Shown one piece after another: positions 1 through 64,000 of a stretch of 64,000 nucleotides of DNA. The position numbers and the translations under genes were made by a program. Position 1 is the first letter of the stretch. Each line of letters opens with the position of its first letter. Source of the stretch: Zasmidium citrigriseum (Eukaryota > Ascomycota > Dothideomycetes > Mycosphaerellales > Mycosphaerellaceae); the NCBI GenBank assembly GCA_002786025.1, contig NHNW01000056.1:208659-272658 (forward strand), given 5' to 3'. A model generated the notes under the pieces. The model did no database searches, had not been told where the DNA came from, and was given only the letters and a program-made list of their open reading frames with translations.

Positions 1-120
1 CAAGACATCACCGGGTCCGCTTCTGGAGAATACGGCACTTCGGCACTTGATCCGTTCTCGATATCGATCATGCGGTCATGTTGGAGCTATCAACACCCCT
101 TCGCCCCTTCTTTCCCATAA

Positions 121-336
121 TTCAAGGCTTTGTCTTGGATTCTCTTCATATCACATCATCCCCTTCTCATACGATCAAAGGCTCTGTCTTGGATCGTCGC
201 ATTTTGCACAACACAGCATCACATTACAATCAAAGGCTCTGTCTTGGATTGTCCAAAAATTTTTGTCGCGCGATGAGCTGCACCTTCACGTGGTGCGCGA
301 TGTCAGTAGCCTTCGGGTGAAACCAAGACGGCTCTT
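121..336 (+). repeat. Dispersed spaced-repeat/hairpin element, copy A
   Basis: Three copies of a motif reading TCAAGGCTCTGTCTTGGAT lie at about 121-140, 174-194 and 229-249, spaced 53-55 bp apart. The first carries the variant GGCTTTG. The array is followed by CCAAAAATTTTTG and a 35-nt hairpin at 266-300 (outer stem TCGCGC/GCGCGA, inner stem CACC/GGTG). A shared tail then runs to the region of AAACCAAGACGGCTC. The order (variant unit, standard units, A/T run, hairpin, tail) matches copies B and C, so this is one dispersed element. It reads on the plus strand. The gene it would follow, if any, lies left of the window. No function is known to me. Confidence 0.8.
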
Positions 337-351
337 GTTAGATTACACCCT

Positions 352-1267
352 TCATACAACGGAGCTATTACCTCTTGCCATTACCATCTCATTCTCTTGG
401 TTAGGGTGTTGGTTGAAGAACCGTTCAACGAAGACGTCTGAACGAACAATTCCACCGACAGCTGTTCCAATTCCACGAACGGTTCGACGACATTCGCCAC
501 TCAGTCCATCCGCCATATCACCGCTGGAATTTCGGTCTATCACTGTCAGCAGTCCCGCACACGAACATTTGGATGCCATGGCTGTCGCTTCCCGCGCACT
601 CACTGTCTCTGTGGAATCGACATTTGTGCCCGTGTTCTCGAAACGAGCAATTGGCACAAGCGCCTCTGAGAGCATCGCCGTCTCCGTCAACAACACACCT
701 CCGAAAGGGGCCCATGCCGCGTTTGCACTCATCGCAAGGCTCTCGCTGGGCGAGACCAACTCGATGAATCTGAAGCGCTCGACGATGCCTCTCAAAGCCA
801 ATCTGAACCGTGTTGCGCCGGCGAACGAACTCATCGCGGAATACGATCCGTTGGCGAGTCGGCAGCTCGAGGCATGTGGCCCATAGCGGTACTCTTCGAA
901 AGCTTGCTTCGCCAACCTTACGTAGCTCATCTCTAAGCTGGTTGACGAGGCTTTCGGTGTAGTCCGCGTTGTGGGCCGGACGGAACTTGTCTCGAGGCAT
1001 CGCTGTTTGAACAGCTGCAGCGTCGATTGCCTCGGGCGGCAGCACGTCTGCGATTGATGCATGAGGGCCATCCTGCTCGTCTTGTCTCAAGAATGCTTCG
1101 ACCATATCAATGGCATCACCCGTTGATGGCGACAGCGATTCCCAATTCGCAATTGAGCTTTTCGAGTTCAATGAAGGTCCATGCCTGCGCTTCGCTGGGC
1201 TTGAGGCAGCAGATCTGTTCACAGACAAAGTCCGCTTCTTGCCGCCGATAGCTGACTGGTCCTTCAT
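352..1267 (-). CDS. DUF3716-type zinc protein, shortened copy (pair 1)
   Basis: The ATG is at 1267. The best model is exon 1 1267-604, a 61-nt GTGAGT...CTGACAG intron and exon 2 542-352 (284 aa). Near the end of exon 1 is the family zinc pattern: CDEC, GPFRRCV, ACANC, then KCRFH. This matches the fungal DUF3716 family of unknown function. The phase-1 intron follows the zinc-binding His almost directly, as in the other two copies. Compared with those, this copy lacks the N-terminal chromo-like segment (W..W motif) and the C-terminal ISR.DC domain, so it looks like a reduced or decaying paralogue. It is divergent from the gene at 1726, with 458 bp between. The second exon is the less certain part. 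Confidence 0.6.
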
Positions 1268-1725
1268 TGACTGTGCGGATGGTCACCTCTGACGTGTGCT
1301 GCGGCCCTTGAGAGGCTACGATCGTGTCCGCGTGCGACGAGCTGGGACAATTCGATGCCTTCCAGATCGTCACTTCGAGCGGGATGATGTGGGTGAAGCG
1401 GAAAACAAATGTGTGCAGGAGAAGGCGAGAGAGAACAGGAAGACAAGAACAGGACAGAGGACAACACCGATTGTTCTGGCGCCAACCCCAAATGTCCACA
1501 TGCTTCACGCTTGTTCCTCAAGGATCAATCCGCGAAAAGGAGAGACTTTCATGGCTTCTCCTTGGTTGATGAGGTCGTACAACGGCTGCGCTTAGGCCAT
1601 GGCGTAGTCCACATCGCTGTGGATTTTCGCTCGCTCAGGAGATCCGCGAGTGCAGCCCACGAGTTCCTCCTCCATCGGGGCTTACTTTGATGCGAGGGCT
1701 CTATCGCTGATGTCCCATTGGCAAC

Positions 1726-2829
1726 ATGACGCCTGCTGCCGGTGCTTCCTCCAAGGTCATGAAATCTGGGAGCAAATCACGCAAGGGTGGAGAATCACGA
1801 AGAGAGTCTTCACTTGAACGGCATCGACAATCGTACATACGAGCATGGACGGCGATTCATCAGGCAAAGGACGCGACCATTGCGGAGGACCGAAATCTGC
1901 TTTCGACGAACCGCCCCCTGTGCAAGAACGATACTTCTGGCGAACCAACATCTGCATCGAAACAGCAGAAACGACCCTAGACCGGAGATGCGTCGAACAG
2001 TTACCACGATGAAACTTCACACTCGAAGAAGAAGAAGCGAAGAAAGCTGTCAAAAGAAGGCCCTCCCGAGAGCCAACACCCAAAGGACCCTTCTTCTCCT
2101 GCTAAACCGTCATTGAAGTCCAAGAGCTCAATCAGTGCTTCCAAAGACAGCGCACCATCCCATAGGGTAGAGGATGAGAATTCCACGGGCGACCCAGATG
2201 CATCGTCAGTCAGTGGAACAGGACTGTTCGTGACGCCTGAGCCTGGAAGTTCTACAGGCGACCATCAAAGCTCAAGCCGAAAATCTCGTCTTCCTCAGAC
2301 GCGGCAATCAACGTCTACATCGAAACTGGTCCCGTTTCCGATGAAAAGGCATAGACGAGATATTGCTTTCGTCACAAACGCCCCAGACTCGCCGGCCGTT
2401 GGGAACGTCTCCGAAGCCACCATGAAAGCAGCTGCTCGAAACACATTCGGACTGCAGAAAGTAAGAAAGGTCTACCAGAGTAGTCCTGGCGTATGGATCG
2501 TTCGACTGCTGGCCACGGAAGATACGAAGGCTGCGGTAGGTGCGAAGCTACTCATTGGTGGTGTTGAGCTCGCAGCCGAGCGCATATCCAAAGACAGCCC
2601 CAGATCTTTCACTTGGACGACTTCAAGAATGTCAGACGTACCTTCTAGAGGGGAGATGATGTCCAGAATATCGAATTTGCTTGGGTCGCGGCAGCCTCCG
2701 CCAGAGGTTCAGATCCAGGAGGCGCCTTGCCGGGTCACTGCGAGATTCTCAGAGCACCCTGGGCTTCTACGATTCTACGTTGAGCTTGCCGGAGGAGTCA
2801 ATGCTCGATTCGACCCTGCGACACCTTGA
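1726..2829 (+). pseudogene. RRM-like partner protein, degenerate copy (pair 1)
   Basis: One reading frame runs from the ATG at 1726 to the stop at 2829, broken only by TAG at 1978-1980 (CCC-TAG-ACC, possibly from CAG). An intron ending in that TAG is a weaker alternative. A Lys-rich segment follows, then a region beginning RRDIAFVTNAPDS that aligns with RRIAFVIGTPDS in the 58,512 gene. Further on, HPGLLRFYVELAGG matches APELLRFYIPFPLA in the 6,438 gene. The conserved CFRPL block is degraded to RFDPA and the terminal zinc knuckle is missing. The gene is divergent from the reduced DUF3716 copy, so both partners of this pair look damaged. Confidence 0.6.
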
Positions 2830-3078
2830 TCTGGATTCTGGGAGATGGTCCGATGCTGTTGCGCTTCCGCCGAGGCGAAGTCAGTACGGAGACCCACAGC
2901 CTGACCGTGCCAAGCACGAAACAACCTCATGACCACCCCATCCTCAACCCTCACCTCAACGAACCACGAAATCAACCATCACCGAGCCATCTCCCTCACT
3001 TCGGCCGGCTTATTTCACACTATATAATGTGAAATTTCCTCTCATCTTCCAATAAGGTCCTCAGGGGCTCTTGGCAAA

Positions 3079-3209
3079 GGGGAAGTGGTGTAGCGGTAGC
3101 ACACGGAGGGGCTCTGGACCAGATATCTCTCGTTACTGGGCCAGGGTGAGATCACTCATACTCTCAGTACCTTAACTCCGAGACATGGGTTCGAATCCCA
3201 TCTTCTCCA
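3079..3209 (+). tRNA. tRNA-like gene with a ~60-nt anticodon-loop insertion
   Basis: The acceptor stem GGGGAAG (3079-3085) pairs with CTTCTCC (3202-3208; one G-U). The D arm is GTGTAGCGGTAGCAC. The anticodon stem CGGAG (3104-3108) pairs perfectly with CTCCG (3176-3180). The variable loop is AGAC and the T arm is ATGGG-TTCGAAT-CCCAT. A run of eight T at 3219-3226 is a good Pol III terminator. The anticodon loop spans 67 nt instead of 7, and U33 is not evident, so I assign no anticodon. It could be an intron-bearing tRNA with unusual splicing, a tRNA pseudogene or a tRNA-derived element. The locus at 54,407 has the same design. Confidence 0.5.
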
Positions 3210-3786
3210 ACTATCGACTTTTTTTTGGCACCTGCTGGAGGTGTGATGGGGATGGTGATATCGATGCGATCCGACCCTCGAAATTTTGGACTTCGCCGAC
3301 GACACATGGGGGCCCCTCCATATCTTTTTGAGCTGCAGCAAACGTTCCATCTTCTCGCACGACGCAGATTCGATTCCCCTCTGTCGAAAGCTACGATACA
3401 CTTTGTCGACAGCTGAACGGAACTCCCGCGATGCAGCCAGGTATCAAGTCTCCTGCCAATCTCTGGAATTTGCCGCCGCATGGCCTTTCTTCTATGATCG
3501 ACTGTCATTTCATGTCGTACCCCATTCCGATTCCGATGGAACGAAATCTCACCTGCTGGTGCACCACCATGAATTATGGTCGATCCTTCGAGACTTCGCT
3601 ATCGTTTCGAACATTCATGAACAGAGACGGACGCTGAACTTTATCACGTGGCCGTAACCTTAGAAGTCACAGGGCAAACAAATGGGGCAATGAATTGCAT
3701 TACGATTTGTATGGGGTTTCATGGGAACTCCTAACATTTTTGAACCAGCACACGATGTCCAACAAGATCAGCGCACGCACTCTCCC

Positions 3787-5950
3787 TTATACTCCGTAGC
3801 GCTTCCGGAGTTCCATCCAAGCCATGGATAGACCGTCATCGCCATCAAGGTCGGTCAGATCGATCGTCTTTTTGTGATCCGGCCATAGGCCGAACTTCTC
3901 CACGAGCTCATTCAACCATTCCCAACGGCGGACAGAAAGGTACCTTTCTTTCGACGGCCACTCATTCTCTTCTCCGTACTTCAGTTTCTTGCTCAGGACA
4001 GACCGCCACAGTCTCTCCAACTCATTCGTGCTCCAGCAATCACAGCGACTGATGATGAAGCGCACCTGTTCATTGGTCGCTGTGCCTTCTTTGAATCTGT
4101 CGGTGACGAGGACCTTTACGTCTTCCGTAGGGAAAGCTCCGGCCAAGGCATCGGTGCACGAGTACCCGCGGACGCAGCCTGGGTGCACAAAATCTCTCGG
4201 TATAGCATCTGCAGAGTCTTGACGTTGGCGTTTGATGATGGGCCCCTCGCCGTCTGCACCGCTGGTACCTGTCATTTCTTCGACCATGTCAAGCACATCG
4301 GCCATGTCATCCGTCATCTGGCGTTTTAAGGGATTTCGTCGAGAATCTATATCGGTAGCATTGGCTGCGTCAACATTGACGTTGTTAACCTGGCGCTCGC
4401 TTTGGGCTGTGCTGCCATTCTCGACGCTTGCCACAAAGCTCTGGATGTCATCTGGAGCGTCTCCGATCACTTCTACGTCCTGGCCTCGTGGTAGAAGATC
4501 GCGATCGTCCTGCGAGGACGCTGGAGTCAGCTGCATATCCAAGTCGTCGAACCCGACCGAACTTCGAGCAGCCTCGCTGTGCGCCCTCTGGGACGACGGG
4601 GCAGAGCTATGGTCCGAGAGGGCGTTGCCAATGCCCATCAGCCTGGGTATGTTCTGAAAAGAATCTACAATCATTAGACGAAGCCCTGTGCTTACTGGTC
4701 GGCACTTACTCCTGGTGTGATATTCACACTGCGTATTGTCGTGTCGGCTGAAGCCACAATTCGCGCAAGCTCCAGAGAAATCGTTCATCCAAGTCACACA
4801 CTTGGCAAAGGGACCTGCTCCGGCCTGGCAGCAACTGCATCGATTGACTTGCGCCACGCCGAAGATGTAAACAAGCATCGCTCGAACCTTGTCCGGCCGG
4901 TCAAAGGTGTACGTCTGGCCCTCTCGCATCAGCGTCGGCGGAAGCTGTAGCCGCTGGCGGATCCGCAGGTTGAGAAAGCGAGAAATGGTGCTATTTGCCA
5001 GCCTCGTCGTCTTGACATTGTCCGCGACCAATAGCTCTCGCCGCATCTGTTTCAGAAAGCTGATTGTGTAGTCAGCATCTGCCTGTGGTTGAAAACGATG
5101 GAAGGAGAAGTGTTTTCTGGTGTTTGGATCCGGTTCCGCTTCGGGGACGACGTAGCAATCTGGAAACTCCAGGAAAGTCCACCAGCTCAGCTCAGCTGTT
5201 TCTTGGGTACTGTTTTTGACCTCGCCAAGTTCCCTTTCGAAGTCTGCCACTGCTTGTTTCGGCAGTTCCCAATCGAAATGCCAACTGGGCTTCCAGACGA
5301 TCAAATCCATCTCTTCACCAGTCGCGGCATGTGACTCAGCAGGAGAGTGCTCTTCAACATCCCACTCAACACCGGCAACTTTGACCGTCAAGCGTCCATC
5401 GTCCGCTTGATGGAGGACAGACTTTGGGTGCTTTGTGTTCGCCCACCTCACCAAATGTTCGACGACTCCATGGTTCCTGCGCTTATTTTCGATCCTCACC
5501 ACCTTCCAGTCTCGGTCTGGAAGGCTTGCTCTTGCTTCATCCAGCAGTCTTCGAGGTGGCTCGACGGATGTGTCGTCTGCTGTTGGCAGAAATTCTTCAG
5601 TCGAGGACTGGCCATCTACCCGTTCTTCACCATTGGTATTCTCAATGCTCTGCTCAATGGCAGCGGACACAGCTACTGGAGGCCGGAAAGGTAGATTGAT
5701 GGGCTGGAATGACGGAAGTTCAGGAGAGCCTAAACTCGATCAGTACTCCTGCGGCTACTCAACACATCGGGTTCGGCCTACCAAGTCCGTCCATTGCTGC
5801 GTTTGATATTTGCTGTGATACGAGCTCTGGACTTGGACAGCGAGCACGCTTTCGTCTTTGCAGTTCCTGCAGATATGAGTCGAGGTCGAGCGAACGACTC
5901 CACAAGTATCGAAGCTCAGACTCTGGGTCCCAACGCCGAGCATTCACCAT
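3787..5950 (-). CDS. DUF3716-type zinc protein with chromo-like N-terminus (pair 2)
   Basis: Exon 1 runs 5950-5782 (ATG at 5950), with a 52-nt GTAGGC...TTTAG intron and the main exon from 5729 to 3787, about 700 aa. Domains in order: an N-terminal segment of roughly 60 residues ending LIVWKPSWHFDWEL, which resembles a chromo-like fold; a middle helical region with ADYTISFLKQMRREL; the DUF3716 zinc core (CSCC, GPFAKCV, ACANC, CEYH); an acidic, Ser-rich linker; and a C-terminal domain with QVRFIISRCDCW. A GTAAGT donor follows the zinc-binding His in phase 1 (4709). The in-frame acceptor gives a 45-nt intron (4709-4665), although retention also keeps the frame. Function is unknown. It is divergent from the 6,438 gene across 487 bp. 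Confidence 0.75.
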
Positions 5951-6437
5951 AGCCCAAACATTGCACCTAGACTCGTCTCTGTGTTCGGAGTTGAGGAGAG
6001 TGATGTGAGGACACAGAACGCGACTCGCGTTCAAGAGTCCGACGTCACGACAAGGGCTCGTCGGCATTGCCCAAGGAGGCAAGCAGGCTCGCGAACCACA
6101 ACAGAGCACGCATCACGCTAAAACGCGAGAGAGCCTTGTCCCCAAGCCCTTCAAACGTCAGTGCAATGGCTGTCAGCATCTCGTGGACCATGTTCGCAAC
6201 CCAAAGTCAAGAGCGACCAGGACTCCCAATTCGGTCTTTGTGGAGAAGTCTGCGAAATTGCAATCGCCAGGGTGATTGAAGCCCAAACCCGACTGTGGTG
6301 GGTTCAGGATCACTGTCTTCTCGCCACCTTGCTCTTTTTGTGGCTGATCACCATCAGCATCCATCCCCTGATCCAGCTTGAATCGAACGCAAGCCTCAGA
6401 CCAGACCAATTCAACATCGCAAGAGCAGTCTCTAAGC

Positions 6438-8353
6438 ATGGGAAAGAAAGGTGCAGAGATACCGTCCGACGATGATCTTCCTCGACCGGTCAAGAGAAAG
6501 GCAGGCCAGTCTAGCGGACGTGCAGAAAATGAAGCCGAGAAAGAGGCAGACGAAAGACGGGGAAGCAAGAAGATCAAAACGGAGCCTGGTGTTCCTACTG
6601 GCCACGTCGTAGCATCCACTGCTCACACGACTATCACCCAATCCAAATCAACATCCGCAGCAGAGGCTTTGATGCGGAAACGAGAAGCATCCTCGACATC
6701 CACACCAAGAGTGGGCACACCGACGAGACCTGAGAGTCCTCCAGTCGTTGAAGTGGCCTTGAAGACGCTGGCCGAAGTCCCGCTGGACAACGATATGTTC
6801 GTGCGTGATGCCATCAGAGTCTTCACCGAAATGCATGTCAAGAGCAGCATGCCCAGGTGCAAGTTTGAGAGCCGAATACCAGAGGTCGAAGAATACTTTC
6901 GCCAGCGGCAGATACCTCCGGCCCAGTCCCTACGGGCCAAATATCTCCTGGGAGAGAGTGAAACGGAAGCGAATGCGTCCTGGATCACAGCAGCATTCCC
7001 CGATGCAGATCTCAGGGAGAGGGTCTGTCAGAAGGTATTGGGTGATCTGCGTAGCACAAAAAGGCTCAGGACTGGTCCTCTGCGCACACCACAGCCCTCT
7101 TCGACCAGTGCCGCTGGAGAAATTCCCTCGCCCCCGCCTTCATCGATTCGCACGAGCAATGGTCCAGGTATCGGTAAGCCGTAGCTTGACATCCTTTCAC
7201 CACTCAGTACGGACGTTCTCGACGGATGTGTCGTGGACACGCTGATTCCTTTGCAGACTTTTACGAAACTGAATATCCTTCTCTGCCACGAGCCGAGCGA
7301 AAGGCTGTTCTTCACATTCACTTCGCCGAGGCCCAGGACATTTTCACATATCATGCGCAACGCCTTCTGGAAGAATCAGTACCGGCAGTTCTTCGTCAAG
7401 AGCATATAACAGGTCTCTGGCTCCGCCTGTCCGAGAAGCAGAAGGGCGAGTGGGAGGCCCTGCTGGAATCACTGCATTCACGGGCACCCAAGGACATGAG
7501 AAGGCCGGAAGCACATACCCTACTCGCCGCGCAACTTGCCCACATCCAACCGTCCTCTGGGGCTGACGAAGAGTCGTCTTTTGACAAAGGAGACTCTCCC
7601 TCGCCGCCCACACAATCTTTGCCCACTCCCATGTATACGCCCGTCAAGGCCGACATCACGTCCTCCAGACCCCAAAACCCCAGCACGCCATCAAATCTCT
7701 CCGCTCCCTCCTACACCTCCCGCCCTCTCCTCATTCCCTTCACACCCTGGCACCCGCATCCCAACACCTACGTCGTTCTCCTACCCATCAACACCCCCTC
7801 CTGTCCAGTCCCCGACGCCACACCCCAGGAGATCCGTCAGGCCTGTCTAACCGCCTACGGCGAACACCGCGACTCCGCCACCATCGAGCAAATCTCACCA
7901 CACTGCTGGACCGTGACCTTCCACGGCAAACACCCCTCCACTCACCCAGGCTTGATCGACCGACCACTGGAGTTGAGAGGCATATCCTTCCGATCGGAGT
8001 ACTTCCCTCGCCAACCACCTGCTTACTTCGAAGCCGACTTCTCCGACACCCGTGCTCTACCCATCCCCAACGACATCATTGCTCGAGAGATCCGTTGGGC
8101 CCTCGCAAGCACCCCAGCACGCTACCAACTCGTGCAGCAATTCAATCCATCGCAAGCGAAAAGGACAGTGGTGATCTATTTCGACTCAGCGCCGGAGTTG
8201 TTGAGATTTTACATTCCGTTCCCCTTGGCGCAGGGGACAGAGGTGTTTGTGGCGTGCTTTCGACCTTTGAAGTCGCAGGCTCGGTGTTGGTTTTGTGGGC
8301 ATATTCATCGAATGAATAGGTGTCGGGATGCAGAGGTCTTGTCGGTGATGTGA
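6438..8353 (+). CDS. RRM-like/CCHC-knuckle partner protein (pair 2)
   Basis: Exons are 6438-7173 and 7257-8353, joined over an 83-nt GTAAGC...TTTGCAG intron, giving 610 aa. The N-terminus is basic and low in complexity (KRK, KKIK). It is followed by a helical block (DNDMFVRDAIRVF...), a second helical block ending LWLRLSEKQKGEWEALL that is reminiscent of HMG-box or Gag helices, a Pro/Ser linker, and two RRM-like segments. The protein ends with VACFRPL and a C-X2-C-X3-H-X4-C knuckle (CWFCGHIHRMNRC). The same architecture, with low identity, is seen in the 58,512 gene. The Gag-like order suggests nucleic-acid binding, possibly a domesticated retroelement ORF1; this is inference. It is transcribed away from the DUF3716 gene at 5950. 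Confidence 0.75.
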
Positions 8354-8690
8354 GCTCGGGTAGAATACTGTACATCGACTTCATCTTTACTTATTTCTTC
8401 CATCTAACATGAATCATTCTTATGCGGTAAAGAGAAGTCTTAACACCGCTCTGAGACAAACACGAAGGCAAAAGAATAAAAGAAGGCGTCAGTGTGTGGG
8501 CATGTACTTGCATTTCAATGTACAGCTACGATTCAGTGTCTATGGAACGCCACATCAGTGACAAGACCGCATCAGCATCAAACTTTCCAGCACACCCCAA
8601 AATTCCCCCTGACTCTCAAGGTCATTCTTCTTCGTGAACATCATAAAACAAAGGGAATCATCAGCATCATCTCAGCCTCTTCCTCTGTGC
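8354..8690. other. Intergenic, no gene seen
   Basis: This is the 3' flank of the pair-2 partner gene and the 3' flank of the convergent catalase-peroxidase gene. It holds only short open frames without family features. I see no repeat or RNA. Confidence 0.5.
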
Positions 8691-11111
<2,421 letters not shown>

Positions 11112-12570
11112 TTAAGTAAGGCAAGTGACGATTCCCGGCAGGACAAGCAGGGACCTGGGCCAGTCAAAGAGCCGCCGTTTGTCAATTCGCTGTTGGCGAC
11201 GAGAGCTCGAAGTTCTGGAAGGTGAAGGTGAAGCACGGTGGGTCAGGACTGTGAGGGGCAACAGCGAGGGGGATAAATAGCAGACCGCCGCTGACTACAT
11301 GACAGTCCATTGTATCAATTGATCTATAACCTCTACCATACTGCACATTGCGTCCCACCTGGAAAGCTTCAATCGACCAATGTACTACTTAAGCGTAGAT
11401 TACGATACGAATAGATGCTGGTAGATTTTCATGTTGCAAGCAAAGAAACCGCCAAATGATGGAACTTGTGGAAAAGCGCTGACATACTCTCAAGCTTCCT
11501 TCGCTGGCTTCCACAACGCATCCCGAGAAATTTGTTAGAGCATGGCAAAATTTGGCCGCCCGATAGAACGCAACCTTCTCTTTGAACACGACATCCAAAA
11601 GTCGCGTGATACCACGATGAAGAAGCCGCATTATTTCTTCGAATGGTGGTTGGGACAACATACAGATGACTGCCAAGGAGAGATAGCAGTACTGCTCGTT
11701 AACACTCTCCGACAGGAGCGACTAGAGCTCGGTCAGTCCTTCCTAGAGCGGGCAGCTCGCTCGAAGTCAATGACGAAGGGATGGCCATTAAACTCTCCAC
11801 CGCCGGGTCAGGGTCGTCGTCGATATCGCAGCAAACATTTTTTTGCCATGAGGCGAATCTGCAGGGCGTCATGGCGTTGTTTGTGCTAGGCAGTACCTGC
11901 GTCCAGCCGCTGGCCGTGCTACAGAAGGTGCTCGAGTGAAACGTTTCGTCGTGGCAGCCATCGACGTCGCCGCCATTGAAGCTGACCTCTGTAGCGGGGA
12001 GCTCAGGTGGAGCAGCTCGTTCGCTCCCACCAACTCCGAACAACCGACAACCCGGTCGGCCATTGGCATCCTCCCTGGTCGCCACTCGTTCCGAACTGCT
12101 TCATCGACCACAAGTGCAAGCATTCTCCGCGTGTCTGCTGATATCCTGGCTCATCAATCACGCCATGCCCCCGCGTTAGGACGAAGAAAGCTGCAACGCC
12201 AGCAAAGTGACCAACAGTACTCCAACCATGCCTTGCGAAATGTCGGATTAGTGCAATGGCGAAAGGGGTGAAACTGTGAAGATTGAAGTGACAGTGCGAG
12301 CCAATACGAATCGGTCTGGTCCAATGGCTCGTTTGAGTTGACCAGATCTAGAAAGCTTCTCCCTCTGTGGGGATATGCTTTCCCTTGAATAGAAACACAA
12401 CACAGATGCATGACGGATACGATGGACATGGGGTAGTGGAGACTTGACGCGAAAGTGGGTGAAAATATTGATGACTTACCTCTTCATAACTTACCTCTCT
12501 GTACGAGTGTAGCCTGCACAAGCTCGTACCTTCTCCTTCTCCGTTCTCCATTCTCCGGACCGTTTTCGAA
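11112..12570. other. Intergenic; no supported gene
   Basis: The catalase-peroxidase promoter occupies the left part. An ATG-started frame of 115 codons at 11542-11889 and several others have no recognisable motif and weak coding character, so I do not call them genes. Confidence 0.4.
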
Positions 12571-13050
12571 TCAACCGGGACCAGAAGACCCGGCAGACGA
12601 ACCCGACGACACAGACGGCGCATCCGATGGCCCTCCCGAATCATCCCATTTCGGCCACACACGCTTGCGGCGCTCTTTCTCCGTGGGGATGGCTTTGGAA
12701 GTGGCATACTCCTCCTCAAGTTTGAGATCAAGCTCACTGCTCTCAGCCAGCCAGGCGGAATGGGCCTCTGTGACGGCGTCCGTCAACCGACAAGCGGTGT
12801 ACTCGATCTGCTCGATGAAAAGGTCATCCTCCGGCGTTGCGGTGCCCATGGGCTTGGCCTTGAGTTCATCTACCTTCTGCCAGTGACGTGCGAGATCTGC
12901 CCGGGCATTGTTCAAGTTCTGGAAGGCCTGCTCAACACGCTCTTGTTGGAGAGCGAGATGACGCTCGGCGATGTCATGGAAGATGATCCGGGTGGCACGG
13001 TAATCAGCCCACTGCTCAAGGCTGTTGCGACCTGATCCGTCAGAAGACAT
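12571..13050 (-). CDS. Hypothetical coiled-coil protein
   Basis: ATG at 13050 (MSSDGSGRNS), 159 aa. Residues about 20-120 are strongly helical with heptad-like spacing (QQERVEQAFQNLNNARADL, then ELDLKLEEEYATSK), so a coiled coil is likely. The C-terminus is a Ser/Gly-rich tail after a basic KERRKRVWPKW patch. A GTGAGT donor on the same strand near 13,199 suggests an intron in the 5' leader ending close to the start codon. I do not recognise a family, and no membrane segment or signal peptide is visible. Confidence 0.5.
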   Translation of the reverse strand: MSSDGSGRNSLEQWADYRATRIIFHDIAERHLALQQERVEQAFQNLNNARADLARHWQKVDELKAKPMGTATPEDDLFIEQIEYTACRLTDAVTEAHSAWLAESSELDLKLEEEYATSKAIPTEKERRKRVWPKWDDSGGPSDAPSVSSGSSAGSSGPG

Positions 13051-13919
13051 GACGGTCACAAGGTGGGAGCGACCGAAGGCGGTGTGAGAGCGCCGTGGAA
13101 TCGGGAGGAGGGTGGAGAAGGTGTCGATACCAGATCGACTTGTCTGAGAGTGCTGAATCGAATGACTGAAGTGAAGTGAAGTGGGGAACGGAACTCACCT
13201 GGATTCCATCCCACATTAATGCTGTCTTGGACGGTATGCTTTTTCGTACCTTTGATGAAACTCTTTATGCGCCTGGCATTGTTGCGATAAAGCACCTTGC
13301 ACATAATCGCATTGTGATGCTGACCAGTCTGTTGTTGGACAAAGACAGCCAGCCAGCATCGTGTTCGGTCTTGTTCGGCAGTCTCGACGCATGTCGGTGC
13401 GCCTGACCTTGCGATAGCATACGGAGGCCCCTCCGTACGTCACTTTGTGCACCCAGCGAAGATAGAGCAGTACTCCCAGGGTCGATAAGGGCAGATTGCG
13501 GATGTCGTAGATGGTGTTGCCGCCGATCATGTAGTAGCTTCATCCGTGGCCACGTCGACGAGGTCTAGAGCGTCGTGGGTGTGAGTGCGTCATGTCGATA
13601 CCACCTGCATTCCAAATAGACGATAATGGATGCTGAATGATGGAGGGTGTGGAGGAAAGGGAAGAGAAACGAAGAGAACGCAAGCTAGAGAAGTGGGAAA
13701 CCACGACCGATGCACGCGCACTGGCCACACGGAGCGCGGTCCGGCCACTCGATCATTCGATCAGACTTCTTTCCTTCGTGTCACCTTCTTTCGACTTCAC
13801 CTCATCATCATCTCTCACCACTCGAGCACGGGATACTTCCATCTCATACATCAAGCAGGACATTTGCTGACCATGCGAATCAACACACCAATCACGCGAG
13901 TCTGCAGACGCGGCTCGAG
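13051..13919. other. Leader region and probable 5' exons of flanking genes
   Basis: The left part is probably the leader of the 12,571 gene. The right part (about 13,630-13,965) has open frames on the plus strand that may include 5' exons of the transcription-factor-like gene. I could not fix them: the frame required at the 14,009 splice acceptor has no ATG within the nearest exon. Confidence 0.35.
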
Positions 13920-14009
13920 ATGCACTGCATCGTCCCCGGAACAAAAGCGCCGAGGAGGAGGCTGAGTAAGAATTTTCCCTTTTCCGTGTCTTTACCACAT
14001 CTCTTCCAG

Positions 14010-15606
14010 CTTCTTTGGTGACCGGCCAGGAGCTGCACCGGCGGAGCTGGTACCGCCAGTAATGCGGACTCCTCCAGACAGCGAGCCTGACGGGGCGTGC
14101 CAGGATCCGGGCGCAGAGGGGTTAGAGGACGCCGACAATGCGGCGCTTCGATCGAGCCGCAACCGCGCCGGAAAATCCGCCAAAATCATATCTGAACGTC
14201 AAACCTATTCTGCCAAGTCGAAGGCACTGAATCGTCGAGCACGGCCTGCTCAGCGAAACATCAAAACCCCGGAGAGCGTCAAAGATGAGCCCCTGGTGCT
14301 GCACAGGCCGTCTTCTGGCACATCCCGTCTTCGATTGGAACTGGCATCAATGCTGGAGCGCACGCATCGAAGTGGAACGTGGATGACTTTGGTGCCCTCT
14401 CGTATCGGGCACAGCGAAGCTATTGACTCGGCAGTGAAGGCCATCCTCAAAGCCAACGAGCATGCCAACTTGAACACCTCCATCACCGAGGAGAGCTGCC
14501 TGGGAAGCTACGCCAAAGCCCTCACCACTCTCAGGGATGACATGGAGAAGTCGACACCCAGCGATGACCTTCTGCTCACAGTCGCGCTGCTGGTCACATT
14601 CGAACGAGTCTTTGCGTACTCTTCGGTCCCACTTCGATCACACATGCACGGCGTGGTAGCCATCATGATGCAAGCAAAGCAGCACAAACCGCCCAGTGAA
14701 ATGGCTCGAGCCTTGCAGTATCAGTTCTGGGCCGTTGCATTCATTGGTCCTTGCGTCATGGGCGTGCCATCTCCTTTCGAGAGCCCACGCTGGCTGGATG
14801 CGGAGCCGGTATTGCTGGCGGAGGATGACATGAGGACTTCTGCAAAGATCGTGTCTCGTCTTCGCAAAATGAGCAATCAGCTCTTCATCCGCCTTCCAAG
14901 GCTGATACTGCTAGTCAAAGGTGTACAGGCGAATCCTGATCCGCAAAACGTGAATGAGGCCATCATTCTAGCCAAGGAGCTTTTAGAGATCGAAGATATT
15001 GATGCTGAAAGCGAGCTTCTTCACCATGTTCAGGTAAGTGACGATCGCTTACCTTCACGAACAGTACTCACGTCCTCATAGATCCAGAAGAGTGATGAGT
15101 CGGACAGTACACCGGCTGTCCCGTACTCGATGAGCTTCAGCTCGATCCCTGAATTCGAAGCCGCCGCGCATTACTGGTCCACGCACATCATCCTCAGCCG
15201 TTTGTGCTGGAAGCTGCTGGGCCTCTTTCCTGCCAAATCCAGCAAACTCCAGATGAGACCCAAGGCCGATCTTCACACCAGCGTCTCTCGTATGGCTTCG
15301 AATGTCCTCATGGTCGGACGTTTTGCCTTGAGCAAAGGCGAAGTTGGCGAGAGCTGCCTGATTATGGGACTGGTAGCCGTGTGGGGCGCTCTGAACGACT
15401 ACGATGTCTTTGCCTCTCGCAATATCTCGCCGATCCGGGTCCGAATGGTATTGAAGCAGCTGGGCCAGAATGTCATGAAGCCGACAGGAGAGAATGCCCT
15501 CGACGAGTCCGGTCAAAGACTGGAAGCAGCGGCTGAGCTTTTCGCTGGCGGGCAAAGTTCTGGAGTGCTTGCTTTTACCTTCCGCCGTCCGGCACCAAAT
15601 GGCTGA
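14010..15606 (+). CDS. Fungal transcription-factor-domain protein (Fungal_trans_2-like)
   Basis: Exons 14010-15033 and 15082-15606 are joined in frame by a 48-nt GTAAGT...CTCATAG intron. An upstream exon ending at 13965 (donor GTAAGA, 44-nt intron) fits the frame, but the true start is not found; the first in-frame ATG here is 14062. The N-terminal third is basic (KIISERQ..KSKALNRRARPAQRN). The remainder is helical and follows the pattern of the C-terminal regulatory domain of Zn2Cys6 factors (DSAVKAILKANEHAN, YAKALTTLRDDM, LLTVALLVTFERVF, HMHGVVAIMMQA). No Zn2Cys6 finger is visible, so it would be in an undetected 5' exon or is absent. Target genes are unknown. Confidence 0.65.
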
Positions 15607-16175
15607 TCCCCACGCTTTCGTTGGGCAAACATGCTCTCATATCGAATGACAGGACTGATGTCCTCGGGACCGAACACGACATGCGTTCCTGCCAATTCCA
15701 GGACTGGTAGCGAGGCAGGGCTCAATTCCTCCGACGGCTCATATCAAGATTCTGGCAAAGCGCAGTGGTTTGTGCAATGGAAACGCGAGGAAAGCCGGCA
15801 TCATGTCCAATTGGATGCTTTCCACGAATTTGAATCGCCGAATCGCCTTTCCGGAGTCGAGGATTGGCGTTTCCAACTTCGAGAATATCAGAACGCTGCC
15901 TTGGTCTGACTGAAAATCTCGTACGAAAGGTCAAGGCCGGACTTAAGGACCTCGTCGATTGAGGGTGGGGTACACTCCTGATAAACGAGATGGACGCCGC
16001 TGGTACAGACTTGGTATATGATCGGATGCAGGATCGCGCTGAAGGATTCCGATGGGACCTCGTGCCGTCCACGTGTAAAGCTTAATTACCTGGCACTGCC
16101 CTGGCAGCCAGGTCTACAACAAGCAGTTGCTCCGACATCTCCCCTCGCCTCTTACGCCTTCGTGCAGGCAGAGAT
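15607..16175. other. Intergenic
   Basis: Only short frames without family features. A 92-codon frame at 15631-15909 is not supported by any motif. Confidence 0.4.
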
Positions 16176-16832
16176 ATGGCCACGAAGACCTCACATCGAC
16201 AGAAATATAAGTCTAATCGATATCACACATACGATGCAGGACAAAGGAAGCCCCACAACGACACGATCTTTACCAAGACGTTCTCCAAGTTCCAAGCACT
16301 TGTGAACTGCAAGCTCGACAACTACGACAACTACCAAGACTTCCTGGAAGACTTCGAGAAGCTATTTGACAATTACGATCGACTACCCAACAATCTCACA
16401 CACGGCGAAGACGTAAAGAACTTTCTGTTCGCGATAAGCCTCGGCGACGGATTTAAGGATTGGCTGGATTCGCTATCTCGCCACGAGAACATCGCCGGCT
16501 GTGATCCAACTCAAGGCGAAACGATCAGATGGGAAGACTTCGAGGAGCGAGTATGCGCCAAGGTAGTTCGCGAAAACTTCTGCAAACATCCAATACCGAA
16601 TCCTGGTGGCGTCTTCACTTACAGAAACATCTTCGATATCCGGAATCGTGGTACCAAGAGATCGTGCGAGAATGTTTCCGGCAGCGAATCGGACGAGAAG
16701 CGGGCAAGAAGTCTGGTGCAGGGTGCGAATGACTCTGCTAGAGTCGTCGTACCACGACGACGAGGGCCGGTTTCTCGAAGTCGTGAACTCGGATGGCCCA
16801 TGGTAGCATCTTTGGAAAGCTTTGCAGATTGA
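16176..16832 (+). CDS. Hypothetical protein with Gag-like helical region
   Basis: Single exon, ATG at 16176, 218 aa. Residues about 30-130 are helical with spaced aromatic residues (FSKFQALVNCKLDNYDNYQDF, LEDFEKLFDNYDRLPNN, FLFAISLGDGFKDWLDSL, WEDFEERVCAKVV). This recalls the capsid-like helices of retrotransposon Gag proteins, where a conserved W and F..Y pattern recurs. The C-terminus is basic, with Ser-Asp-Glu and Arg runs. No protease, reverse transcriptase or terminal repeats lie beside it, so it is not an intact element. It could be a retroelement remnant or a domesticated gene; the Gag link is inference. Confidence 0.45.
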   Translation: MATKTSHRQKYKSNRYHTYDAGQRKPHNDTIFTKTFSKFQALVNCKLDNYDNYQDFLEDFEKLFDNYDRLPNNLTHGEDVKNFLFAISLGDGFKDWLDSLSRHENIAGCDPTQGETIRWEDFEERVCAKVVRENFCKHPIPNPGGVFTYRNIFDIRNRGTKRSCENVSGSESDEKRARSLVQGANDSARVVVPRRRGPVSRSRELGWPMVASLESFAD

Positions 16833-17284
16833 CCATCGCCATCAGGAAGGACGAAACGGTGCTGTTGATCATGCAACATGCAACAGGGAAGCACGAAGAA
16901 TGACTGAAGATTCGAAGACTTTATTTTGGACTACTAATGTAGATAATACATCGCATCGAACGAGCCATTTTCAACGTTCAATCGTCGTATGCACATGTCG
17001 CGGAGTGGCACCTCATTGGGTAAATCCGTTTCAAGCGAACTTCAGTCAAGAAAATGCTTCCCGTTCGACAATACCGATGAATGAAGACATCAAAGCATCG
17101 ATAAAAGCACATCATCTCAAATTCATCCTTGTCACTGCAAGGCATGGCATTTTGACTTCAAGCCCCCACGCCTTCAGACGCCACAACAACCTCGGCCTCT
17201 CGAACTTCCGACCTCACCTCTCAAGTCCCAACTTCCATCCATCAGGACGAGACAACGGACTCGATACCAACAACCCAATTCATC

Positions 17285-18194
17285 ATGGCAGGCCCCGACC
17301 TCAACCCACCCGCCTGTGAAGGCTGCACAGTCACCTTCCCCATCCCACACGTCATGCTCCTCACCCTCTCCCGACCCAAGCAAATGAACTCCGTAACGCA
17401 CACCATGAACTGGTACATCGAGAACCTCTTTACCTGGTTCGACAACGAGCCTTCTCTCCGCGTGGCGGTAATCACAGGTTCTGGAAACAAGGCTTTCTGC
17501 GCGGGCTCGGATTTGATTGAGATTGAATCTTCGCGGACGGCGATGATTACTGGAGAGGATTTGAAGAGTGCGCAGCCGTGGTTGCATGAGCATCCGAAGG
17601 GTGGGTTTGCGGGGGTTTCGAGACGGAGGGGGAAGAAGCCGATGCTGGCTGCGGTGAATGGGGTGGCGCTTGGTGGGGGGTTTGAGATTGTCCTGAACAG
17701 GTTTGTCACTATCGAGCCGCATTGGGTGGCAGGTTGCTAATGAGGGTTGTAGTGACATTGCAATCGCCTCTCCCAAAGCACAATTCGGCCTCCCCGAAGC
17801 CCAAGTAGGAGTCTACGCCTACGGCGGCGGCCTCCCTCGTCTCGTCCGCGCCGTGGGAATGCAAGCCGCCAGCGACATCGCGCTAACCGGCCGTCGACTC
17901 TCTGCACAAGAAGCTCTCGATCTGCATCTCATCCAAGGCATCGCTAAGTCTCCCGAGACGGTCCTCGAGGAGACTTTGGAGAAAGCGAAGCAGATCGCTG
18001 CGATATCGCCGGATGGGATTATCGTGACGAGGAGTGCGTTGAGGGAGGCGTGGGAGACGGCGAGTGTGGAGAGGGCGTTCCAGATCACGCATGATGGGTT
18101 CTTTGAGAAGTTGATGAGGAGTGAGAATTCGGCGGAGGGGTTGGAGGCGTTTAGGATGAAGAGGAAGCCGAAGTGGAAGGGGTCGAAGCTGTAA
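17285..18194 (+). CDS. Peroxisomal enoyl-CoA hydratase/isomerase family protein
   Basis: Exons 17285-17700 and 17753-18194, with a 52-nt GTTTGT...TTGTAG intron, give 285 aa. Crotonase-fold signatures are present: AVITGSGNKAFCAGSDL forms the first oxyanion-hole strand, and AAVNGVALGGGFEI with SDIAIASPKAQFGLPE forms the second. The family hydrates or isomerises acyl-CoA double bonds. The protein ends in Ser-Lys-Leu, a canonical PTS1 signal, which places it in peroxisomes. Similar genes act in fatty-acid oxidation, and relatives such as AKT3-type hydratases act in secondary metabolism of some plant pathogens. Nothing around it looks like a biosynthetic cluster, so a general acyl-CoA role is the safer reading. 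Confidence 0.92.
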
Positions 18195-18427
18195 TAGGAG
18201 TGTGTGTTTGGCAGGCTGTCGCCTCGATCGAAGTTCCAGTGAGAGGTGTGAACGTTCTCTTGATTGTGGTTCCGAACAGTTGTGAGTGAGATTCGCCGAC
18301 TCCAAGTCCTTTCAGAGTGCATGACTCCAATCCTGAGCCTTCACTCACCTCTCAACACTTCCCAGGCGAAGTCCAGGATCTAACTGCAGTCCATCAGCAC
18401 AAGCCTCATTACTCTCAGCTTAAAGAC

Positions 18428-18835
18428 TCAGAATCGTACCTCTTCCGGATGGATGACACTCGGATTACCCCCATCCAGCCCAAACTCGGCGACATGCTTC
18501 GCTCCCTCTTCAATGTCAATTCGAATATCATCCGGCAACGAAGCCCACGCACCATCAGGGGCGTTGGTTGGTATCTGGTCTGAACATCCAGCGCCTTGCT
18601 CCATTCTTCCGCAAACTCCTCAAACGTCAACATTACTCAAAATCCCAGGATATGTTTCTGCGATGGCTGTTCCAGAGCGATCAACCAGCTCCGATCTTGC
18701 CTGGAAATGATCGTAGTCATGTGCTGCCTGGCTGAATACGAGAAATGGCAGGAGGAAACCCAAGTGTAGAGTACAGGCCAAGCCCACTCACTCGTCCAGA
18801 AGCTGCACTGATGTCGGTAATCATTGCTTGCTAAT
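18428..18835 (-). pseudogene. NmrA-like NAD(P)-binding protein fragment, frameshifted
   Basis: Pieces of an NmrA-family C-terminus are found in successive frames: ARSELVDRSGTAIAETYPGI, then LTFEEFAEEWSKAL with VQTRYQP, then DIRIDIEEGAKHVAEFGLDG and VIHPEEVRF before a stop at 18428. The joins between the last three need single-base frame changes with no splice sites, so the coding sequence is broken. A plausible intron (GTGAGT...CAG) lies near 18,745-18,810. The N-terminal Rossmann motif is not present nearby. Element copy B ends just to the right, so insertion or rearrangement may have truncated the gene. Family assignment rests on pattern recognition only. Confidence 0.45.
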
Positions 18836-19039
18836 GCTTCAAATGCCCTGGGCTGATCTTCGAGTCTCGCTTGCAGACTGATGCCGAGAAGGCTGTCCTC
18901 TCGTAATCCGGTCGATGAAACCCACATTTCGAACAGATGTATTGCTCCACCGAACATCGCTTCTTCATCTTCTCCAGATCCGGGCTTGCTTGGAAAGCCC
19001 AGAGCTGATGAAAAGTCTTTGAGAAGGATGTCGAATTGA

Positions 19040-19294
19040 GCTGGCTTGGTTTCACCGAAGGATCGGCTACTCACACCGCACACCACGAGAAGGTGCAGCT
19101 CATTGTGCGGCAAAAATTTTGTATGATCCAAGACAGAGCCTTGAAGCATAGTGTTGGGGGAGTGGGCTGGTGAAGATCCAAGACAGAGCCTTGAAGCTTA
19201 ATGACATGGGAATGGGCAGGGGAAGATCCAAGACAGAGCCTTGAAGCTTGATGAGAATGGGTGAAGGGAAAGGTCCAAGACAAAGCCTTGAATC
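19040..19294 (-). repeat. Dispersed spaced-repeat/hairpin element, copy B
   Basis: Four motif copies read on the minus strand: 19293-19272 (variant GGCTTTG), 19247-19225, 19197-19175 and 19147-19125, about 50 bp apart. They are separated by pyrimidine-rich spacers such as CTTCCCCTGCCCATTCC. A short A/T run follows, then a 35-nt hairpin at 19110-19076 (outer stem CCGCACA/TGTGCGG) and a tail ending near CCAAGCCAGCTC. The element begins about 30 nt after the stop codon of the zinc-finger gene at 19324 and runs in the same direction, so it would lie in that gene's 3' UTR. Confidence 0.85.
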
Positions 19295-19323
19295 ATGATG
19301 AGGTGTTGCGAGGCCGAGGGCGC

Positions 19324-21285
19324 TCAGATGTCGTTGCGTCCGGAGTTGTCGACCGAAGCATCGTAAATGTCGCGGCCGAGATTGTCTTGCTTCTCCTGGC
19401 CGAGCCACTCGCTGAGCTTGAAGAGCCGCTGGAGAGCTGGATCCCGGTCGCCTCTGTACGTGATGGGAATTGGAGCCAAGGAGAAAGCGCCGTTCATCTG
19501 ATTGGACCAGGCCATATCCTGTACGAAGAACTGGTCGCCTATGATGTCTGCACCGACGTCACCCTGATAGACGAACAGCTTCATGGTATAGGCGAAAGTA
19601 GTGGGGTTGATCCAGGTCTCGGCCCACGTCTCGAAGTATCCGCTAGCGGCTGTGAAGCCATCAGGGCCTCTCATGATGAGGTTGAGCTCGATAGCGTCGT
19701 CTTCATACCGTTCCCGTAGCCTAGCGAGGGCTTTGTTGAGTTTCGAGTCTCCGCGCTCGGTTGCTGGTCCGACCGTACGGGCAACAGGATCTGTGCCTTT
19801 CCTATTGATGCGTGCAGTCTCGATGATGTTGTCTTCCTCGAACGTGTTTGGTGGGAACCCGGACATGAAACGCTCGGCGATCTCCAGATTCTCGGCCATC
19901 CTCCTGTCCATCGACTCTTGTGTGATCGCGCCTGCAGCGGTTGCGCTTTGACGGCACACGACGACGACAATGCGACGTATTCTCCTGCCTTCTTCATCGA
20001 ACATTGGCCGGACGGAGTCTTCAATTGCTGCTGAATGCCTCGCAAACTTGTTGGCTTTCGGCTGCACGTCTGCGGCGCGAGTCCGAAGCATCTCATGGAG
20101 CATCTTCGGGGTATTGGATGCCGGCCTGGAGGCAAAGGCGCGCAAGAGCTTGCTCCAATGCAGTCCTGCTTTCCGACAACAGTCCACCAACAACTTCATC
20201 CTCTTTTCACGGCTCAAGATCGAAATGTCTCGATCCGGTCCGAAGTCACCGTTGGCCAGCATCTCGTCGACCTTCTTCTGGTTCTGCCGGATCCAGAAGG
20301 CCAGTGTGATGGAACCTGCACCTGGCAAAGGCTTCTCCGAAATCTGTACAAGCTTCCAGAGGCTATCCACGGCCACCCTGACCTGATCATTTCGGACGTG
20401 ACAGGGTCTGCCGCCCCTTTCCAACCAATGCTTGAAACCGGTGTCAAGCTTTGCCGGCTTCCAGGGCTTGGACTTCGCTTTGCGGTTCCGTTTCTTCTTC
20501 GGCGGATCTTCTGTACTGATGTCACGATCTGTGAGCTCTGTGGACTCCGCAGGGTCGACACGGTTAGTGCTATCGGGGATCTCGACCAAGAGGGCAGCGT
20601 CTTTTGCCTCCTGGATGGCATTCTCGTCTCGTGTGCCCGTGCGGCGGTCCAGATGCCAGATTCGCCACTGTTCATCCATCTCTCTGGTGGATTCTGGGTG
20701 GCGCACATATTCTTGCTCTGCAGCCTCGTTTGCCCGAGTAACCATCTTCGCAGTCCCTCGACGTGAGACAGTTGTTTTAGAGGTCTCTTGAACTCGTGCA
20801 TCCACCGAATCCAGTCCCGCAAGAATGTCGCTGCCATGACATTTTGCCTGCTTAATGTGCACCTCCTTGGCGCTTACACACTCCAGCTGCAGGCATTCAC
20901 ACCGCGTGCACGCGCGCATGCCATCGCCGCCGCCATGATCACACAGTACACATTCGTCTTGCTGGTGCTTGACCAGGGCGTCTGAGGTGCCGAAACCTTT
21001 ACCACACAGCGGATGGTGGCACACGTACGGTTTCCATTGCTTTGCAGCGCGGCTATGGTCTGGGTCTGGAGTGGCGATCACATATCCATCTTCCCCTTCA
21101 CCGGTAGCCATCGACAGCGTGGAACCACGATGGAATTGGATCAGATGTCGCTGAAGAGCCACCTTCTGGTGGAATGCGGCCTTGCAGCCGATGACGGGAC
21201 AGTGCTGGTTCTTCGTGGCGAGCTTCATTCGCTCCAAGCAAGGACCACAAGTTGTCCGGCGCAATTTCTCTCGGAGAGCATTCAT
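19324..21285 (-). CDS. Zinc-finger protein of unknown function
   Basis: From the ATG at 21285 the frame encodes 653 aa. The frame is open further upstream, but there it runs into tandem GTGAGCCAGACA repeats, and a splice acceptor near 21,360 makes an additional 5' exon possible. Zinc-binding residues occur early: TCGPCLERM, CPVIGCKAAF with a following HLIQFH, then VCHHPLCGKGF with VKHQQDEC and several CxxC (CVLC, CTRC). The middle carries a basic KKKRNRKAKSK stretch (likely nuclear). The C-terminal 350 residues are mixed helical and match nothing I know. A DNA- or RNA-binding role is inferred. Its 3' flank carries element copy B. Confidence 0.65.
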   Translation of the reverse strand: MNALREKLRRTTCGPCLERMKLATKNQHCPVIGCKAAFHQKVALQRHLIQFHRGSTLSMATGEGEDGYVIATPDPDHSRAAKQWKPYVCHHPLCGKGFGTSDALVKHQQDECVLCDHGGGDGMRACTRCECLQLECVSAKEVHIKQAKCHGSDILAGLDSVDARVQETSKTTVSRRGTAKMVTRANEAAEQEYVRHPESTREMDEQWRIWHLDRRTGTRDENAIQEAKDAALLVEIPDSTNRVDPAESTELTDRDISTEDPPKKKRNRKAKSKPWKPAKLDTGFKHWLERGGRPCHVRNDQVRVAVDSLWKLVQISEKPLPGAGSITLAFWIRQNQKKVDEMLANGDFGPDRDISILSREKRMKLLVDCCRKAGLHWSKLLRAFASRPASNTPKMLHEMLRTRAADVQPKANKFARHSAAIEDSVRPMFDEEGRRIRRIVVVVCRQSATAAGAITQESMDRRMAENLEIAERFMSGFPPNTFEEDNIIETARINRKGTDPVARTVGPATERGDSKLNKALARLRERYEDDAIELNLIMRGPDGFTAASGYFETWAETWINPTTFAYTMKLFVYQGDVGADIIGDQFFVQDMAWSNQMNGAFSLAPIPITYRGDRDPALQRLFKLSEWLGQEKQDNLGRDIYDASVDNSGRNDI

Positions 21286-21594
21286 ATCCCTCTCGAAGCT
21301 GGAGCCCTTTCCTTCGACCACGCGGTTGATCTCGAAGCGTGGTGGGAGTCCCGTCGAAGTCGCTGTCGTACAGTCAGCACAATAGCTTTGGGAAAGAAGT
21401 AAGAGAAGGGGCTGGAAGACGTGACGATGGGCCAGCCAGTGAGCGAGACAGTGAGCGGAGGATTCAGCCCAGAAATGAAGCAAACCCATCCCAATGGCGA
21501 ACGGGTAATGAACCCAACCATCGTGCACAAGTGAGCCGGACAGTGAGCCAACCATCATGCAGAAGTGAGCGGGAGTGTGAGCCAAACACAAAGC

Positions 21595-21645
21595 GGAAAT
21601 GAGCCAGACAGTGAGCCAGACAGTGAGCCAGACGGTGAGGATTTG
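21595..21645. repeat. 12-bp tandem repeat (GTGAGCCAGACA type)
   Basis: About four units of GTGAGCCAGACA occur at 21,598-21,640. Related AGTGAGC pieces are scattered over 21,430-21,600, upstream of the zinc-finger gene. Confidence 0.8.
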
Positions 21646-21702
21646 ACCTGGTAGGGTAGTGGTAGTGGGGAAATGGAGGAATGCAGAGGCAAAGAATGGC
21701 TA

Positions 21703-22170
21703 TCACCCACAAGGAGTCTCCTGGCTGGAGTCGACTGGCAGGTTGGTGGCCTTCTCCTTGCCCTTGGTGCCTGTGGCCTGCACCTTGGGTCTGTCGCCAT
21801 CGAGCTCGCCGTGGCCGCGCTTGGCCGGGGTGCCAGGTGCTGTTGGGGCGGTCAGTGGTGTTCAAGAATCGTAGAACCGTGACACGAGAGAGCACTTGCC
21901 TGGAGTTGCAGCCTGTGCGGTCAGTTCAAGCTGCTGGATCCGTTCCAGCAGCGTCTGCTTCTCGTGCTGCAGCTTCTGGTTCTCCTGCTGCAGCTTCTGG
22001 TTCTCCTGCTGCAGGTGCTGCAGCCCAAAGTTCACTTGCAGCTGCGCGTAGCTCCGCTGGTGCTGCAGCTGGCTCGACAGGTACTGGTTCGTCTGCTCCA
22101 GGTGCTGCACATAGGTCTGCTGCTGCGGGCCTTGGGATACGGGCGGCGGCGGGGGCTGGGGGTGCTGCAT
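21703..22170 (-). CDS. Small Gln-rich coiled-coil protein
   Basis: Exon 1 is 22170-21900 and exon 2 is 21839-21703, giving 135 aa. The 60-nt intron is of the GC-AG class (GCAAGT...CCAACAG). After a Pro-rich start (MQHPQPPPPP), a long coiled coil includes two tandem copies of a 24-bp unit encoding LQQENQKL. The tail is charged (KRGHGELDGDRP, KGKEKATN). The repeat explains the regular CTGCAGCTTCTGGTT pattern on the plus strand. No family is recognised; oligomerisation is the only inference I draw. Confidence 0.6.
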
Positions 22171-24060
22171 GGCGGCGGCGGCGGCGGTGATGGTGGTTGT
22201 GGTGGTGGTGGTGGTTGTGTGAAAGAGACGAGACGCGTCGACTTCGCCTCGCCTTCGCGGGTAGGCAGAAAGCACGTGGACCCCCCTGTACTAGAAGTGG
22301 GTCTGGGTATGGCATGGCAGGAGCGACCTCCTCCAGCACAACCACGAACATCGCCAGATATTCGCGCGACAGGACTGGCGTACATCGTGAACATCATCTT
22401 ACGAGGGCCTAAGCGTTGTCGTTGCAATCGGAGCAGAGTTGAGGTGGTGGATGGATGGGAGGTCTCCCACAGCCAGCCAGCCCGCCCATGCCAGGCCAGG
22501 CGGTCGACCATCGCCAACGCTGGCCAAACCGTCACACGTCCAGTCCTGGGACATGCTTTTCCATCTCACAGCTCCATCGACATCCTCGCACATCGTCCAC
22601 GATGTTCTGGATGTGCGCGAGGATGAAGATGAGGGTGAGGGCGGTGGCACCTTCCTCTCGTTTCGCTCCCCGGCCTGTGCCGTGGCCGTGGCGCGTGCCA
22701 AAGGTCGTGTCCTGTCCTGTGTCTCTCTCTCAGGCTGCACTGAGCTGTCTCAACGATGACAGCGACACATACTTGGATTGAGAATCATGCCGCGATAGTG
22801 CCAGCTCGCCAGAGATGAGTGTTCCTGTATAGCAAATATCCCATTGAAGAATCCAGTGCCAGGTTTCCACGTGTTCGGCGCGTCCGTGCCCAGGTTGCTC
22901 CTTCCCAAGTCCATTCTTGTCTGCCTGAATGCCAGAATGCAGGATGCCACTTCTCTCTTCTCTTCTCTCCTCTTCTCCAAGCACCAACAACAACAACAAC
23001 AGCAACATCAGCCAGCCAGCCAGCAGCAGCAGCAACACCAGTACGATGAGTCCAGCCCCAAACAGACATGCCCACGCAGACCCACTGACTCTTGCATGCA
23101 CACAGACCTCACGCCAACGAGATGGGTCCACGTCGACATCGGCTTGATCTCGTACCAATACCATACGGCCAATCGTTCACCCGGGGCTGTAGCCGTACCG
23201 GTACCCATACCTTGCCCTTTGCCTTGCCATCCAGCCTCCACCATCCCGTCCTTGCGTCGTTCCTCTCAAGAAGCAGACATGCTAACGCCTGGGCAGGGGA
23301 ACCTCTCCGGAAAGCGAAAGTCCTGGGTGCAATTGATTTGCGGATCGTTGCTCGCCGGAAGCCATGTTGGGGAACCTCTCCATCGGGTGAATGGACAGCA
23401 CGATTGCGCGCGCCATTGGGGGTTGTGTCCATGATCTGCCCGTCTTCGAAACCCAGTCTCACGGCGGTCATTTCGACAGTCCAGCAAACACAACAACCAC
23501 AACAACACAACATGAGCCTGAGTGTGGAGGAGGAGGAGGAGAGGCGGACTTGACCAGACTGAGTTGCATCCACCATCTTGTGCAGATTACTGATATGATT
23601 CACAGTGCGGCTGGTGTCCATCACCAACAACATCAACACACTGCTCCGCCATCCGGGTCCGGCAAGCGGCCTTGCGCTGTCGCTGGCTCTGGCCATGATG
23701 TCCTCTTCCCCAGAACGCAGGTGATACTGTCGCCTGGGGCTGTTGGATCGTCGGCGACGGGCTGGCTGTACGCACTGCACTCCTCGATGTCTCAAGTGGC
23801 TCCGGCATCATCTTGAGATGGAAGGGAACCGCATTCAAGGTGCCTGCATGCCTTCAACTTGGTCATTGCCGCCGTAAGGCTCACTCGACCAAGAGCCTCT
23901 CTCGTCCTCGGATGAGTTGGCCACACTCTTGTTGGGAACTTGGGCTCGTCGGCGTACTTGATGTGTCTGACACTTCATGGTACGTTGGCTTTCCTGGGCT
24001 GGGGCTTTGTTGGTCTTGAGGGCTTTGTTGGTCTTGAGGGATTTGGTCTTCCAACGACGA
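22171..24060. other. Gene-poor region with microsatellites
   Basis: I see no supported gene. The stretch holds a GGTGGT/GCGGCG run (22,170-22,220) and CAA/CAG repeats with CCAGCCAGCCAG (22,985-23,045). Near 24,000-24,050 are three imperfect copies of GGCTTTGTTGGTCTTGAG. Open frames on both strands are short and have repeat-driven composition. Confidence 0.5.
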
Positions 24061-24069
24061 GAGCATTCA

Positions 24070-24420
24070 ACCATACCGTCTCATAGTGGCGGCGTGAAGA
24101 TGCGATTGTCGGAGAATCATGGGTGAGCACGGTCACCCGGCGAAGCTTCGCCGCCCTTTGCAGATGCTTCTCCCTGTCGGCCTTTGGCTGTGGCAGAGTT
24201 TGGGAAATCTGGCGGGCAACAACACTCGACGCGAGCACCCAAGCATACCGCCTCATCCCATGGCGGCGTGATGATGTGACTGTCGAAGAGCGAGGGGTGA
24301 CCACGGTCGCCCGGCGGTGGCAACATCGCCGCCCTTTGCAGATGCTTCTCCCTGTCAGCCTTTGGCTATGGCAGAGTCAGGGACATTTGACGGGCAACAA
24401 TCCAAACGCAAGTGATACGT
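24070..24420. repeat. Tandem duplication, period about 174 bp
   Basis: Two diverged direct copies start near 24,070 (ATACCGTCTCATAG) and 24,244 (ATACCGCCTCATCC). They share long blocks including CGCCGCCCTTTGCAGATGCT and CTTTGGCT-TGGCAGAGT. Both contain an inverted CACGGTCACCCGGCG-like block. No gene is evident inside. Confidence 0.8.
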
Positions 24421-27141
24421 TTGGCTGCGGACGGTGACGGCGGTGGATGGGCGTGGTGTATGTAGTTGTAGTTGTTGTTGCTGCTTCAAATTCAAGACTG
24501 GACCCTGAAGAACTGAAGAACAAGTTCCTCTTTCCTTCCATCTTATCTTATCTCATCTCATCTGGACAAACTTCATCATCGCCGCCCGCCCGCCAGATCA
24601 TGCACCACCATCATGGCGATTGCGAACTCGCTCCCCACTGTCACGGTCACAGTGAGTGCCGGCGAGAGAGCCATAGCCGAACATGCTGACAGCGAGAACT
24701 GGAAGCCCGCCCGCTGGCAGCAAAGCCACCTGGCACCACAGCCAAGGCGTCCTCCTCCCCGGCGGCAAGATCCAGAAGTACCTGTATCAGACGCTGGGAG
24801 ACATTCCAGAACATCCTCATCCTCATCCTCATCCTGACAGCGAGACGCCCAACCCGTTCGACACAGTCACACGCTAATCGAGGCCCAATCTGGACAAACC
24901 TTCGAGATTCGCATGGAGGTTTTGATGTCTCTGTAGACGGCAACGAAACCGACTGTTTTTTCGTCTGGAAGCCGGCCGGCCGGCAGCGAAGCCACCTCAC
25001 ACTACAGACAGACAGACAAGCCGCGAAAACACCGCCGAAATCGTGTTCGAATCCTTCAATTGCGCTGGTCTGTACATTGCTGTGCGAGCACCTCCGGCGC
25101 CCCATCTCGCTACCCCTCCGCTCGCCGCCGCTGCTGCTTGGCGGCTCACAGCGTATGACCGGCTGTCACATGACGAAGGCCTCCTCCTCCTCCGCGGCGG
25201 CAAGATCCAGGAGTACCAGTCCCGGGCGCTGGACAAGCGCGAGGACATCAAGAGCGACAAGGAGCACCATAGCGGCGGATCCAAAGTCCTGCGATGTTGG
25301 TACCATCTCCGAGAAAGATATGAAGGGCAAAGCACTTTCGCATTCTGTTGGGTGGGTGGAACAATCGCCATTTCGTGGAGGCAGAGCGCTGACATGCAGA
25401 CCAGCTTGAACCCAGGACGCCACAGCGCTCTTAGTGCTCCATCTCTCTACCAATCTCTCCACCAACATTGGTCCATCCTCCGCCTCTATTCTCCTTCGCC
25501 AAGATGCACGATCCGTACGCCCGCCACCAACAATACCAGCCTGATCGCACCGAAAGCTTCTGCTTCCAATGGCATAAGAGGAAGGGGGAGGAGGAAGATT
25601 GGTGGTGAGGGAAGAGAAGAACAAGATGGAGGGAAGTTCATTCAGCACCGGTGTCGAACAGAAGGAGGCGCAATGGAAGCAAATGGAAGATTCAGAGGCA
25701 ATACAGACGGCGGCGGTGGCCCTCTGAGGAATGTGGCACAAAACACTCCCCGTAGAGACTCCCCGTAGAGCTCGATATGCCACATTAGCACATATCCTTT
25801 GTGGCAACTGGGCTGGACTCCCCGCCACGCCATCCAAATGCGAAGTCACCAATCGCAGCCGGAGATTTGGAAAAAGTCCTGCGTGCATCGGCCTTTGTTG
25901 ATCAACGAGAGCGTCTAGAGCACCAGGAGACTTCACTGGGGACGGCGGTGGAGCCACAACGTGGTGCTGCCGCGTTGTCAAGAACTTCAGTTTTGTCTTC
26001 GACCCGGCCGAGACTCTAATCCAGATCCAGATAACATCGCCATGTCCTGCCCACGAATCCAGATCCTTGCGTTCGACATCGACATCGACATGACTTCCCT
26101 CTCCCTTCTCTCAGTCTTACCTGCACAGCAATCCTTTGGTACTACCCAGCGGCATGGTAGGAAGAGAAGGAGGAAGAACAAGGTTGATAAGAGGGATTAA
26201 GAACAAGACGAACGTTGTGTTAGAGGCCAGAGCGCTGAGGACGGACGGATAAAGGCACATATTCCGTTTGCGCACTGCTGGACTGCTCGTGGACTCGGGT
26301 TGGAACGGCAAAGGGATGGGAAGCTGGGGCGGCGGCGGCCTCGTTCACCTTACCCATTCGACAATCCAGGATGCCACAATACTACGCTCGACCCCCTGTT
26401 TCCGGACAACCTCACAACACATGAAGTCACGAATGAGATCCGGACATCTCGAGTTGGCCTCACATGCTCTGGCATCTCTTGATACAGTAAATCACCCAGT
26501 GCCCAGGCAATCGAGCGGCTTCGCTTCTCAATGCGCGGCACATTTCTACACTTCTGCCGCTGCCATTCCCCTGGAGTCTGGAGCCAATATGGCCGGGGCG
26601 AGCAAGGACGAAAAAAGAAGATAGGGAAGACACAGGGCAGAAGACAACACTGCACTACACCAGCTCTGTAGCTGCTCGGACGATAGGCTCGAATGGACAT
26701 CTCTCCAGCTCCACATGCACCTCAAATCCGCACGCTCCGAAGTTGATGGTCATACGGGACATCATTTCATTTCCGCTGCTTATCTACGCTTCACCCGGAT
26801 CTTGACGGGATGTCTCGCTTACAGTGATGAGCTGCCACGACCTCTGGAACAAGGCCTTCGAGAGCTTAGACTCAGACTCAGCTGCCATTCCGGGCAGGGA
26901 GAGAGAAGGATGGCAATCTCGCTCGCTCCGCCTCGACAAGCGCCTACAGACATTTGTGACCAACTCGAGACTTTCTCCCTCTTGCGCTTCTTCGCCTTCT
27001 TCGCCTTCTTCGCATCAGCCTCCAGTAAGGTTGCTTCGGATCATCGTCTAGGCTGATCTTAAGCATGTCATTGACTTGTTCTAGGCGTTCGGGCAGGTGC
27101 TCCAGCCTGAAGTAGCGTGGTGGCTTCGCCATGACCGCGTT
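24421..27141. other. Gene-poor region with small dispersed duplications
   Basis: No gene is supported. A block containing GGCAGC-AAGCCACCT occurs near 24,715 and again near 24,983. A block containing GGCGGCAAGATCCAG-AGTACC occurs near 24,762 and 25,197, so a piece was duplicated and then separated. CATCCT (24,808-24,834) and TTCGCC (26,985-27,005) microsatellites are present. Small frames such as 24683-24877 cover one copy but match nothing known. Confidence 0.4.
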
Positions 27142-27790
27142 CTACGTTCGCGGCACCTCATACTGATGTCCAAGCACACATATCTTCACCCAGAGCGCGA
27201 CTTCTTCTGCCGCCGGTACCGTGATTGGGCTCGTCTCACTTCCTTCTCCTTGTGGTATGGCATCTTGGAGTAGGGCCTTGTTGATGATCCAGAAAAACAG
27301 GTGTTCCCATGCGTCTTCGAGGTCGCTGTCGTCGGCGAAGCTCGGCACGCCTGGCTCGTTGTCACCGAGCGACTGTTGTATGTCAAGTCTCTCACGAACA
27401 AGGGAAGCTTGAGGCATTGAGGAGGAGTATGTCTTCCTGGACCTGGTATGGCTTTGGGGAGGCGCCGACGAAGTCTTCCGCCGCCAACGTGATCGGACTT
27501 GCCTGACTTCCCCTCTTGTATCGACATCTTGTGGCAAACGGTTGTTGATGATCCAGAAGAGCAGGTGTTTCCATGCGTCTTCGAGGTCGCTGTCTTCGGG
27601 GAATCTGAGCACGCCTGGCTCGTCATCTCCGATGGAATATTGCACGTCGAGCGGTCGGGCGAAGAAGGCGGAGGCATTGATGAGGGTGCTTTCTTGGACT
27701 TGGGAGGGCTAAGAAGAGGTGCCGACGAAGATCTTGATCAGGCGGTGTTCGGTTCGAAGTTGTCTGGAGACGTCAGTCTCAGTCGGTGGA
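27142..27790 (-). pseudogene. BTB/POZ-domain protein remnant with internal duplication
   Basis: Read on the minus strand, LIKIFVGTSS is followed by a stop. Then come VQESTLINASAFFARPL, LEDAWKHLLFWIINNRLP and, at the end, WVKICVLGHQYEVPR. These are the successive hallmarks of fungal BTB domains: the strand with VG, the FFA block, the W-hydrophobic helix, and V.VYVLGDKY. The central part is present twice, 88 codons (264 bp) apart (GDDEPGV and GDNEPGV). The in-frame stop and the duplication indicate a broken gene. Such genes are common, unstable accessory genes in ascomycetes. Expression is unlikely but not excluded. Confidence 0.6.
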
Positions 27791-28740
27791 CGAATATTAC
27801 TGCATGAGCGACTTGATCTCCGCCGGTGGTACCGCCGTCTTGTTTTGCCTTGACAATAGGCTGTGATGGTGATGTTCTTGGTGGTGAGAGTGTGAGAATG
27901 AGGTTCAACAAGGCAGGCAGGCAGGGAGGATCTTGAGCTAAAGGCGTGACGTGACGCATGTGACGCACGATTCGCCTTGAGATCGTGAATAACGCCCAGC
28001 TCCAGCTCGATCCATCCATGCATCGACAGACATCTATTCTTCGGCTCGTCCGCTTCGTGGACTCTTCATCCGCCGCCGCCACCAGAATCCCGATCACACC
28101 GCCGCAGCCATGCCCACGCAAATTCGAAATCCGCAGTCGCAGTCGTTTTCCCCTTCCCGCCAGAATCATCACGTCCCACGAATGTTTGCTCCCACCCAAC
28201 GGCGTCAAAGGAGGAAGACTAGCAAGAGGGCGAGAAGGATAAGATGGAGGACAATTGCGTTTAAAGCACTCAAAGCCAGCGAGAAGAAGCACATTCTCAT
28301 GGAGCGAATATTGCTGCCACAGTGAAGGGCTCAAACTCCGGATGGACCGCAACGCGTGCGCAAATCGGGTTTGCAGCCCGTGCGACTTCACCAGAGCGAC
28401 CCGGACGTCAGCGCAGCTCGAGCTCTTCCTGGTAGATATTGCAGGCAGCATCCAGTCCGTCGCAGAATGCAGCAAGAGGAAGTATGGATTGAAGAGTGAC
28501 GAGGAAGGGGAGCAGGAGCAGCAGCAGCAGCAGCAGCGCTGGATGAGAACCAACAGCACCTCGCTTGGTGGAGGAGGAGGGAGGAAGAGGAGGAGGCATC
28601 TCGTACTGCTGCTGAGGCTGCGTGGATCCAGGTTGGCAATGCAGAGAAAGACATTGCCGTCGCCTCGACTCGACTCACAATACTACGCCTTTCACCTTCT
28701 ACCACCCCGGATGAGCAGAACAACTCAGATACTATGTGTG
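27791..28740. other. Gene-poor stretch
   Basis: Includes a CAG repeat at 28,511-28,537. Long frames exist on both strands, but they are low in complexity and lack motifs, so none is called. Confidence 0.35.
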
Positions 28741-29850
28741 TCGCTACTGGCAGAGCTTCGCATCCACATCTACGAGTACGCACTGGGCCCACCGGCCGAC
28801 CCTGGACGCATGCACCCTCTTCTTGTCCGAATCATCAAAGATGATGGTTTCTGCTATTCCTCCAGCCAGAGCTGCGTATCCGCATCTACGAGTATGCATT
28901 GGACCCATTGGGCCCATTGGCCGACGCTCTTGTCCGAATCATCAAAGGTCATCACCAAGTTGCCATGCTTCTGTCATTCCCAGCAGAGCTCCGCATCCGC
29001 ATCTACGAGTATGCATTGGACCCACTGGCAGATCCTGGACCTGGACGCATGCACCCTCTTCTCCGAATCTTCAAGGCCATCGCCCACTTCCTAATTCTTC
29101 GTCGCTCTCAGCAGAGCTCCGCATCTGCATCTACGAGCAGGTATTGGATCCACTGGCCGACCCTTGGCGTGTACGGCCCCATCAAATCATGATAGGGCCA
29201 TCACCAAAATGCCTGCTATGGCACAGTGCCACGGAAGAGAAACCGCGATGCGACTGTGCCATGAACACCATCAACCTGGCTCTGTTGAGAGTCCACAAGG
29301 AAGTCTCGGCCGGAGCCATGGCCTCCATTGCGAAGGACTCACATCCATGCCGACCTCTCGACGGAGGCCATGGCCTTGCTGGGCTTGACAAGTATTGGAA
29401 GACAATCCAGCAGGAGTTGCCTCAATTTCGAAAGATTTAAATCCACGCCGACCTCTCCACGGAGAAGATCAACAACTTCAAGTTCGTTCTCTCAGCTCTC
29501 ATGGGACTCAGGACGTTAGGCAAGCTGCAATATATTCGACTTGAGCTGGTACCACGACTATCAAGACGATTACGTCGAGACTTGCCGTACCAATGTAGTA
29601 CTGGTTGTGATGACCCGGTCGGGATGGTCTTGCTGGGCTTGACAAGGATTGAAAGGCGCATGGAGCGAGAACTGCCTCAGTTGCCCGAACACCACTCCAA
29701 AGCTCAGGATGTAGAGCCGAGAGCGAACACCGGATGGAGAATTTCGTTGGCGTTGACTCTTGCTTGGTTCTCCCCCATTGATATGCACACTGAAGCATGT
29801 ACTGTGATTGAATTCAACCAAGAGAATGATCGTGGAAAGGAGGAAAGATG
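28741..29850 (+). pseudogene. 2EXR/F-box-like gene remnant with four tandem motif copies
   Basis: The motif AELRIxIYEYALDPLADP, typical of the start of fungal 2EXR/F-box-like proteins, occurs four times: 28747-28801, 28866-28920, 28981-29040 and 29109-29165 (spacing about 115-128 bp). Copies 2 and 3 share a frame and the others do not. Downstream, INLALLRVHKEVSAGA matches the usual LLRV.KQ...EA block. Further pieces are themselves duplicated: CCGACCTCTC-ACGGAG at 29,357 and 29,448, and GCTGGGCTTGACAAG near 29,376 and 29,632. Frames change several times, so no intact product is made. This looks like an accessory gene broken up by repeated unequal duplication. Confidence 0.55.
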
Positions 29851-31070
29851 AAATGGGAAATTGAGGATCGCCCGCTGGCATCTGGCATGCGTTCGATTAG
29901 CCAAGAGGAGGAGGACGGACGTCTCGAAGACAGTGCGGTCAAACGATCTCTAACAATGCCAACTTGTCAAATTCTATCAAACGCAGACTCAGTGGGTCAG
30001 ACCCTCGATAGATCGTGGGGATATGAGTACGAACGCGAGGGTGAGCGTCGATGTTCATGCGAGATTGAAAGCAGTCAGTGGGTCCGCCGGGCAGCGGGCA
30101 GCCAACACAAAGTTGAATTCTCGCTGTGGACGATCTCCATCTCCCTTGATCTTGCTTTCTCTGGTGGTGTCAGGCGCTGATCCGGTGCCAGAGACGATGA
30201 GGGTCTCATGGAGAATATGTCGAGGATTCAAAAAGGTCATCTAAAATTCAGTTCATGCTAGCTCGCCACCCAAGAACCATCTTGTCGTCCAGTCTCGCCA
30301 TCATATTGACGCTGGTGATGCGTAGGAAGAGATCTGCTGGCAAGTGGAATGCGAAGCCGTCGGTGTCAAGGCCGTGCTGTGCAGCTTGGGTGTAGAAGTG
30401 GAAGACGTGCTGGTAACCGATGTCGCAGAAATTGCAAATCCAGTATGAGCCGCCTCCGCCTCGATTGAAGCAGTGGATACTAAGGAGGCGCTGACTCTGA
30501 GCCTTCGCGACCTAGGTGTTTCTGACTATGGCCAGTGACATGAGCCGTAGCTAGTAAGCAAGAAGGGCAGAACAATGCAGCAATCTGACATTCCGGGCCG
30601 AACAGAAGCCTGTCATCCTCACTCTTCGCCTCATTGGTGATCGGAAACATGAGGGCATGCCATGGAACTACAAAGACAGCAGGGCAAGCGGCAGCGGCAT
30701 CCAGAGATGCATGCGTAATGAGCAAGAGGAAGACGACGGACATTTCGGAGATGATGCGTTCGGTCAATCTCTAGGAATGGCAGCTTTTCAAGTATACCAA
30801 GCGCCGACTCGTTGGCTCAGAGTCTCCATGGATCGTGGGGATGTTCGAAGCAATGAAGCAATGAAGCAATCAGCGTCTCCGCGGGGCAGAGCAGCAAATA
30901 CGACGTCGAGATATCAATTTTGATAATCTCCATCTCCGTCGATCTCATGTTTTCTGAGAGTGTTAGGCGCCGATTCGGTACCACGGACGCGGACAATCTC
31001 ATGGGGAATATAGTATCGAGCATTCGCAGTTCTCTGAGGTCTAATTGAGTTCGGGCTAGCTCGCCGGACA
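29850..31070. repeat. Diverged direct duplication (~390 bp) with spacer
   Basis: The segment at about 29,880-30,285 recurs at about 30,670-31,070. Shared blocks include CAAGAGGA(A/G)GA(C/G)GACGGAC, GATCGTGGGGAT, GATAATCTCCATCTCC-type and GCTAGCTCGCC. On the minus strand both copies can be read as a related peptide: SGTGSAPDTTRESKIKGDGD in one and RGTESAPNTLRKHEIDGDGD in the other. The duplicated DNA may therefore derive from a coding gene. Neither copy has a full ORF. Confidence 0.6.
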
Positions 31071-31417
31071 TCCGCTTACTAAGTAAGACCAGTCGCTTGC
31101 CTTGCCCTCTTCCAACTACATCCGCTGGACTGCACAGCGACGACGACGTGTGCCATCGTCAAGGGCAACGACTACCAATCCGGGCGCCTTCCAACCTCTA
31201 TTCACTCGTTTGCGACACCGATATCACCTCCAGCGCGCCGCGCGTGGACATCCACGACATTCCGAGCGACCCGTCGCGATCTCCTCAATCCGCCAACATT
31301 ACTGCAGCGACACCGACCCCATCAAAATCGCCGCATCCACTATCGCCGAGCCGTCGCACGGTTCATATCAGCAAAGAGACCGAGATACAACCCGCCATTG
31401 GATGCGAATCGCCCGCA

Positions 31418-32465
31418 ATGCCTCCCAAACGCACCGCTCTCGTCCTGCTTTCCACCCTCGCCTCCCTGGTCGCCGCGCAATCAGGAGTCCTCGTCGACGG
31501 CAATAGTCAGCTGCCACAATGCGCGCAGACCTGTCCACTCCTTCAGCAGGCCGCTCAGGCCTGTACGAGCGGCGGCTGGAACTGTCTGTGTACCAGCCCG
31601 TTTCTCGTCAATCTGAAGAATACGGCCACTGGAGCCTCTGTCTGCGCTGCCAATTGCCCTGGTCAGAGTGCTCAGCAGGTGGTGACATGGTGCGTATAGA
31701 GGGATCTCAATGCCTCCACTGTGCTGACTTCAAACCAGGTACAACTCCAACTGCGGCACTGACAACGGCGCATCCGAACATTCGGGCGACGCTGCGGCGA
31801 CGACATCGGCCGCGGCAGGCCAGTCGAGTGCCACAGCATCGGGCACAGCAGCTGCCACCGCATCCGGCAGCGCCAGCGGCAGCCAGTCCGACTCGAACGA
31901 CGGCTCCAACTTCAGCGCCGGCTCTTCCCAGAACTCCGGCGACTGGTGGAGCAATCACTATGTTTGTGCCACATCTCTCACTTCCACGTACTTTACTGAC
32001 CTGTCATAGAAATGGATCATCATGCTGATCGTCCTCGCCATCTGCCTGCCCCTCCTCGCCGTTCTCGCCATCTGGCTCAAGCGCCGCCACGACCGCAAGC
32101 AAGACCACATCAGCGAAGGCTTCAACGCGGGTATCACTCACCGACAGGCCCCCATGAGCGATCCGAACCTCAATGCCTCAGGCGTGGCCGGGTCTGCAGC
32201 AATGGACGGCAGCGGCAGGAATTCGCCCGCGCGCACAAGAGATGCTTTCATGCCGTACGGCTACGGCTACAATCGCAGCGAGAGTCGACTTGGGTCCAAG
32301 CAGGCGGTGTACGATGACCGGAGGAGTCCGTTGGCAAGAGGAGATACACCCATGGATCCAGAGAAGGACGCGGGAATGGGCGAGACACCCGGCAAGAAGA
32401 AGTCGAGGCGTGTCCTCGTCCGCGAGCGCAGCGCCGAAGACAGCATCGAGACCGAGAAGAGGTAG
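31418..32465 (+). CDS. CFEM-like cell-surface membrane protein
   Basis: Three exons (31418-31689, 31739-31961, 32010-32465; introns 49 and 48 nt) give 316 aa. A signal peptide (LVLLSTLASLVAAQ) leads into an extracellular domain with eight Cys in CFEM-like spacing (CAQTCPLL, AC, NCLC, VCAANC, YNSNCG). A Ser/Thr/Ala-rich, probably O-glycosylated linker follows. Then comes one transmembrane helix (IIMLIVLAICLPLLAVLAIW) with KRRHDRK on its inner side, and a cytoplasmic tail of about 130 residues. CFEM proteins act in haem or iron binding and surface signalling. Here the transmembrane anchor and tail favour a sensor or adhesion role, which is inference. The region 31,098-31,417 upstream is its leader and promoter. 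Confidence 0.88.
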
Positions 32466-33207
32466 CTGGGGCCAGCAATGGTTGGTTTTGGGCGTCGTAA
32501 TGAATTTATGGGATACATGACCGCAGCCTGTTCGGCGAGAATAGCGCTTCTAATTCTTCGAAATGCAACACGTTTTGCGTTGTCCGGGTGCCTTCGCGCG
32601 CTGTCGTTCGAGGTGTGGAAAAGAATGAGAGGATACAGCAAAGATGAGGTGAGGTTGAATAAAGAAACAAGACGAAGAGTTGGGGCCGCGTAATGCGCGA
32701 CGGCGCGAGAACTAGTTTTGCAATCCCTGCGGGTCTGATTGTACATGATGATGACATCTTCACAGATATATACATTCTTCTAGAAAGACAGTTTTTGACC
32801 ATGTCTGAGGGGCCGACGGACAGCAAGCACACTCATCAGGGCATTTGTTCACGTGGGAGCCGATCGATGCAGATTCTGATTCTGATTCGATCCCGCTGCG
32901 TCAACTTGTTGTCAATTTGATCAGGATGCTCCTGTCTCCTATCTCTCGATGTTTCATCAGCAGCCGATAGCGAGGGCACGCCACGCCGGCGGTCAGCTGG
33001 TCGTCGGCCACGCCGCCATGTCTTGCACCGAGAGGAGAGGAGTACAGCTTCCAGAAGTGAAGAGCAAGGGAGCGGTGGTTGGCTAGACAGTCCATTGCGA
33101 TTGCGATAACATTGACATGCCAAACACTCTTCTTCTCCAACCCCTGGTCCCCTGGTCATTGAACGCCGATCAGCAGGTGATGAAAAAGAAAATGTTGTAG
33201 AGCTGTC
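32466..33207. other. Intergenic with inverted dispersed repeat (arm 1, ~32850-33060)
   Basis: No gene seen. About 32,850-33,060 is an inverted copy of 39,715-39,945: shared blocks include GGGAGCCGATCGATGC, ATGTTTCATCAGCAGC and CGGCGGTCAGCTGGTCGTCG. Confidence 0.7.
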
Positions 33208-33466
33208 TTAGCTTCACCGAAATGAGTCGGCTACTGACACTGTACACCGCGAGAAGGTGCAGCTCCATCGTACAGCAAAAATTTTTGGACGATCCAAGAC
33301 AGAGCCTTGAAGCGTACTTATGTGTGATGGGGCAGGGAAATGATCCAAGACAGAGCCTTGAAGCATGATGAAGTATGAAAAGGGCAGGGGAAGATCCAAG
33401 ACAGAGCCTTGAAGCTTGATGAATCGGAAGATGGGTAAGAGAGATCCAAGACAAAGCCTTTGATCA
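33208..33466 (-). repeat. Dispersed spaced-repeat/hairpin element, copy C
   Basis: Four motif copies on the minus strand: about 33465-33443 (variant GGCTTTG), 33415-33393, 33364-33342 and 33313-33291, about 50 bp apart with pyrimidine-rich spacers. They are followed by CCAAAAATTTTTG, a hairpin at 33275-33240 (outer stem CTGTAC/GTACAG) and a tail to about 33,208. The element starts within about 45 nt of the helicase stop codon at 33509, in the same direction. If a possible 39-nt GTGAGT...AACAG intron is removed, the stop moves to TGA at the very start of the first unit. Confidence 0.85.
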
Positions 33467-33508
33467 AGAATTGCTGTTGAAAGTCAGCAGGGGGAGGTGT
33501 GAGGATAC

Positions 33509-35928
33509 TCACGAACTCGGGAGGTCCAAGATGTACTCGCGACTGAATCCAGTCATGGAGCGGAACTTGGCGATGACGGCCTCCTTGATCGGACCCTCGG
33601 GCATACGGCGGGGATTCCAAAACCGGTATGAAGACCAGATCAGCCACTCAAGCTTAACGGCCGACACCTTGATAAGTCGTGTCGTGGCTCCGGAGACTCT
33701 GCACTCGTCGAAGATGACCCACTCCTTGTCGCCATACAAGCGCTCAGACTTGGTGAGCTGAGCTCTCTCGCCAGATGTGACGGTGAGGTACGTGGGCGGT
33801 GGGTCCGGATCATTAGGCTTCTTCTTCGGTGGGTCGGGCATCTTCTTTGCAGCTCGCATGAAGTAGGCCGCGCAAAGAGCCTTCAAGATCGACGTGAAGA
33901 AGTTCTTGGCGGAGGGGTCGAGCCACTTGATGGGGATGTTGTTCTTCTTCATGATGTCGAGCAGCTGCCGGACTGTCTTGTCGGCGGTCCTGAAGATCTC
34001 AATGTCCAAGAATTGTTGATAGCAGACGGATTCGGCTCTCTCGTGACCACCATTCTTCAGCGCATGGCAGTAGACGTAGTAGGCGTTGAGCAGAGTGAGA
34101 TGCTCTCCACTCCAGTGCTGGTAATGCTTGACGCATTCTTTGCGTGGCTCCTTGTCCTCGTCCTTGTCCGCCGGGAGGAAGATACCTTGCTCTTGTGTGG
34201 CCTGCAACATGGCAATGATGCAAACAATCTCACCAGAGCAGCCGTATGACGCACCGGCCAGGATCGCGACAGCTTGGTGCGGCTCGAGTGGAAATTTGGC
34301 GACCATATGACCGCGTCCGGTCAGCACTGCTGCGTCCTTGTCCGTGCAGATCTCCAGCCAAAAAAGTTCTTCGAATGCGCGAGCAAACGATTCGGGCGCC
34401 GGAGGGTGGATGAAGTCGAACTTGAGGGGATTGTGGCCGAGGCCGCACAGGGTGACAGCAGTCTGGGTCATGCTGTCCTTGAGGATGGCGGGGTCGATGC
34501 TTTCGGCGAAGCCCCCTTGAAATGCTTGCTCGGTGTACAAGCGGAAGCAGACACCGGGCATGGTACGACCAGCACGACCGCTGCGCTGCTCGGCTTGCGC
34601 TTTGCTGATCCTCGTGACATTAAATCTCTTGAGAGCCTTGCGAGGATCGTCTACCTTGGCCTTCACCAAGCCAGTGTCGACGACGAAGACGATGCCATCG
34701 ATGGTCAGCGAGGTTTCGGCAACGTTGGTCGCAACGATGACCTTGCGGTCGATCCGACCGCCCGCGCCGGCAGAGAGTGGTGTGGGCTGAAACACCTGCC
34801 TCTTCGCCGCCGCGGACGAACCCGAGGCGAACTTGATGGGCGTCAATGTGCCCAAATTGCCGGTGCCCCTGCATCTCCTGACGAGGTCGTTGATGGATTT
34901 AACGACCTTGTTGATCTCTTCCGCGCCCGGCACAAACACCAAAACATCACCAGGCCCCCGTCGGACCGCAATCTCTTCCACGACGATCTTGGCTGCAGCG
35001 TCGAGGATGTCATCGGCTGGCTCCTTCAGGTACACGATCTCGACGGGGTGCGTACGACCCTTCACTCGAACAATGTTGTCCGGGCCGTTCAAGCTTGGGA
35101 AGTACGACAGAAACTTGGCGGTATCGAGGGTGGCGGACATGATGATGACTTTGAGGTCTGGCCTCTTCGGCATGATGCTCTTGAGAAGACCCATGAGGAT
35201 GTCGGTGCTGGCGGTTCTCTCATGGGCCTCGTCGATGATGACGCAGGCGTACTGAGGCAACAACGGCTCCAGCTTGGCGTGCATTAGGAGGAGGCCTGTG
35301 GGTGAAAGTCAGCCAGCTGTTGGGGCTATGGTGTTATGGTGGACATACCGTCTGTCAAGAAGTCTGTGACGGTCTTTCCCAGTTTGCACATCTTCTCGTG
35401 CTTGAACTCGTAGCCGACTTCTTCGCCAAGGGCGACGTCGCATTGCTGTGCGACACGTTCCGAAACCTGAGAGACGGCCGTCAGCAATTGGAATCAACTG
35501 TGGAGCACGACAGCACTTACCGAGCGTGCGGCGACCTGTCGAGGCTGTGTGCAGGCCACCTTCTGCGGCTCCTCCGCCAGGCGGACGGGGTCCTCATCCG
35601 CAGTAACGAAGTAGGGGACCAGAGTTGTCTTCCCCGAGCCGGTCTCCCCCACAAAGATCATGAGCTGGTGCTTGTGGTAGCAATCCAAAAACTCCTGTCG
35701 GGCGAGGAAGACCGGCAGATCCTCCAGCTTGGCCATGATGGCATGGTACTCGTCGCTAAGCTTTTCCCCGTTGAAGGGGTTGATCTGGCCGTGCTCGATC
35801 TCGGTGGCCAGGGCGGAGGTCATTTCATTTGGCGCCCATATCACGTAGGTCTTCTTGGGCGCCTTCTTCGTCTTCGTCTTGTTGGAGTGGCCTCCACGGC
35901 CAGCGGGCAGCTGCGATGGTGCGCTCAT
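33509..35928 (-). CDS. prp43: DEAH-box RNA helicase, Prp43 type
   Basis: Exons 35928-35521, 35466-35349 and 35295-33509 (introns 54 and 53 nt) give 770 aa, the usual Prp43 length. The N-terminus has NPFNGEKLSDEYHAIMAKLE and DLPVFLARQEF, then motif I GETGSGKT and TQPRQVAARSVSERVA. Motif II is DEAHERT, motif III SAT, and VATNVAETSLTI precedes motif VI QRSGRAGR. The winged-helix, ratchet and OB-fold regions follow. Prp43 unwinds the spliceosome after splicing and works in ribosome assembly. The gene diverges from csn1 over a short promoter full of GTGGT repeats. Its 3' flank carries element copy C. A DHX36-like assignment is less likely because the N-terminus fits Prp43. Confidence 0.93.
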
Positions 35929-35934
35929 CGTTGC

Positions 35935-36010
35935 GGTGGTGGTGGTGGTGTGGTGTGGTGGTGTTGTTCAATTGTTGGTGTGGTGTGGTGTGGTGTGGTG
36001 TTGTTGTTTC
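35935..36010. promoter_or_regulatory. Bidirectional promoter with GTGGT/GGTGT microsatellite
   Basis: The 227 bp between the helicase ATG (35928) and the csn1 ATG (36156) contain imperfect GGT and GGTGT repeats from about 35,935 to 36,008, a strongly strand-asymmetric G/T tract. It lies in both 5' leaders and could vary in length between strains. Confidence 0.5.
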
Positions 36011-36155
36011 GGTCGTTCGGTCGCGTGGGTCACGAGGCGCGCTAGGCTTCTTTTGGACAGTGCTGCGCCACCCCCACCCCCGCTCCACCGGTCACCTTGA
36101 ACAACTCAATTGTCTTCTGCTCACAATCGCACACCAAACGCCCTCCATCATCAAC

Positions 36156-37580
36156 ATGGCGCGCCGCGATCTTCCTCCACCGACGTTCGACCTCGAAGCA
36201 TACGCCGGCAACTACGAAGAAGGCCCGCTCCTTCTCTGCCGACTCGCCCACATCGCCGCCCACTGCCCCGCCCTCTCCCGCCAGGCAATCACTCTCGCCC
36301 TCTCCCAAGCGAAGAAAGGCAAAGATGTGCAGATGTACAATCGGTTGTGCGATCTGGCGATAGAGCTCGGCTTCAAGGATCTGGGCAAGCAAGATACGGA
36401 CTGGGCGAGCCGGAAGGATGAGGAGAACAGACGGGAACTGAGCCGGCTGGAGAGCGAGCTGAAGGGCTACAAGAACAACCTCATCCGCGAGAGCATCCGC
36501 ATGGGCCAGGAAGAGCTGGCCATCCATCACCTCCTCACCGGTGGCCCCATCCCCGATCACCTCAACCCACAGAGCATGAGCAGCGCAGGCTACCAGGCAG
36601 CCCACCAGGCGTTTGGCAAGATGCGCGACTACTGCACCACGCCCGCCCACATCAACAGCATGACCCTGCGTCTCATCTACACCTCGCTGGTGCAAGCCGT
36701 CACCGCCCAGCAGAACGGCAACGCCTCACCCGCCCAGTACTTCAACTCGGCCATCTCCAGCGCCAACCGCCTACGCAGCACGGGCGTGAAGGAGGAGGAG
36801 CAGTCGAAGCTGACGCCCGTTGCCCACGTCGTATCGGGCATCGGACATATGGGAATACACGAGTATCGCTCGGCTGCTACAGCTTTCCTCCAGACGCCCT
36901 TCGACTACCACAACAACGGCGGCATCCATAACACCGATTTCGAGCGAAGTGTGGCCAGCGCGAATGACGTCGCCATCTACGGTGGACTGTGTGCTCTGGC
37001 CACCATGTCCCGCGAGGATCTGATAGACCACGTTCTGGGAGGCCCTTTCCGTGCCTTCCTTGAGCAAGAGCCGCACATGCGCAAGGCCATAGTCCTCTAC
37101 ACCACGGCCAAGTACCAAGCCTGCATCGACACTCTACGCCGCTACTACAGTGACTGGAGTCTAGACATCTTCTTGGGAGCGAAGGCGTCTTTCGGCGGCT
37201 CACACGTTGATCGACTGTTCGCTATGATCCGTCAACGCAGCATCACGGCCTACTTCTCGTCATTCTCCGAAGTCAGCTTGGCCTCCCTCGCATCCACCTT
37301 TCCACCAGACTCCAATGCCCCGGACGCCATGGAGGTGGAGATTTTGAACATGATCGAGAACGGTACTTTGGATGCGAGGTTGGATGTGGTGAATGGCGTG
37401 CTGGTGGCCCCGCAGAGAGACACGAGACGGAAGACTCATCAAGACGCTCAGAAGGCGGCACAAGAGCTGGAGCGGACACTGCTGCTGCGGCTGCACAGGG
37501 TCAACATGACGCTGGCGGGTCTGGACATTCCCAAGGGCAAGGGAGGATGGGATGGAGTGCGGATGGGCAATGGATACTGA
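36156..37580 (+). CDS. csn1: COP9 signalosome subunit 1 (PCI domain)
   Basis: ATG at 36156 (MARRDLPPPTFDLEAYAGNY), no introns, 474 aa. The N-terminal half is a helical-repeat region (RLAHIAAHCPALSRQAITLAL, YNRLCDLAIELGF, DWASRKDEENRRELSRLESE). The C-terminal PCI domain includes FAMIRQRSITAYFSSFSEVSL, VEILNMIENGTLDARLDVVNG and a long terminal helix with LLLRLHRVNM. CSN1 is a core scaffold of the complex that removes Nedd8 from cullins; in fungi it links light, development and secondary metabolism. An open frame extends upstream to 35,829, but that part is low-complexity promoter sequence. It diverges from the Prp43-type gene. Confidence 0.93.
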   Translation: MARRDLPPPTFDLEAYAGNYEEGPLLLCRLAHIAAHCPALSRQAITLALSQAKKGKDVQMYNRLCDLAIELGFKDLGKQDTDWASRKDEENRRELSRLESELKGYKNNLIRESIRMGQEELAIHHLLTGGPIPDHLNPQSMSSAGYQAAHQAFGKMRDYCTTPAHINSMTLRLIYTSLVQAVTAQQNGNASPAQYFNSAISSANRLRSTGVKEEEQSKLTPVAHVVSGIGHMGIHEYRSAATAFLQTPFDYHNNGGIHNTDFERSVASANDVAIYGGLCALATMSREDLIDHVLGGPFRAFLEQEPHMRKAIVLYTTAKYQACIDTLRRYYSDWSLDIFLGAKASFGGSHVDRLFAMIRQRSITAYFSSFSEVSLASLASTFPPDSNAPDAMEVEILNMIENGTLDARLDVVNGVLVAPQRDTRRKTHQDAQKAAQELERTLLLRLHRVNMTLAGLDIPKGKGGWDGVRMGNGY

Positions 37581-38394
37581 TGATGACGAGAGACACGAAT
37601 AGACTTGCTTGCAGCATAGCGTGGGCGTTTGGTGGAGTTGCTACGACGGCGATGATAGCTCGCTGGGAAAGAAGGCATTGCAACATTTGAGTAGAGACTG
37701 CGCCAAAAACGGCTGCGGTCAGGTGGTTACGAAGCGAATGGAACATGAAATGATACCCCATGAATGAGCGAGTTGTCGTCACGATCATTTCCACATTGAC
37801 GATATTGCAGCCCAAATATATCATCATCGCGGGTGGGTCTCGCGTGTACATTACCTCGTGGTCGGGGCTGTTCCTTGCGTGGTGACTCGTGGAAGTGCAG
37901 GGGAGGTTCCAACTTCACGTCTTGATCTTGAACTTTGACGGGTTCGGATGTTTTGGGGATGCGAACGGCTGCAATGGCATGGCATGCATGTATGACGTGC
38001 ATTATTTGCGGTTCGATGCGAGATCGATCTTACTTCTCTCCAATCTGGTGCTGTCGACCATATGCCCTAAAGCTATCTCGACATCTTGGTCAAAAGACGA
38101 ATGTCGGAAACAGCACTCTTGGAGGGATCTTTCACCCTCGCCTAATCCTCCCTCAATGGGCTTCTCTGTGCCTGGTCGAATCTGTCTCGAGTCAGCAGAG
38201 TGCCTTGAGGCGATCGACGACCAGCGACTTACGGACTGCCTTCTCTCGATCGAATCTCATTCCCCAAGCGAATGCTCTGAAGAGACATGCTGTCGAGACC
38301 CTTGACGGCTCAGTCTCGAACTTGCTCTTCGAGATTGATTCTCTTTTCTGTTGTCATAATCTGTCGTCTGTCTTCCCTCTTCTCATTCCCTCAT
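37581..38394. other. Intergenic, no gene seen
   Basis: The 3' flanks of the convergent csn1 and AhpC/TSA-like genes. Frames here are short, and those entering the neighbouring gene are antisense shadows. Confidence 0.5.
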
Positions 38395-39390
38395 TCAATC
38401 ATCCAGCTCCAACAACTTCCTCAACGCCGTCATCTCAGTATGATCGCGATAATTGCTCATCCGATGACACCAGATCACCTCGCCCTCATCGAACAGGAAC
38501 TCGCCACCAATCTGCATGGGATTCCCACCCCTCAGCACATCCCTCTTACGGATACCTTCGGGGTCTTTCAAACTCGTCCGGATCGTCTTGACTTGTCCGG
38601 CCACCCACTGCGCTTTGGTCACCCCGCTCATGTACTCCGGCGTGACTTTTCCCGTCTTGAGCGTCTTGATCATGCCCAGTTTCTTGAACAGCTGTCTCGA
38701 GGGATCGGCGAACATGGGATACGGACATCCCGTGAAGGTCTTGTAGTGCGGGATGAGATCCGGCTGTCCACAGCCTATGATTATTATGCTCGTCGGCGTG
38801 GGAATGGAGAAGTACTCGCGCATGGTGATCGACTCCGTCAACGCTTTGAGGTACATCTGACAGGCACCGCAGTAGAAATGTCGCACGAAGATGACGAGTT
38901 GGCGCTGGTGTGTGGCGGTTGCGGGATCGTAGATGGAGCCGAATGTTCGCTCGTTGCCGTCGGCGTCGAAGATGGGGATCTCGTTGACGGCGGCGAGGGT
39001 TGCTCGATCAGGGCATTCGTCGGATTCGGTGCCGTCGTAGTCGGATGCTGTGTGGAAGCGGGCGAACCATTCGTCGGGCGTGACGGTGCAGACGGGGCTC
39101 TCGACGCTGTCTTTGCCTGACGAGCGCAGGCGCTCGCTGGAGCTGAGTGAAGTCGGAGAGGTGTCCATGGGGTCGTAGGAGAAGAGCGAGTCGACGGGTT
39201 TGTGGCGGGCGTACTTGGAGAGGAGGAGGTTGTGAGTGTTAAGCGGCGTGGCGGTCGTTGATGTACTCGCATTATTTGTCGTAGGCGAGGTCACACTGAG
39301 CGATGGCGAAAATGGCCTCTCAAAGCGAGACGTGCCAATGGGCGAGACACTCCGTCTCACTGGCGCCGCCGAGCTGTACTCGCTAGCCAT
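38395..39390 (-). CDS. AhpC/TSA-like thioredoxin-fold protein (PRXL2-type)
   Basis: ATG at 39390, single exon, 331 aa. The first 130 residues are Ser/Thr-rich and probably disordered. The thioredoxin-like domain starts near PIFDADGNERTFGSIYD and includes QLVIFVRHFYCGACQMYL, where CxxC-type cysteines sit at the redox position. It continues with SIIIIGCGQPDLIPHYK, YPMFADPSRQLFKKLGM and GGEFLFDEGEVIWCHRM. This matches the fungal AhpC/TSA antioxidant family related to peroxiredoxin-like 2 proteins. A redox role is likely; the substrate is unknown. No signal peptide is seen, so it is probably cytosolic. Confidence 0.85.
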   Translation of the reverse strand: MASEYSSAAPVRRSVSPIGTSRFERPFSPSLSVTSPTTNNASTSTTATPLNTHNLLLSKYARHKPVDSLFSYDPMDTSPTSLSSSERLRSSGKDSVESPVCTVTPDEWFARFHTASDYDGTESDECPDRATLAAVNEIPIFDADGNERTFGSIYDPATATHQRQLVIFVRHFYCGACQMYLKALTESITMREYFSIPTPTSIIIIGCGQPDLIPHYKTFTGCPYPMFADPSRQLFKKLGMIKTLKTGKVTPEYMSGVTKAQWVAGQVKTIRTSLKDPEGIRKRDVLRGGNPMQIGGEFLFDEGEVIWCHRMSNYRDHTEMTALRKLLELDD

Positions 39391-40060
39391 CCTGAAGCTG
39401 CAGATGGAGGAGCTCGAGGTACCAATGTACGTCTTGTCACAGGAGCAGCTTCCGCTTCGAGATGTGACGGCCGATCTTCAATCATCCAACAGCGAGTGGT
39501 CGAAGGAGGGGGAGCGGATGGATGGATGAGTGGGCTGGCCGCGCTTTTGAACAGACGACCAGAAAGACCCCGGCTCGACACACCACGACTCGTACTCGAC
39601 CATGTTCCCGTTGCTGTCGTGCAACGCCTCGACGAAAATCCGCACGCGCGAGAAACTTTGACAGATCCCAGGAGTGGCGTTGATCCGGAACGGTCTTGTG
39701 CGCCTGGCCAACCAACGTTCGGCTCCTCTCAGTTCTGGAAGCTCGCCTGCGTCGCTGTACTTTTCTCGCTGCAAGACATGGCGGCGTGGCCGACGACCAG
39801 CTGACCGCCGGCGTGCACTCGCTATCCTCGATTGTGCCTCTCCGCTGCTGATGAAACATGGAGAGACAGGAGCATCCTGGTCGAGGGGACCAAGCCGGGT
39901 CGAATCAGATTCGGCATCGATCGGCTCCCACGCGAACAAACGTGGATCCTTCGTCATGGTGTGCGTTATAATGACACGGAACCGGGCCCCATACCAGCCA
40001 AGACGGAAGTCGGTGAGAATCACACCGCCGGCCGTCGGCCGGCGTATGTTGACGCGTTCG
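39391..40060. repeat. Dispersed repeat arm 2 and gene-like remnant
   Basis: About 39,715-39,945 is the inverted copy of 32,850-33,060. A minus-strand frame (39478-40023) contains GARFRVIITHTMTKDPRLF and SRVRIFVEALHDSNGN, which looks like old coding sequence. A related piece (VRFRVIIIDPFVI) lies at 43,375-43,420 in the opposite orientation on the far side of the RIP tract. TTATAATGACACGGAACC at 39,966 is mirrored at 43,402. I regard this as a decayed repeat into which, or beside which, the transposon inserted. Confidence 0.5.
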
Positions 40061-43000
40061 CGTTGTTTACCTCACCGTCGACACCTCGCCGTCGCTTTCC
40101 TACCGCCGCTACCGCCCTATAAATTAATTAGCTATTAATTCCTTATTAATATCTATTAAATAGATGTATTCGAGCGGGAGGTAGCTACTCAATTAAGCTA
40201 GTTTCTCACCCAGCCGCCGCCGGCGTTACTACCGCCTATACCTACCCCTTCTCTACTACTTATAGACGCTCTACTATTACCTACCCCCCCTCCGAATCGA
40301 TATCTATCGCCTACGCGTAAGGTATACGTATATCTATCGGCCGACTAGGCTCTTAAAGACGATATCGACGCGCCCGCTACTACCGCTCCGCCGATCGATC
40401 TACCTACTTCGTCTAAGTCGCCTATCGGTACCGCTAGAGGTATTAGTATAGATAAGGAGGGGGGTAATACTCTATAGTAGTTAGATAGTAAAGATAAGCT
40501 ACCGCCGGCGCGGCGGAAGAAGGGTAAGAGGTTAATTGTAGTCGTTAGTAATAGCTATAGGCTACTAGACGCGCCGCCGGCCGTAGAGCTAGAAGCGATA
40601 CGAAAGAAGGTATTAATAATCTAGCCTAGCGAGGTTATCGAGTAGACTATCGAAGAATATAAGCGATACTAGCTATATTACGATAACTTCTAGCGGTATT
40701 ATAAAGGCGAGTATACGGTAGCTAACGGAGCGCTATATACTATCTAGAGGTGTCGATTTGTACGGCCGAAGGGTAAGGTAGTAAGGTAAGAGTATATCGT
40801 TAAGCCTAGTAGTAAATCGATATCGCTAGCGGGTAAGTGCCCGGTAACTATATTAGTGCTCTACTATACCGAAATCGACGAAGAAGGGCATAAGGTCGAG
40901 CGATATATCCTTAGGCGACGAGCTCGTAATATCGCCGCCTATACCGACCGCTATATAGTTAACCGAATAGATCGATTTAAGCGGTGTAGTACTCTAATAA
41001 ATACCGGCGGCTAGTAGGTGTGTAGAGGGTACTTAGCGGCCGCTATATATCGCACGATAAAGTCTAAGTACTATAAAGCTTATTATAAGTAGTATCTCGC
41101 GGCTAGAGGGCGATACCTATCTTAGTAGTATATAGCTAACGCTAGACGGCGGTTTCGAGAGTAGTTTCCGGACCTACGACTTAGCGGTAAGGCGGCGGTA
41201 TAGTAGGTATAGTAGAAGGACCTTCTATAATAGTTAATTAATAGTAAGTAATTATCTAATAATAAAGAAACGTTACTAGAGCTAGAAGTTTAATATCGAC
41301 GGGTGCTACTAAGTAGCCTAAGGTATTAAATTTTGCTCTATCCGAGCTATACGAGCCTATCCGAGTTTTCCGAGTAACGTTACTTTATCGATATTATACT
41401 ATTAATTTCACTAATAATACGCTCTATAGACGACTACTACGCCGAGAATATTACCGCCGAGTATCTTAATAATAACAATATTACGGAGACTACCTATACT
41501 ACCGTTTTTACGACCTCCGACGGCCTACGAAGGCTCTAGAAGTACCGATAGCTCGTCCTTATAGATACTACTTACAAAACTAACTTCCTTAGCTAGTACC
41601 TCTTCTTACTCGTTATCCGTAATAACTACGTCTTCTAGAGGCCCTCTACCTTCTTCCTTTCGAAGTCTTAAGACGGCGATATTATTATAGTAGCGCTAAG
41701 AAAACTAGTCTTATAGATACCTAGCTTTTAACTATTATATTTCCTTATAGACGACTCTAAAGCCGAGCGGCTCGCTATACGAACTATCTAGCTACAATCG
41801 TAGTACCTCCTTTATTAGGTGCACTACTAACGCACTTTAAAACGACGATTTAGCGCCGAGAAGTACTAGAAGACGTACTACTACCTTGTGTCCGCCGTAA
41901 GGTATCGTAGAAGCGAGACAACTACTAGAGAATCGTTTATAGCGGCGTTAGCTACGCTACCGGCTAAGGATAGTAAGGATTTAGAGGCGTAGAAGCGGTA
42001 TATTCTTAATATCTAAGAGTATAAGATAAGATTATAGTGCAGTTACTATCGAATAGCTCTTATACTTCTATAGTAAGCACTAACGACTAATACCGTTAAG
42101 GTATAGTATAGGTGGTTAAAATATAGGCGTAAGAGCGTAATAGCTCGGTCCTATAGCCTCTAAGGCGTTATAATAGCCGTCGACGAGCTTGTTAAAGAGC
42201 GCGATTAACAATTACTTACCTAGTAAGAATTAGAGTAAGACAAGCTCTACCCCCTCGTAGTAGCTTATAAGAAGAAGAATCTAGTTACTAGCGAGCTCGA
42301 GGAAGAAGAAACCGACCCTCTAATTACCTATATTATAGAGCGGGTGCCGGCCCGTATATAATAGCTTATTAGTAATTAAATTACCTCTATAGTAAGGCCG
42401 GAAACTTAGATTAACAAGAAGGGTAATACGAAGGAGCTACGGCCGCTTAACGATAATAAGATCTAGTACAGTTATCGCTTCTAGCTATTATATAAGCCTA
42501 TACCCTACAATTACCTATAGTAGCACTACTATAAGCTCGACGGCCTACTACTTACTCGCGACTTCTTCGACAACTTAATTACTATCTTTGCTAGCGGTAA
42601 TTCGATGTCTATCTATAGTAACTAGCTAACGTACCTTTACGAGTAATAACCCTTAGAAACGGACGAGCCGCCGCCGCCGGTTAGCGATCTAGTCGCTTAC
42701 CGCCTTAGAGTCTAAGCGATATACGAGTAGGTTATCTAACTTATATATAGCTATAAGGAAGACGTTAGAGATAGCGGTGCTACCCGCGAGGAGTTTATCT
42801 ACTAAATAGAGGTCTATTATCGCTTCCTTTACTAGTAGTTTAGAGCCGTTAGATCTAAGGCAATACGTAAAGAGTTTATAGTAAGATATAAGCGTAAGCT
42901 CGATATCTCGGCGCCTATAGTAGCACCTTCTACTAACCTACCTAAGGTACCCTTAGAGCCGTTAAAGCGGCCGGTATTATCTACTAAGGCACTAAGGAAG

Positions 43001-43275
43001 AAGCGTAAGACGAAGGCTAATATATAACGAGAGCGCGATAAGGCGTTATAAGAGCTAGCGGCGTTAAAGGCGGCGGCGGCGGGGGGTACCCTATCTACTA
43101 CTACCGTTACGACGACGGTAACTATTATAATAACGAGGGGGGGTGGTAGTAGCGAGGTTACTAAGGCGGTAGTAACGTAGAAGATAACAACACCTTAGAT
43201 ATCGCTATATAGCGTTATTACCGCTAACTCTATAGCTTTATTTCCTATCTAGGTATCGACGGTAAGGTATCTAAC
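40060..43275. mobile_element. RIP-inactivated DNA transposon, probably Mutator-like (MULE)
   Basis: CA and TG dinucleotides nearly vanish and TA is abundant, while CG-rich words persist: the outcome of CpA to TpA mutation on both strands. No frame stays open for more than a few dozen codons. On the plus strand at 41,564-41,584 the peptide DTTYKTN is preserved, followed after stops by FLIDDSKAERLAI, a pattern resembling MULE transposases. The ends carry an inverted repeat, TACCTCACCGTCGACACCT near 40,070 and TACCTTACCGTCGATACCT (reverse strand) near 43,270, differing at two C-to-T positions. A target-site duplication is not clear. The MULE class is a moderate-confidence inference; RIP is well supported. 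Confidence 0.7.
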
Positions 43276-43899
43276 GGCTGCCCCAGCAACGCGATCACGG
43301 TGCACACACGAGATCACGGTTTTGCAGGGGACTGCCACTAGGAGCCGGATCCAGCCTATGCTCCGAAGTCCGACATGTGGGTCCGGTTCCGTGTCATTAT
43401 AATCGATCCCTTCGTCATTGCATCCGATTGCCGACTCGACCCCTATCCTCTTCCTCACCACTGGACCTCAACTTTTCCATCACCTAAAAGACCGACAATC
43501 GATCCGTTGAAAACTGGAGACCTGATCATTCAAATCGGCCACGTTCAACAGGCAACAGGATTGAACAGCAGACAGCTCAACAGCAGCGAAGCCGAGGTCA
43601 GGTTCCCGCATTTCCAGGTCAAGCAGTCTTTGAGGCAACATGATCGAATTCAGATCCAACCGCATTTGTTGTGAACACAGAAGCCATCTTTCGCTCTGGA
43701 TTGGAGAGATGCAGCAAACTTCAATATACTCAATGACCGCACGGCCGAGGACATGACGACGGGAAATGGCGATGCTTGAGTCGTGCCTCATTCCTTCCGT
43801 CGTCAATCATTCATGAATACATCACGGCAAGCTATTTACATTCTCTTTCATTTCCTGGCATCAGAACATCTCGTCACAATAACAATTTGCTTACTAGGA
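43276..43899. other. Right flank of RIP element; no intact gene
   Basis: Starts with normal-composition DNA that contains an inverted match (GGTTCCGTGTCATTATAA, to 43,402) to the left flank. The remainder is the 3' flank of the multicopper oxidase gene. No supported gene. Confidence 0.5.
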
Positions 43900-46096
43900 T
43901 TACGCCTTCTTCAATCCGGAATCGATTCCCGTCAACAGAGGTCCGCCGGTCTTCTTCAACCATGCATTCCAACCATCGCAGGTACCCTTGATTTGGGAAG
44001 AGGCCGACTTCAATGACTTCTGGATGCCTATCACTGAGGGCTCGACAATATTCGCCACCAATCCCATCGACGAGTGCCACGCGAAATGACAATGAAGTGG
44101 CCAGACTGGGAGGCATTAGCTGAATCTTCAACGGGAGCGGGTGGTACAGCATACTTCCTGGATTGTCAACATCCCACTGGATCACAAGGAAACTCGGCGT
44201 CGTCTCTGTACCCGGCGGCATCATTTGTACATCTCGACGCTGTGGGTTGTTGGGACGTACGATGCTACCATCCCACTTGCCGAAGCCCATGTTCAGAATC
44301 TGCATGTTGTGCCCTGCCATATCAATCAGCAAGTCGACGCATTTCTGGACCCCGGCAGACTCACCATGATAGTGGATTGGATGAGGCGCATCATTGTAAT
44401 TATAGATGATGGCCCGGGCGACCTTCGCATCCTTCAGATACCAGAGATTCCTCGTCGGATCGACTTCGATGATCTCGTTGTCCACAGCCTTTCGCAGCAG
44501 CGGCTCGTTGAAGTTGGCTCGAAAAGTACGCTGACCGAAAGTATAGATGATGTTGGTGCCGTTGCTCTTCGTTCTGATCTCGAACTCCCGCGTGGCATCT
44601 GGGCTTGCGGCCTTGAGTGGGTAACTTGGCTCCGTCACACTCAGGGGATCTCCCAGACACACTCTCTGATCAGATCCGGCAGCGGGACCTTGGTTGGCAG
44701 GAGCAGTCGGCAGGGTTTTCGTGTCGGCTCCCTGGTAATAGATGGCAGCCCGAGCTTCTGTCATCACTCCATCGTTGAGCGAGCAGCCACCTCCGATATT
44801 CGAGCGCATCCAGTATCTGATGGTACACTGTCAGCATGGCAAAGGATATATCCCGGGCTTATGGTTGGACATACTTCTCACCCTTCGTCCCGGTCCCGAA
44901 TACGACAACATCCGCGCGTTGTCCCACCCCAAGAGCCACCATGCTGGTGTTGTATGGCTTGACCGGCATGTAATCCGTCGCGATGACCTGCATGGTGTGA
45001 CCGTCGATGCTGAATTTCTGCACCGCCGCCGATCCGACGTTCATCAGCCTCAGCTTATGATTCTTTCCAGAGGTGAAGTTGAACTTGGCATAGGCGGCTG
45101 TCACGCAAGGGAGGTTCGTCTTGCCGCACGGGAACCTCATCTTGCCATCGATCAGGTTGCTGTTGGCCAGCGGTTTGACTGGTCCTCCATTCTTCAATGG
45201 CCGGAACAGCTTCTGAACCGTCGTCCACGGACTATCGCGATACCACTCCGACAGCATCACAGGTCCGACATCGATGTCGTACGCCGAATTCCATGGCCCG
45301 TAGACAACCATCGGCCCCACCGCTCCTCCGGCATATTGCGCACTGTAGTGAGTGTGGTACCACGAACTCCCATACAATTCGGCCTGCAGAATGAGTCAGC
45401 GAATGTACGGAGCTCGTTCGGTATACTCGCCTTCATGGTATACGTATACGATTGTCCCGGAGCGATGGGACACTGCTGGACGCCTGGCACGCCATCATTC
45501 TGGCAGTTGCTTGTCTGTAGAAAGCCATGCCAGTGCATAGACGTGCCCTCATCTTTGAGGCCGTTCGTCACCTTCACCTGGATAGTATCGCCATAGTTGG
45601 CTTCGATCAAGGGACCGGGGAACTGCCCGTTGATGCAAACAGCTCCTTTGGTCAACACTCCGTCCGGCTTGATGTCACAGGAGGCAACAGTGAAGTCGTA
45701 CGTCCTGACCCTGGGACCGTTCACCTTTCCGGACGAAGTATACGGATTGGCATTGTTCGTCGTCATCCCACCCCACGGCTTGCCGTACCCGTTCCAGGAT
45801 GACCACTGAGGCAGAGCGCTTTGGTTGAAAGATCCCCACGTCGACCATCCATTCTGGCCCATGGGCGAGATGTTGCTGTCGTCGTCCGACTTCCAGAATC
45901 CCCATCGCTTACGAGGCCTGTCCCAATCCTTCGCATGTCCGTTGAAGGTTCCTGGGCGGGCTTCATCTTTGTAACGACCGGGAGAGGGCTTGAACATATC
46001 CCATGGCTGGTTCTGATTCTTGCGATCTGCAGCGACGCCTGGAGTTGCGGTGGCGTACGCTGCCAATACGAGGAGGCATGTGGCCTGAGAGAACAT
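43900..46096 (-). CDS. Secreted multicopper oxidase (laccase-like)
   Basis: Five exons (46096-45431, 45383-44875, 44816-44365, 44313-44155, 44105-43900) keep one frame and give 663 aa. Intron 1 is GC-AG (GCGAGT...CTGCAG) and the others are GT-AG. A signal peptide (LVLAAYATATPGVA) is followed by a Trp/Gly/Asn-rich region of about 110 residues, longer than usual. All copper-binding motifs are present: SMHWHG, SSWYHTHYSAQ, HPIHYHGH and HCHFAWHSSM. The Met after the last His block sits at the axial position of the type-1 copper. The family oxidises phenols or metals with reduction of oxygen to water. Laccase is likelier than ferroxidase, but the substrate cannot be read from sequence. Confidence 0.93.
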
Positions 46097-46849
46097 TTTG
46101 ATTCACATATCCCGGAGTCAAGTATACTGGTGAGTGAGCAAGTTTGAGGGCATTGTGAGGATACGACGGGCTGAAGACATGATGGATAACATTGGCATTC
46201 GTCATGAGACTGACTGTTATTGAAACAGCCTTGACGAGTCGAAGGATTCTCACACTGCAATGCTACCCGTGATCGATCGGCATGCCGAAGGAGATCTGGC
46301 AGCCTTCCCGAATGAGGTCAATTCTCTTTGTTCGACCTGGACGCAAACGACCCACTCAAGGCTAAAGAGAGCATTTCTCTTTGGGTCTCTTGGACGCTTG
46401 CACTCGGACTCATGGCCACGAGGTACAATATCGTTGATCACGGCGATGACGGAGTATACCATCACTTTCTTGGCTCTATTCGAACGACCATGCCAAGGCT
46501 GTACTGCTGATAACTCGAAGAACGACAAAGAACACAATGGGCGAACAACTCGGCTTCTGCCACTTCGAGATGCCTTTGTCGGCCGGCTTTGAGGCATCAA
46601 GGCTTGGGCTATTTCCATCTCGAGTCCTTTATTCAATGGGGACAACCCTCGAGTGCAATTTCGAGGACGACATCTCGAGGGAGGTGATAAATTGCTCCGA
46701 GAAGACCATCATGCCTTTCGACAAATTTCGACTCTTCCGTTCGTTCCAGGAGATTTCCATATTCATACCATTTTGCAGCCGGACTGCTCTTACCAAGCGA
46801 GCCAAAAGATCAAAAATAATCACTTCACCAACGAAACGATTCGAAAACG
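46097..46849. other. Divergent intergenic region
   Basis: Serves as the promoter for both the multicopper oxidase (minus) and the amidoligase-like gene (plus). Short frames on both strands show no motif. Confidence 0.45.
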
Positions 46850-48304
46850 ATGGCTCACTTCATAAACTTGACCTTTGGCATCGAACTCGAGTTCATTGCC
46901 GTCTTTCCGCGCGGTGCCTTCAACGACGTCGATGGCCTCGTCGCAAACGATGTAGAGGCTATCGATGGGCAGATCTCGGCCGGCCATGCCCTCCAGTACT
47001 TCCTCATTCAGCACGGCATCCACGCAACCGGATGGGAGAACCCCGGCACCGTTGCCCGCAACATCCCCTCGTATTCCTCCTGGTGCGTGGATACTGATAC
47101 GGTGTTTCCATCTCCCGAGGAGCAACTGCACATCCCCGACCACTACCTGTATGAGGCGATTGAGCTGTCCAGTCGAATTCTGCATTTTGAGGGCAACTGG
47201 AGGGACGAGATCCGCCGGGTGGTCGATGTCCTGACGTACATGAAAAGGAAATTCGCTTGCAACTTCCTGACCAACGAGTCGACCGGATTCCACGTCCACA
47301 TTGGCAACAACCGTCAGCAGATGCCCTTCGACCTGGTCAAGCGCATGTTCCAGCTCACCACCGCCCACGAGCGTGCATTTGACTCCATCCACGCCTCTAG
47401 CCGAGTGCTCACCCCGTCCGACGACGACCCTGACGTCTCCTCCCTGCTTTATGGCCCCCTCTCCTTCTTCCATCAACGCTGGGGCCATGCCTTCTCCAAG
47501 TGCGACCTCCAGAACGTCTTTGAATGGTTGCGCGGCATCGAGATGTCCCGCGAATTCTTCGACATCACCTGCATGTTCCATGTCAGAGCTGACGACGAGC
47601 CAATGTCCGGCCACAGCAGCGCCGTCAATTTCGACAACCTCTGGAGTGAGACTGGTCATTCTAGGTCAAACACGGTCGAGTTCCGCCAGCACGTCGGCAC
47701 CGTCGACTACCACGCCATCGTCGCCTGGGTCATCCTGCTGGAGAACGTCGTGCGTTTCTGCCGGACTGCTCCCGACGTGGCTTTCATGAGCCTCATCTTG
47801 AGGTGTACGGATACGGGATTCACTGCTTTGGACTTCATGCGCGCCATCGGTTGTCCAGGAGATGTCATCCAACACTACGACTTCGACGGCGAGGGCGGCA
47901 CGATTGGCATGCTGCCCCCGCCTGGACAAGAAATACACACGCAGGACCGCCTCGAGTTCCTCACGGCCCAGAACGATGACGAAGTCACCGAGAACACGGA
48001 CCGTCTCCGCGTCAAGCAACTGGTCGACGAGAAAGTCGCCCTGCAGTACTACGGCTTCGACGGCTCCAAGGGCATGATCCCGCTCGAAGACGCCACGCTC
48101 CAGCAGATGCTGCAGTTGGCGTACGGAGCCGTGCGTCACCGTGTCTTCGACGATAACGACAATGGACGTCTGGTCGTTGGCGGCCTTTCGCATGCTCGTG
48201 CGAGTGTGTATGCTGCTCTTCGTGAGATGCACAATGATATGGATCCTAATTTGGGTCCTCGGCAGTATGCTATCATGCGTGCTATCAACGTTTTGACAGA
48301 GTAG
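46850..48304 (+). CDS. Amidoligase-like protein (Amidoligase_2 family)
   Basis: ATG at 46850, single exon, 484 aa. Family motifs run in order: TFGIELEFIAVF at the start, SWCVDTDTVF (Ser-x-Trp...Asp block), ELSSRIL, ESTGFHVHIGN (metal or substrate-binding His pair), and NTVEFRQHVGTVDYHAIVAWV. These match fungal proteins of the putative amidoligase family, related in fold to gamma-glutamylcysteine and glutamine synthetases. They are thought to join a carboxylate to an amine using ATP. The substrate is unknown. The C-terminal 130 residues have no motif I recognise. No partner genes such as peptidases or gamma-glutamyl cyclotransferases adjoin it. Confidence 0.85.
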   Translation: MAHFINLTFGIELEFIAVFPRGAFNDVDGLVANDVEAIDGQISAGHALQYFLIQHGIHATGWENPGTVARNIPSYSSWCVDTDTVFPSPEEQLHIPDHYLYEAIELSSRILHFEGNWRDEIRRVVDVLTYMKRKFACNFLTNESTGFHVHIGNNRQQMPFDLVKRMFQLTTAHERAFDSIHASSRVLTPSDDDPDVSSLLYGPLSFFHQRWGHAFSKCDLQNVFEWLRGIEMSREFFDITCMFHVRADDEPMSGHSSAVNFDNLWSETGHSRSNTVEFRQHVGTVDYHAIVAWVILLENVVRFCRTAPDVAFMSLILRCTDTGFTALDFMRAIGCPGDVIQHYDFDGEGGTIGMLPPPGQEIHTQDRLEFLTAQNDDEVTENTDRLRVKQLVDEKVALQYYGFDGSKGMIPLEDATLQQMLQLAYGAVRHRVFDDNDNGRLVVGGLSHARASVYAALREMHNDMDPNLGPRQYAIMRAINVLTE

Positions 48305-48860
48305 GTAAGTATGAGATGTGATGCTTCTTTTCTTCGAGGGAAGGCTGCTTGGACAGCCTGCTCTCTCTATCGTTGAGATCTCATTCCTGAAAACCGCTCT
48401 TTTTTTTCATCTCGGGTGTCTTCTTTCATTCTTCAAAATTCTCCATCTCCTTGCTGATTCGCCTTCGTGCCGAGACGCACTCCGTCTTCTCGTGGGATCA
48501 ACGGTTCTTCTTGAACGTGGGTATGTTGTAATTGACATAATTGGCAGCAACGAGGGGTCGCTCTGACTGGTTCCCAAGCGGCAATGTGGCTTTGGATAGC
48601 AGCAGAACGGCGCTACTGCTTTCCCCTGCCCGTTCGAAGGCCGCCATCTTCACGAGTCTGTCATGAGGATCTCCGTTTCCTGTTCTATGGCGTTTCGAAT
48701 GTCCAGTCACCCAACTCGTAAGGATACAGCTGTTCCTCAAACTGGGAAGTAATTTAGTCGACAATCAGCGTCGACACATGCAAGGAAGACCGAGAACCCA
48801 ATGCCGTGATCATCGATTTCGTTCGATCTAGATCTGTCGTCGCTCGTAAATACATTACAT
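48305..48860. other. Intergenic, no gene seen
   Basis: Convergent 3' flanks of the amidoligase-like and S28 peptidase genes. No repeat or RNA noticed. Confidence 0.5.
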
Positions 48861-50576
48861 TCATGCATGCCAATGATGCTTCTTAGGGTACTGCTTCACC
48901 CACTCCTCCAGCTGATCCAGCACTTTATCCTGGACCGCCTTACATCCCGCATTCACATCACCATTCCGGGTGATCAGATCACTCGTGTGGAAACCTCCCG
49001 GCACAATCTCCACCGGCACCTGCTCGGTGCTCTGCAGCGGACCACCAGGTCGCTCAATCGCAGAGACACCGGATTCTCTCCACGGATCGTAGCCACCGTT
49101 GACGTAGATGAGACGAGTGGTGTTGTCGATGTTCCAGCCGCCGGTGTATGCGTTCACGTCGGCTTCGGATCTGCCCTTGGCGATGCCGTAGGTCTCGCCG
49201 TTGGGACCTGGTGGGAAGTAGACGCCGCATTGGCGGATCCAGTAGTCGGCATCAACGAGGCGTGAGACGATTGAGGGGCGGTCGGATGGGGCACCGTCTT
49301 GCCAGTAGCCGAAGGGTTCGTTGCAGGTCATCCACACCTGGAAACAGTCAGTAAGAAATCACTATCATTCTCGGGGACATCGACTCACCCATTGACGATC
49401 GACTTTGTTGCTCAACGAGGTGTCGGTGAACAATGGGTTGCTAGTGTCGTAAGTATCGAAGCAGGCCACGCTGTAGTTGTCGGCGAATTCTTCGTATCCA
49501 TAAGCGGCGCAGTATCCTTCGAGCTGGGTCTCCGTCCACCACTTGGCGTATCCTTCCAGTGCGGTCTCCAAACCAACGCCATCAGGGCCAGCCACATCAG
49601 ATCCAGTCTTGTTGACTGAATTCTCGATGTAGTCACACCACGTGTAAAAGCCCGTGCTGGTGTAGAATTGATTGCCCTGCCACAGCCACGGTCCGTTCTC
49701 CAGCGCTGCCATGAAGTCATCGTTGTGCTTTACTCCAGTCATGTTGAACATGGCCTTGAGATCGTGGACCTCCTCGTCGGATCCGTTCATGAGGATGTCG
49801 TCCATGTGGTCGATGACTAGCGAGACGTCCTTGGAGCAGTTCTTCGGCATTCCCTCTTGGACGGGAATGAAGTAGCCCCAGTAGTCTGAGACCGCTTGCA
49901 CAGGAGCGCTGGATGCGTGGTATGCCCAGAGAGTTCCAGGTTCGACCGATGCGAGCCAGGCAGAGAGCGCTCCAGAGTATGAACCTCCCATCGTCACCCA
50001 CGGCACATCCTTCGCATTGCTTCCACCTCGCTTCGCAAACGGTAACTTGACATGGTTGGCGAAGTAAGTCATGTCCTTGAGAGAGTTCTCCAGCGTCAGG
50101 TACTTCATGTTCTCGGTCGTGAACTCCTCGACCGGACTGGACACTCCCCAGTATCGATGTTCGAGCACAATCGTCGCAGCTCCAATTCTTTCAGCGAGCA
50201 AGCCAGTCGTGCGATTGGTGCCAAGATAGGTGTAGTATCTCGTGGCATTGACCTCTCCCGGAGTGAAGAGGATCACTGGCGAGCCAGGTCCCTTCCAATA
50301 CGTGGTGTCGTAGAAGTAGAACTGCGAGAAAGTCCCCAGACTGGGATCGTTGTGATCGATGAGCTGCTCAAAGGTGGCATTGAGAGAACCCAGAGGTGCT
50401 GCCTTTCCGGCTGGTAGATGCCATCCGGAGCCCCAACCGCCGTGAGGATAACCCCCAGTCCAGTCCACATCATTCCAATCATGTCCCCCATGCCAGCCAT
50501 GTCCTCCTCCTCCCCCGTGGTGCCATTGCGCACTCGTGACCGCGGCCGAGGCCAGGAGCGCCAAGGCAATCTGCAT
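48861..50576 (-). CDS. Secreted serine carboxypeptidase, S28 family
   Basis: Exons 50576-49389 and 49337-48861, with a 51-nt GTGAGT...TTTCCAG intron, give 554 aa. The signal peptide is MQIALALLASAAVTSAQ. It is followed by an unusual Gly/His/Trp-rich segment (residues about 18-55) before the conserved start LNATFEQLIDHNDPSLGTFSQ. The catalytic Ser lies in TMGGSYSGALSAWL. VNGGYDPWRESGV carries the expected Asp and VPGGFHTSDL the His. Many N-glycosylation sites (NATR, NRTT, NCSK) fit secretion. The family (prolyl carboxypeptidase/dipeptidyl peptidase II) cleaves after proline, usually at acid pH, for nutrient use or plant-protein digestion. Confidence 0.92.
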
Positions 50577-51640
50577 CGTGGGGAGGTGATCTGATCAGGA
50601 CGGATGGAAGTTCAGATCGTAGCTTTGTAGACCTGGCTGTGCAAGGCTGACCCTGCGACGATCGAATATTATGGAGGCCAGGGCCAGGAGTTTCGAAGCT
50701 GGCCTGTTCGCGGTAGCAATGAAAGGAGAATAAAGTGTGTATACGTTGAGGGAACGGGGTCTGGTGCAGTAATTAAAAAGAAGAGCGTCCTACCTTCCAC
50801 CGCATGCTCGGTGGCCCGCGCATTGGGTCGAGGATGCACTGATGCAGCGTCACTGCTGCTCGTCGACAATCGAAAGCGCAGCAGGGTGGGCCGAAGCATG
50901 AGCTCCTGCCCAGTTGGTCGTAGAGGGAAGCGTCCTATCGTTAGTCTCCTGCCGGATGCCGGAAGGCGTGGTGGAGATCGCACTCGGCGAGGGTTGGTGA
51001 AGATAGTCGGTGCAACGCTGCCCTCACACCCAATCTATCGTCGCGCGCCTGATACGGTCTTCTCCCCTCCGGACCTGCATGATGGCTGCGTCTTGATCCT
51101 GCTTGTACCTGAAGCCAAGTGCGCTTACCGCGGGCAGTATCTTGGAGTGTGTTCCTGGACTCGCAATAGTGCTCGCGAGGCGGGAAGACTGGTATCTGCT
51201 CGCGATGTATTGATCATTCACCGGAAAAATACGCTGGCACCAATTGGCACAGTTCTTGGTCGAGGGGCGATGGTTTGCTGAGTGATGCGGGCGGTCGATG
51301 GTCGATGGTCGATGGTCGATGACGGAATGCGATGAAGCCGAGGGCCAAGACGACGGGCGCAGTCGAGCAGCGGCATCGTCATCTTCTCCAAAGCTTGACA
51401 GTTTCTTCAGCACAGGAGAAATGCAGATGGTCTTGAGAGCACCGAAGCGAAAGAGGTGAGGTCAACGAAGACGAGGCTGAATTTTGATGCGGCAGGCACG
51501 AAACGAAAGAGCCGGCTGCCGGTGCAGACGAATGGGAAAGAGCCACCGACTCCGACAGGAAGGACGATGTTTCAACGCACATTCGAAACGGTCTCGATTC
51601 GCATGCATGCAGCCTTGCCTGAAGACGTTCTTCGTCATGG
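50577..51640. other. Intergenic; short GGTCGAT tandem repeat
   Basis: Promoter of the S28 peptidase at left. A 7-bp repeat (GGTCGAT, four units) at about 51,295-51,321. No gene supported; frames of up to about 150 codons carry no motif. Confidence 0.45.
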
Positions 51641-51645
51641 CGAAG

Positions 51646-52155
51646 CCTCCTATCTTGACGCCGGCGGCCGTCGAGAGAACAGCCCAACCACATCTGTTGG
51701 ATCGCTCAAGAGCAGGCTGCCTCCAGACCCCTGTCAAAAGAAAGGCGAAGAAGACGTGGGCGGAAGAGCAAAGAGACATGGCGATTGCTGGTATTTCTCC
51801 CCAGGAGGATACGGCCCAAGGAGATACGCCCACACGGACTTCAAGGACGCCTTGGACACCTTTTCGGCCTGCCTCGGCAGCTCGACGTTCTGGACGTCGG
51901 ACGTCTGCCGTTCGATTCACAGGCTTCGCGTGCCCAAAGAAGATATGTTCGCCGATAGGAGCCAAGATTGCGGCGCCCATGAGACCCGGCATCTCCATCA
52001 GACGAATTCCAGTCTGAGGCCGCATAGCATCCGTGCGAGTCCAGCGGTGCACGCCATCCCGGGACGACATCTACCTCATTATGCATGGGCCAGAGCATGA
52101 CGAGAGCTCGCTCTGCAGAGTCGGCATGCTCGTAGATTGGCGTTCCAGCTTATGG
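51646..52155 (+). CDS. Hypothetical basic protein, uncertain model
   Basis: From MAKPPILTPAAVERTA the frame is rich in Arg/Lys/Pro/Thr (TPVKRKAKKTWAEEQRD, PTRTSRTPWTPFRPAS) up to a TGA near 52,018. In the same frame beyond it lies a more folded-looking segment, RDDIYLIMHGPEHDESSLCRVG, which stops at 52,155. Either a short intron removes the TGA or it is a premature stop. The antisense frame is also open, so the coding strand is not certain. No family recognised. Confidence 0.3.
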
Positions 52156-52289
52156 TGAGTGAGTCTCGTTTGCAATGCGTTTACATTTCGTCGTAGGATC
52201 ACATTATAGCAGCCAGAGGTAAGCTCTCTCTTTGTTCTTTCCTTCAAAATCACTTTCGCATCGATGTCCACGAGCAGAGTCTTCCGATG

Positions 52290-52946
52290 TTACAGCTCCA
52301 CTCCATGTTGGATCGCGGGATACCTCGCCGGAGTGCTTTGCTTCCTCATCCTCATGAAAAGCAATCCTGCTGCTATAAGAACCGCAATGAAGCCGACGAT
52401 AAGGAAGCCGCCGTCAGCCTGCACTTTATTACACTCGGCCTTCAGGTTGTACCCTTCACAGAAGCCGTCGTCACCGTACCAATTCTTGTTGACGATGACG
52501 GTCGTGGCCTGTCGCGGCAGAGTTAGCAATGCTCGAGAATGTGAACGACGAGAGCAGACTTGCGATGCCACCAGATACCAAGAAGATTGCACTCAACCCG
52601 TCGCTTGCTAGACATATTACCCAAGGGATCGAGACGGCGAGAGAACTTGCAATAGCAAGAGCGCCGTCGATAATGGCGAATGCACCCGCAAAGGTGTCGA
52701 ATCTCAGGACCGGAAGTACTGCGCCAAAAAGCCTGGAGTATACTCTGTCGCAACCGTCGTCGTTGAAGCCCGCTTTGCAAGACTCAATTGCTTTATCGAC
52801 CCCTGCCAACCAAGCAGCAGAGAGACCGATCGCGACCACAGCACAGAGAATCTGTAGAGAGGGATCAGTGGATGCTGTTGGTCTTGCACAGGCTCACGAA
52901 CCTGTACACCGCGAGCGATGTAATGGGAGATAGATAAGAGTTCCAT
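52290..52946 (-). CDS. MARVEL-like four-helix membrane protein, copy 1
   Basis: Exons 52946-52902 (15 codons), 52851-52564 and 52508-52290 give 183 aa. Four hydrophobic helices are visible: ILCAVVAIGLSAAWLAG, FAGAFAIIDGALAIASSLA, WVICLASDGLSAIFLVSGG and GGFLIVGFIAVLIAAGLLF. The last is followed by a basic RMRK. This is the MARVEL pattern of small fungal membrane-organising proteins. The second intron is GC-AG (GCAAGT...GACAG) and sits at the same residue (after SGGI) as the GT-AG intron of copy 2 (after AGGI). The tandem neighbour at 53305 has the same exon plan, including a 45-nt first exon. Confidence 0.8.
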
Positions 52947-53304
52947 GGTGAGTCGACGGATGTAGTTGTGGGGGATGGCGTGAGAGTGCTAGAAAACAGA
53001 CAGGCAGACGACCGACGAGCAGTGTCTCTAGTATTACAGCCGTAACCTACAATTCTCCGTCGTACACCACAGCCTCCTCCAACGTGACTTGGTGCGTGGA
53101 TGAGGGTGTTAATAAAATTGGAGCATTTGCCTTGATACTTGCAAGCAAACTTCTAGTGCAGAAGGTCGTACAGAAACGTTGACTTGAAGTCGAAAAAAGT
53201 CTTTCCCGCGAGCGCGTGGTAAGGAAGCGATCATCATTGTCATTTCCGTCTTCGATAAATCCGTGGTACATATACGATGCAGCAGTTCTTTAAACTGCGG
53301 AGCC

Positions 53305-53868
53305 TCACTTGTTGGAATGTCTGGTCATGATCACAAGACCAATGGCAACGGCACTGGCAGCGAAGCCGAGGAACATAAAAGCGGTGCTCGCGGTCCACTC
53401 TCGACAAAAGTCTGCCTGGCATGCCCCATCACCACGTAGTACAGCCATGTTCTGCATACCGTCAGCCATGTCCCACGCCCAGAAATCCGCCGTATCACTT
53501 ACAATGCCGCCAGCCAGGTAGAATATGGTCGCCAAAACATCGAAGCCAAGTGCAACAAACCATGGTACGACGCTCATCGCGGTGGCGACGAGTCCCACGA
53601 CTGCGGCGAGGAAGCCAAAGCCACCCGTGAAGGCGGCATAGTCGCTCGATGCTGGGAGACGTCCCAGGAGGTAGCCGCAGTTGGAGAAGTAGTTCTTGCA
53701 TGCATCTTCAGCTTCGTTAACTTCGTGGGCGAGATGGGCCGAGACTCCCAGGACGATGATGCCGAAGAGGAGCTGAAAGCAGAATCAGTGGCTGTGTGGC
53801 ATTCTGAGACGGTGACATCGTACCTGAGCCGTTCGAGTAACGAACAAACCGACGCGGGCGCCTGCCAT
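53305..53868 (-). CDS. MARVEL-like four-helix membrane protein, copy 2
   Basis: Exons 53868-53824, 53772-53503 and 53451-53305 (both introns 51 nt) give 153 aa. Helices: LLFGIIVLGVSAHLA, FTGGFGFLAAVVGLVATAM, WFVALGFDVLATIFYLAGG and AFMFLGFAASAVAIGLVIM, then a TRHSNK tail. An extracytoplasmic loop has Cys residues (CKNYFSNCG), and the loop before the last helix has CQADFC. It is clearly paralogous to copy 1, and the two form a tandem pair on the same strand about 360 bp apart. MARVEL proteins shape membrane domains or vesicle sites; the specific role is unknown. Confidence 0.82.
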
Positions 53869-54406
53869 TGTGAGAGGTATGGGTATCAGAGTGTTGTGCG
53901 AGAGTGGTGCAGATGGTTTCTTGACCGACCACAAAGACGGGACGAGGCAGAGAATATATGTCGTGGTCGCGCCTGTACGACCTCTCATGCGCACAGCCTC
54001 GTCACCGTGTGCCGCTAAGAGCTCAGGCGGCTAATGGGCGTGATCATCCTTTTCAGCCATTCGCTGCGGCCGCTTTCTTGGCCCGAGGAGAGCGCCTAAG
54101 GCACATCCAGATGATGTCGTTCTTGGTGACTTTGCCTTCACCGGTTCTGCTTCTTCTGCTTGGAGGCGCCGTATTTGGGATTGATGGATCCTTCAGTGGC
54201 CAGGAATACAAATGGTCGTCTTGGCGGGAGAGCTCAGTGCTAGTGATGTCGTGCCGATCTTCTGGTCTTCAAAACTTCACATGTTCACTTCGACAAGACA
54301 AGAGAATGTTGCTGGCTGCTCATCTCCCCTTCTGCATCACATGTTATCGTTGCTTGCTGGTTTATAAACGTTTTGATGTCGCCGTCTCATCATCAACATT
54401 AATGCC

Positions 54407-54661
54407 GGTCTCGTGGTGCAGTGGTTAGCACGCCTGGCAAATATGAGGGGGCTCTCACGGTGATTTACTCGGTATATTGCTGTGCCTTCACGATGGCAGC
54501 CTCTGGCTGTTGTTGTGCCTTCACGGTGATGCTCTCTGAGCATTGCTGTGCCTTCACGGTGGTATTCTCTGAGTATTGCTGTGCCTTGACCCCCGTTTGT
54601 ATCACCTTCCGGTTCGCCGGATTTTGCCCTGGAGACCTGCGTTCGATCCGCAGCGAGACCA
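54407..54661 (+). tRNA. tRNA-like gene with ~183-nt anticodon-loop insertion
   Basis: Acceptor stem GGTCTCG (54407-54413) pairs perfectly with CGAGACC (54654-54660). The D arm is GTGC-AGTGGTTA-GCAC and fits box A. The anticodon stem CCTGG (54433-54437) faces CCTGG (54628-54632), with one central T-T mismatch. The variable loop is AGAC and the T arm is CTGCG-TTCGATC-CGCAG, which contains box B. Six T at 54,677-54,682 would terminate Pol III. The loop is 190 nt and mostly filled by a 33-bp tandem repeat. No U33 or anticodon can be fixed. It may be a disrupted tRNA or a tRNA-derived element; the insertion also contains GAGGGGGCTCT, close to GAGGGGCTCT in the 3,079 locus. Confidence 0.45.
54479..54595 (+). 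repeat. 33-bp tandem repeat inside the tRNA-like gene
   Basis: Units at 54479-54511, 54512-54544 and 54545-54577 plus a partial fourth share GCTGTGCCTTCACGGTG. Divergence rises toward the outer units. Confidence 0.85.
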
Positions 54662-54956
54662 AACGTTGATGTCATCTTTTTTGTTGTTTTGAAGGAGATG
54701 GATCGAAGAAAGAGAGCGCAAGTTGCAAGATATGGGCAATTCTGCTGACTACGCAACGCAAATGCGGCTGATGTGATTGGCGGGCGTCCGAGATCTCGAG
54801 TCGGGGCGGCGGCACGGCCAATGCAGCGTCATTTCTGCCGTTCAATGCTCTTTTTGCTTTCTGTCGTGTGCCCACCTTCTTTTAACTCACCACCTGCGAA
54901 TACCTGCGAAGGGCTCTGTACTCCTCCGAGCCCGGAACTAATCAAATACAATCAAT

Positions 54957-55996
54957 ATGGCGCCCATCGATTTGACGTGGAACGAGGCGCTGTCGGGCGT
55001 GTTTGGCAGCATCTCATTAGCCGCCTGGATCTTTCTGCTGGTTCCACAACTGATCGAGAACTACACGCAGGGCCATGCAGACGGCATCAGCCTGACCTTC
55101 CTCTTCATCTGGTTCGTCGGCGACATCACGAATTTGGCCGGCGCGCTGTGGGCGGGGCTGGTGCCGACGGTGATTGCTCTGGCGGTGTACTTCTGCTTCG
55201 CCGACCTGGTCCTGATCGCGCAATGTCTCTACTACCTGGCTGCCAAGAAGCGCGCGATGAAGGACTTGATTGAGGGCTCAGCGGCGGAGGCGAATGGAGC
55301 TCCAGCAGAGGGCGAACAGACGCCATTGCTCAACGGCAACCCCAACAAAGCTGCTCCCGGTCAGCCAAAGCGACGACTCACCGATGTGACCGACGAGAAT
55401 CTGGGACTGCCGGGCAGTCGACGAACAAGCAGCGCCGCCTTGCGACGACGAAGCACGAATGAGCACCGCCAAGACACTCTTTCCCGCGTGTTGGAAGAGC
55501 CGACACGGACAAGAGCGACGATTAAGAACACCGTCTCCATCCTCGGCGTCATGGCCGTGGGTGCGGCGGGCTGGGCAATAGCGTGGAAGGCGGGTGCGTG
55601 GAGGCCGACCCCCATGGGCGACGAAGATACGGGCGATTCGCCCATTGGAGCCGAGATTCTGGGATACATCAGCGCCGTGTGCTATCTGGGCGCGAGGATA
55701 CCGCAGATTGTGAAGAACCAGCGGGAGAGATCGTGCGAGGGGCTGAGCTTGCTGTTCTTCCTGCTGAGTCTGCTGGGCAACTTGACGTACGGGGCTGGTG
55801 TGAGTATATTTCACTCTCAGAACAGTGGGCAGAAGCTAACATGTGATAGATCCTCTTTCATTCGGTGGAAAAGCAGTACGTCCTCACGAATTTGCCCTGG
55901 CTCATCGGAAGTCTGGGTACCATGTTCGAGGACATCACCATCTTCATCCAGTTCCACGTCTTTGGCGACAAGCAAAAGGCCGCGGCCATTGTATAG
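54957..55996 (+). CDS. PQ-loop vacuolar amino-acid transporter (Ypq/Rtc2-like)
   Basis: Exons 54957-55799 and 55850-55996, with a 50-nt GTGAGT...GATAG intron, give 329 aa. Two PQ-loop repeats are present: LVPQLIENYTQGHADGISLTF in the first and ARIPQIVKNQRERSCEGLSL in the second. Around them lie seven hydrophobic helices, with a polar loop of about 90 residues (LLNGNPNK, SRRTSSAALRRRS) between the third and fourth. The N-terminal LSGVFGSISLAAWIFLLVPQL is typical of the family. In yeast such proteins export cationic amino acids from the vacuole, and the architecture supports that here. A tRNA-like gene lies upstream on the same strand. Confidence 0.9.
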
Positions 55997-56142
55997 ATAT
56001 TCAGACTACAGCAGCAACATGAATGTACAGAACTCTTGGATTCAACAGACATACAGCACTACCTGGGGACCGAGATGAAGAGTCCAATGAGAGGACAATA
56101 TATCGACGACCAGCAGCGGACTGCCCACGACTATCGCCACGT

Positions 56143-57947
56143 TCAATCCCTGCCATACTTGTTTGCCGCTCTGTTCAAATTGCCTGGCTGCCACTGGGAG
56201 AGAAAAGCTTCCTTCGTGCATCCTTTCGGCAGGGGGAACTCGTTTCTCTGTCCCAGACGAAACAACCACGCTCGATGCATCAGCTCCGTCAGGTAGCAAT
56301 CACTTCTCGAAATCAGCCAGCGCACTTGCTGCGATGTCGCCTCACCCCGCTTGAAGATCTGCTTGCGGCTCACTGGTCGCAACTCTGCATCCGGGCTTTT
56401 GCATCCAGCCATGAAATCGCGGCATGGCGATGGAGACGGTGGGCACCTCTCATGGCGGAAGTCAGGCGACAGGTAGTTGGTCTGCCACTCTTGACAGCTT
56501 GTTCGAGTGGTGGTAGGAGATGGCTGAGGATGGGATTCGCTCTGCAGGCAAGAAGACGGCGCCTTCTGACTGCTTTTGGACGTCTGCCGACTCTGGCGAG
56601 AAGGGCTTGGTGGCTGTTCGACGTCAACAGCAGCTGTGCCTTCTCTCGACCTCGAATGCGTCTGGGTGTTCTGCGGTCCTTCCATGGCACCATTCTCAGC
56701 CTCGGTGATCTCAGACTGGTCCCGTTTCTTCGGCTTCTTCAGCTTTCCAGGCTTCGTTGAATGTCCTTCGTTGGATCGCTGTTGGTCGGTCGTATCGTTC
56801 ACTGGCTCCGGTCGAGACTGCGAGGCGCTTGCGTTTGCGGCGTGACTTTGATCGGCCTTCTCCTTCCTCTTGGCGTCGAGTGCTTTCTTGATGGCTCGAG
56901 CACGAGGTGACAATCTCGATGCGGCGGCTGCAGGTGCCGTTGGCGTCTCAATCTTCTGCGGAGTCCAAGGTCCTCCTGGAACACGGGCTGCCCTTCAATC
57001 AGTAATCGACATACCCAGACAATGCGAATACTCTCACTTTTGGCATGGTAATTGCAACTCTTGGCCACGCCCCCGTAGACGCAGTTTCCGCACGCCGTCT
57101 TCGAAGCTGAGGGCAACAGCACACACCTGTCGAAAGGACCGTTGCCCTTGCTGCAATACTCGCACTCCTTTTGCTGCTGGTCGCCAGCAATTTGTATCGC
57201 AGTGCCGAGTCGGTACTTGTTTTCGAGGGCATTGAAGAAGCTGCTCTTCTCCACGAAACGATCCCGAAAGATGAGCTCTTGTTGCTTGGGCTTGGTCAGA
57301 AGTTCCCTCAATAATCCCCCTTTCCCGCCGATGGCGTTCTTCAGCAGCAGCTCCCTCACGCCGTCGGTGTATGCCAGGCGAGCCATGGGTTGGAACTTCA
57401 TCTCGGTGACCTGGGCCTGAAGTGGCTCAAAGATATCTGCAGCACGCGAAGCGCTTGGATTCTTGTCTGCAGCCTCTTCTCGTTGTCCTGACTGCTTTCT
57501 GCGCTTCTTGGGCCGCTGTGCATCCGGTGTCGTTCCAGATCCAGGCACATACTCCAGTTCTTCCAGCTGCTCCCGCGTGAGCCACGTCGGCGTCCACTCC
57601 ACCAGGTGAATCTCCTCTGGCCCAGCACGCAGCTGAGTGTGCTCCAAGACTTCGCACCGTCTTCCATCGCATCGTACACTGGTTGCATTGCTATTCTTGC
57701 CCCGGACGATGAAGCGGCGGGGGACTTCTGATTTGGTCCAGTGGACTTCGAACTCTTCAACGCCATTTTCTTCGCGCCTGTCCCCAAGCTTCTCGATCTT
57801 GTAGTCTCGGTTTTGAAAGCCCAAGGAGTCCTCAGCCGCTGGCATGCTCTCGGTGCCATCAAGACCAAACACCTCGTCAATGGCACGAGAGACAGATGAG
57901 GTGGATCCTGGTGATGGAGAGAAGGTGTCGTTCAGGGCTCGGAACAT
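56143..57947 (-). CDS. DUF3716-type zinc protein with chromo-like N-terminus (pair 3)
   Basis: ATG at 57947. Exon 1 is 57947-57038 and exon 2 is 56987-56143, with a 50-nt GTGAGA...GGGCAG intron, giving 584 aa. The N-terminal segment (DYKIEKLGDRREENGVEEFE to HLVEWTPTWLTREQLEELEY) aligns with that of the 5,950 gene and has a chromo-like W...W pattern. The zinc core is CEYC, GPFDRCV, ACGNC, CNYH. The intron follows this His directly in phase 1, as in the other copies. A basic, disordered linker leads to a C-terminal domain with QVRWLISRSDCYLTELMHRAW, homologous to the pair-2 protein. It is divergent from the 58,512 gene with 564 bp between. Function is unknown. Confidence 0.8.
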
Positions 57948-58511
57948 GGACCAGCTCAGTCACTGGGCCCGATTTTGAGCAGGAACACGCAAAGACTACT
58001 GGTGGATGACAGTATCATACGAGAATGTTGGTCGACGTCACATGCCGCACAAGTTTTCATCGGAGTGTGGAAAACGACTCCTGGTCGCGCTGGCCTGACC
58101 CTCAAACCGTCAACATTTGACTGCTCAGACTTGAAGAAGTCGACGACGGACACGCCATTTGATTGAAAGCTCCTGGCCTGGCTCAATCAAGCTTCATGCA
58201 GACATGGACAGCCGCGCATCGACCCTGTCTCACCCCGCGAGCCCAAATGAGCAGCCCAGAACGTCAACATCGACGAGACTCCCAAGCTACTCGTTTTTGG
58301 AACATGCTATTTTCAATCCTCGAGGGATCGAGAGTGTTGTGCTGGGTGCCATCCCACGCCAGGGGCATCTGCACTTGCTCATTTCCAACCATGGTGCGAG
58401 ATCGTCGTGCTGTACGACTGTTGCTTCCTTCCAGCACCTTCGTCCTTAGTACTTTACCCATTGCTCATTTGACATCGTCTTTCAATTTCTCCATCATCCA
58501 TTGCCGCCGTC

Positions 58512-61106
58512 ATGGAGCCCATCAGTCCTTCGAACATCAGAGCCCGAAGTCATCCTGTCGACGAGCGAGCAAGAGAAGATCCATCTCCGCGATGGGATGA
58601 ACAGCGCGAACGCCGCAATCTCAAGATGTTCTCCCGCGCCATCGGTAGGGAGACTTCGCCCACGCCTTCGGTCAGCAGTCGATACGCCAGAAAGATTGGA
58701 GTCTTTCCTCCCAGCAGATTGAGAACCGTTGCCCGTATTTCTGAGGAGCCGGGCGATTCAACTACGAACGATGCCGGCAGCAATGCACCAGAGACTGCGC
58801 AATCAGTCATCCTGCATGTGCCAAACGAAGAAGATGCGGACATTTCCTCTGCGGCAATGCTGTTGAACAAGCACGAAGCGAATCATCCGTATTGCAAGAC
58901 CGCCATCGGGCAGCTGGTCGAGTTGATGTTCTCGGACGACAAGTTTGATGCCGGTATATCCAAGAGGACAGCAACGCTCGCTGAAAAACTCTTAAGCCAT
59001 GGCCTGGACAATTCCAAGCTAGACATCGTTGCGGCAGATCTCATGGAGAATGCCCGCCACTCCAAAGCCACTCGTCTTGGTCGAACCCTCACCGATGAGA
59101 CGGCATTGCACGTCTTCCTGGATGATCTCAAAGCCGGCGTACCTGATCGAAACATCAACGATCTGCTCCGCAAATGGCAGCGAGATCTGGAGTGTCACAA
59201 GCCAGGGGTCGACAGAGGCGTTGATGCTGGAACTGCCACGCCGCTGCAATTGGCGACACCCACTTCCCAGCACTCGACAGGGCCGACGAATTATCAGCCG
59301 CCCCAGGTCCACGACGAAGAAGATGGTCTGGACGACGCTCCCGAATATCAAGCAGACGATGTCGAAGTTGGCGGTGTGAACATCAACGTCGCTGAAGAAG
59401 AGCAGTTCTATGTTTCCGGTGGCCTTCCTGATGACGACTTTGTTCAAGACGATCTCACTCACGACTCTCACTTCGACGCCACTGACGACTTCGTCTACGA
59501 CTCAAACCAACGGGATGTCAGAGGCGCTGATCCGAATCAACATGCCTACGATGACCGCTCCGAGTCCGACTTGTACGGGTGTTCCGTGTCTCCTAGGCCG
59601 AGGCATAGCCGTCCTGAACCAACAACAATGCATGAAGCTGAGGTTGAAGAACTCATGGAGGATTCAGACAAGGAAAACATCGACATCGACATGATCGAAC
59701 CACTTGCTGACGAGGGGCGCCCGCTCGACTCCGACATGAACAAACCACAGCCTGACAAGAAGTCTTGCGTTGACGCCGACATGGATGCAACGCCACCCGA
59801 GAAGAATCCAGACGTCGATGCCGACATGGAGAAATCAGAGCCTGAAGAGAAGTTCCACGACAGCACGATGGCCGAGCCGATGCCTCGTGACCCCAAGCGC
59901 ATCGCCGACTTCACCAAACGCTTCCCAGACGCACTTTCGGTCTTCATCTTCCATTCCCATCTGCTCCTTGGCCGCAGGTGCACACCAAGTCGCCCAGGCA
60001 ACGTCAAGGTCACCAAGAGAGCAAGGACCATCTGGTCGACTCTCACAGCGAATGAGCGGGCTGAATGGGATGAATTGCGCCTTCAGTTGCAAGCTGGAGA
60101 TAGTTCGCTTCTGGATTCAGCGTTCGGTCTCCATCTCTTCTCACGGCAAGGACTGCTCCACCGGCTGAAAGACCCGCCCGACGAGACTTTGTCGTTCATT
60201 CCGACTGAGCACGTGTTACCGGTGAGACCAAAGCCACCTCAACCAGCCGAAGAGCAGTCAGACAGACGTTCCTCCACCACTCGGAGCTCTCGCTCTTCCT
60301 TTTCCCGAGGCCCTGGCCGTAGACCGTCGCACCATCACCATGTCGCTCGGAATACGCGGACTCCTTCTCGAGGTCCATCGCGTTACCGCGGAAAATGGAG
60401 AAGGCCATCCCACTCTCAGGCGCCATCTCAACCTCAGGTGCCCCAGCCGGATATCACTCTCATCTCCGACAGCACACGTGTGCCTCACTCGAGGCCTGTC
60501 GTAGTCACATATGACGATGACAGTGCCAACGACCGGAGGATCGCCTTCGTCATCGGGACGCCGGACTCCCAGATCAGCCATCTCGACTCGGTGGATTTCC
60601 AATACGCCTGCAGGGCCAGCTTCGGTGACCAGGCTGAGCTCGAGCATTGTGGCATGCTACACGAACGCCTCTGGGTCGCGCAGCTGAACAATGCTAACGC
60701 CATCGAGCAGGCGATTCACGACGGAGCCTCGATGCAATACGGCAACATTCGGCTCTACGGTGAGGCGTTTCCACGGCCTACGAAGCTGCTCGAATGTGAT
60801 CTGGCCCAGACCGATGTCACGCCCCAGGAGCTCATCGATGCGGTGGCCGACACTTTGCGTCAGAGCCGTTGCAAGTTGTTCAAGTCTCCTACGGCTGGCC
60901 GCTACATGCTCGTCGTCCCGATCCCGTCTCGCTTCATCCTTCGTCTATATTTGCCAGTGTCACGCAGTGGTGTCGTTGCGACCCATGTCTGCTTTCGGCC
61001 CTTGAACCCGGAGCCGCCTTGCAGTGCTTGTGGAGTCGTGCACATTGATGTCTGTCCGCTGGCGAACAGGGTTCCTTTGAAGCCTAGGAAGCATGGCCAA
61101 CAGTAG
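58512..61106 (+). CDS. RRM-like/CCHC-knuckle partner protein (pair 3)
   Basis: ATG at 58512, single exon, 864 aa. Order of regions: disordered Arg/Ser-rich N-terminus; helical block (NHPYCKTAIGQLVELMF to DETALHVFLDDLKA); a long acidic linker with repeated DxDM/PEEK-like units; a helical block with IWSTLTANERAEWDELRLQL; an Arg/Ser/His-rich segment (RGPGRRPSHHHH) that could bind RNA; two RRM-like segments (RRIAFVIGTPDS..., then LLECDLAQTDVTPQELIDAV); THVCFRPL; and the knuckle CSACGVVHIDVC. Compared with the 6,438 protein the blocks are collinear but the linkers are longer and the intron is absent. Nucleic-acid binding is inferred. Its partner is the DUF3716 gene upstream. Confidence 0.78.
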   Translation: MEPISPSNIRARSHPVDERAREDPSPRWDEQRERRNLKMFSRAIGRETSPTPSVSSRYARKIGVFPPSRLRTVARISEEPGDSTTNDAGSNAPETAQSVILHVPNEEDADISSAAMLLNKHEANHPYCKTAIGQLVELMFSDDKFDAGISKRTATLAEKLLSHGLDNSKLDIVAADLMENARHSKATRLGRTLTDETALHVFLDDLKAGVPDRNINDLLRKWQRDLECHKPGVDRGVDAGTATPLQLATPTSQHSTGPTNYQPPQVHDEEDGLDDAPEYQADDVEVGGVNINVAEEEQFYVSGGLPDDDFVQDDLTHDSHFDATDDFVYDSNQRDVRGADPNQHAYDDRSESDLYGCSVSPRPRHSRPEPTTMHEAEVEELMEDSDKENIDIDMIEPLADEGRPLDSDMNKPQPDKKSCVDADMDATPPEKNPDVDADMEKSEPEEKFHDSTMAEPMPRDPKRIADFTKRFPDALSVFIFHSHLLLGRRCTPSRPGNVKVTKRARTIWSTLTANERAEWDELRLQLQAGDSSLLDSAFGLHLFSRQGLLHRLKDPPDETLSFIPTEHVLPVRPKPPQPAEEQSDRRSSTTRSSRSSFSRGPGRRPSHHHHVARNTRTPSRGPSRYRGKWRRPSHSQAPSQPQVPQPDITLISDSTRVPHSRPVVVTYDDDSANDRRIAFVIGTPDSQISHLDSVDFQYACRASFGDQAELEHCGMLHERLWVAQLNNANAIEQAIHDGASMQYGNIRLYGEAFPRPTKLLECDLAQTDVTPQELIDAVADTLRQSRCKLFKSPTAGRYMLVVPIPSRFILRLYLPVSRSGVVATHVCFRPLNPEPPCSACGVVHIDVCPLANRVPLKPRKHGQQ

Positions 61107-61800
61107 TGTAGCTTTCGAAATCTGCTGGTATCTTCGTAGTTTTTCAGCTTCTCTTACTACCGGCACGTACAATCTCACATCATGTTCTCACTTGTTATGA
61201 CGAGCTCGCCCATCCAACGAGTATGTCTTGAATGGCAATTTCGAATGCCAATCCGGGCCAACGGCAGGAGCACAGTTCCTCGCATAGGAGAACAATCAAA
61301 CCTCGTACTCTAGTAAGACGCGGACCCATTCATCTGTTCCGTGTCAAGGCAAAGCTCACTCCAGCTTCGCTCCAGAATCGAAACCAATAGCCAGCTATGA
61401 CTGGATGTTATGCACTTTGCGGTTGAACTTCTTGGTGTCGTTGGACGCGGCATACTCTGTAAGGGGAGCGTAACGGCGCTGGATCTGTGGGTTCCCAGAG
61501 ATGGCCGTGCGGAGAGTGTTATTTCTTGGTACTCTCTGCATTAGAAGGCGGTGTCGATGGGCCAGACCAGATGGGGACTTACGTGATAAGGAGCCTCGCT
61601 TAAGCTAGTTGGCTCTCGGAGATGGGGTTGGGGCCTTAATTCCTCTAGCAGGGATAGGAATTCGAATGGGGACACGATCCGGCTAAAAGAGGGTGGCAGG
61701 CTTGCGTAATAGTGTCGTGCTAGCACCTATGGCCTGGCTACGAGTGTTGCGTGCAGGTGTAGTCGGCTGTGGGTTATCGGCTGGTGCTTCATCGTTAAGC
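61107..61800. other. Transition to RIP tract; no gene seen
   Basis: Normal composition at the left, becoming TA-rich past about 61,750. One 61-codon frame on the minus strand (61541-61726) has no motif. Confidence 0.45.
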
Positions 61801-63885
61801 TTTCTAGTCGCGTTTGCCTTGTAGATGGCAGAGTGTCTCGCCTTCTTGGATAACTCTAGGGTGTTAGTAAATGCTTACGTGTGTAACCGCTTTAGTAACT
61901 GTAGGCTTAGATCGAATGCTGGCTTGGGCCGCACCTCTTCCATCTTATTTACTATAGCTTGTTGAAGGTTAGGCTAGTTAAGTAGCATACGTGGGTTAAT
62001 AGCGTCGTCTCTGCCCTATAGGCCTCGAAACGGACCTATTTATATGCGTAACGAGTGGTTACAGCGCTACCTCCTAAGTTAGGCGCGGTCCTTCGAAGGA
62101 AAGAACTTAAAGCTACGTAAAGCTAGTTTTAACCGGGTAGTAGCGTGAATCTGTCGTAGAACTAAGCGAGATCCGATGAGTTTTCAATTGTGTGTTACGG
62201 ATTAACATCCTCCATAGCGTGCACGTGACTAGGGCACGTGACTTTTGAACCTTCCTTTCGTCTCGTCTTTAGCTAGATCTTAGCTCCTTAGCCGACAACG
62301 TCGTTAGATTCACCTACCTACCCTTTCATATACGTAATCCCTAACATTGTAGGCGGGCTCTAAGTAGATATACCCGCCCGTGCTACTATCTATACACGTG
62401 ACCTAATATACACTTTAATCAAGTTATTACCTTAAAGGTTTCGTCGGTTTAGCGAACAGAACGCTATAGACCTAGTGTAAGGGCGTAGAAGCAGGAAACA
62501 GCGATACGAGCAAGTAGTACGAATATCCGATTAAGTGTTATCTAAGGAACGAAAGGAGGAGAAGTAGAAACCTCCTAAAAAGTAGTATAGGCGCTAAGCC
62601 TCCGATTAGATACTAGTACGGCCTCGGAGTACTAGCGGAGAGGCTATAGATCGCTACCTTAGGCTCTCTTAGCTTAGATATCCTTACCCCTAGAAATAGG
62701 TTAAGAATTATTATTAAATATACATACGGCCGCTTACGAGCAATTAGAATCCTTACAGTCGTCGTCCACCGCTATATAGCGTCGAGAGTCCTAGTTTTGC
62801 TAACGAACGCTAATTGTATACTATAGAGAAGTATAAATATATATAGAGTAACTATCTTAGAGCCTATACCTATAAGGAAGTATAGGCCTCGGCTAAGCTA
62901 CCCTTATAGTAGGCTCTATAGTATAAGGTTTTGTAGGGGATAGGCTAAATTCGACAATAAGTCTTGTTACTAGTGTTACTAGATATATTTAGTAGAACGG
63001 GTAATGTCTTCTACGGAGTAGTACGTAAGGAAGCTAATTAACCGTAATCTATAACCTCCGAACTAGCGGCTACTAGTATCTAGCGCTAAAAGTAAGGCTC
63101 TAACTTAGGAGGTAGGTTGTAACTTATAGTAGCTATTACTCTAGAGATATATTGTTACGATTTCGTCTAGTCGCTTCGCAGGTGCCTAAGGATCGGGGTC
63201 ACGTGACCCAACCTGTCTTCTTTGGCTTCGAGCTTTCGTCTCGACTTCCTTCCTTATGCTTTCGTCCATTTAGATAGCTACTTAATCGATATCTTAACAA
63301 ATATAACCCTGTAAGGACGGTATATCTAGGCGCTTATAGACTAACTAGCTTACCTATAGCTACAAAGTAGGTAGTAGGACTATTAGAAGTTTGTTATATA
63401 TGTAAAATAGGTATCGTAATAGTAATTAAGGATATAAAGATAAAAGTTGAAAGTAGATACTACTATCTAGTTAGCTCGGCATTTACTATAGAAGTGAGCT
63501 AGCTAGTCTATAATAGCTAAGATTAGAGGATCTAAAGTAAGAACCTATTACTGCTCTACTAATAATTAAAGGCGTACTACTAGTATATAACTAGAGACTT
63601 AGTATCTATACTACTTTTTGAGGGGGTTTCTACTTCTCTCTTCGATTAATTAGGTATTCGTAGTTATATGTGAGTAACGTATATACTTAAATTTATATAG
63701 GAATCTGTAAAAGTGTTACGATTTCGTCTAGCCGACTATAGAGGCTAGGAGCCTAGGGCATCGATTACGTAACGTAGCCGCGTTTATACAAATCGATTTC
63801 CTTCTGTCTCGTCTATTAGAGACTTCCTTCCTTACGCTTTGTTAACGTTAGATAGCCTATCAATTAATATCTTAATAAAAATGTG
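61800..63885. mobile_element. RIP-degraded repeat tract with LTR-like direct repeats
   Basis: CA and TG are depleted, TA is enriched, and no ORF survives. Two direct copies of a block of about 160 bp start at 63,152 and 63,717 with GTTACGATTTCGTCTAG and end near ATCTTAA-AAAAAT. Both contain TCGTCT-ACTTCCTTCCTTA-GCTTTGT. A weaker third match is near 62,225-62,300. Their arrangement resembles solo or nested LTRs. A perfect palindrome, GGTCACGTGACC, lies at 63,197-63,208. I could not identify a coding domain, so the element class is open. Confidence 0.6.
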
Positions 63886-64000
63886 GCGAGGCGGGCCTCG
63901 CCGGGCAGCCAGGCGGCGCGCGCGGCGGGGGACTTAGCGAAAATCAAGCCGCCGCACCCAACGCCCACCTGCGATAGGTGGTGCACCCCACCGTCGCCGC
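63886..64000. other. GC-rich window end with palindromes, outside RIP
   Basis: Composition switches abruptly to GC-rich. GGCGAGGC-GG-GCCTCGCC (63,892-63,909) is a perfect hairpin, and CACCT-GCGAT-AGGTG follows near 63,969. CA and TG are not depleted here, so this DNA escaped RIP or arrived later. It may be the start of another element cut by the window edge. Confidence 0.5.

Follow-up and report, generated by a model that had tools for sequence, protein, structure and literature searches.

The sequence studied was a 64,000-nt window of the Zasmidium citrigriseum (Mycosphaerellaceae) genome (GCA_002786025.1, contig NHNW01000056.1, positions 208,659-272,658 of the forward strand), to which all positions below refer. 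Three divergent two-gene pairs lie in this window, at 352-2829, 3787-8353 and 56143-61106, and in each of them a DUF3716 gene on the minus strand stands head-to-head with a gene on the plus strand that is here called the partner. The exon and intron structures listed are splice reconstructions from the sequence, made without transcripts.

352..1267, minus strand: copy 1 DUF3716 gene, short form, 284 aa; predicted exons 1267-604 and 542-352, with a 61-nt phase-1 intron at 603-543
1268..1725: divergent intergenic region 1, 458 bp
1726..2829, plus strand: copy 1 partner gene, with an RRM-like region and no knuckle; in-frame TAG at 1978-1980, between the ATG at 1726 and the RRM-like frame
3787..5950, minus strand: copy 2 DUF3716 gene, 688 aa; three predicted exons, with introns at 5781-5730 (52 nt) and 4709-4665 (45 nt); PF12511 at 36.6 bits
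5951..6437: divergent intergenic region 2, 487 bp
6438..8353, plus strand: copy 2 partner gene, 610 aa; predicted exons 6438-7173 and 7257-8353, with an 83-nt intron; RRM-like region and C-terminal CFRPL plus CX2CX3HX4C
56143..57947, minus strand: copy 3 DUF3716 gene, 584 aa; two predicted exons, with a 50-nt phase-1 intron at 57037-56988; PF12511 at 52 bits
57948..58511: divergent intergenic region 3, 564 bp
58512..61106, plus strand: copy 3 partner gene, 864 aa, one exon; RRM-like region and CFRPL plus CX2CX3HX3C

The start codons, at 1267(-)/1726(+), 5950(-)/6438(+) and 57947(-)/58512(+), confirm the threefold head-to-head module described in an earlier note on this DNA; measured from ATG to ATG, the two genes of a pair are 458, 487 and 564 bp apart. 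The orientation is the same in every pair, all three lie within one 61 kb region, and copies 1 and 2 are separated by approximately 1 kb. The head-to-head order was found for all three partner genes, and it arose with a frequency of 0.0001 in 200,000 random shuffles of 22 local genes, a gene number that is an estimate, under a null that does not include block duplication. Codon bias was best in the true frame for 8 of 11 stretches; the exceptions were a pair of terminal pieces in copy 1 and, by a near tie, the first exon of the partner gene in copy 2. No promoter motif was common to the three intergenic regions in the form of a shared 8-mer on either strand, and the two 7-mers that they have in common are fewer than in shuffled sequences (mean 4.08).

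DUF3716 (PF12511) is a Pfam family of unknown function. Full-text literature searches returned no study of the family and a single passing mention of PF12511. In a six-frame search of the genome, PF12511 scored 57.5, 42.1 and 55.9 bits for copies 1, 2 and 3 (copy 1 at 611-778) against a curated cut-off of 22 bits, so that the zinc-type DUF3716 pattern previously read in the minus-strand genes is borne out in all three. A putatively zinc-binding Cys/His set (C-x2-C, C, C-x2-C, C, H) is invariant among them, corresponding to C301, C304, C314, C325, C328, C338 and H341 in the numbering of the copy 2 open frame P0003, and it is in this set and in the above-threshold PF12511 match that all three genes resemble the DUF3716 proteins of fungi. 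The copy 2 protein consists of a chromo-like N-terminal region, the DUF3716 domain and a helical C-terminal domain. In contrast to copy 1 and to two further DUF3716 genes on contig C72, only copies 2 and 3 are matched by the profiles of the N-terminal and C-terminal parts, and copy 3 was recovered by profiles built without it (E 7.7e-14 for the C-terminal domain and 1.3e-8 for the N-terminal region). The predicted intron position is equal in the DUF3716 genes of copies 2 and 3, an annotated Zasmidium protein reads in a manner consistent with this intron, and the copy 1 intron is likely to lie at the equal position. Relatives of the copy 2 protein in Zasmidium measure 689 and 859 aa, are 38-39% identical to it and cover 94-97% of the query region. 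The second exon of copy 3 gave a DUF4636 match below the cut-off (17.8 of 27 bits).

The chromo-like character of the N-terminus, also proposed earlier, is weakly supported. In PDB profile searches (E<=10), 22 of the 24 matches to this region were chromodomain proteins, and the reversed-profile control gave none; however, the best E value was 0.031, 21 of the 22 matches extended over just 23-26 positions, and Pfam Chromo did not match the region. These matches hint at a chromodomain. The likeness to HP1/CBX chromodomains lies in residues 75-100 of P0003, which resemble the first part of the domain, whereas copy 2 differs from them in having approximately 48 residues between this stretch and the W-x-P motif and in showing no significant match to the whole domain. 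A Foldseek search with the model of the DUF3716 protein yielded no match at E<=0.001 and no chromodomain among the rows shown, which says little because the model is of low confidence.

The partner genes are tied together by one shared region. When a profile was built from two copies and searched among 2396 open frames of the window plus six other genome loci, the third copy was recovered each time, with E values of 1.3e-5 (copy 1), 4.8e-9 (copy 2) and 4.7e-9 (copy 3), while the next frame had an E value of 0.71 or worse. The two intact partners, copies 2 and 3, end as had been described, in CFRPL and a Cys-Cys-His-Cys motif, which is absent from copy 1. What the three partners have in common is this one RRM-like region, and its RRM nature is a hint only. 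The helical blocks, at the N-terminus and before the RRM-like region, did not prove to be homologous between the copies, as one of four single-copy profiles listed the other copy (E 2.4) and for three of four it was not among the best six frames. An HMG-box-like reading of the block before the RRM-like region was also considered and was set aside, as Pfam returned nothing at E<=10 and the copies did not match one another significantly. By eye, the copy 3 partner has a long middle part that looks acidic and disordered.

Structure prediction gave a partner model with RRM-like secondary structure, but both protein models are of low confidence (mean pLDDT 46 for the partner). The PDB matches of this model were tied with unrelated folds, Foldseek found no match for it at E<=0.001, the partner profile had no match in the PDB, and comparison of the two RRM-like halves with each other gave an hhalign probability of 3.9%. 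The shared region may be made of RRMs, and the partner may bind RNA. The usual CCHC knuckle has the spacing CX2CX4HX4C, which is also that of the zf-CCHC matches obtained here. The partner motifs, CX2CX3HX4C in copy 2 and CX2CX3HX3C in copy 3, depart from it and are only knuckle-like, and Pfam zf-CCHC did not match the partner genes.

Copy 1 looks reduced in both of its genes. Its DUF3716 protein matched neither the N-terminal nor the C-terminal profile, and exon 2 was rejected as a C-terminal domain because its similarity to the other copies did not exceed that of shuffles. On the plus strand, the partner reading frame is interrupted by the TAG; this gene is the weakest member of its family, and genome searches at E<=10 gave no link between it and copies 2 and 3.

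Searches of the 44.4 Mb genome located the partner family at the three pairs and at no other site, with other matches at E 0.105 or worse, and located DUF3716 at five places, namely the three pairs and two genes in a separate array on C72, where a profile search of 26.9 kb located no partner. Profile searches of the window and of six other loci (L006, L007, L008, L023, L024 and L025) revealed no fourth pair. Locus L016 on contig C74 resembles the CFRPL-knuckle end (E 0.138, and 0.0045 in a second search), a likeness attributed to chance because it lacks the first cysteine and the 3 kb locus has no DUF3716 profile match. A large protein database, which includes Zasmidium proteins and among these a relative of the copy 2 DUF3716 protein, contained no partner homologue at E<=1 (7129 candidates) or at E<=0.1 (7997 scored), in a word-based search that is insensitive for the partner because its copies have at most one 5-mer in common. 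The partner profile gave 37 pattern matches in viral contigs, of which none was confirmed. None of seven frames matched NCBIfam, and DUF3716 was the only Pfam family above cut-off in the pair genes.

When the loci were compared by blastn (E<=1), copy 2 matched neither of the others, whereas copies 1 and 3 gave three matches, 14-21 nt long. One recent, near-identical segmental duplication, which the earlier note had named as a finding that would speak against its reading, is therefore ruled out. Protein identity between copies is mostly 21-32%, reaching 35-39% in the C-terminal domain of the DUF3716 proteins, and in two trees copy 2 groups with two Zasmidium proteins, apart from the other two copies (support 85 and 100). 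The duplications look old because of this grouping, the low identities and the absence of DNA similarity between loci.

The three pairs are deeply diverged and share one orientation, no other site in the genome yielded the partner, and the predicted intron position in the DUF3716 genes is equal. We favor the reading, with a probability of roughly 40%, that this is an ancient and apparently lineage-restricted divergent pair whose two genes were duplicated jointly, at least twice, and kept together, and we infer that its products cooperate. Both genes would be driven by a common bidirectional promoter; the DUF3716 protein, with its chromo-like N-terminus, Cys/His domain and helical C-terminal domain, would recognize chromatin or DNA, the partner, with a possible double RRM and knuckle arranged as in type I LINE ORF1 proteins, would bind RNA or single-stranded nucleic acid, and the nucleus, perhaps its repeats, would be where the two-part complex acts. 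Counting against this reading are the lack of a partner homologue in the insensitive protein-database searches, the C72 genes without a partner, the low-confidence structure models, the lack of a common promoter motif and the three stretches where codon bias does not favor the expected frame. Three old, diverged pairs provide a candidate partner to test for a little-studied family, and a fixed partner gene would give DUF3716 a functional lead and simple tests.

Nearly as likely as cooperation is passive inheritance, in which ordinary divergent neighbors without a joint function were copied by old segmental duplications. The equal orientation of all pairs, the close spacing of copies 1 and 2, the lack of a common promoter motif, the reduced look of both copy 1 genes, the C72 genes without a partner and the failure to find a partner homologue in the protein database are consistent with it, whereas the adjacency has outlasted the fall in identity and genome searches located the partner at no further site.

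Clearly less probable is that the partner is a domesticated ORF1 protein of a LINE, recruited beside a DUF3716 gene. Its layout, with putative RRMs directly before a C-terminal CCHC-like knuckle, resembles that of type I ORF1 proteins, which PMC4120745 defines as having one or more RRMs immediately before a CCHC knuckle and reports for Tad1 among other clades (I, Jockey and R1 also belong to the comparison); PMC3905857 describes a like layout. The fast divergence of the partner also fits, as a powdery mildew gene family arose from LINE ORF1 and ORF1 proteins evolve fast, according to PMC4641428. In contrast to these proteins, the partner occurs at three loci only, no adjoining reverse transcriptase and no sequence match were found, and its knuckle is shorter than CX2CX4HX4C by one residue in copy 2 and by two in copy 3. 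For the Gag-like kinship suggested earlier, the searches made did not connect the sequences with Gag or any other protein of retroelements. No endonuclease or reverse transcriptase Pfam family matched the 9 pair frames and 30 other window frames scanned, no RVT_1 match on contig C101 was among the 150 matches listed (150 of 175 candidates scored), and PF14529, the sole endonuclease family searched, was not found. The partner profiles had no match at the loci fetched for 20 of 45 CCHC and 30 of 150 reverse-transcriptase matches, but each of these loci spans only approximately 3-3.5 kb, so that a first ORF lying farther away would escape detection. A LINE origin of the partner, if true, would add a further case in which a fungal host recruited the RNA-binding protein of a retrotransposon. 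The boldest extension, somewhat more doubtful still, is an undescribed two-component nuclear system of some fungi, in which a chromo-like/DUF3716 protein would be joined by a LINE-ORF1-like RNA-binding protein, both encoded by an obligate, co-duplicated divergent pair, possibly an anti-transposon defense built from the retrotransposon's own RNA-binding protein.

A selfish element of two genes, working as killer and antidote or by drive, would suit the rapid divergence, the apparently narrow distribution and several copies in 61 kb with one reduced, but is improbable given pairs that have neither flanking inverted repeats nor flanks in common, no Pfam match above cut-off except DUF3716, and Zasmidium relatives that cover nearly all of the DUF3716 half. 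A mobile element with terminal repeats was rejected on the same ground, as no inverted repeat flanks any pair. The inverted repeats that do occur are one 14-nt pair inside a gene in copy 1, none in copy 2, and three imperfect pairs of 15-19 nt in copy 3, each having one or both arms within the genes.

A minus-strand DUF3716 (PF12511) gene stands head-to-head with a plus-strand partner gene three times in the window. This arrangement, claimed in the earlier note, is real; the note further suggested that the two products work together. The start codons and gaps were located as follows, together with three frames that lie between the pairs.

Pair 1: start codons at 1267 (minus strand, DUF3716) and 1726 (plus strand, partner), gap of 458 bp
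Pair 2: start codons at 5950 (minus strand, DUF3716) and 6438 (plus strand, partner), gap of 487 bp
8691-11111: peroxidase-family frame
43874-46102: multicopper oxidase frame
49365-50594: S28 peptidase frame
Pair 3: start codons at 57947 (minus strand, DUF3716) and 58512 (plus strand, partner), gap of 564 bp

The three loci represent an old divergent pair that was repeatedly duplicated and whose members are still adjacent. All gene models are predictions made without transcripts. The copy 2 DUF3716 gene has three predicted exons encoding 688 aa, and Zasmidium cellare PRZ48_008739 has 689 aa. The copy 3 gene (584 aa predicted) has a 50-nt phase-1 intron directly behind the zinc-type domain, at the same place as a 45-nt predicted intron in copy 2, and the reading of the annotated Zasmidium protein P0012 agrees with an intron there. 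A donor is found at this place in copy 1 as well; with a 61-nt intron the frame would stay open to 352 and encode 284 aa, and an alternative acceptor would give 228 aa. Two exons (610 aa) are predicted for the copy 2 partner and a single one for that of copy 3 (864 aa counted from its own ATG). In the copy 1 partner the ATG at 1726 is cut off from the RRM-like frame by an in-frame TAG. Both genes of copy 1 look reduced. Codon bias was tested in a simple way, with eight other window frames as training set: the true frame scored best in 8 of 11 stretches, including the copy 2 DUF3716 3' exon. The other three are two terminal pieces of copy 1 and exon 1 of the copy 2 partner, the latter nearly tied.

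Leave-one-out profiles were run over 2396 open frames, taken from the window and from six loci elsewhere in the genome. Profiles made from two partner copies recovered the RRM-like region of the third (E of 1.3e-5, 4.8e-9 and 4.7e-9 for copies 1, 2 and 3), with the next frame at 0.71 or worse. The helical blocks of the partners gave no significant match between copies in these frames (one listed, E of 2.4). Copy 2 and the Zasmidium proteins recovered the C-terminal domain (7.7e-14) and the chromo-like N-terminal region (1.3e-8) of the copy 3 DUF3716 protein. In whole-genome searches, which score the best candidates only, partner copies 2 and 3 matched each other (1.4e-6 and 7.4e-6), and copy 1 and an 877-aa copy 3 frame each matched themselves alone; all other matches were at 0.105 or worse, giving no partner relatives elsewhere among these candidates.

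A recent, near-identical segmental duplication does not account for the pairs: DNA matches between the loci are confined to stretches of 14-21 nt, and protein identity is mostly 21-32% (35-39% in the DUF3716 C-terminal domain). Two small trees, whose distances are near saturation, separate copy 2 of DUF3716 together with both Zasmidium proteins from copies 1 and 3, with support of 85 and 100. This grouping and the weak similarity between loci suggest that the duplications probably predate the split from Zasmidium. The two relatives, P0011 and P0012, are only 55% identical to each other, which indicates that the DUF3716 family evolves fast. Both are labelled Zasmidium cellare, so the low identity may reflect a wrong species name for one isolate or genes that are not strictly orthologous.

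Searched in all six frames, the genome (44.4 Mb in 148 contigs, with the window at the end of contig C101) yielded DUF3716 at five places, all above the 22-bit family cut-off: copies 1, 2 and 3 (57.5, 42.1 and 55.9 bits) and two genes on contig C72 (26.2 and 24.7 bits). Partner profiles found no match in the 26.9 kb fetched around the latter. Searched against the genome, the copy 2 DUF3716 protein matched window copies only among the best-scored candidates (3.4e-15 for copy 1; 2.6e-9 and 2.5e-7 for copy 3). The C72 genes form a same-strand array (5800-6510 and 8113-9120 of the fetched locus, with a doubtful third frame at 1377-2279, E of about 0.05), and behind the frames comes a domain that has no name and appears to be repeated.

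The partner had no match in a protein database that included Zasmidium proteins. That search requires common 5-residue words, of which the copy 2 DUF3716 region has 10 and 17 in common with its Zasmidium relatives and the partner copies at most one with each other, so the miss is easily explained; true absence is also conceivable. The full texts of 5.39 million papers yielded no mention of 'DUF3716', and for 'PF12511' a single paper, which refers in passing to a Colletotrichum gene that is strain-specific and encodes this domain (PMC5225507).

Type I LINE ORF1 proteins, present in the Tad1 clade among others, are described as carrying one or more RRMs with a CCHC knuckle immediately behind (PMC4120745, PMC3905857). 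LINE ORF1 proteins are described as evolving fast, and one of them as the source of a gene family in powdery mildew (PMC4641428). The resemblance of the partner to these proteins is confined to layout. Its profiles matched none of the short loci fetched for CCHC (20 of 45) or reverse-transcriptase matches (30 of 150), and none of the reverse-transcriptase matches listed lies on its contig.

When 22 local genes (our estimate of their number), including 3 for DUF3716 and 3 for the partner, were given random order and strand, all three pairs fell head-to-head in 0.0001 of 200,000 trials, a test that leaves room for one pair duplicated as a block, which we think happened. Passive inheritance of a duplicated neighbour pair is rated nearly as likely as our preferred reading, short of even odds. 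No motif common to the three intergenic regions was found, which, with the missing database match and the reduced look of copy 1, counts against the preferred reading. This reading, at roughly 40%, is that the old duplicated pair would share a promoter and its products would act together in the nucleus, where the DUF3716 protein would engage chromatin and its partner RNA.

Between copies 1 and 2 lies a tRNA gene (3079-3209; Rfam, 49.6 bits) whose 131 nt imply an insert, perhaps the reason that ARAGORN missed it. AT-rich blocks at 40001-43000 and 62001-64000 show indices strongly typical of repeat-induced point mutation (TpA/ApT 1.83-2.32; (CA+TG)/(AC+GT) 0.12-0.38), and over its last 120 or so bases the contig abruptly becomes very rich in GC. 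On contigs C60, C65 and C134, elsewhere in the genome, the CCHC and reverse-transcriptase matches score identically and recur at a constant spacing of 28,933 bases, pointing to a segment of 29 kb or more in three copies or to redundant assembly.
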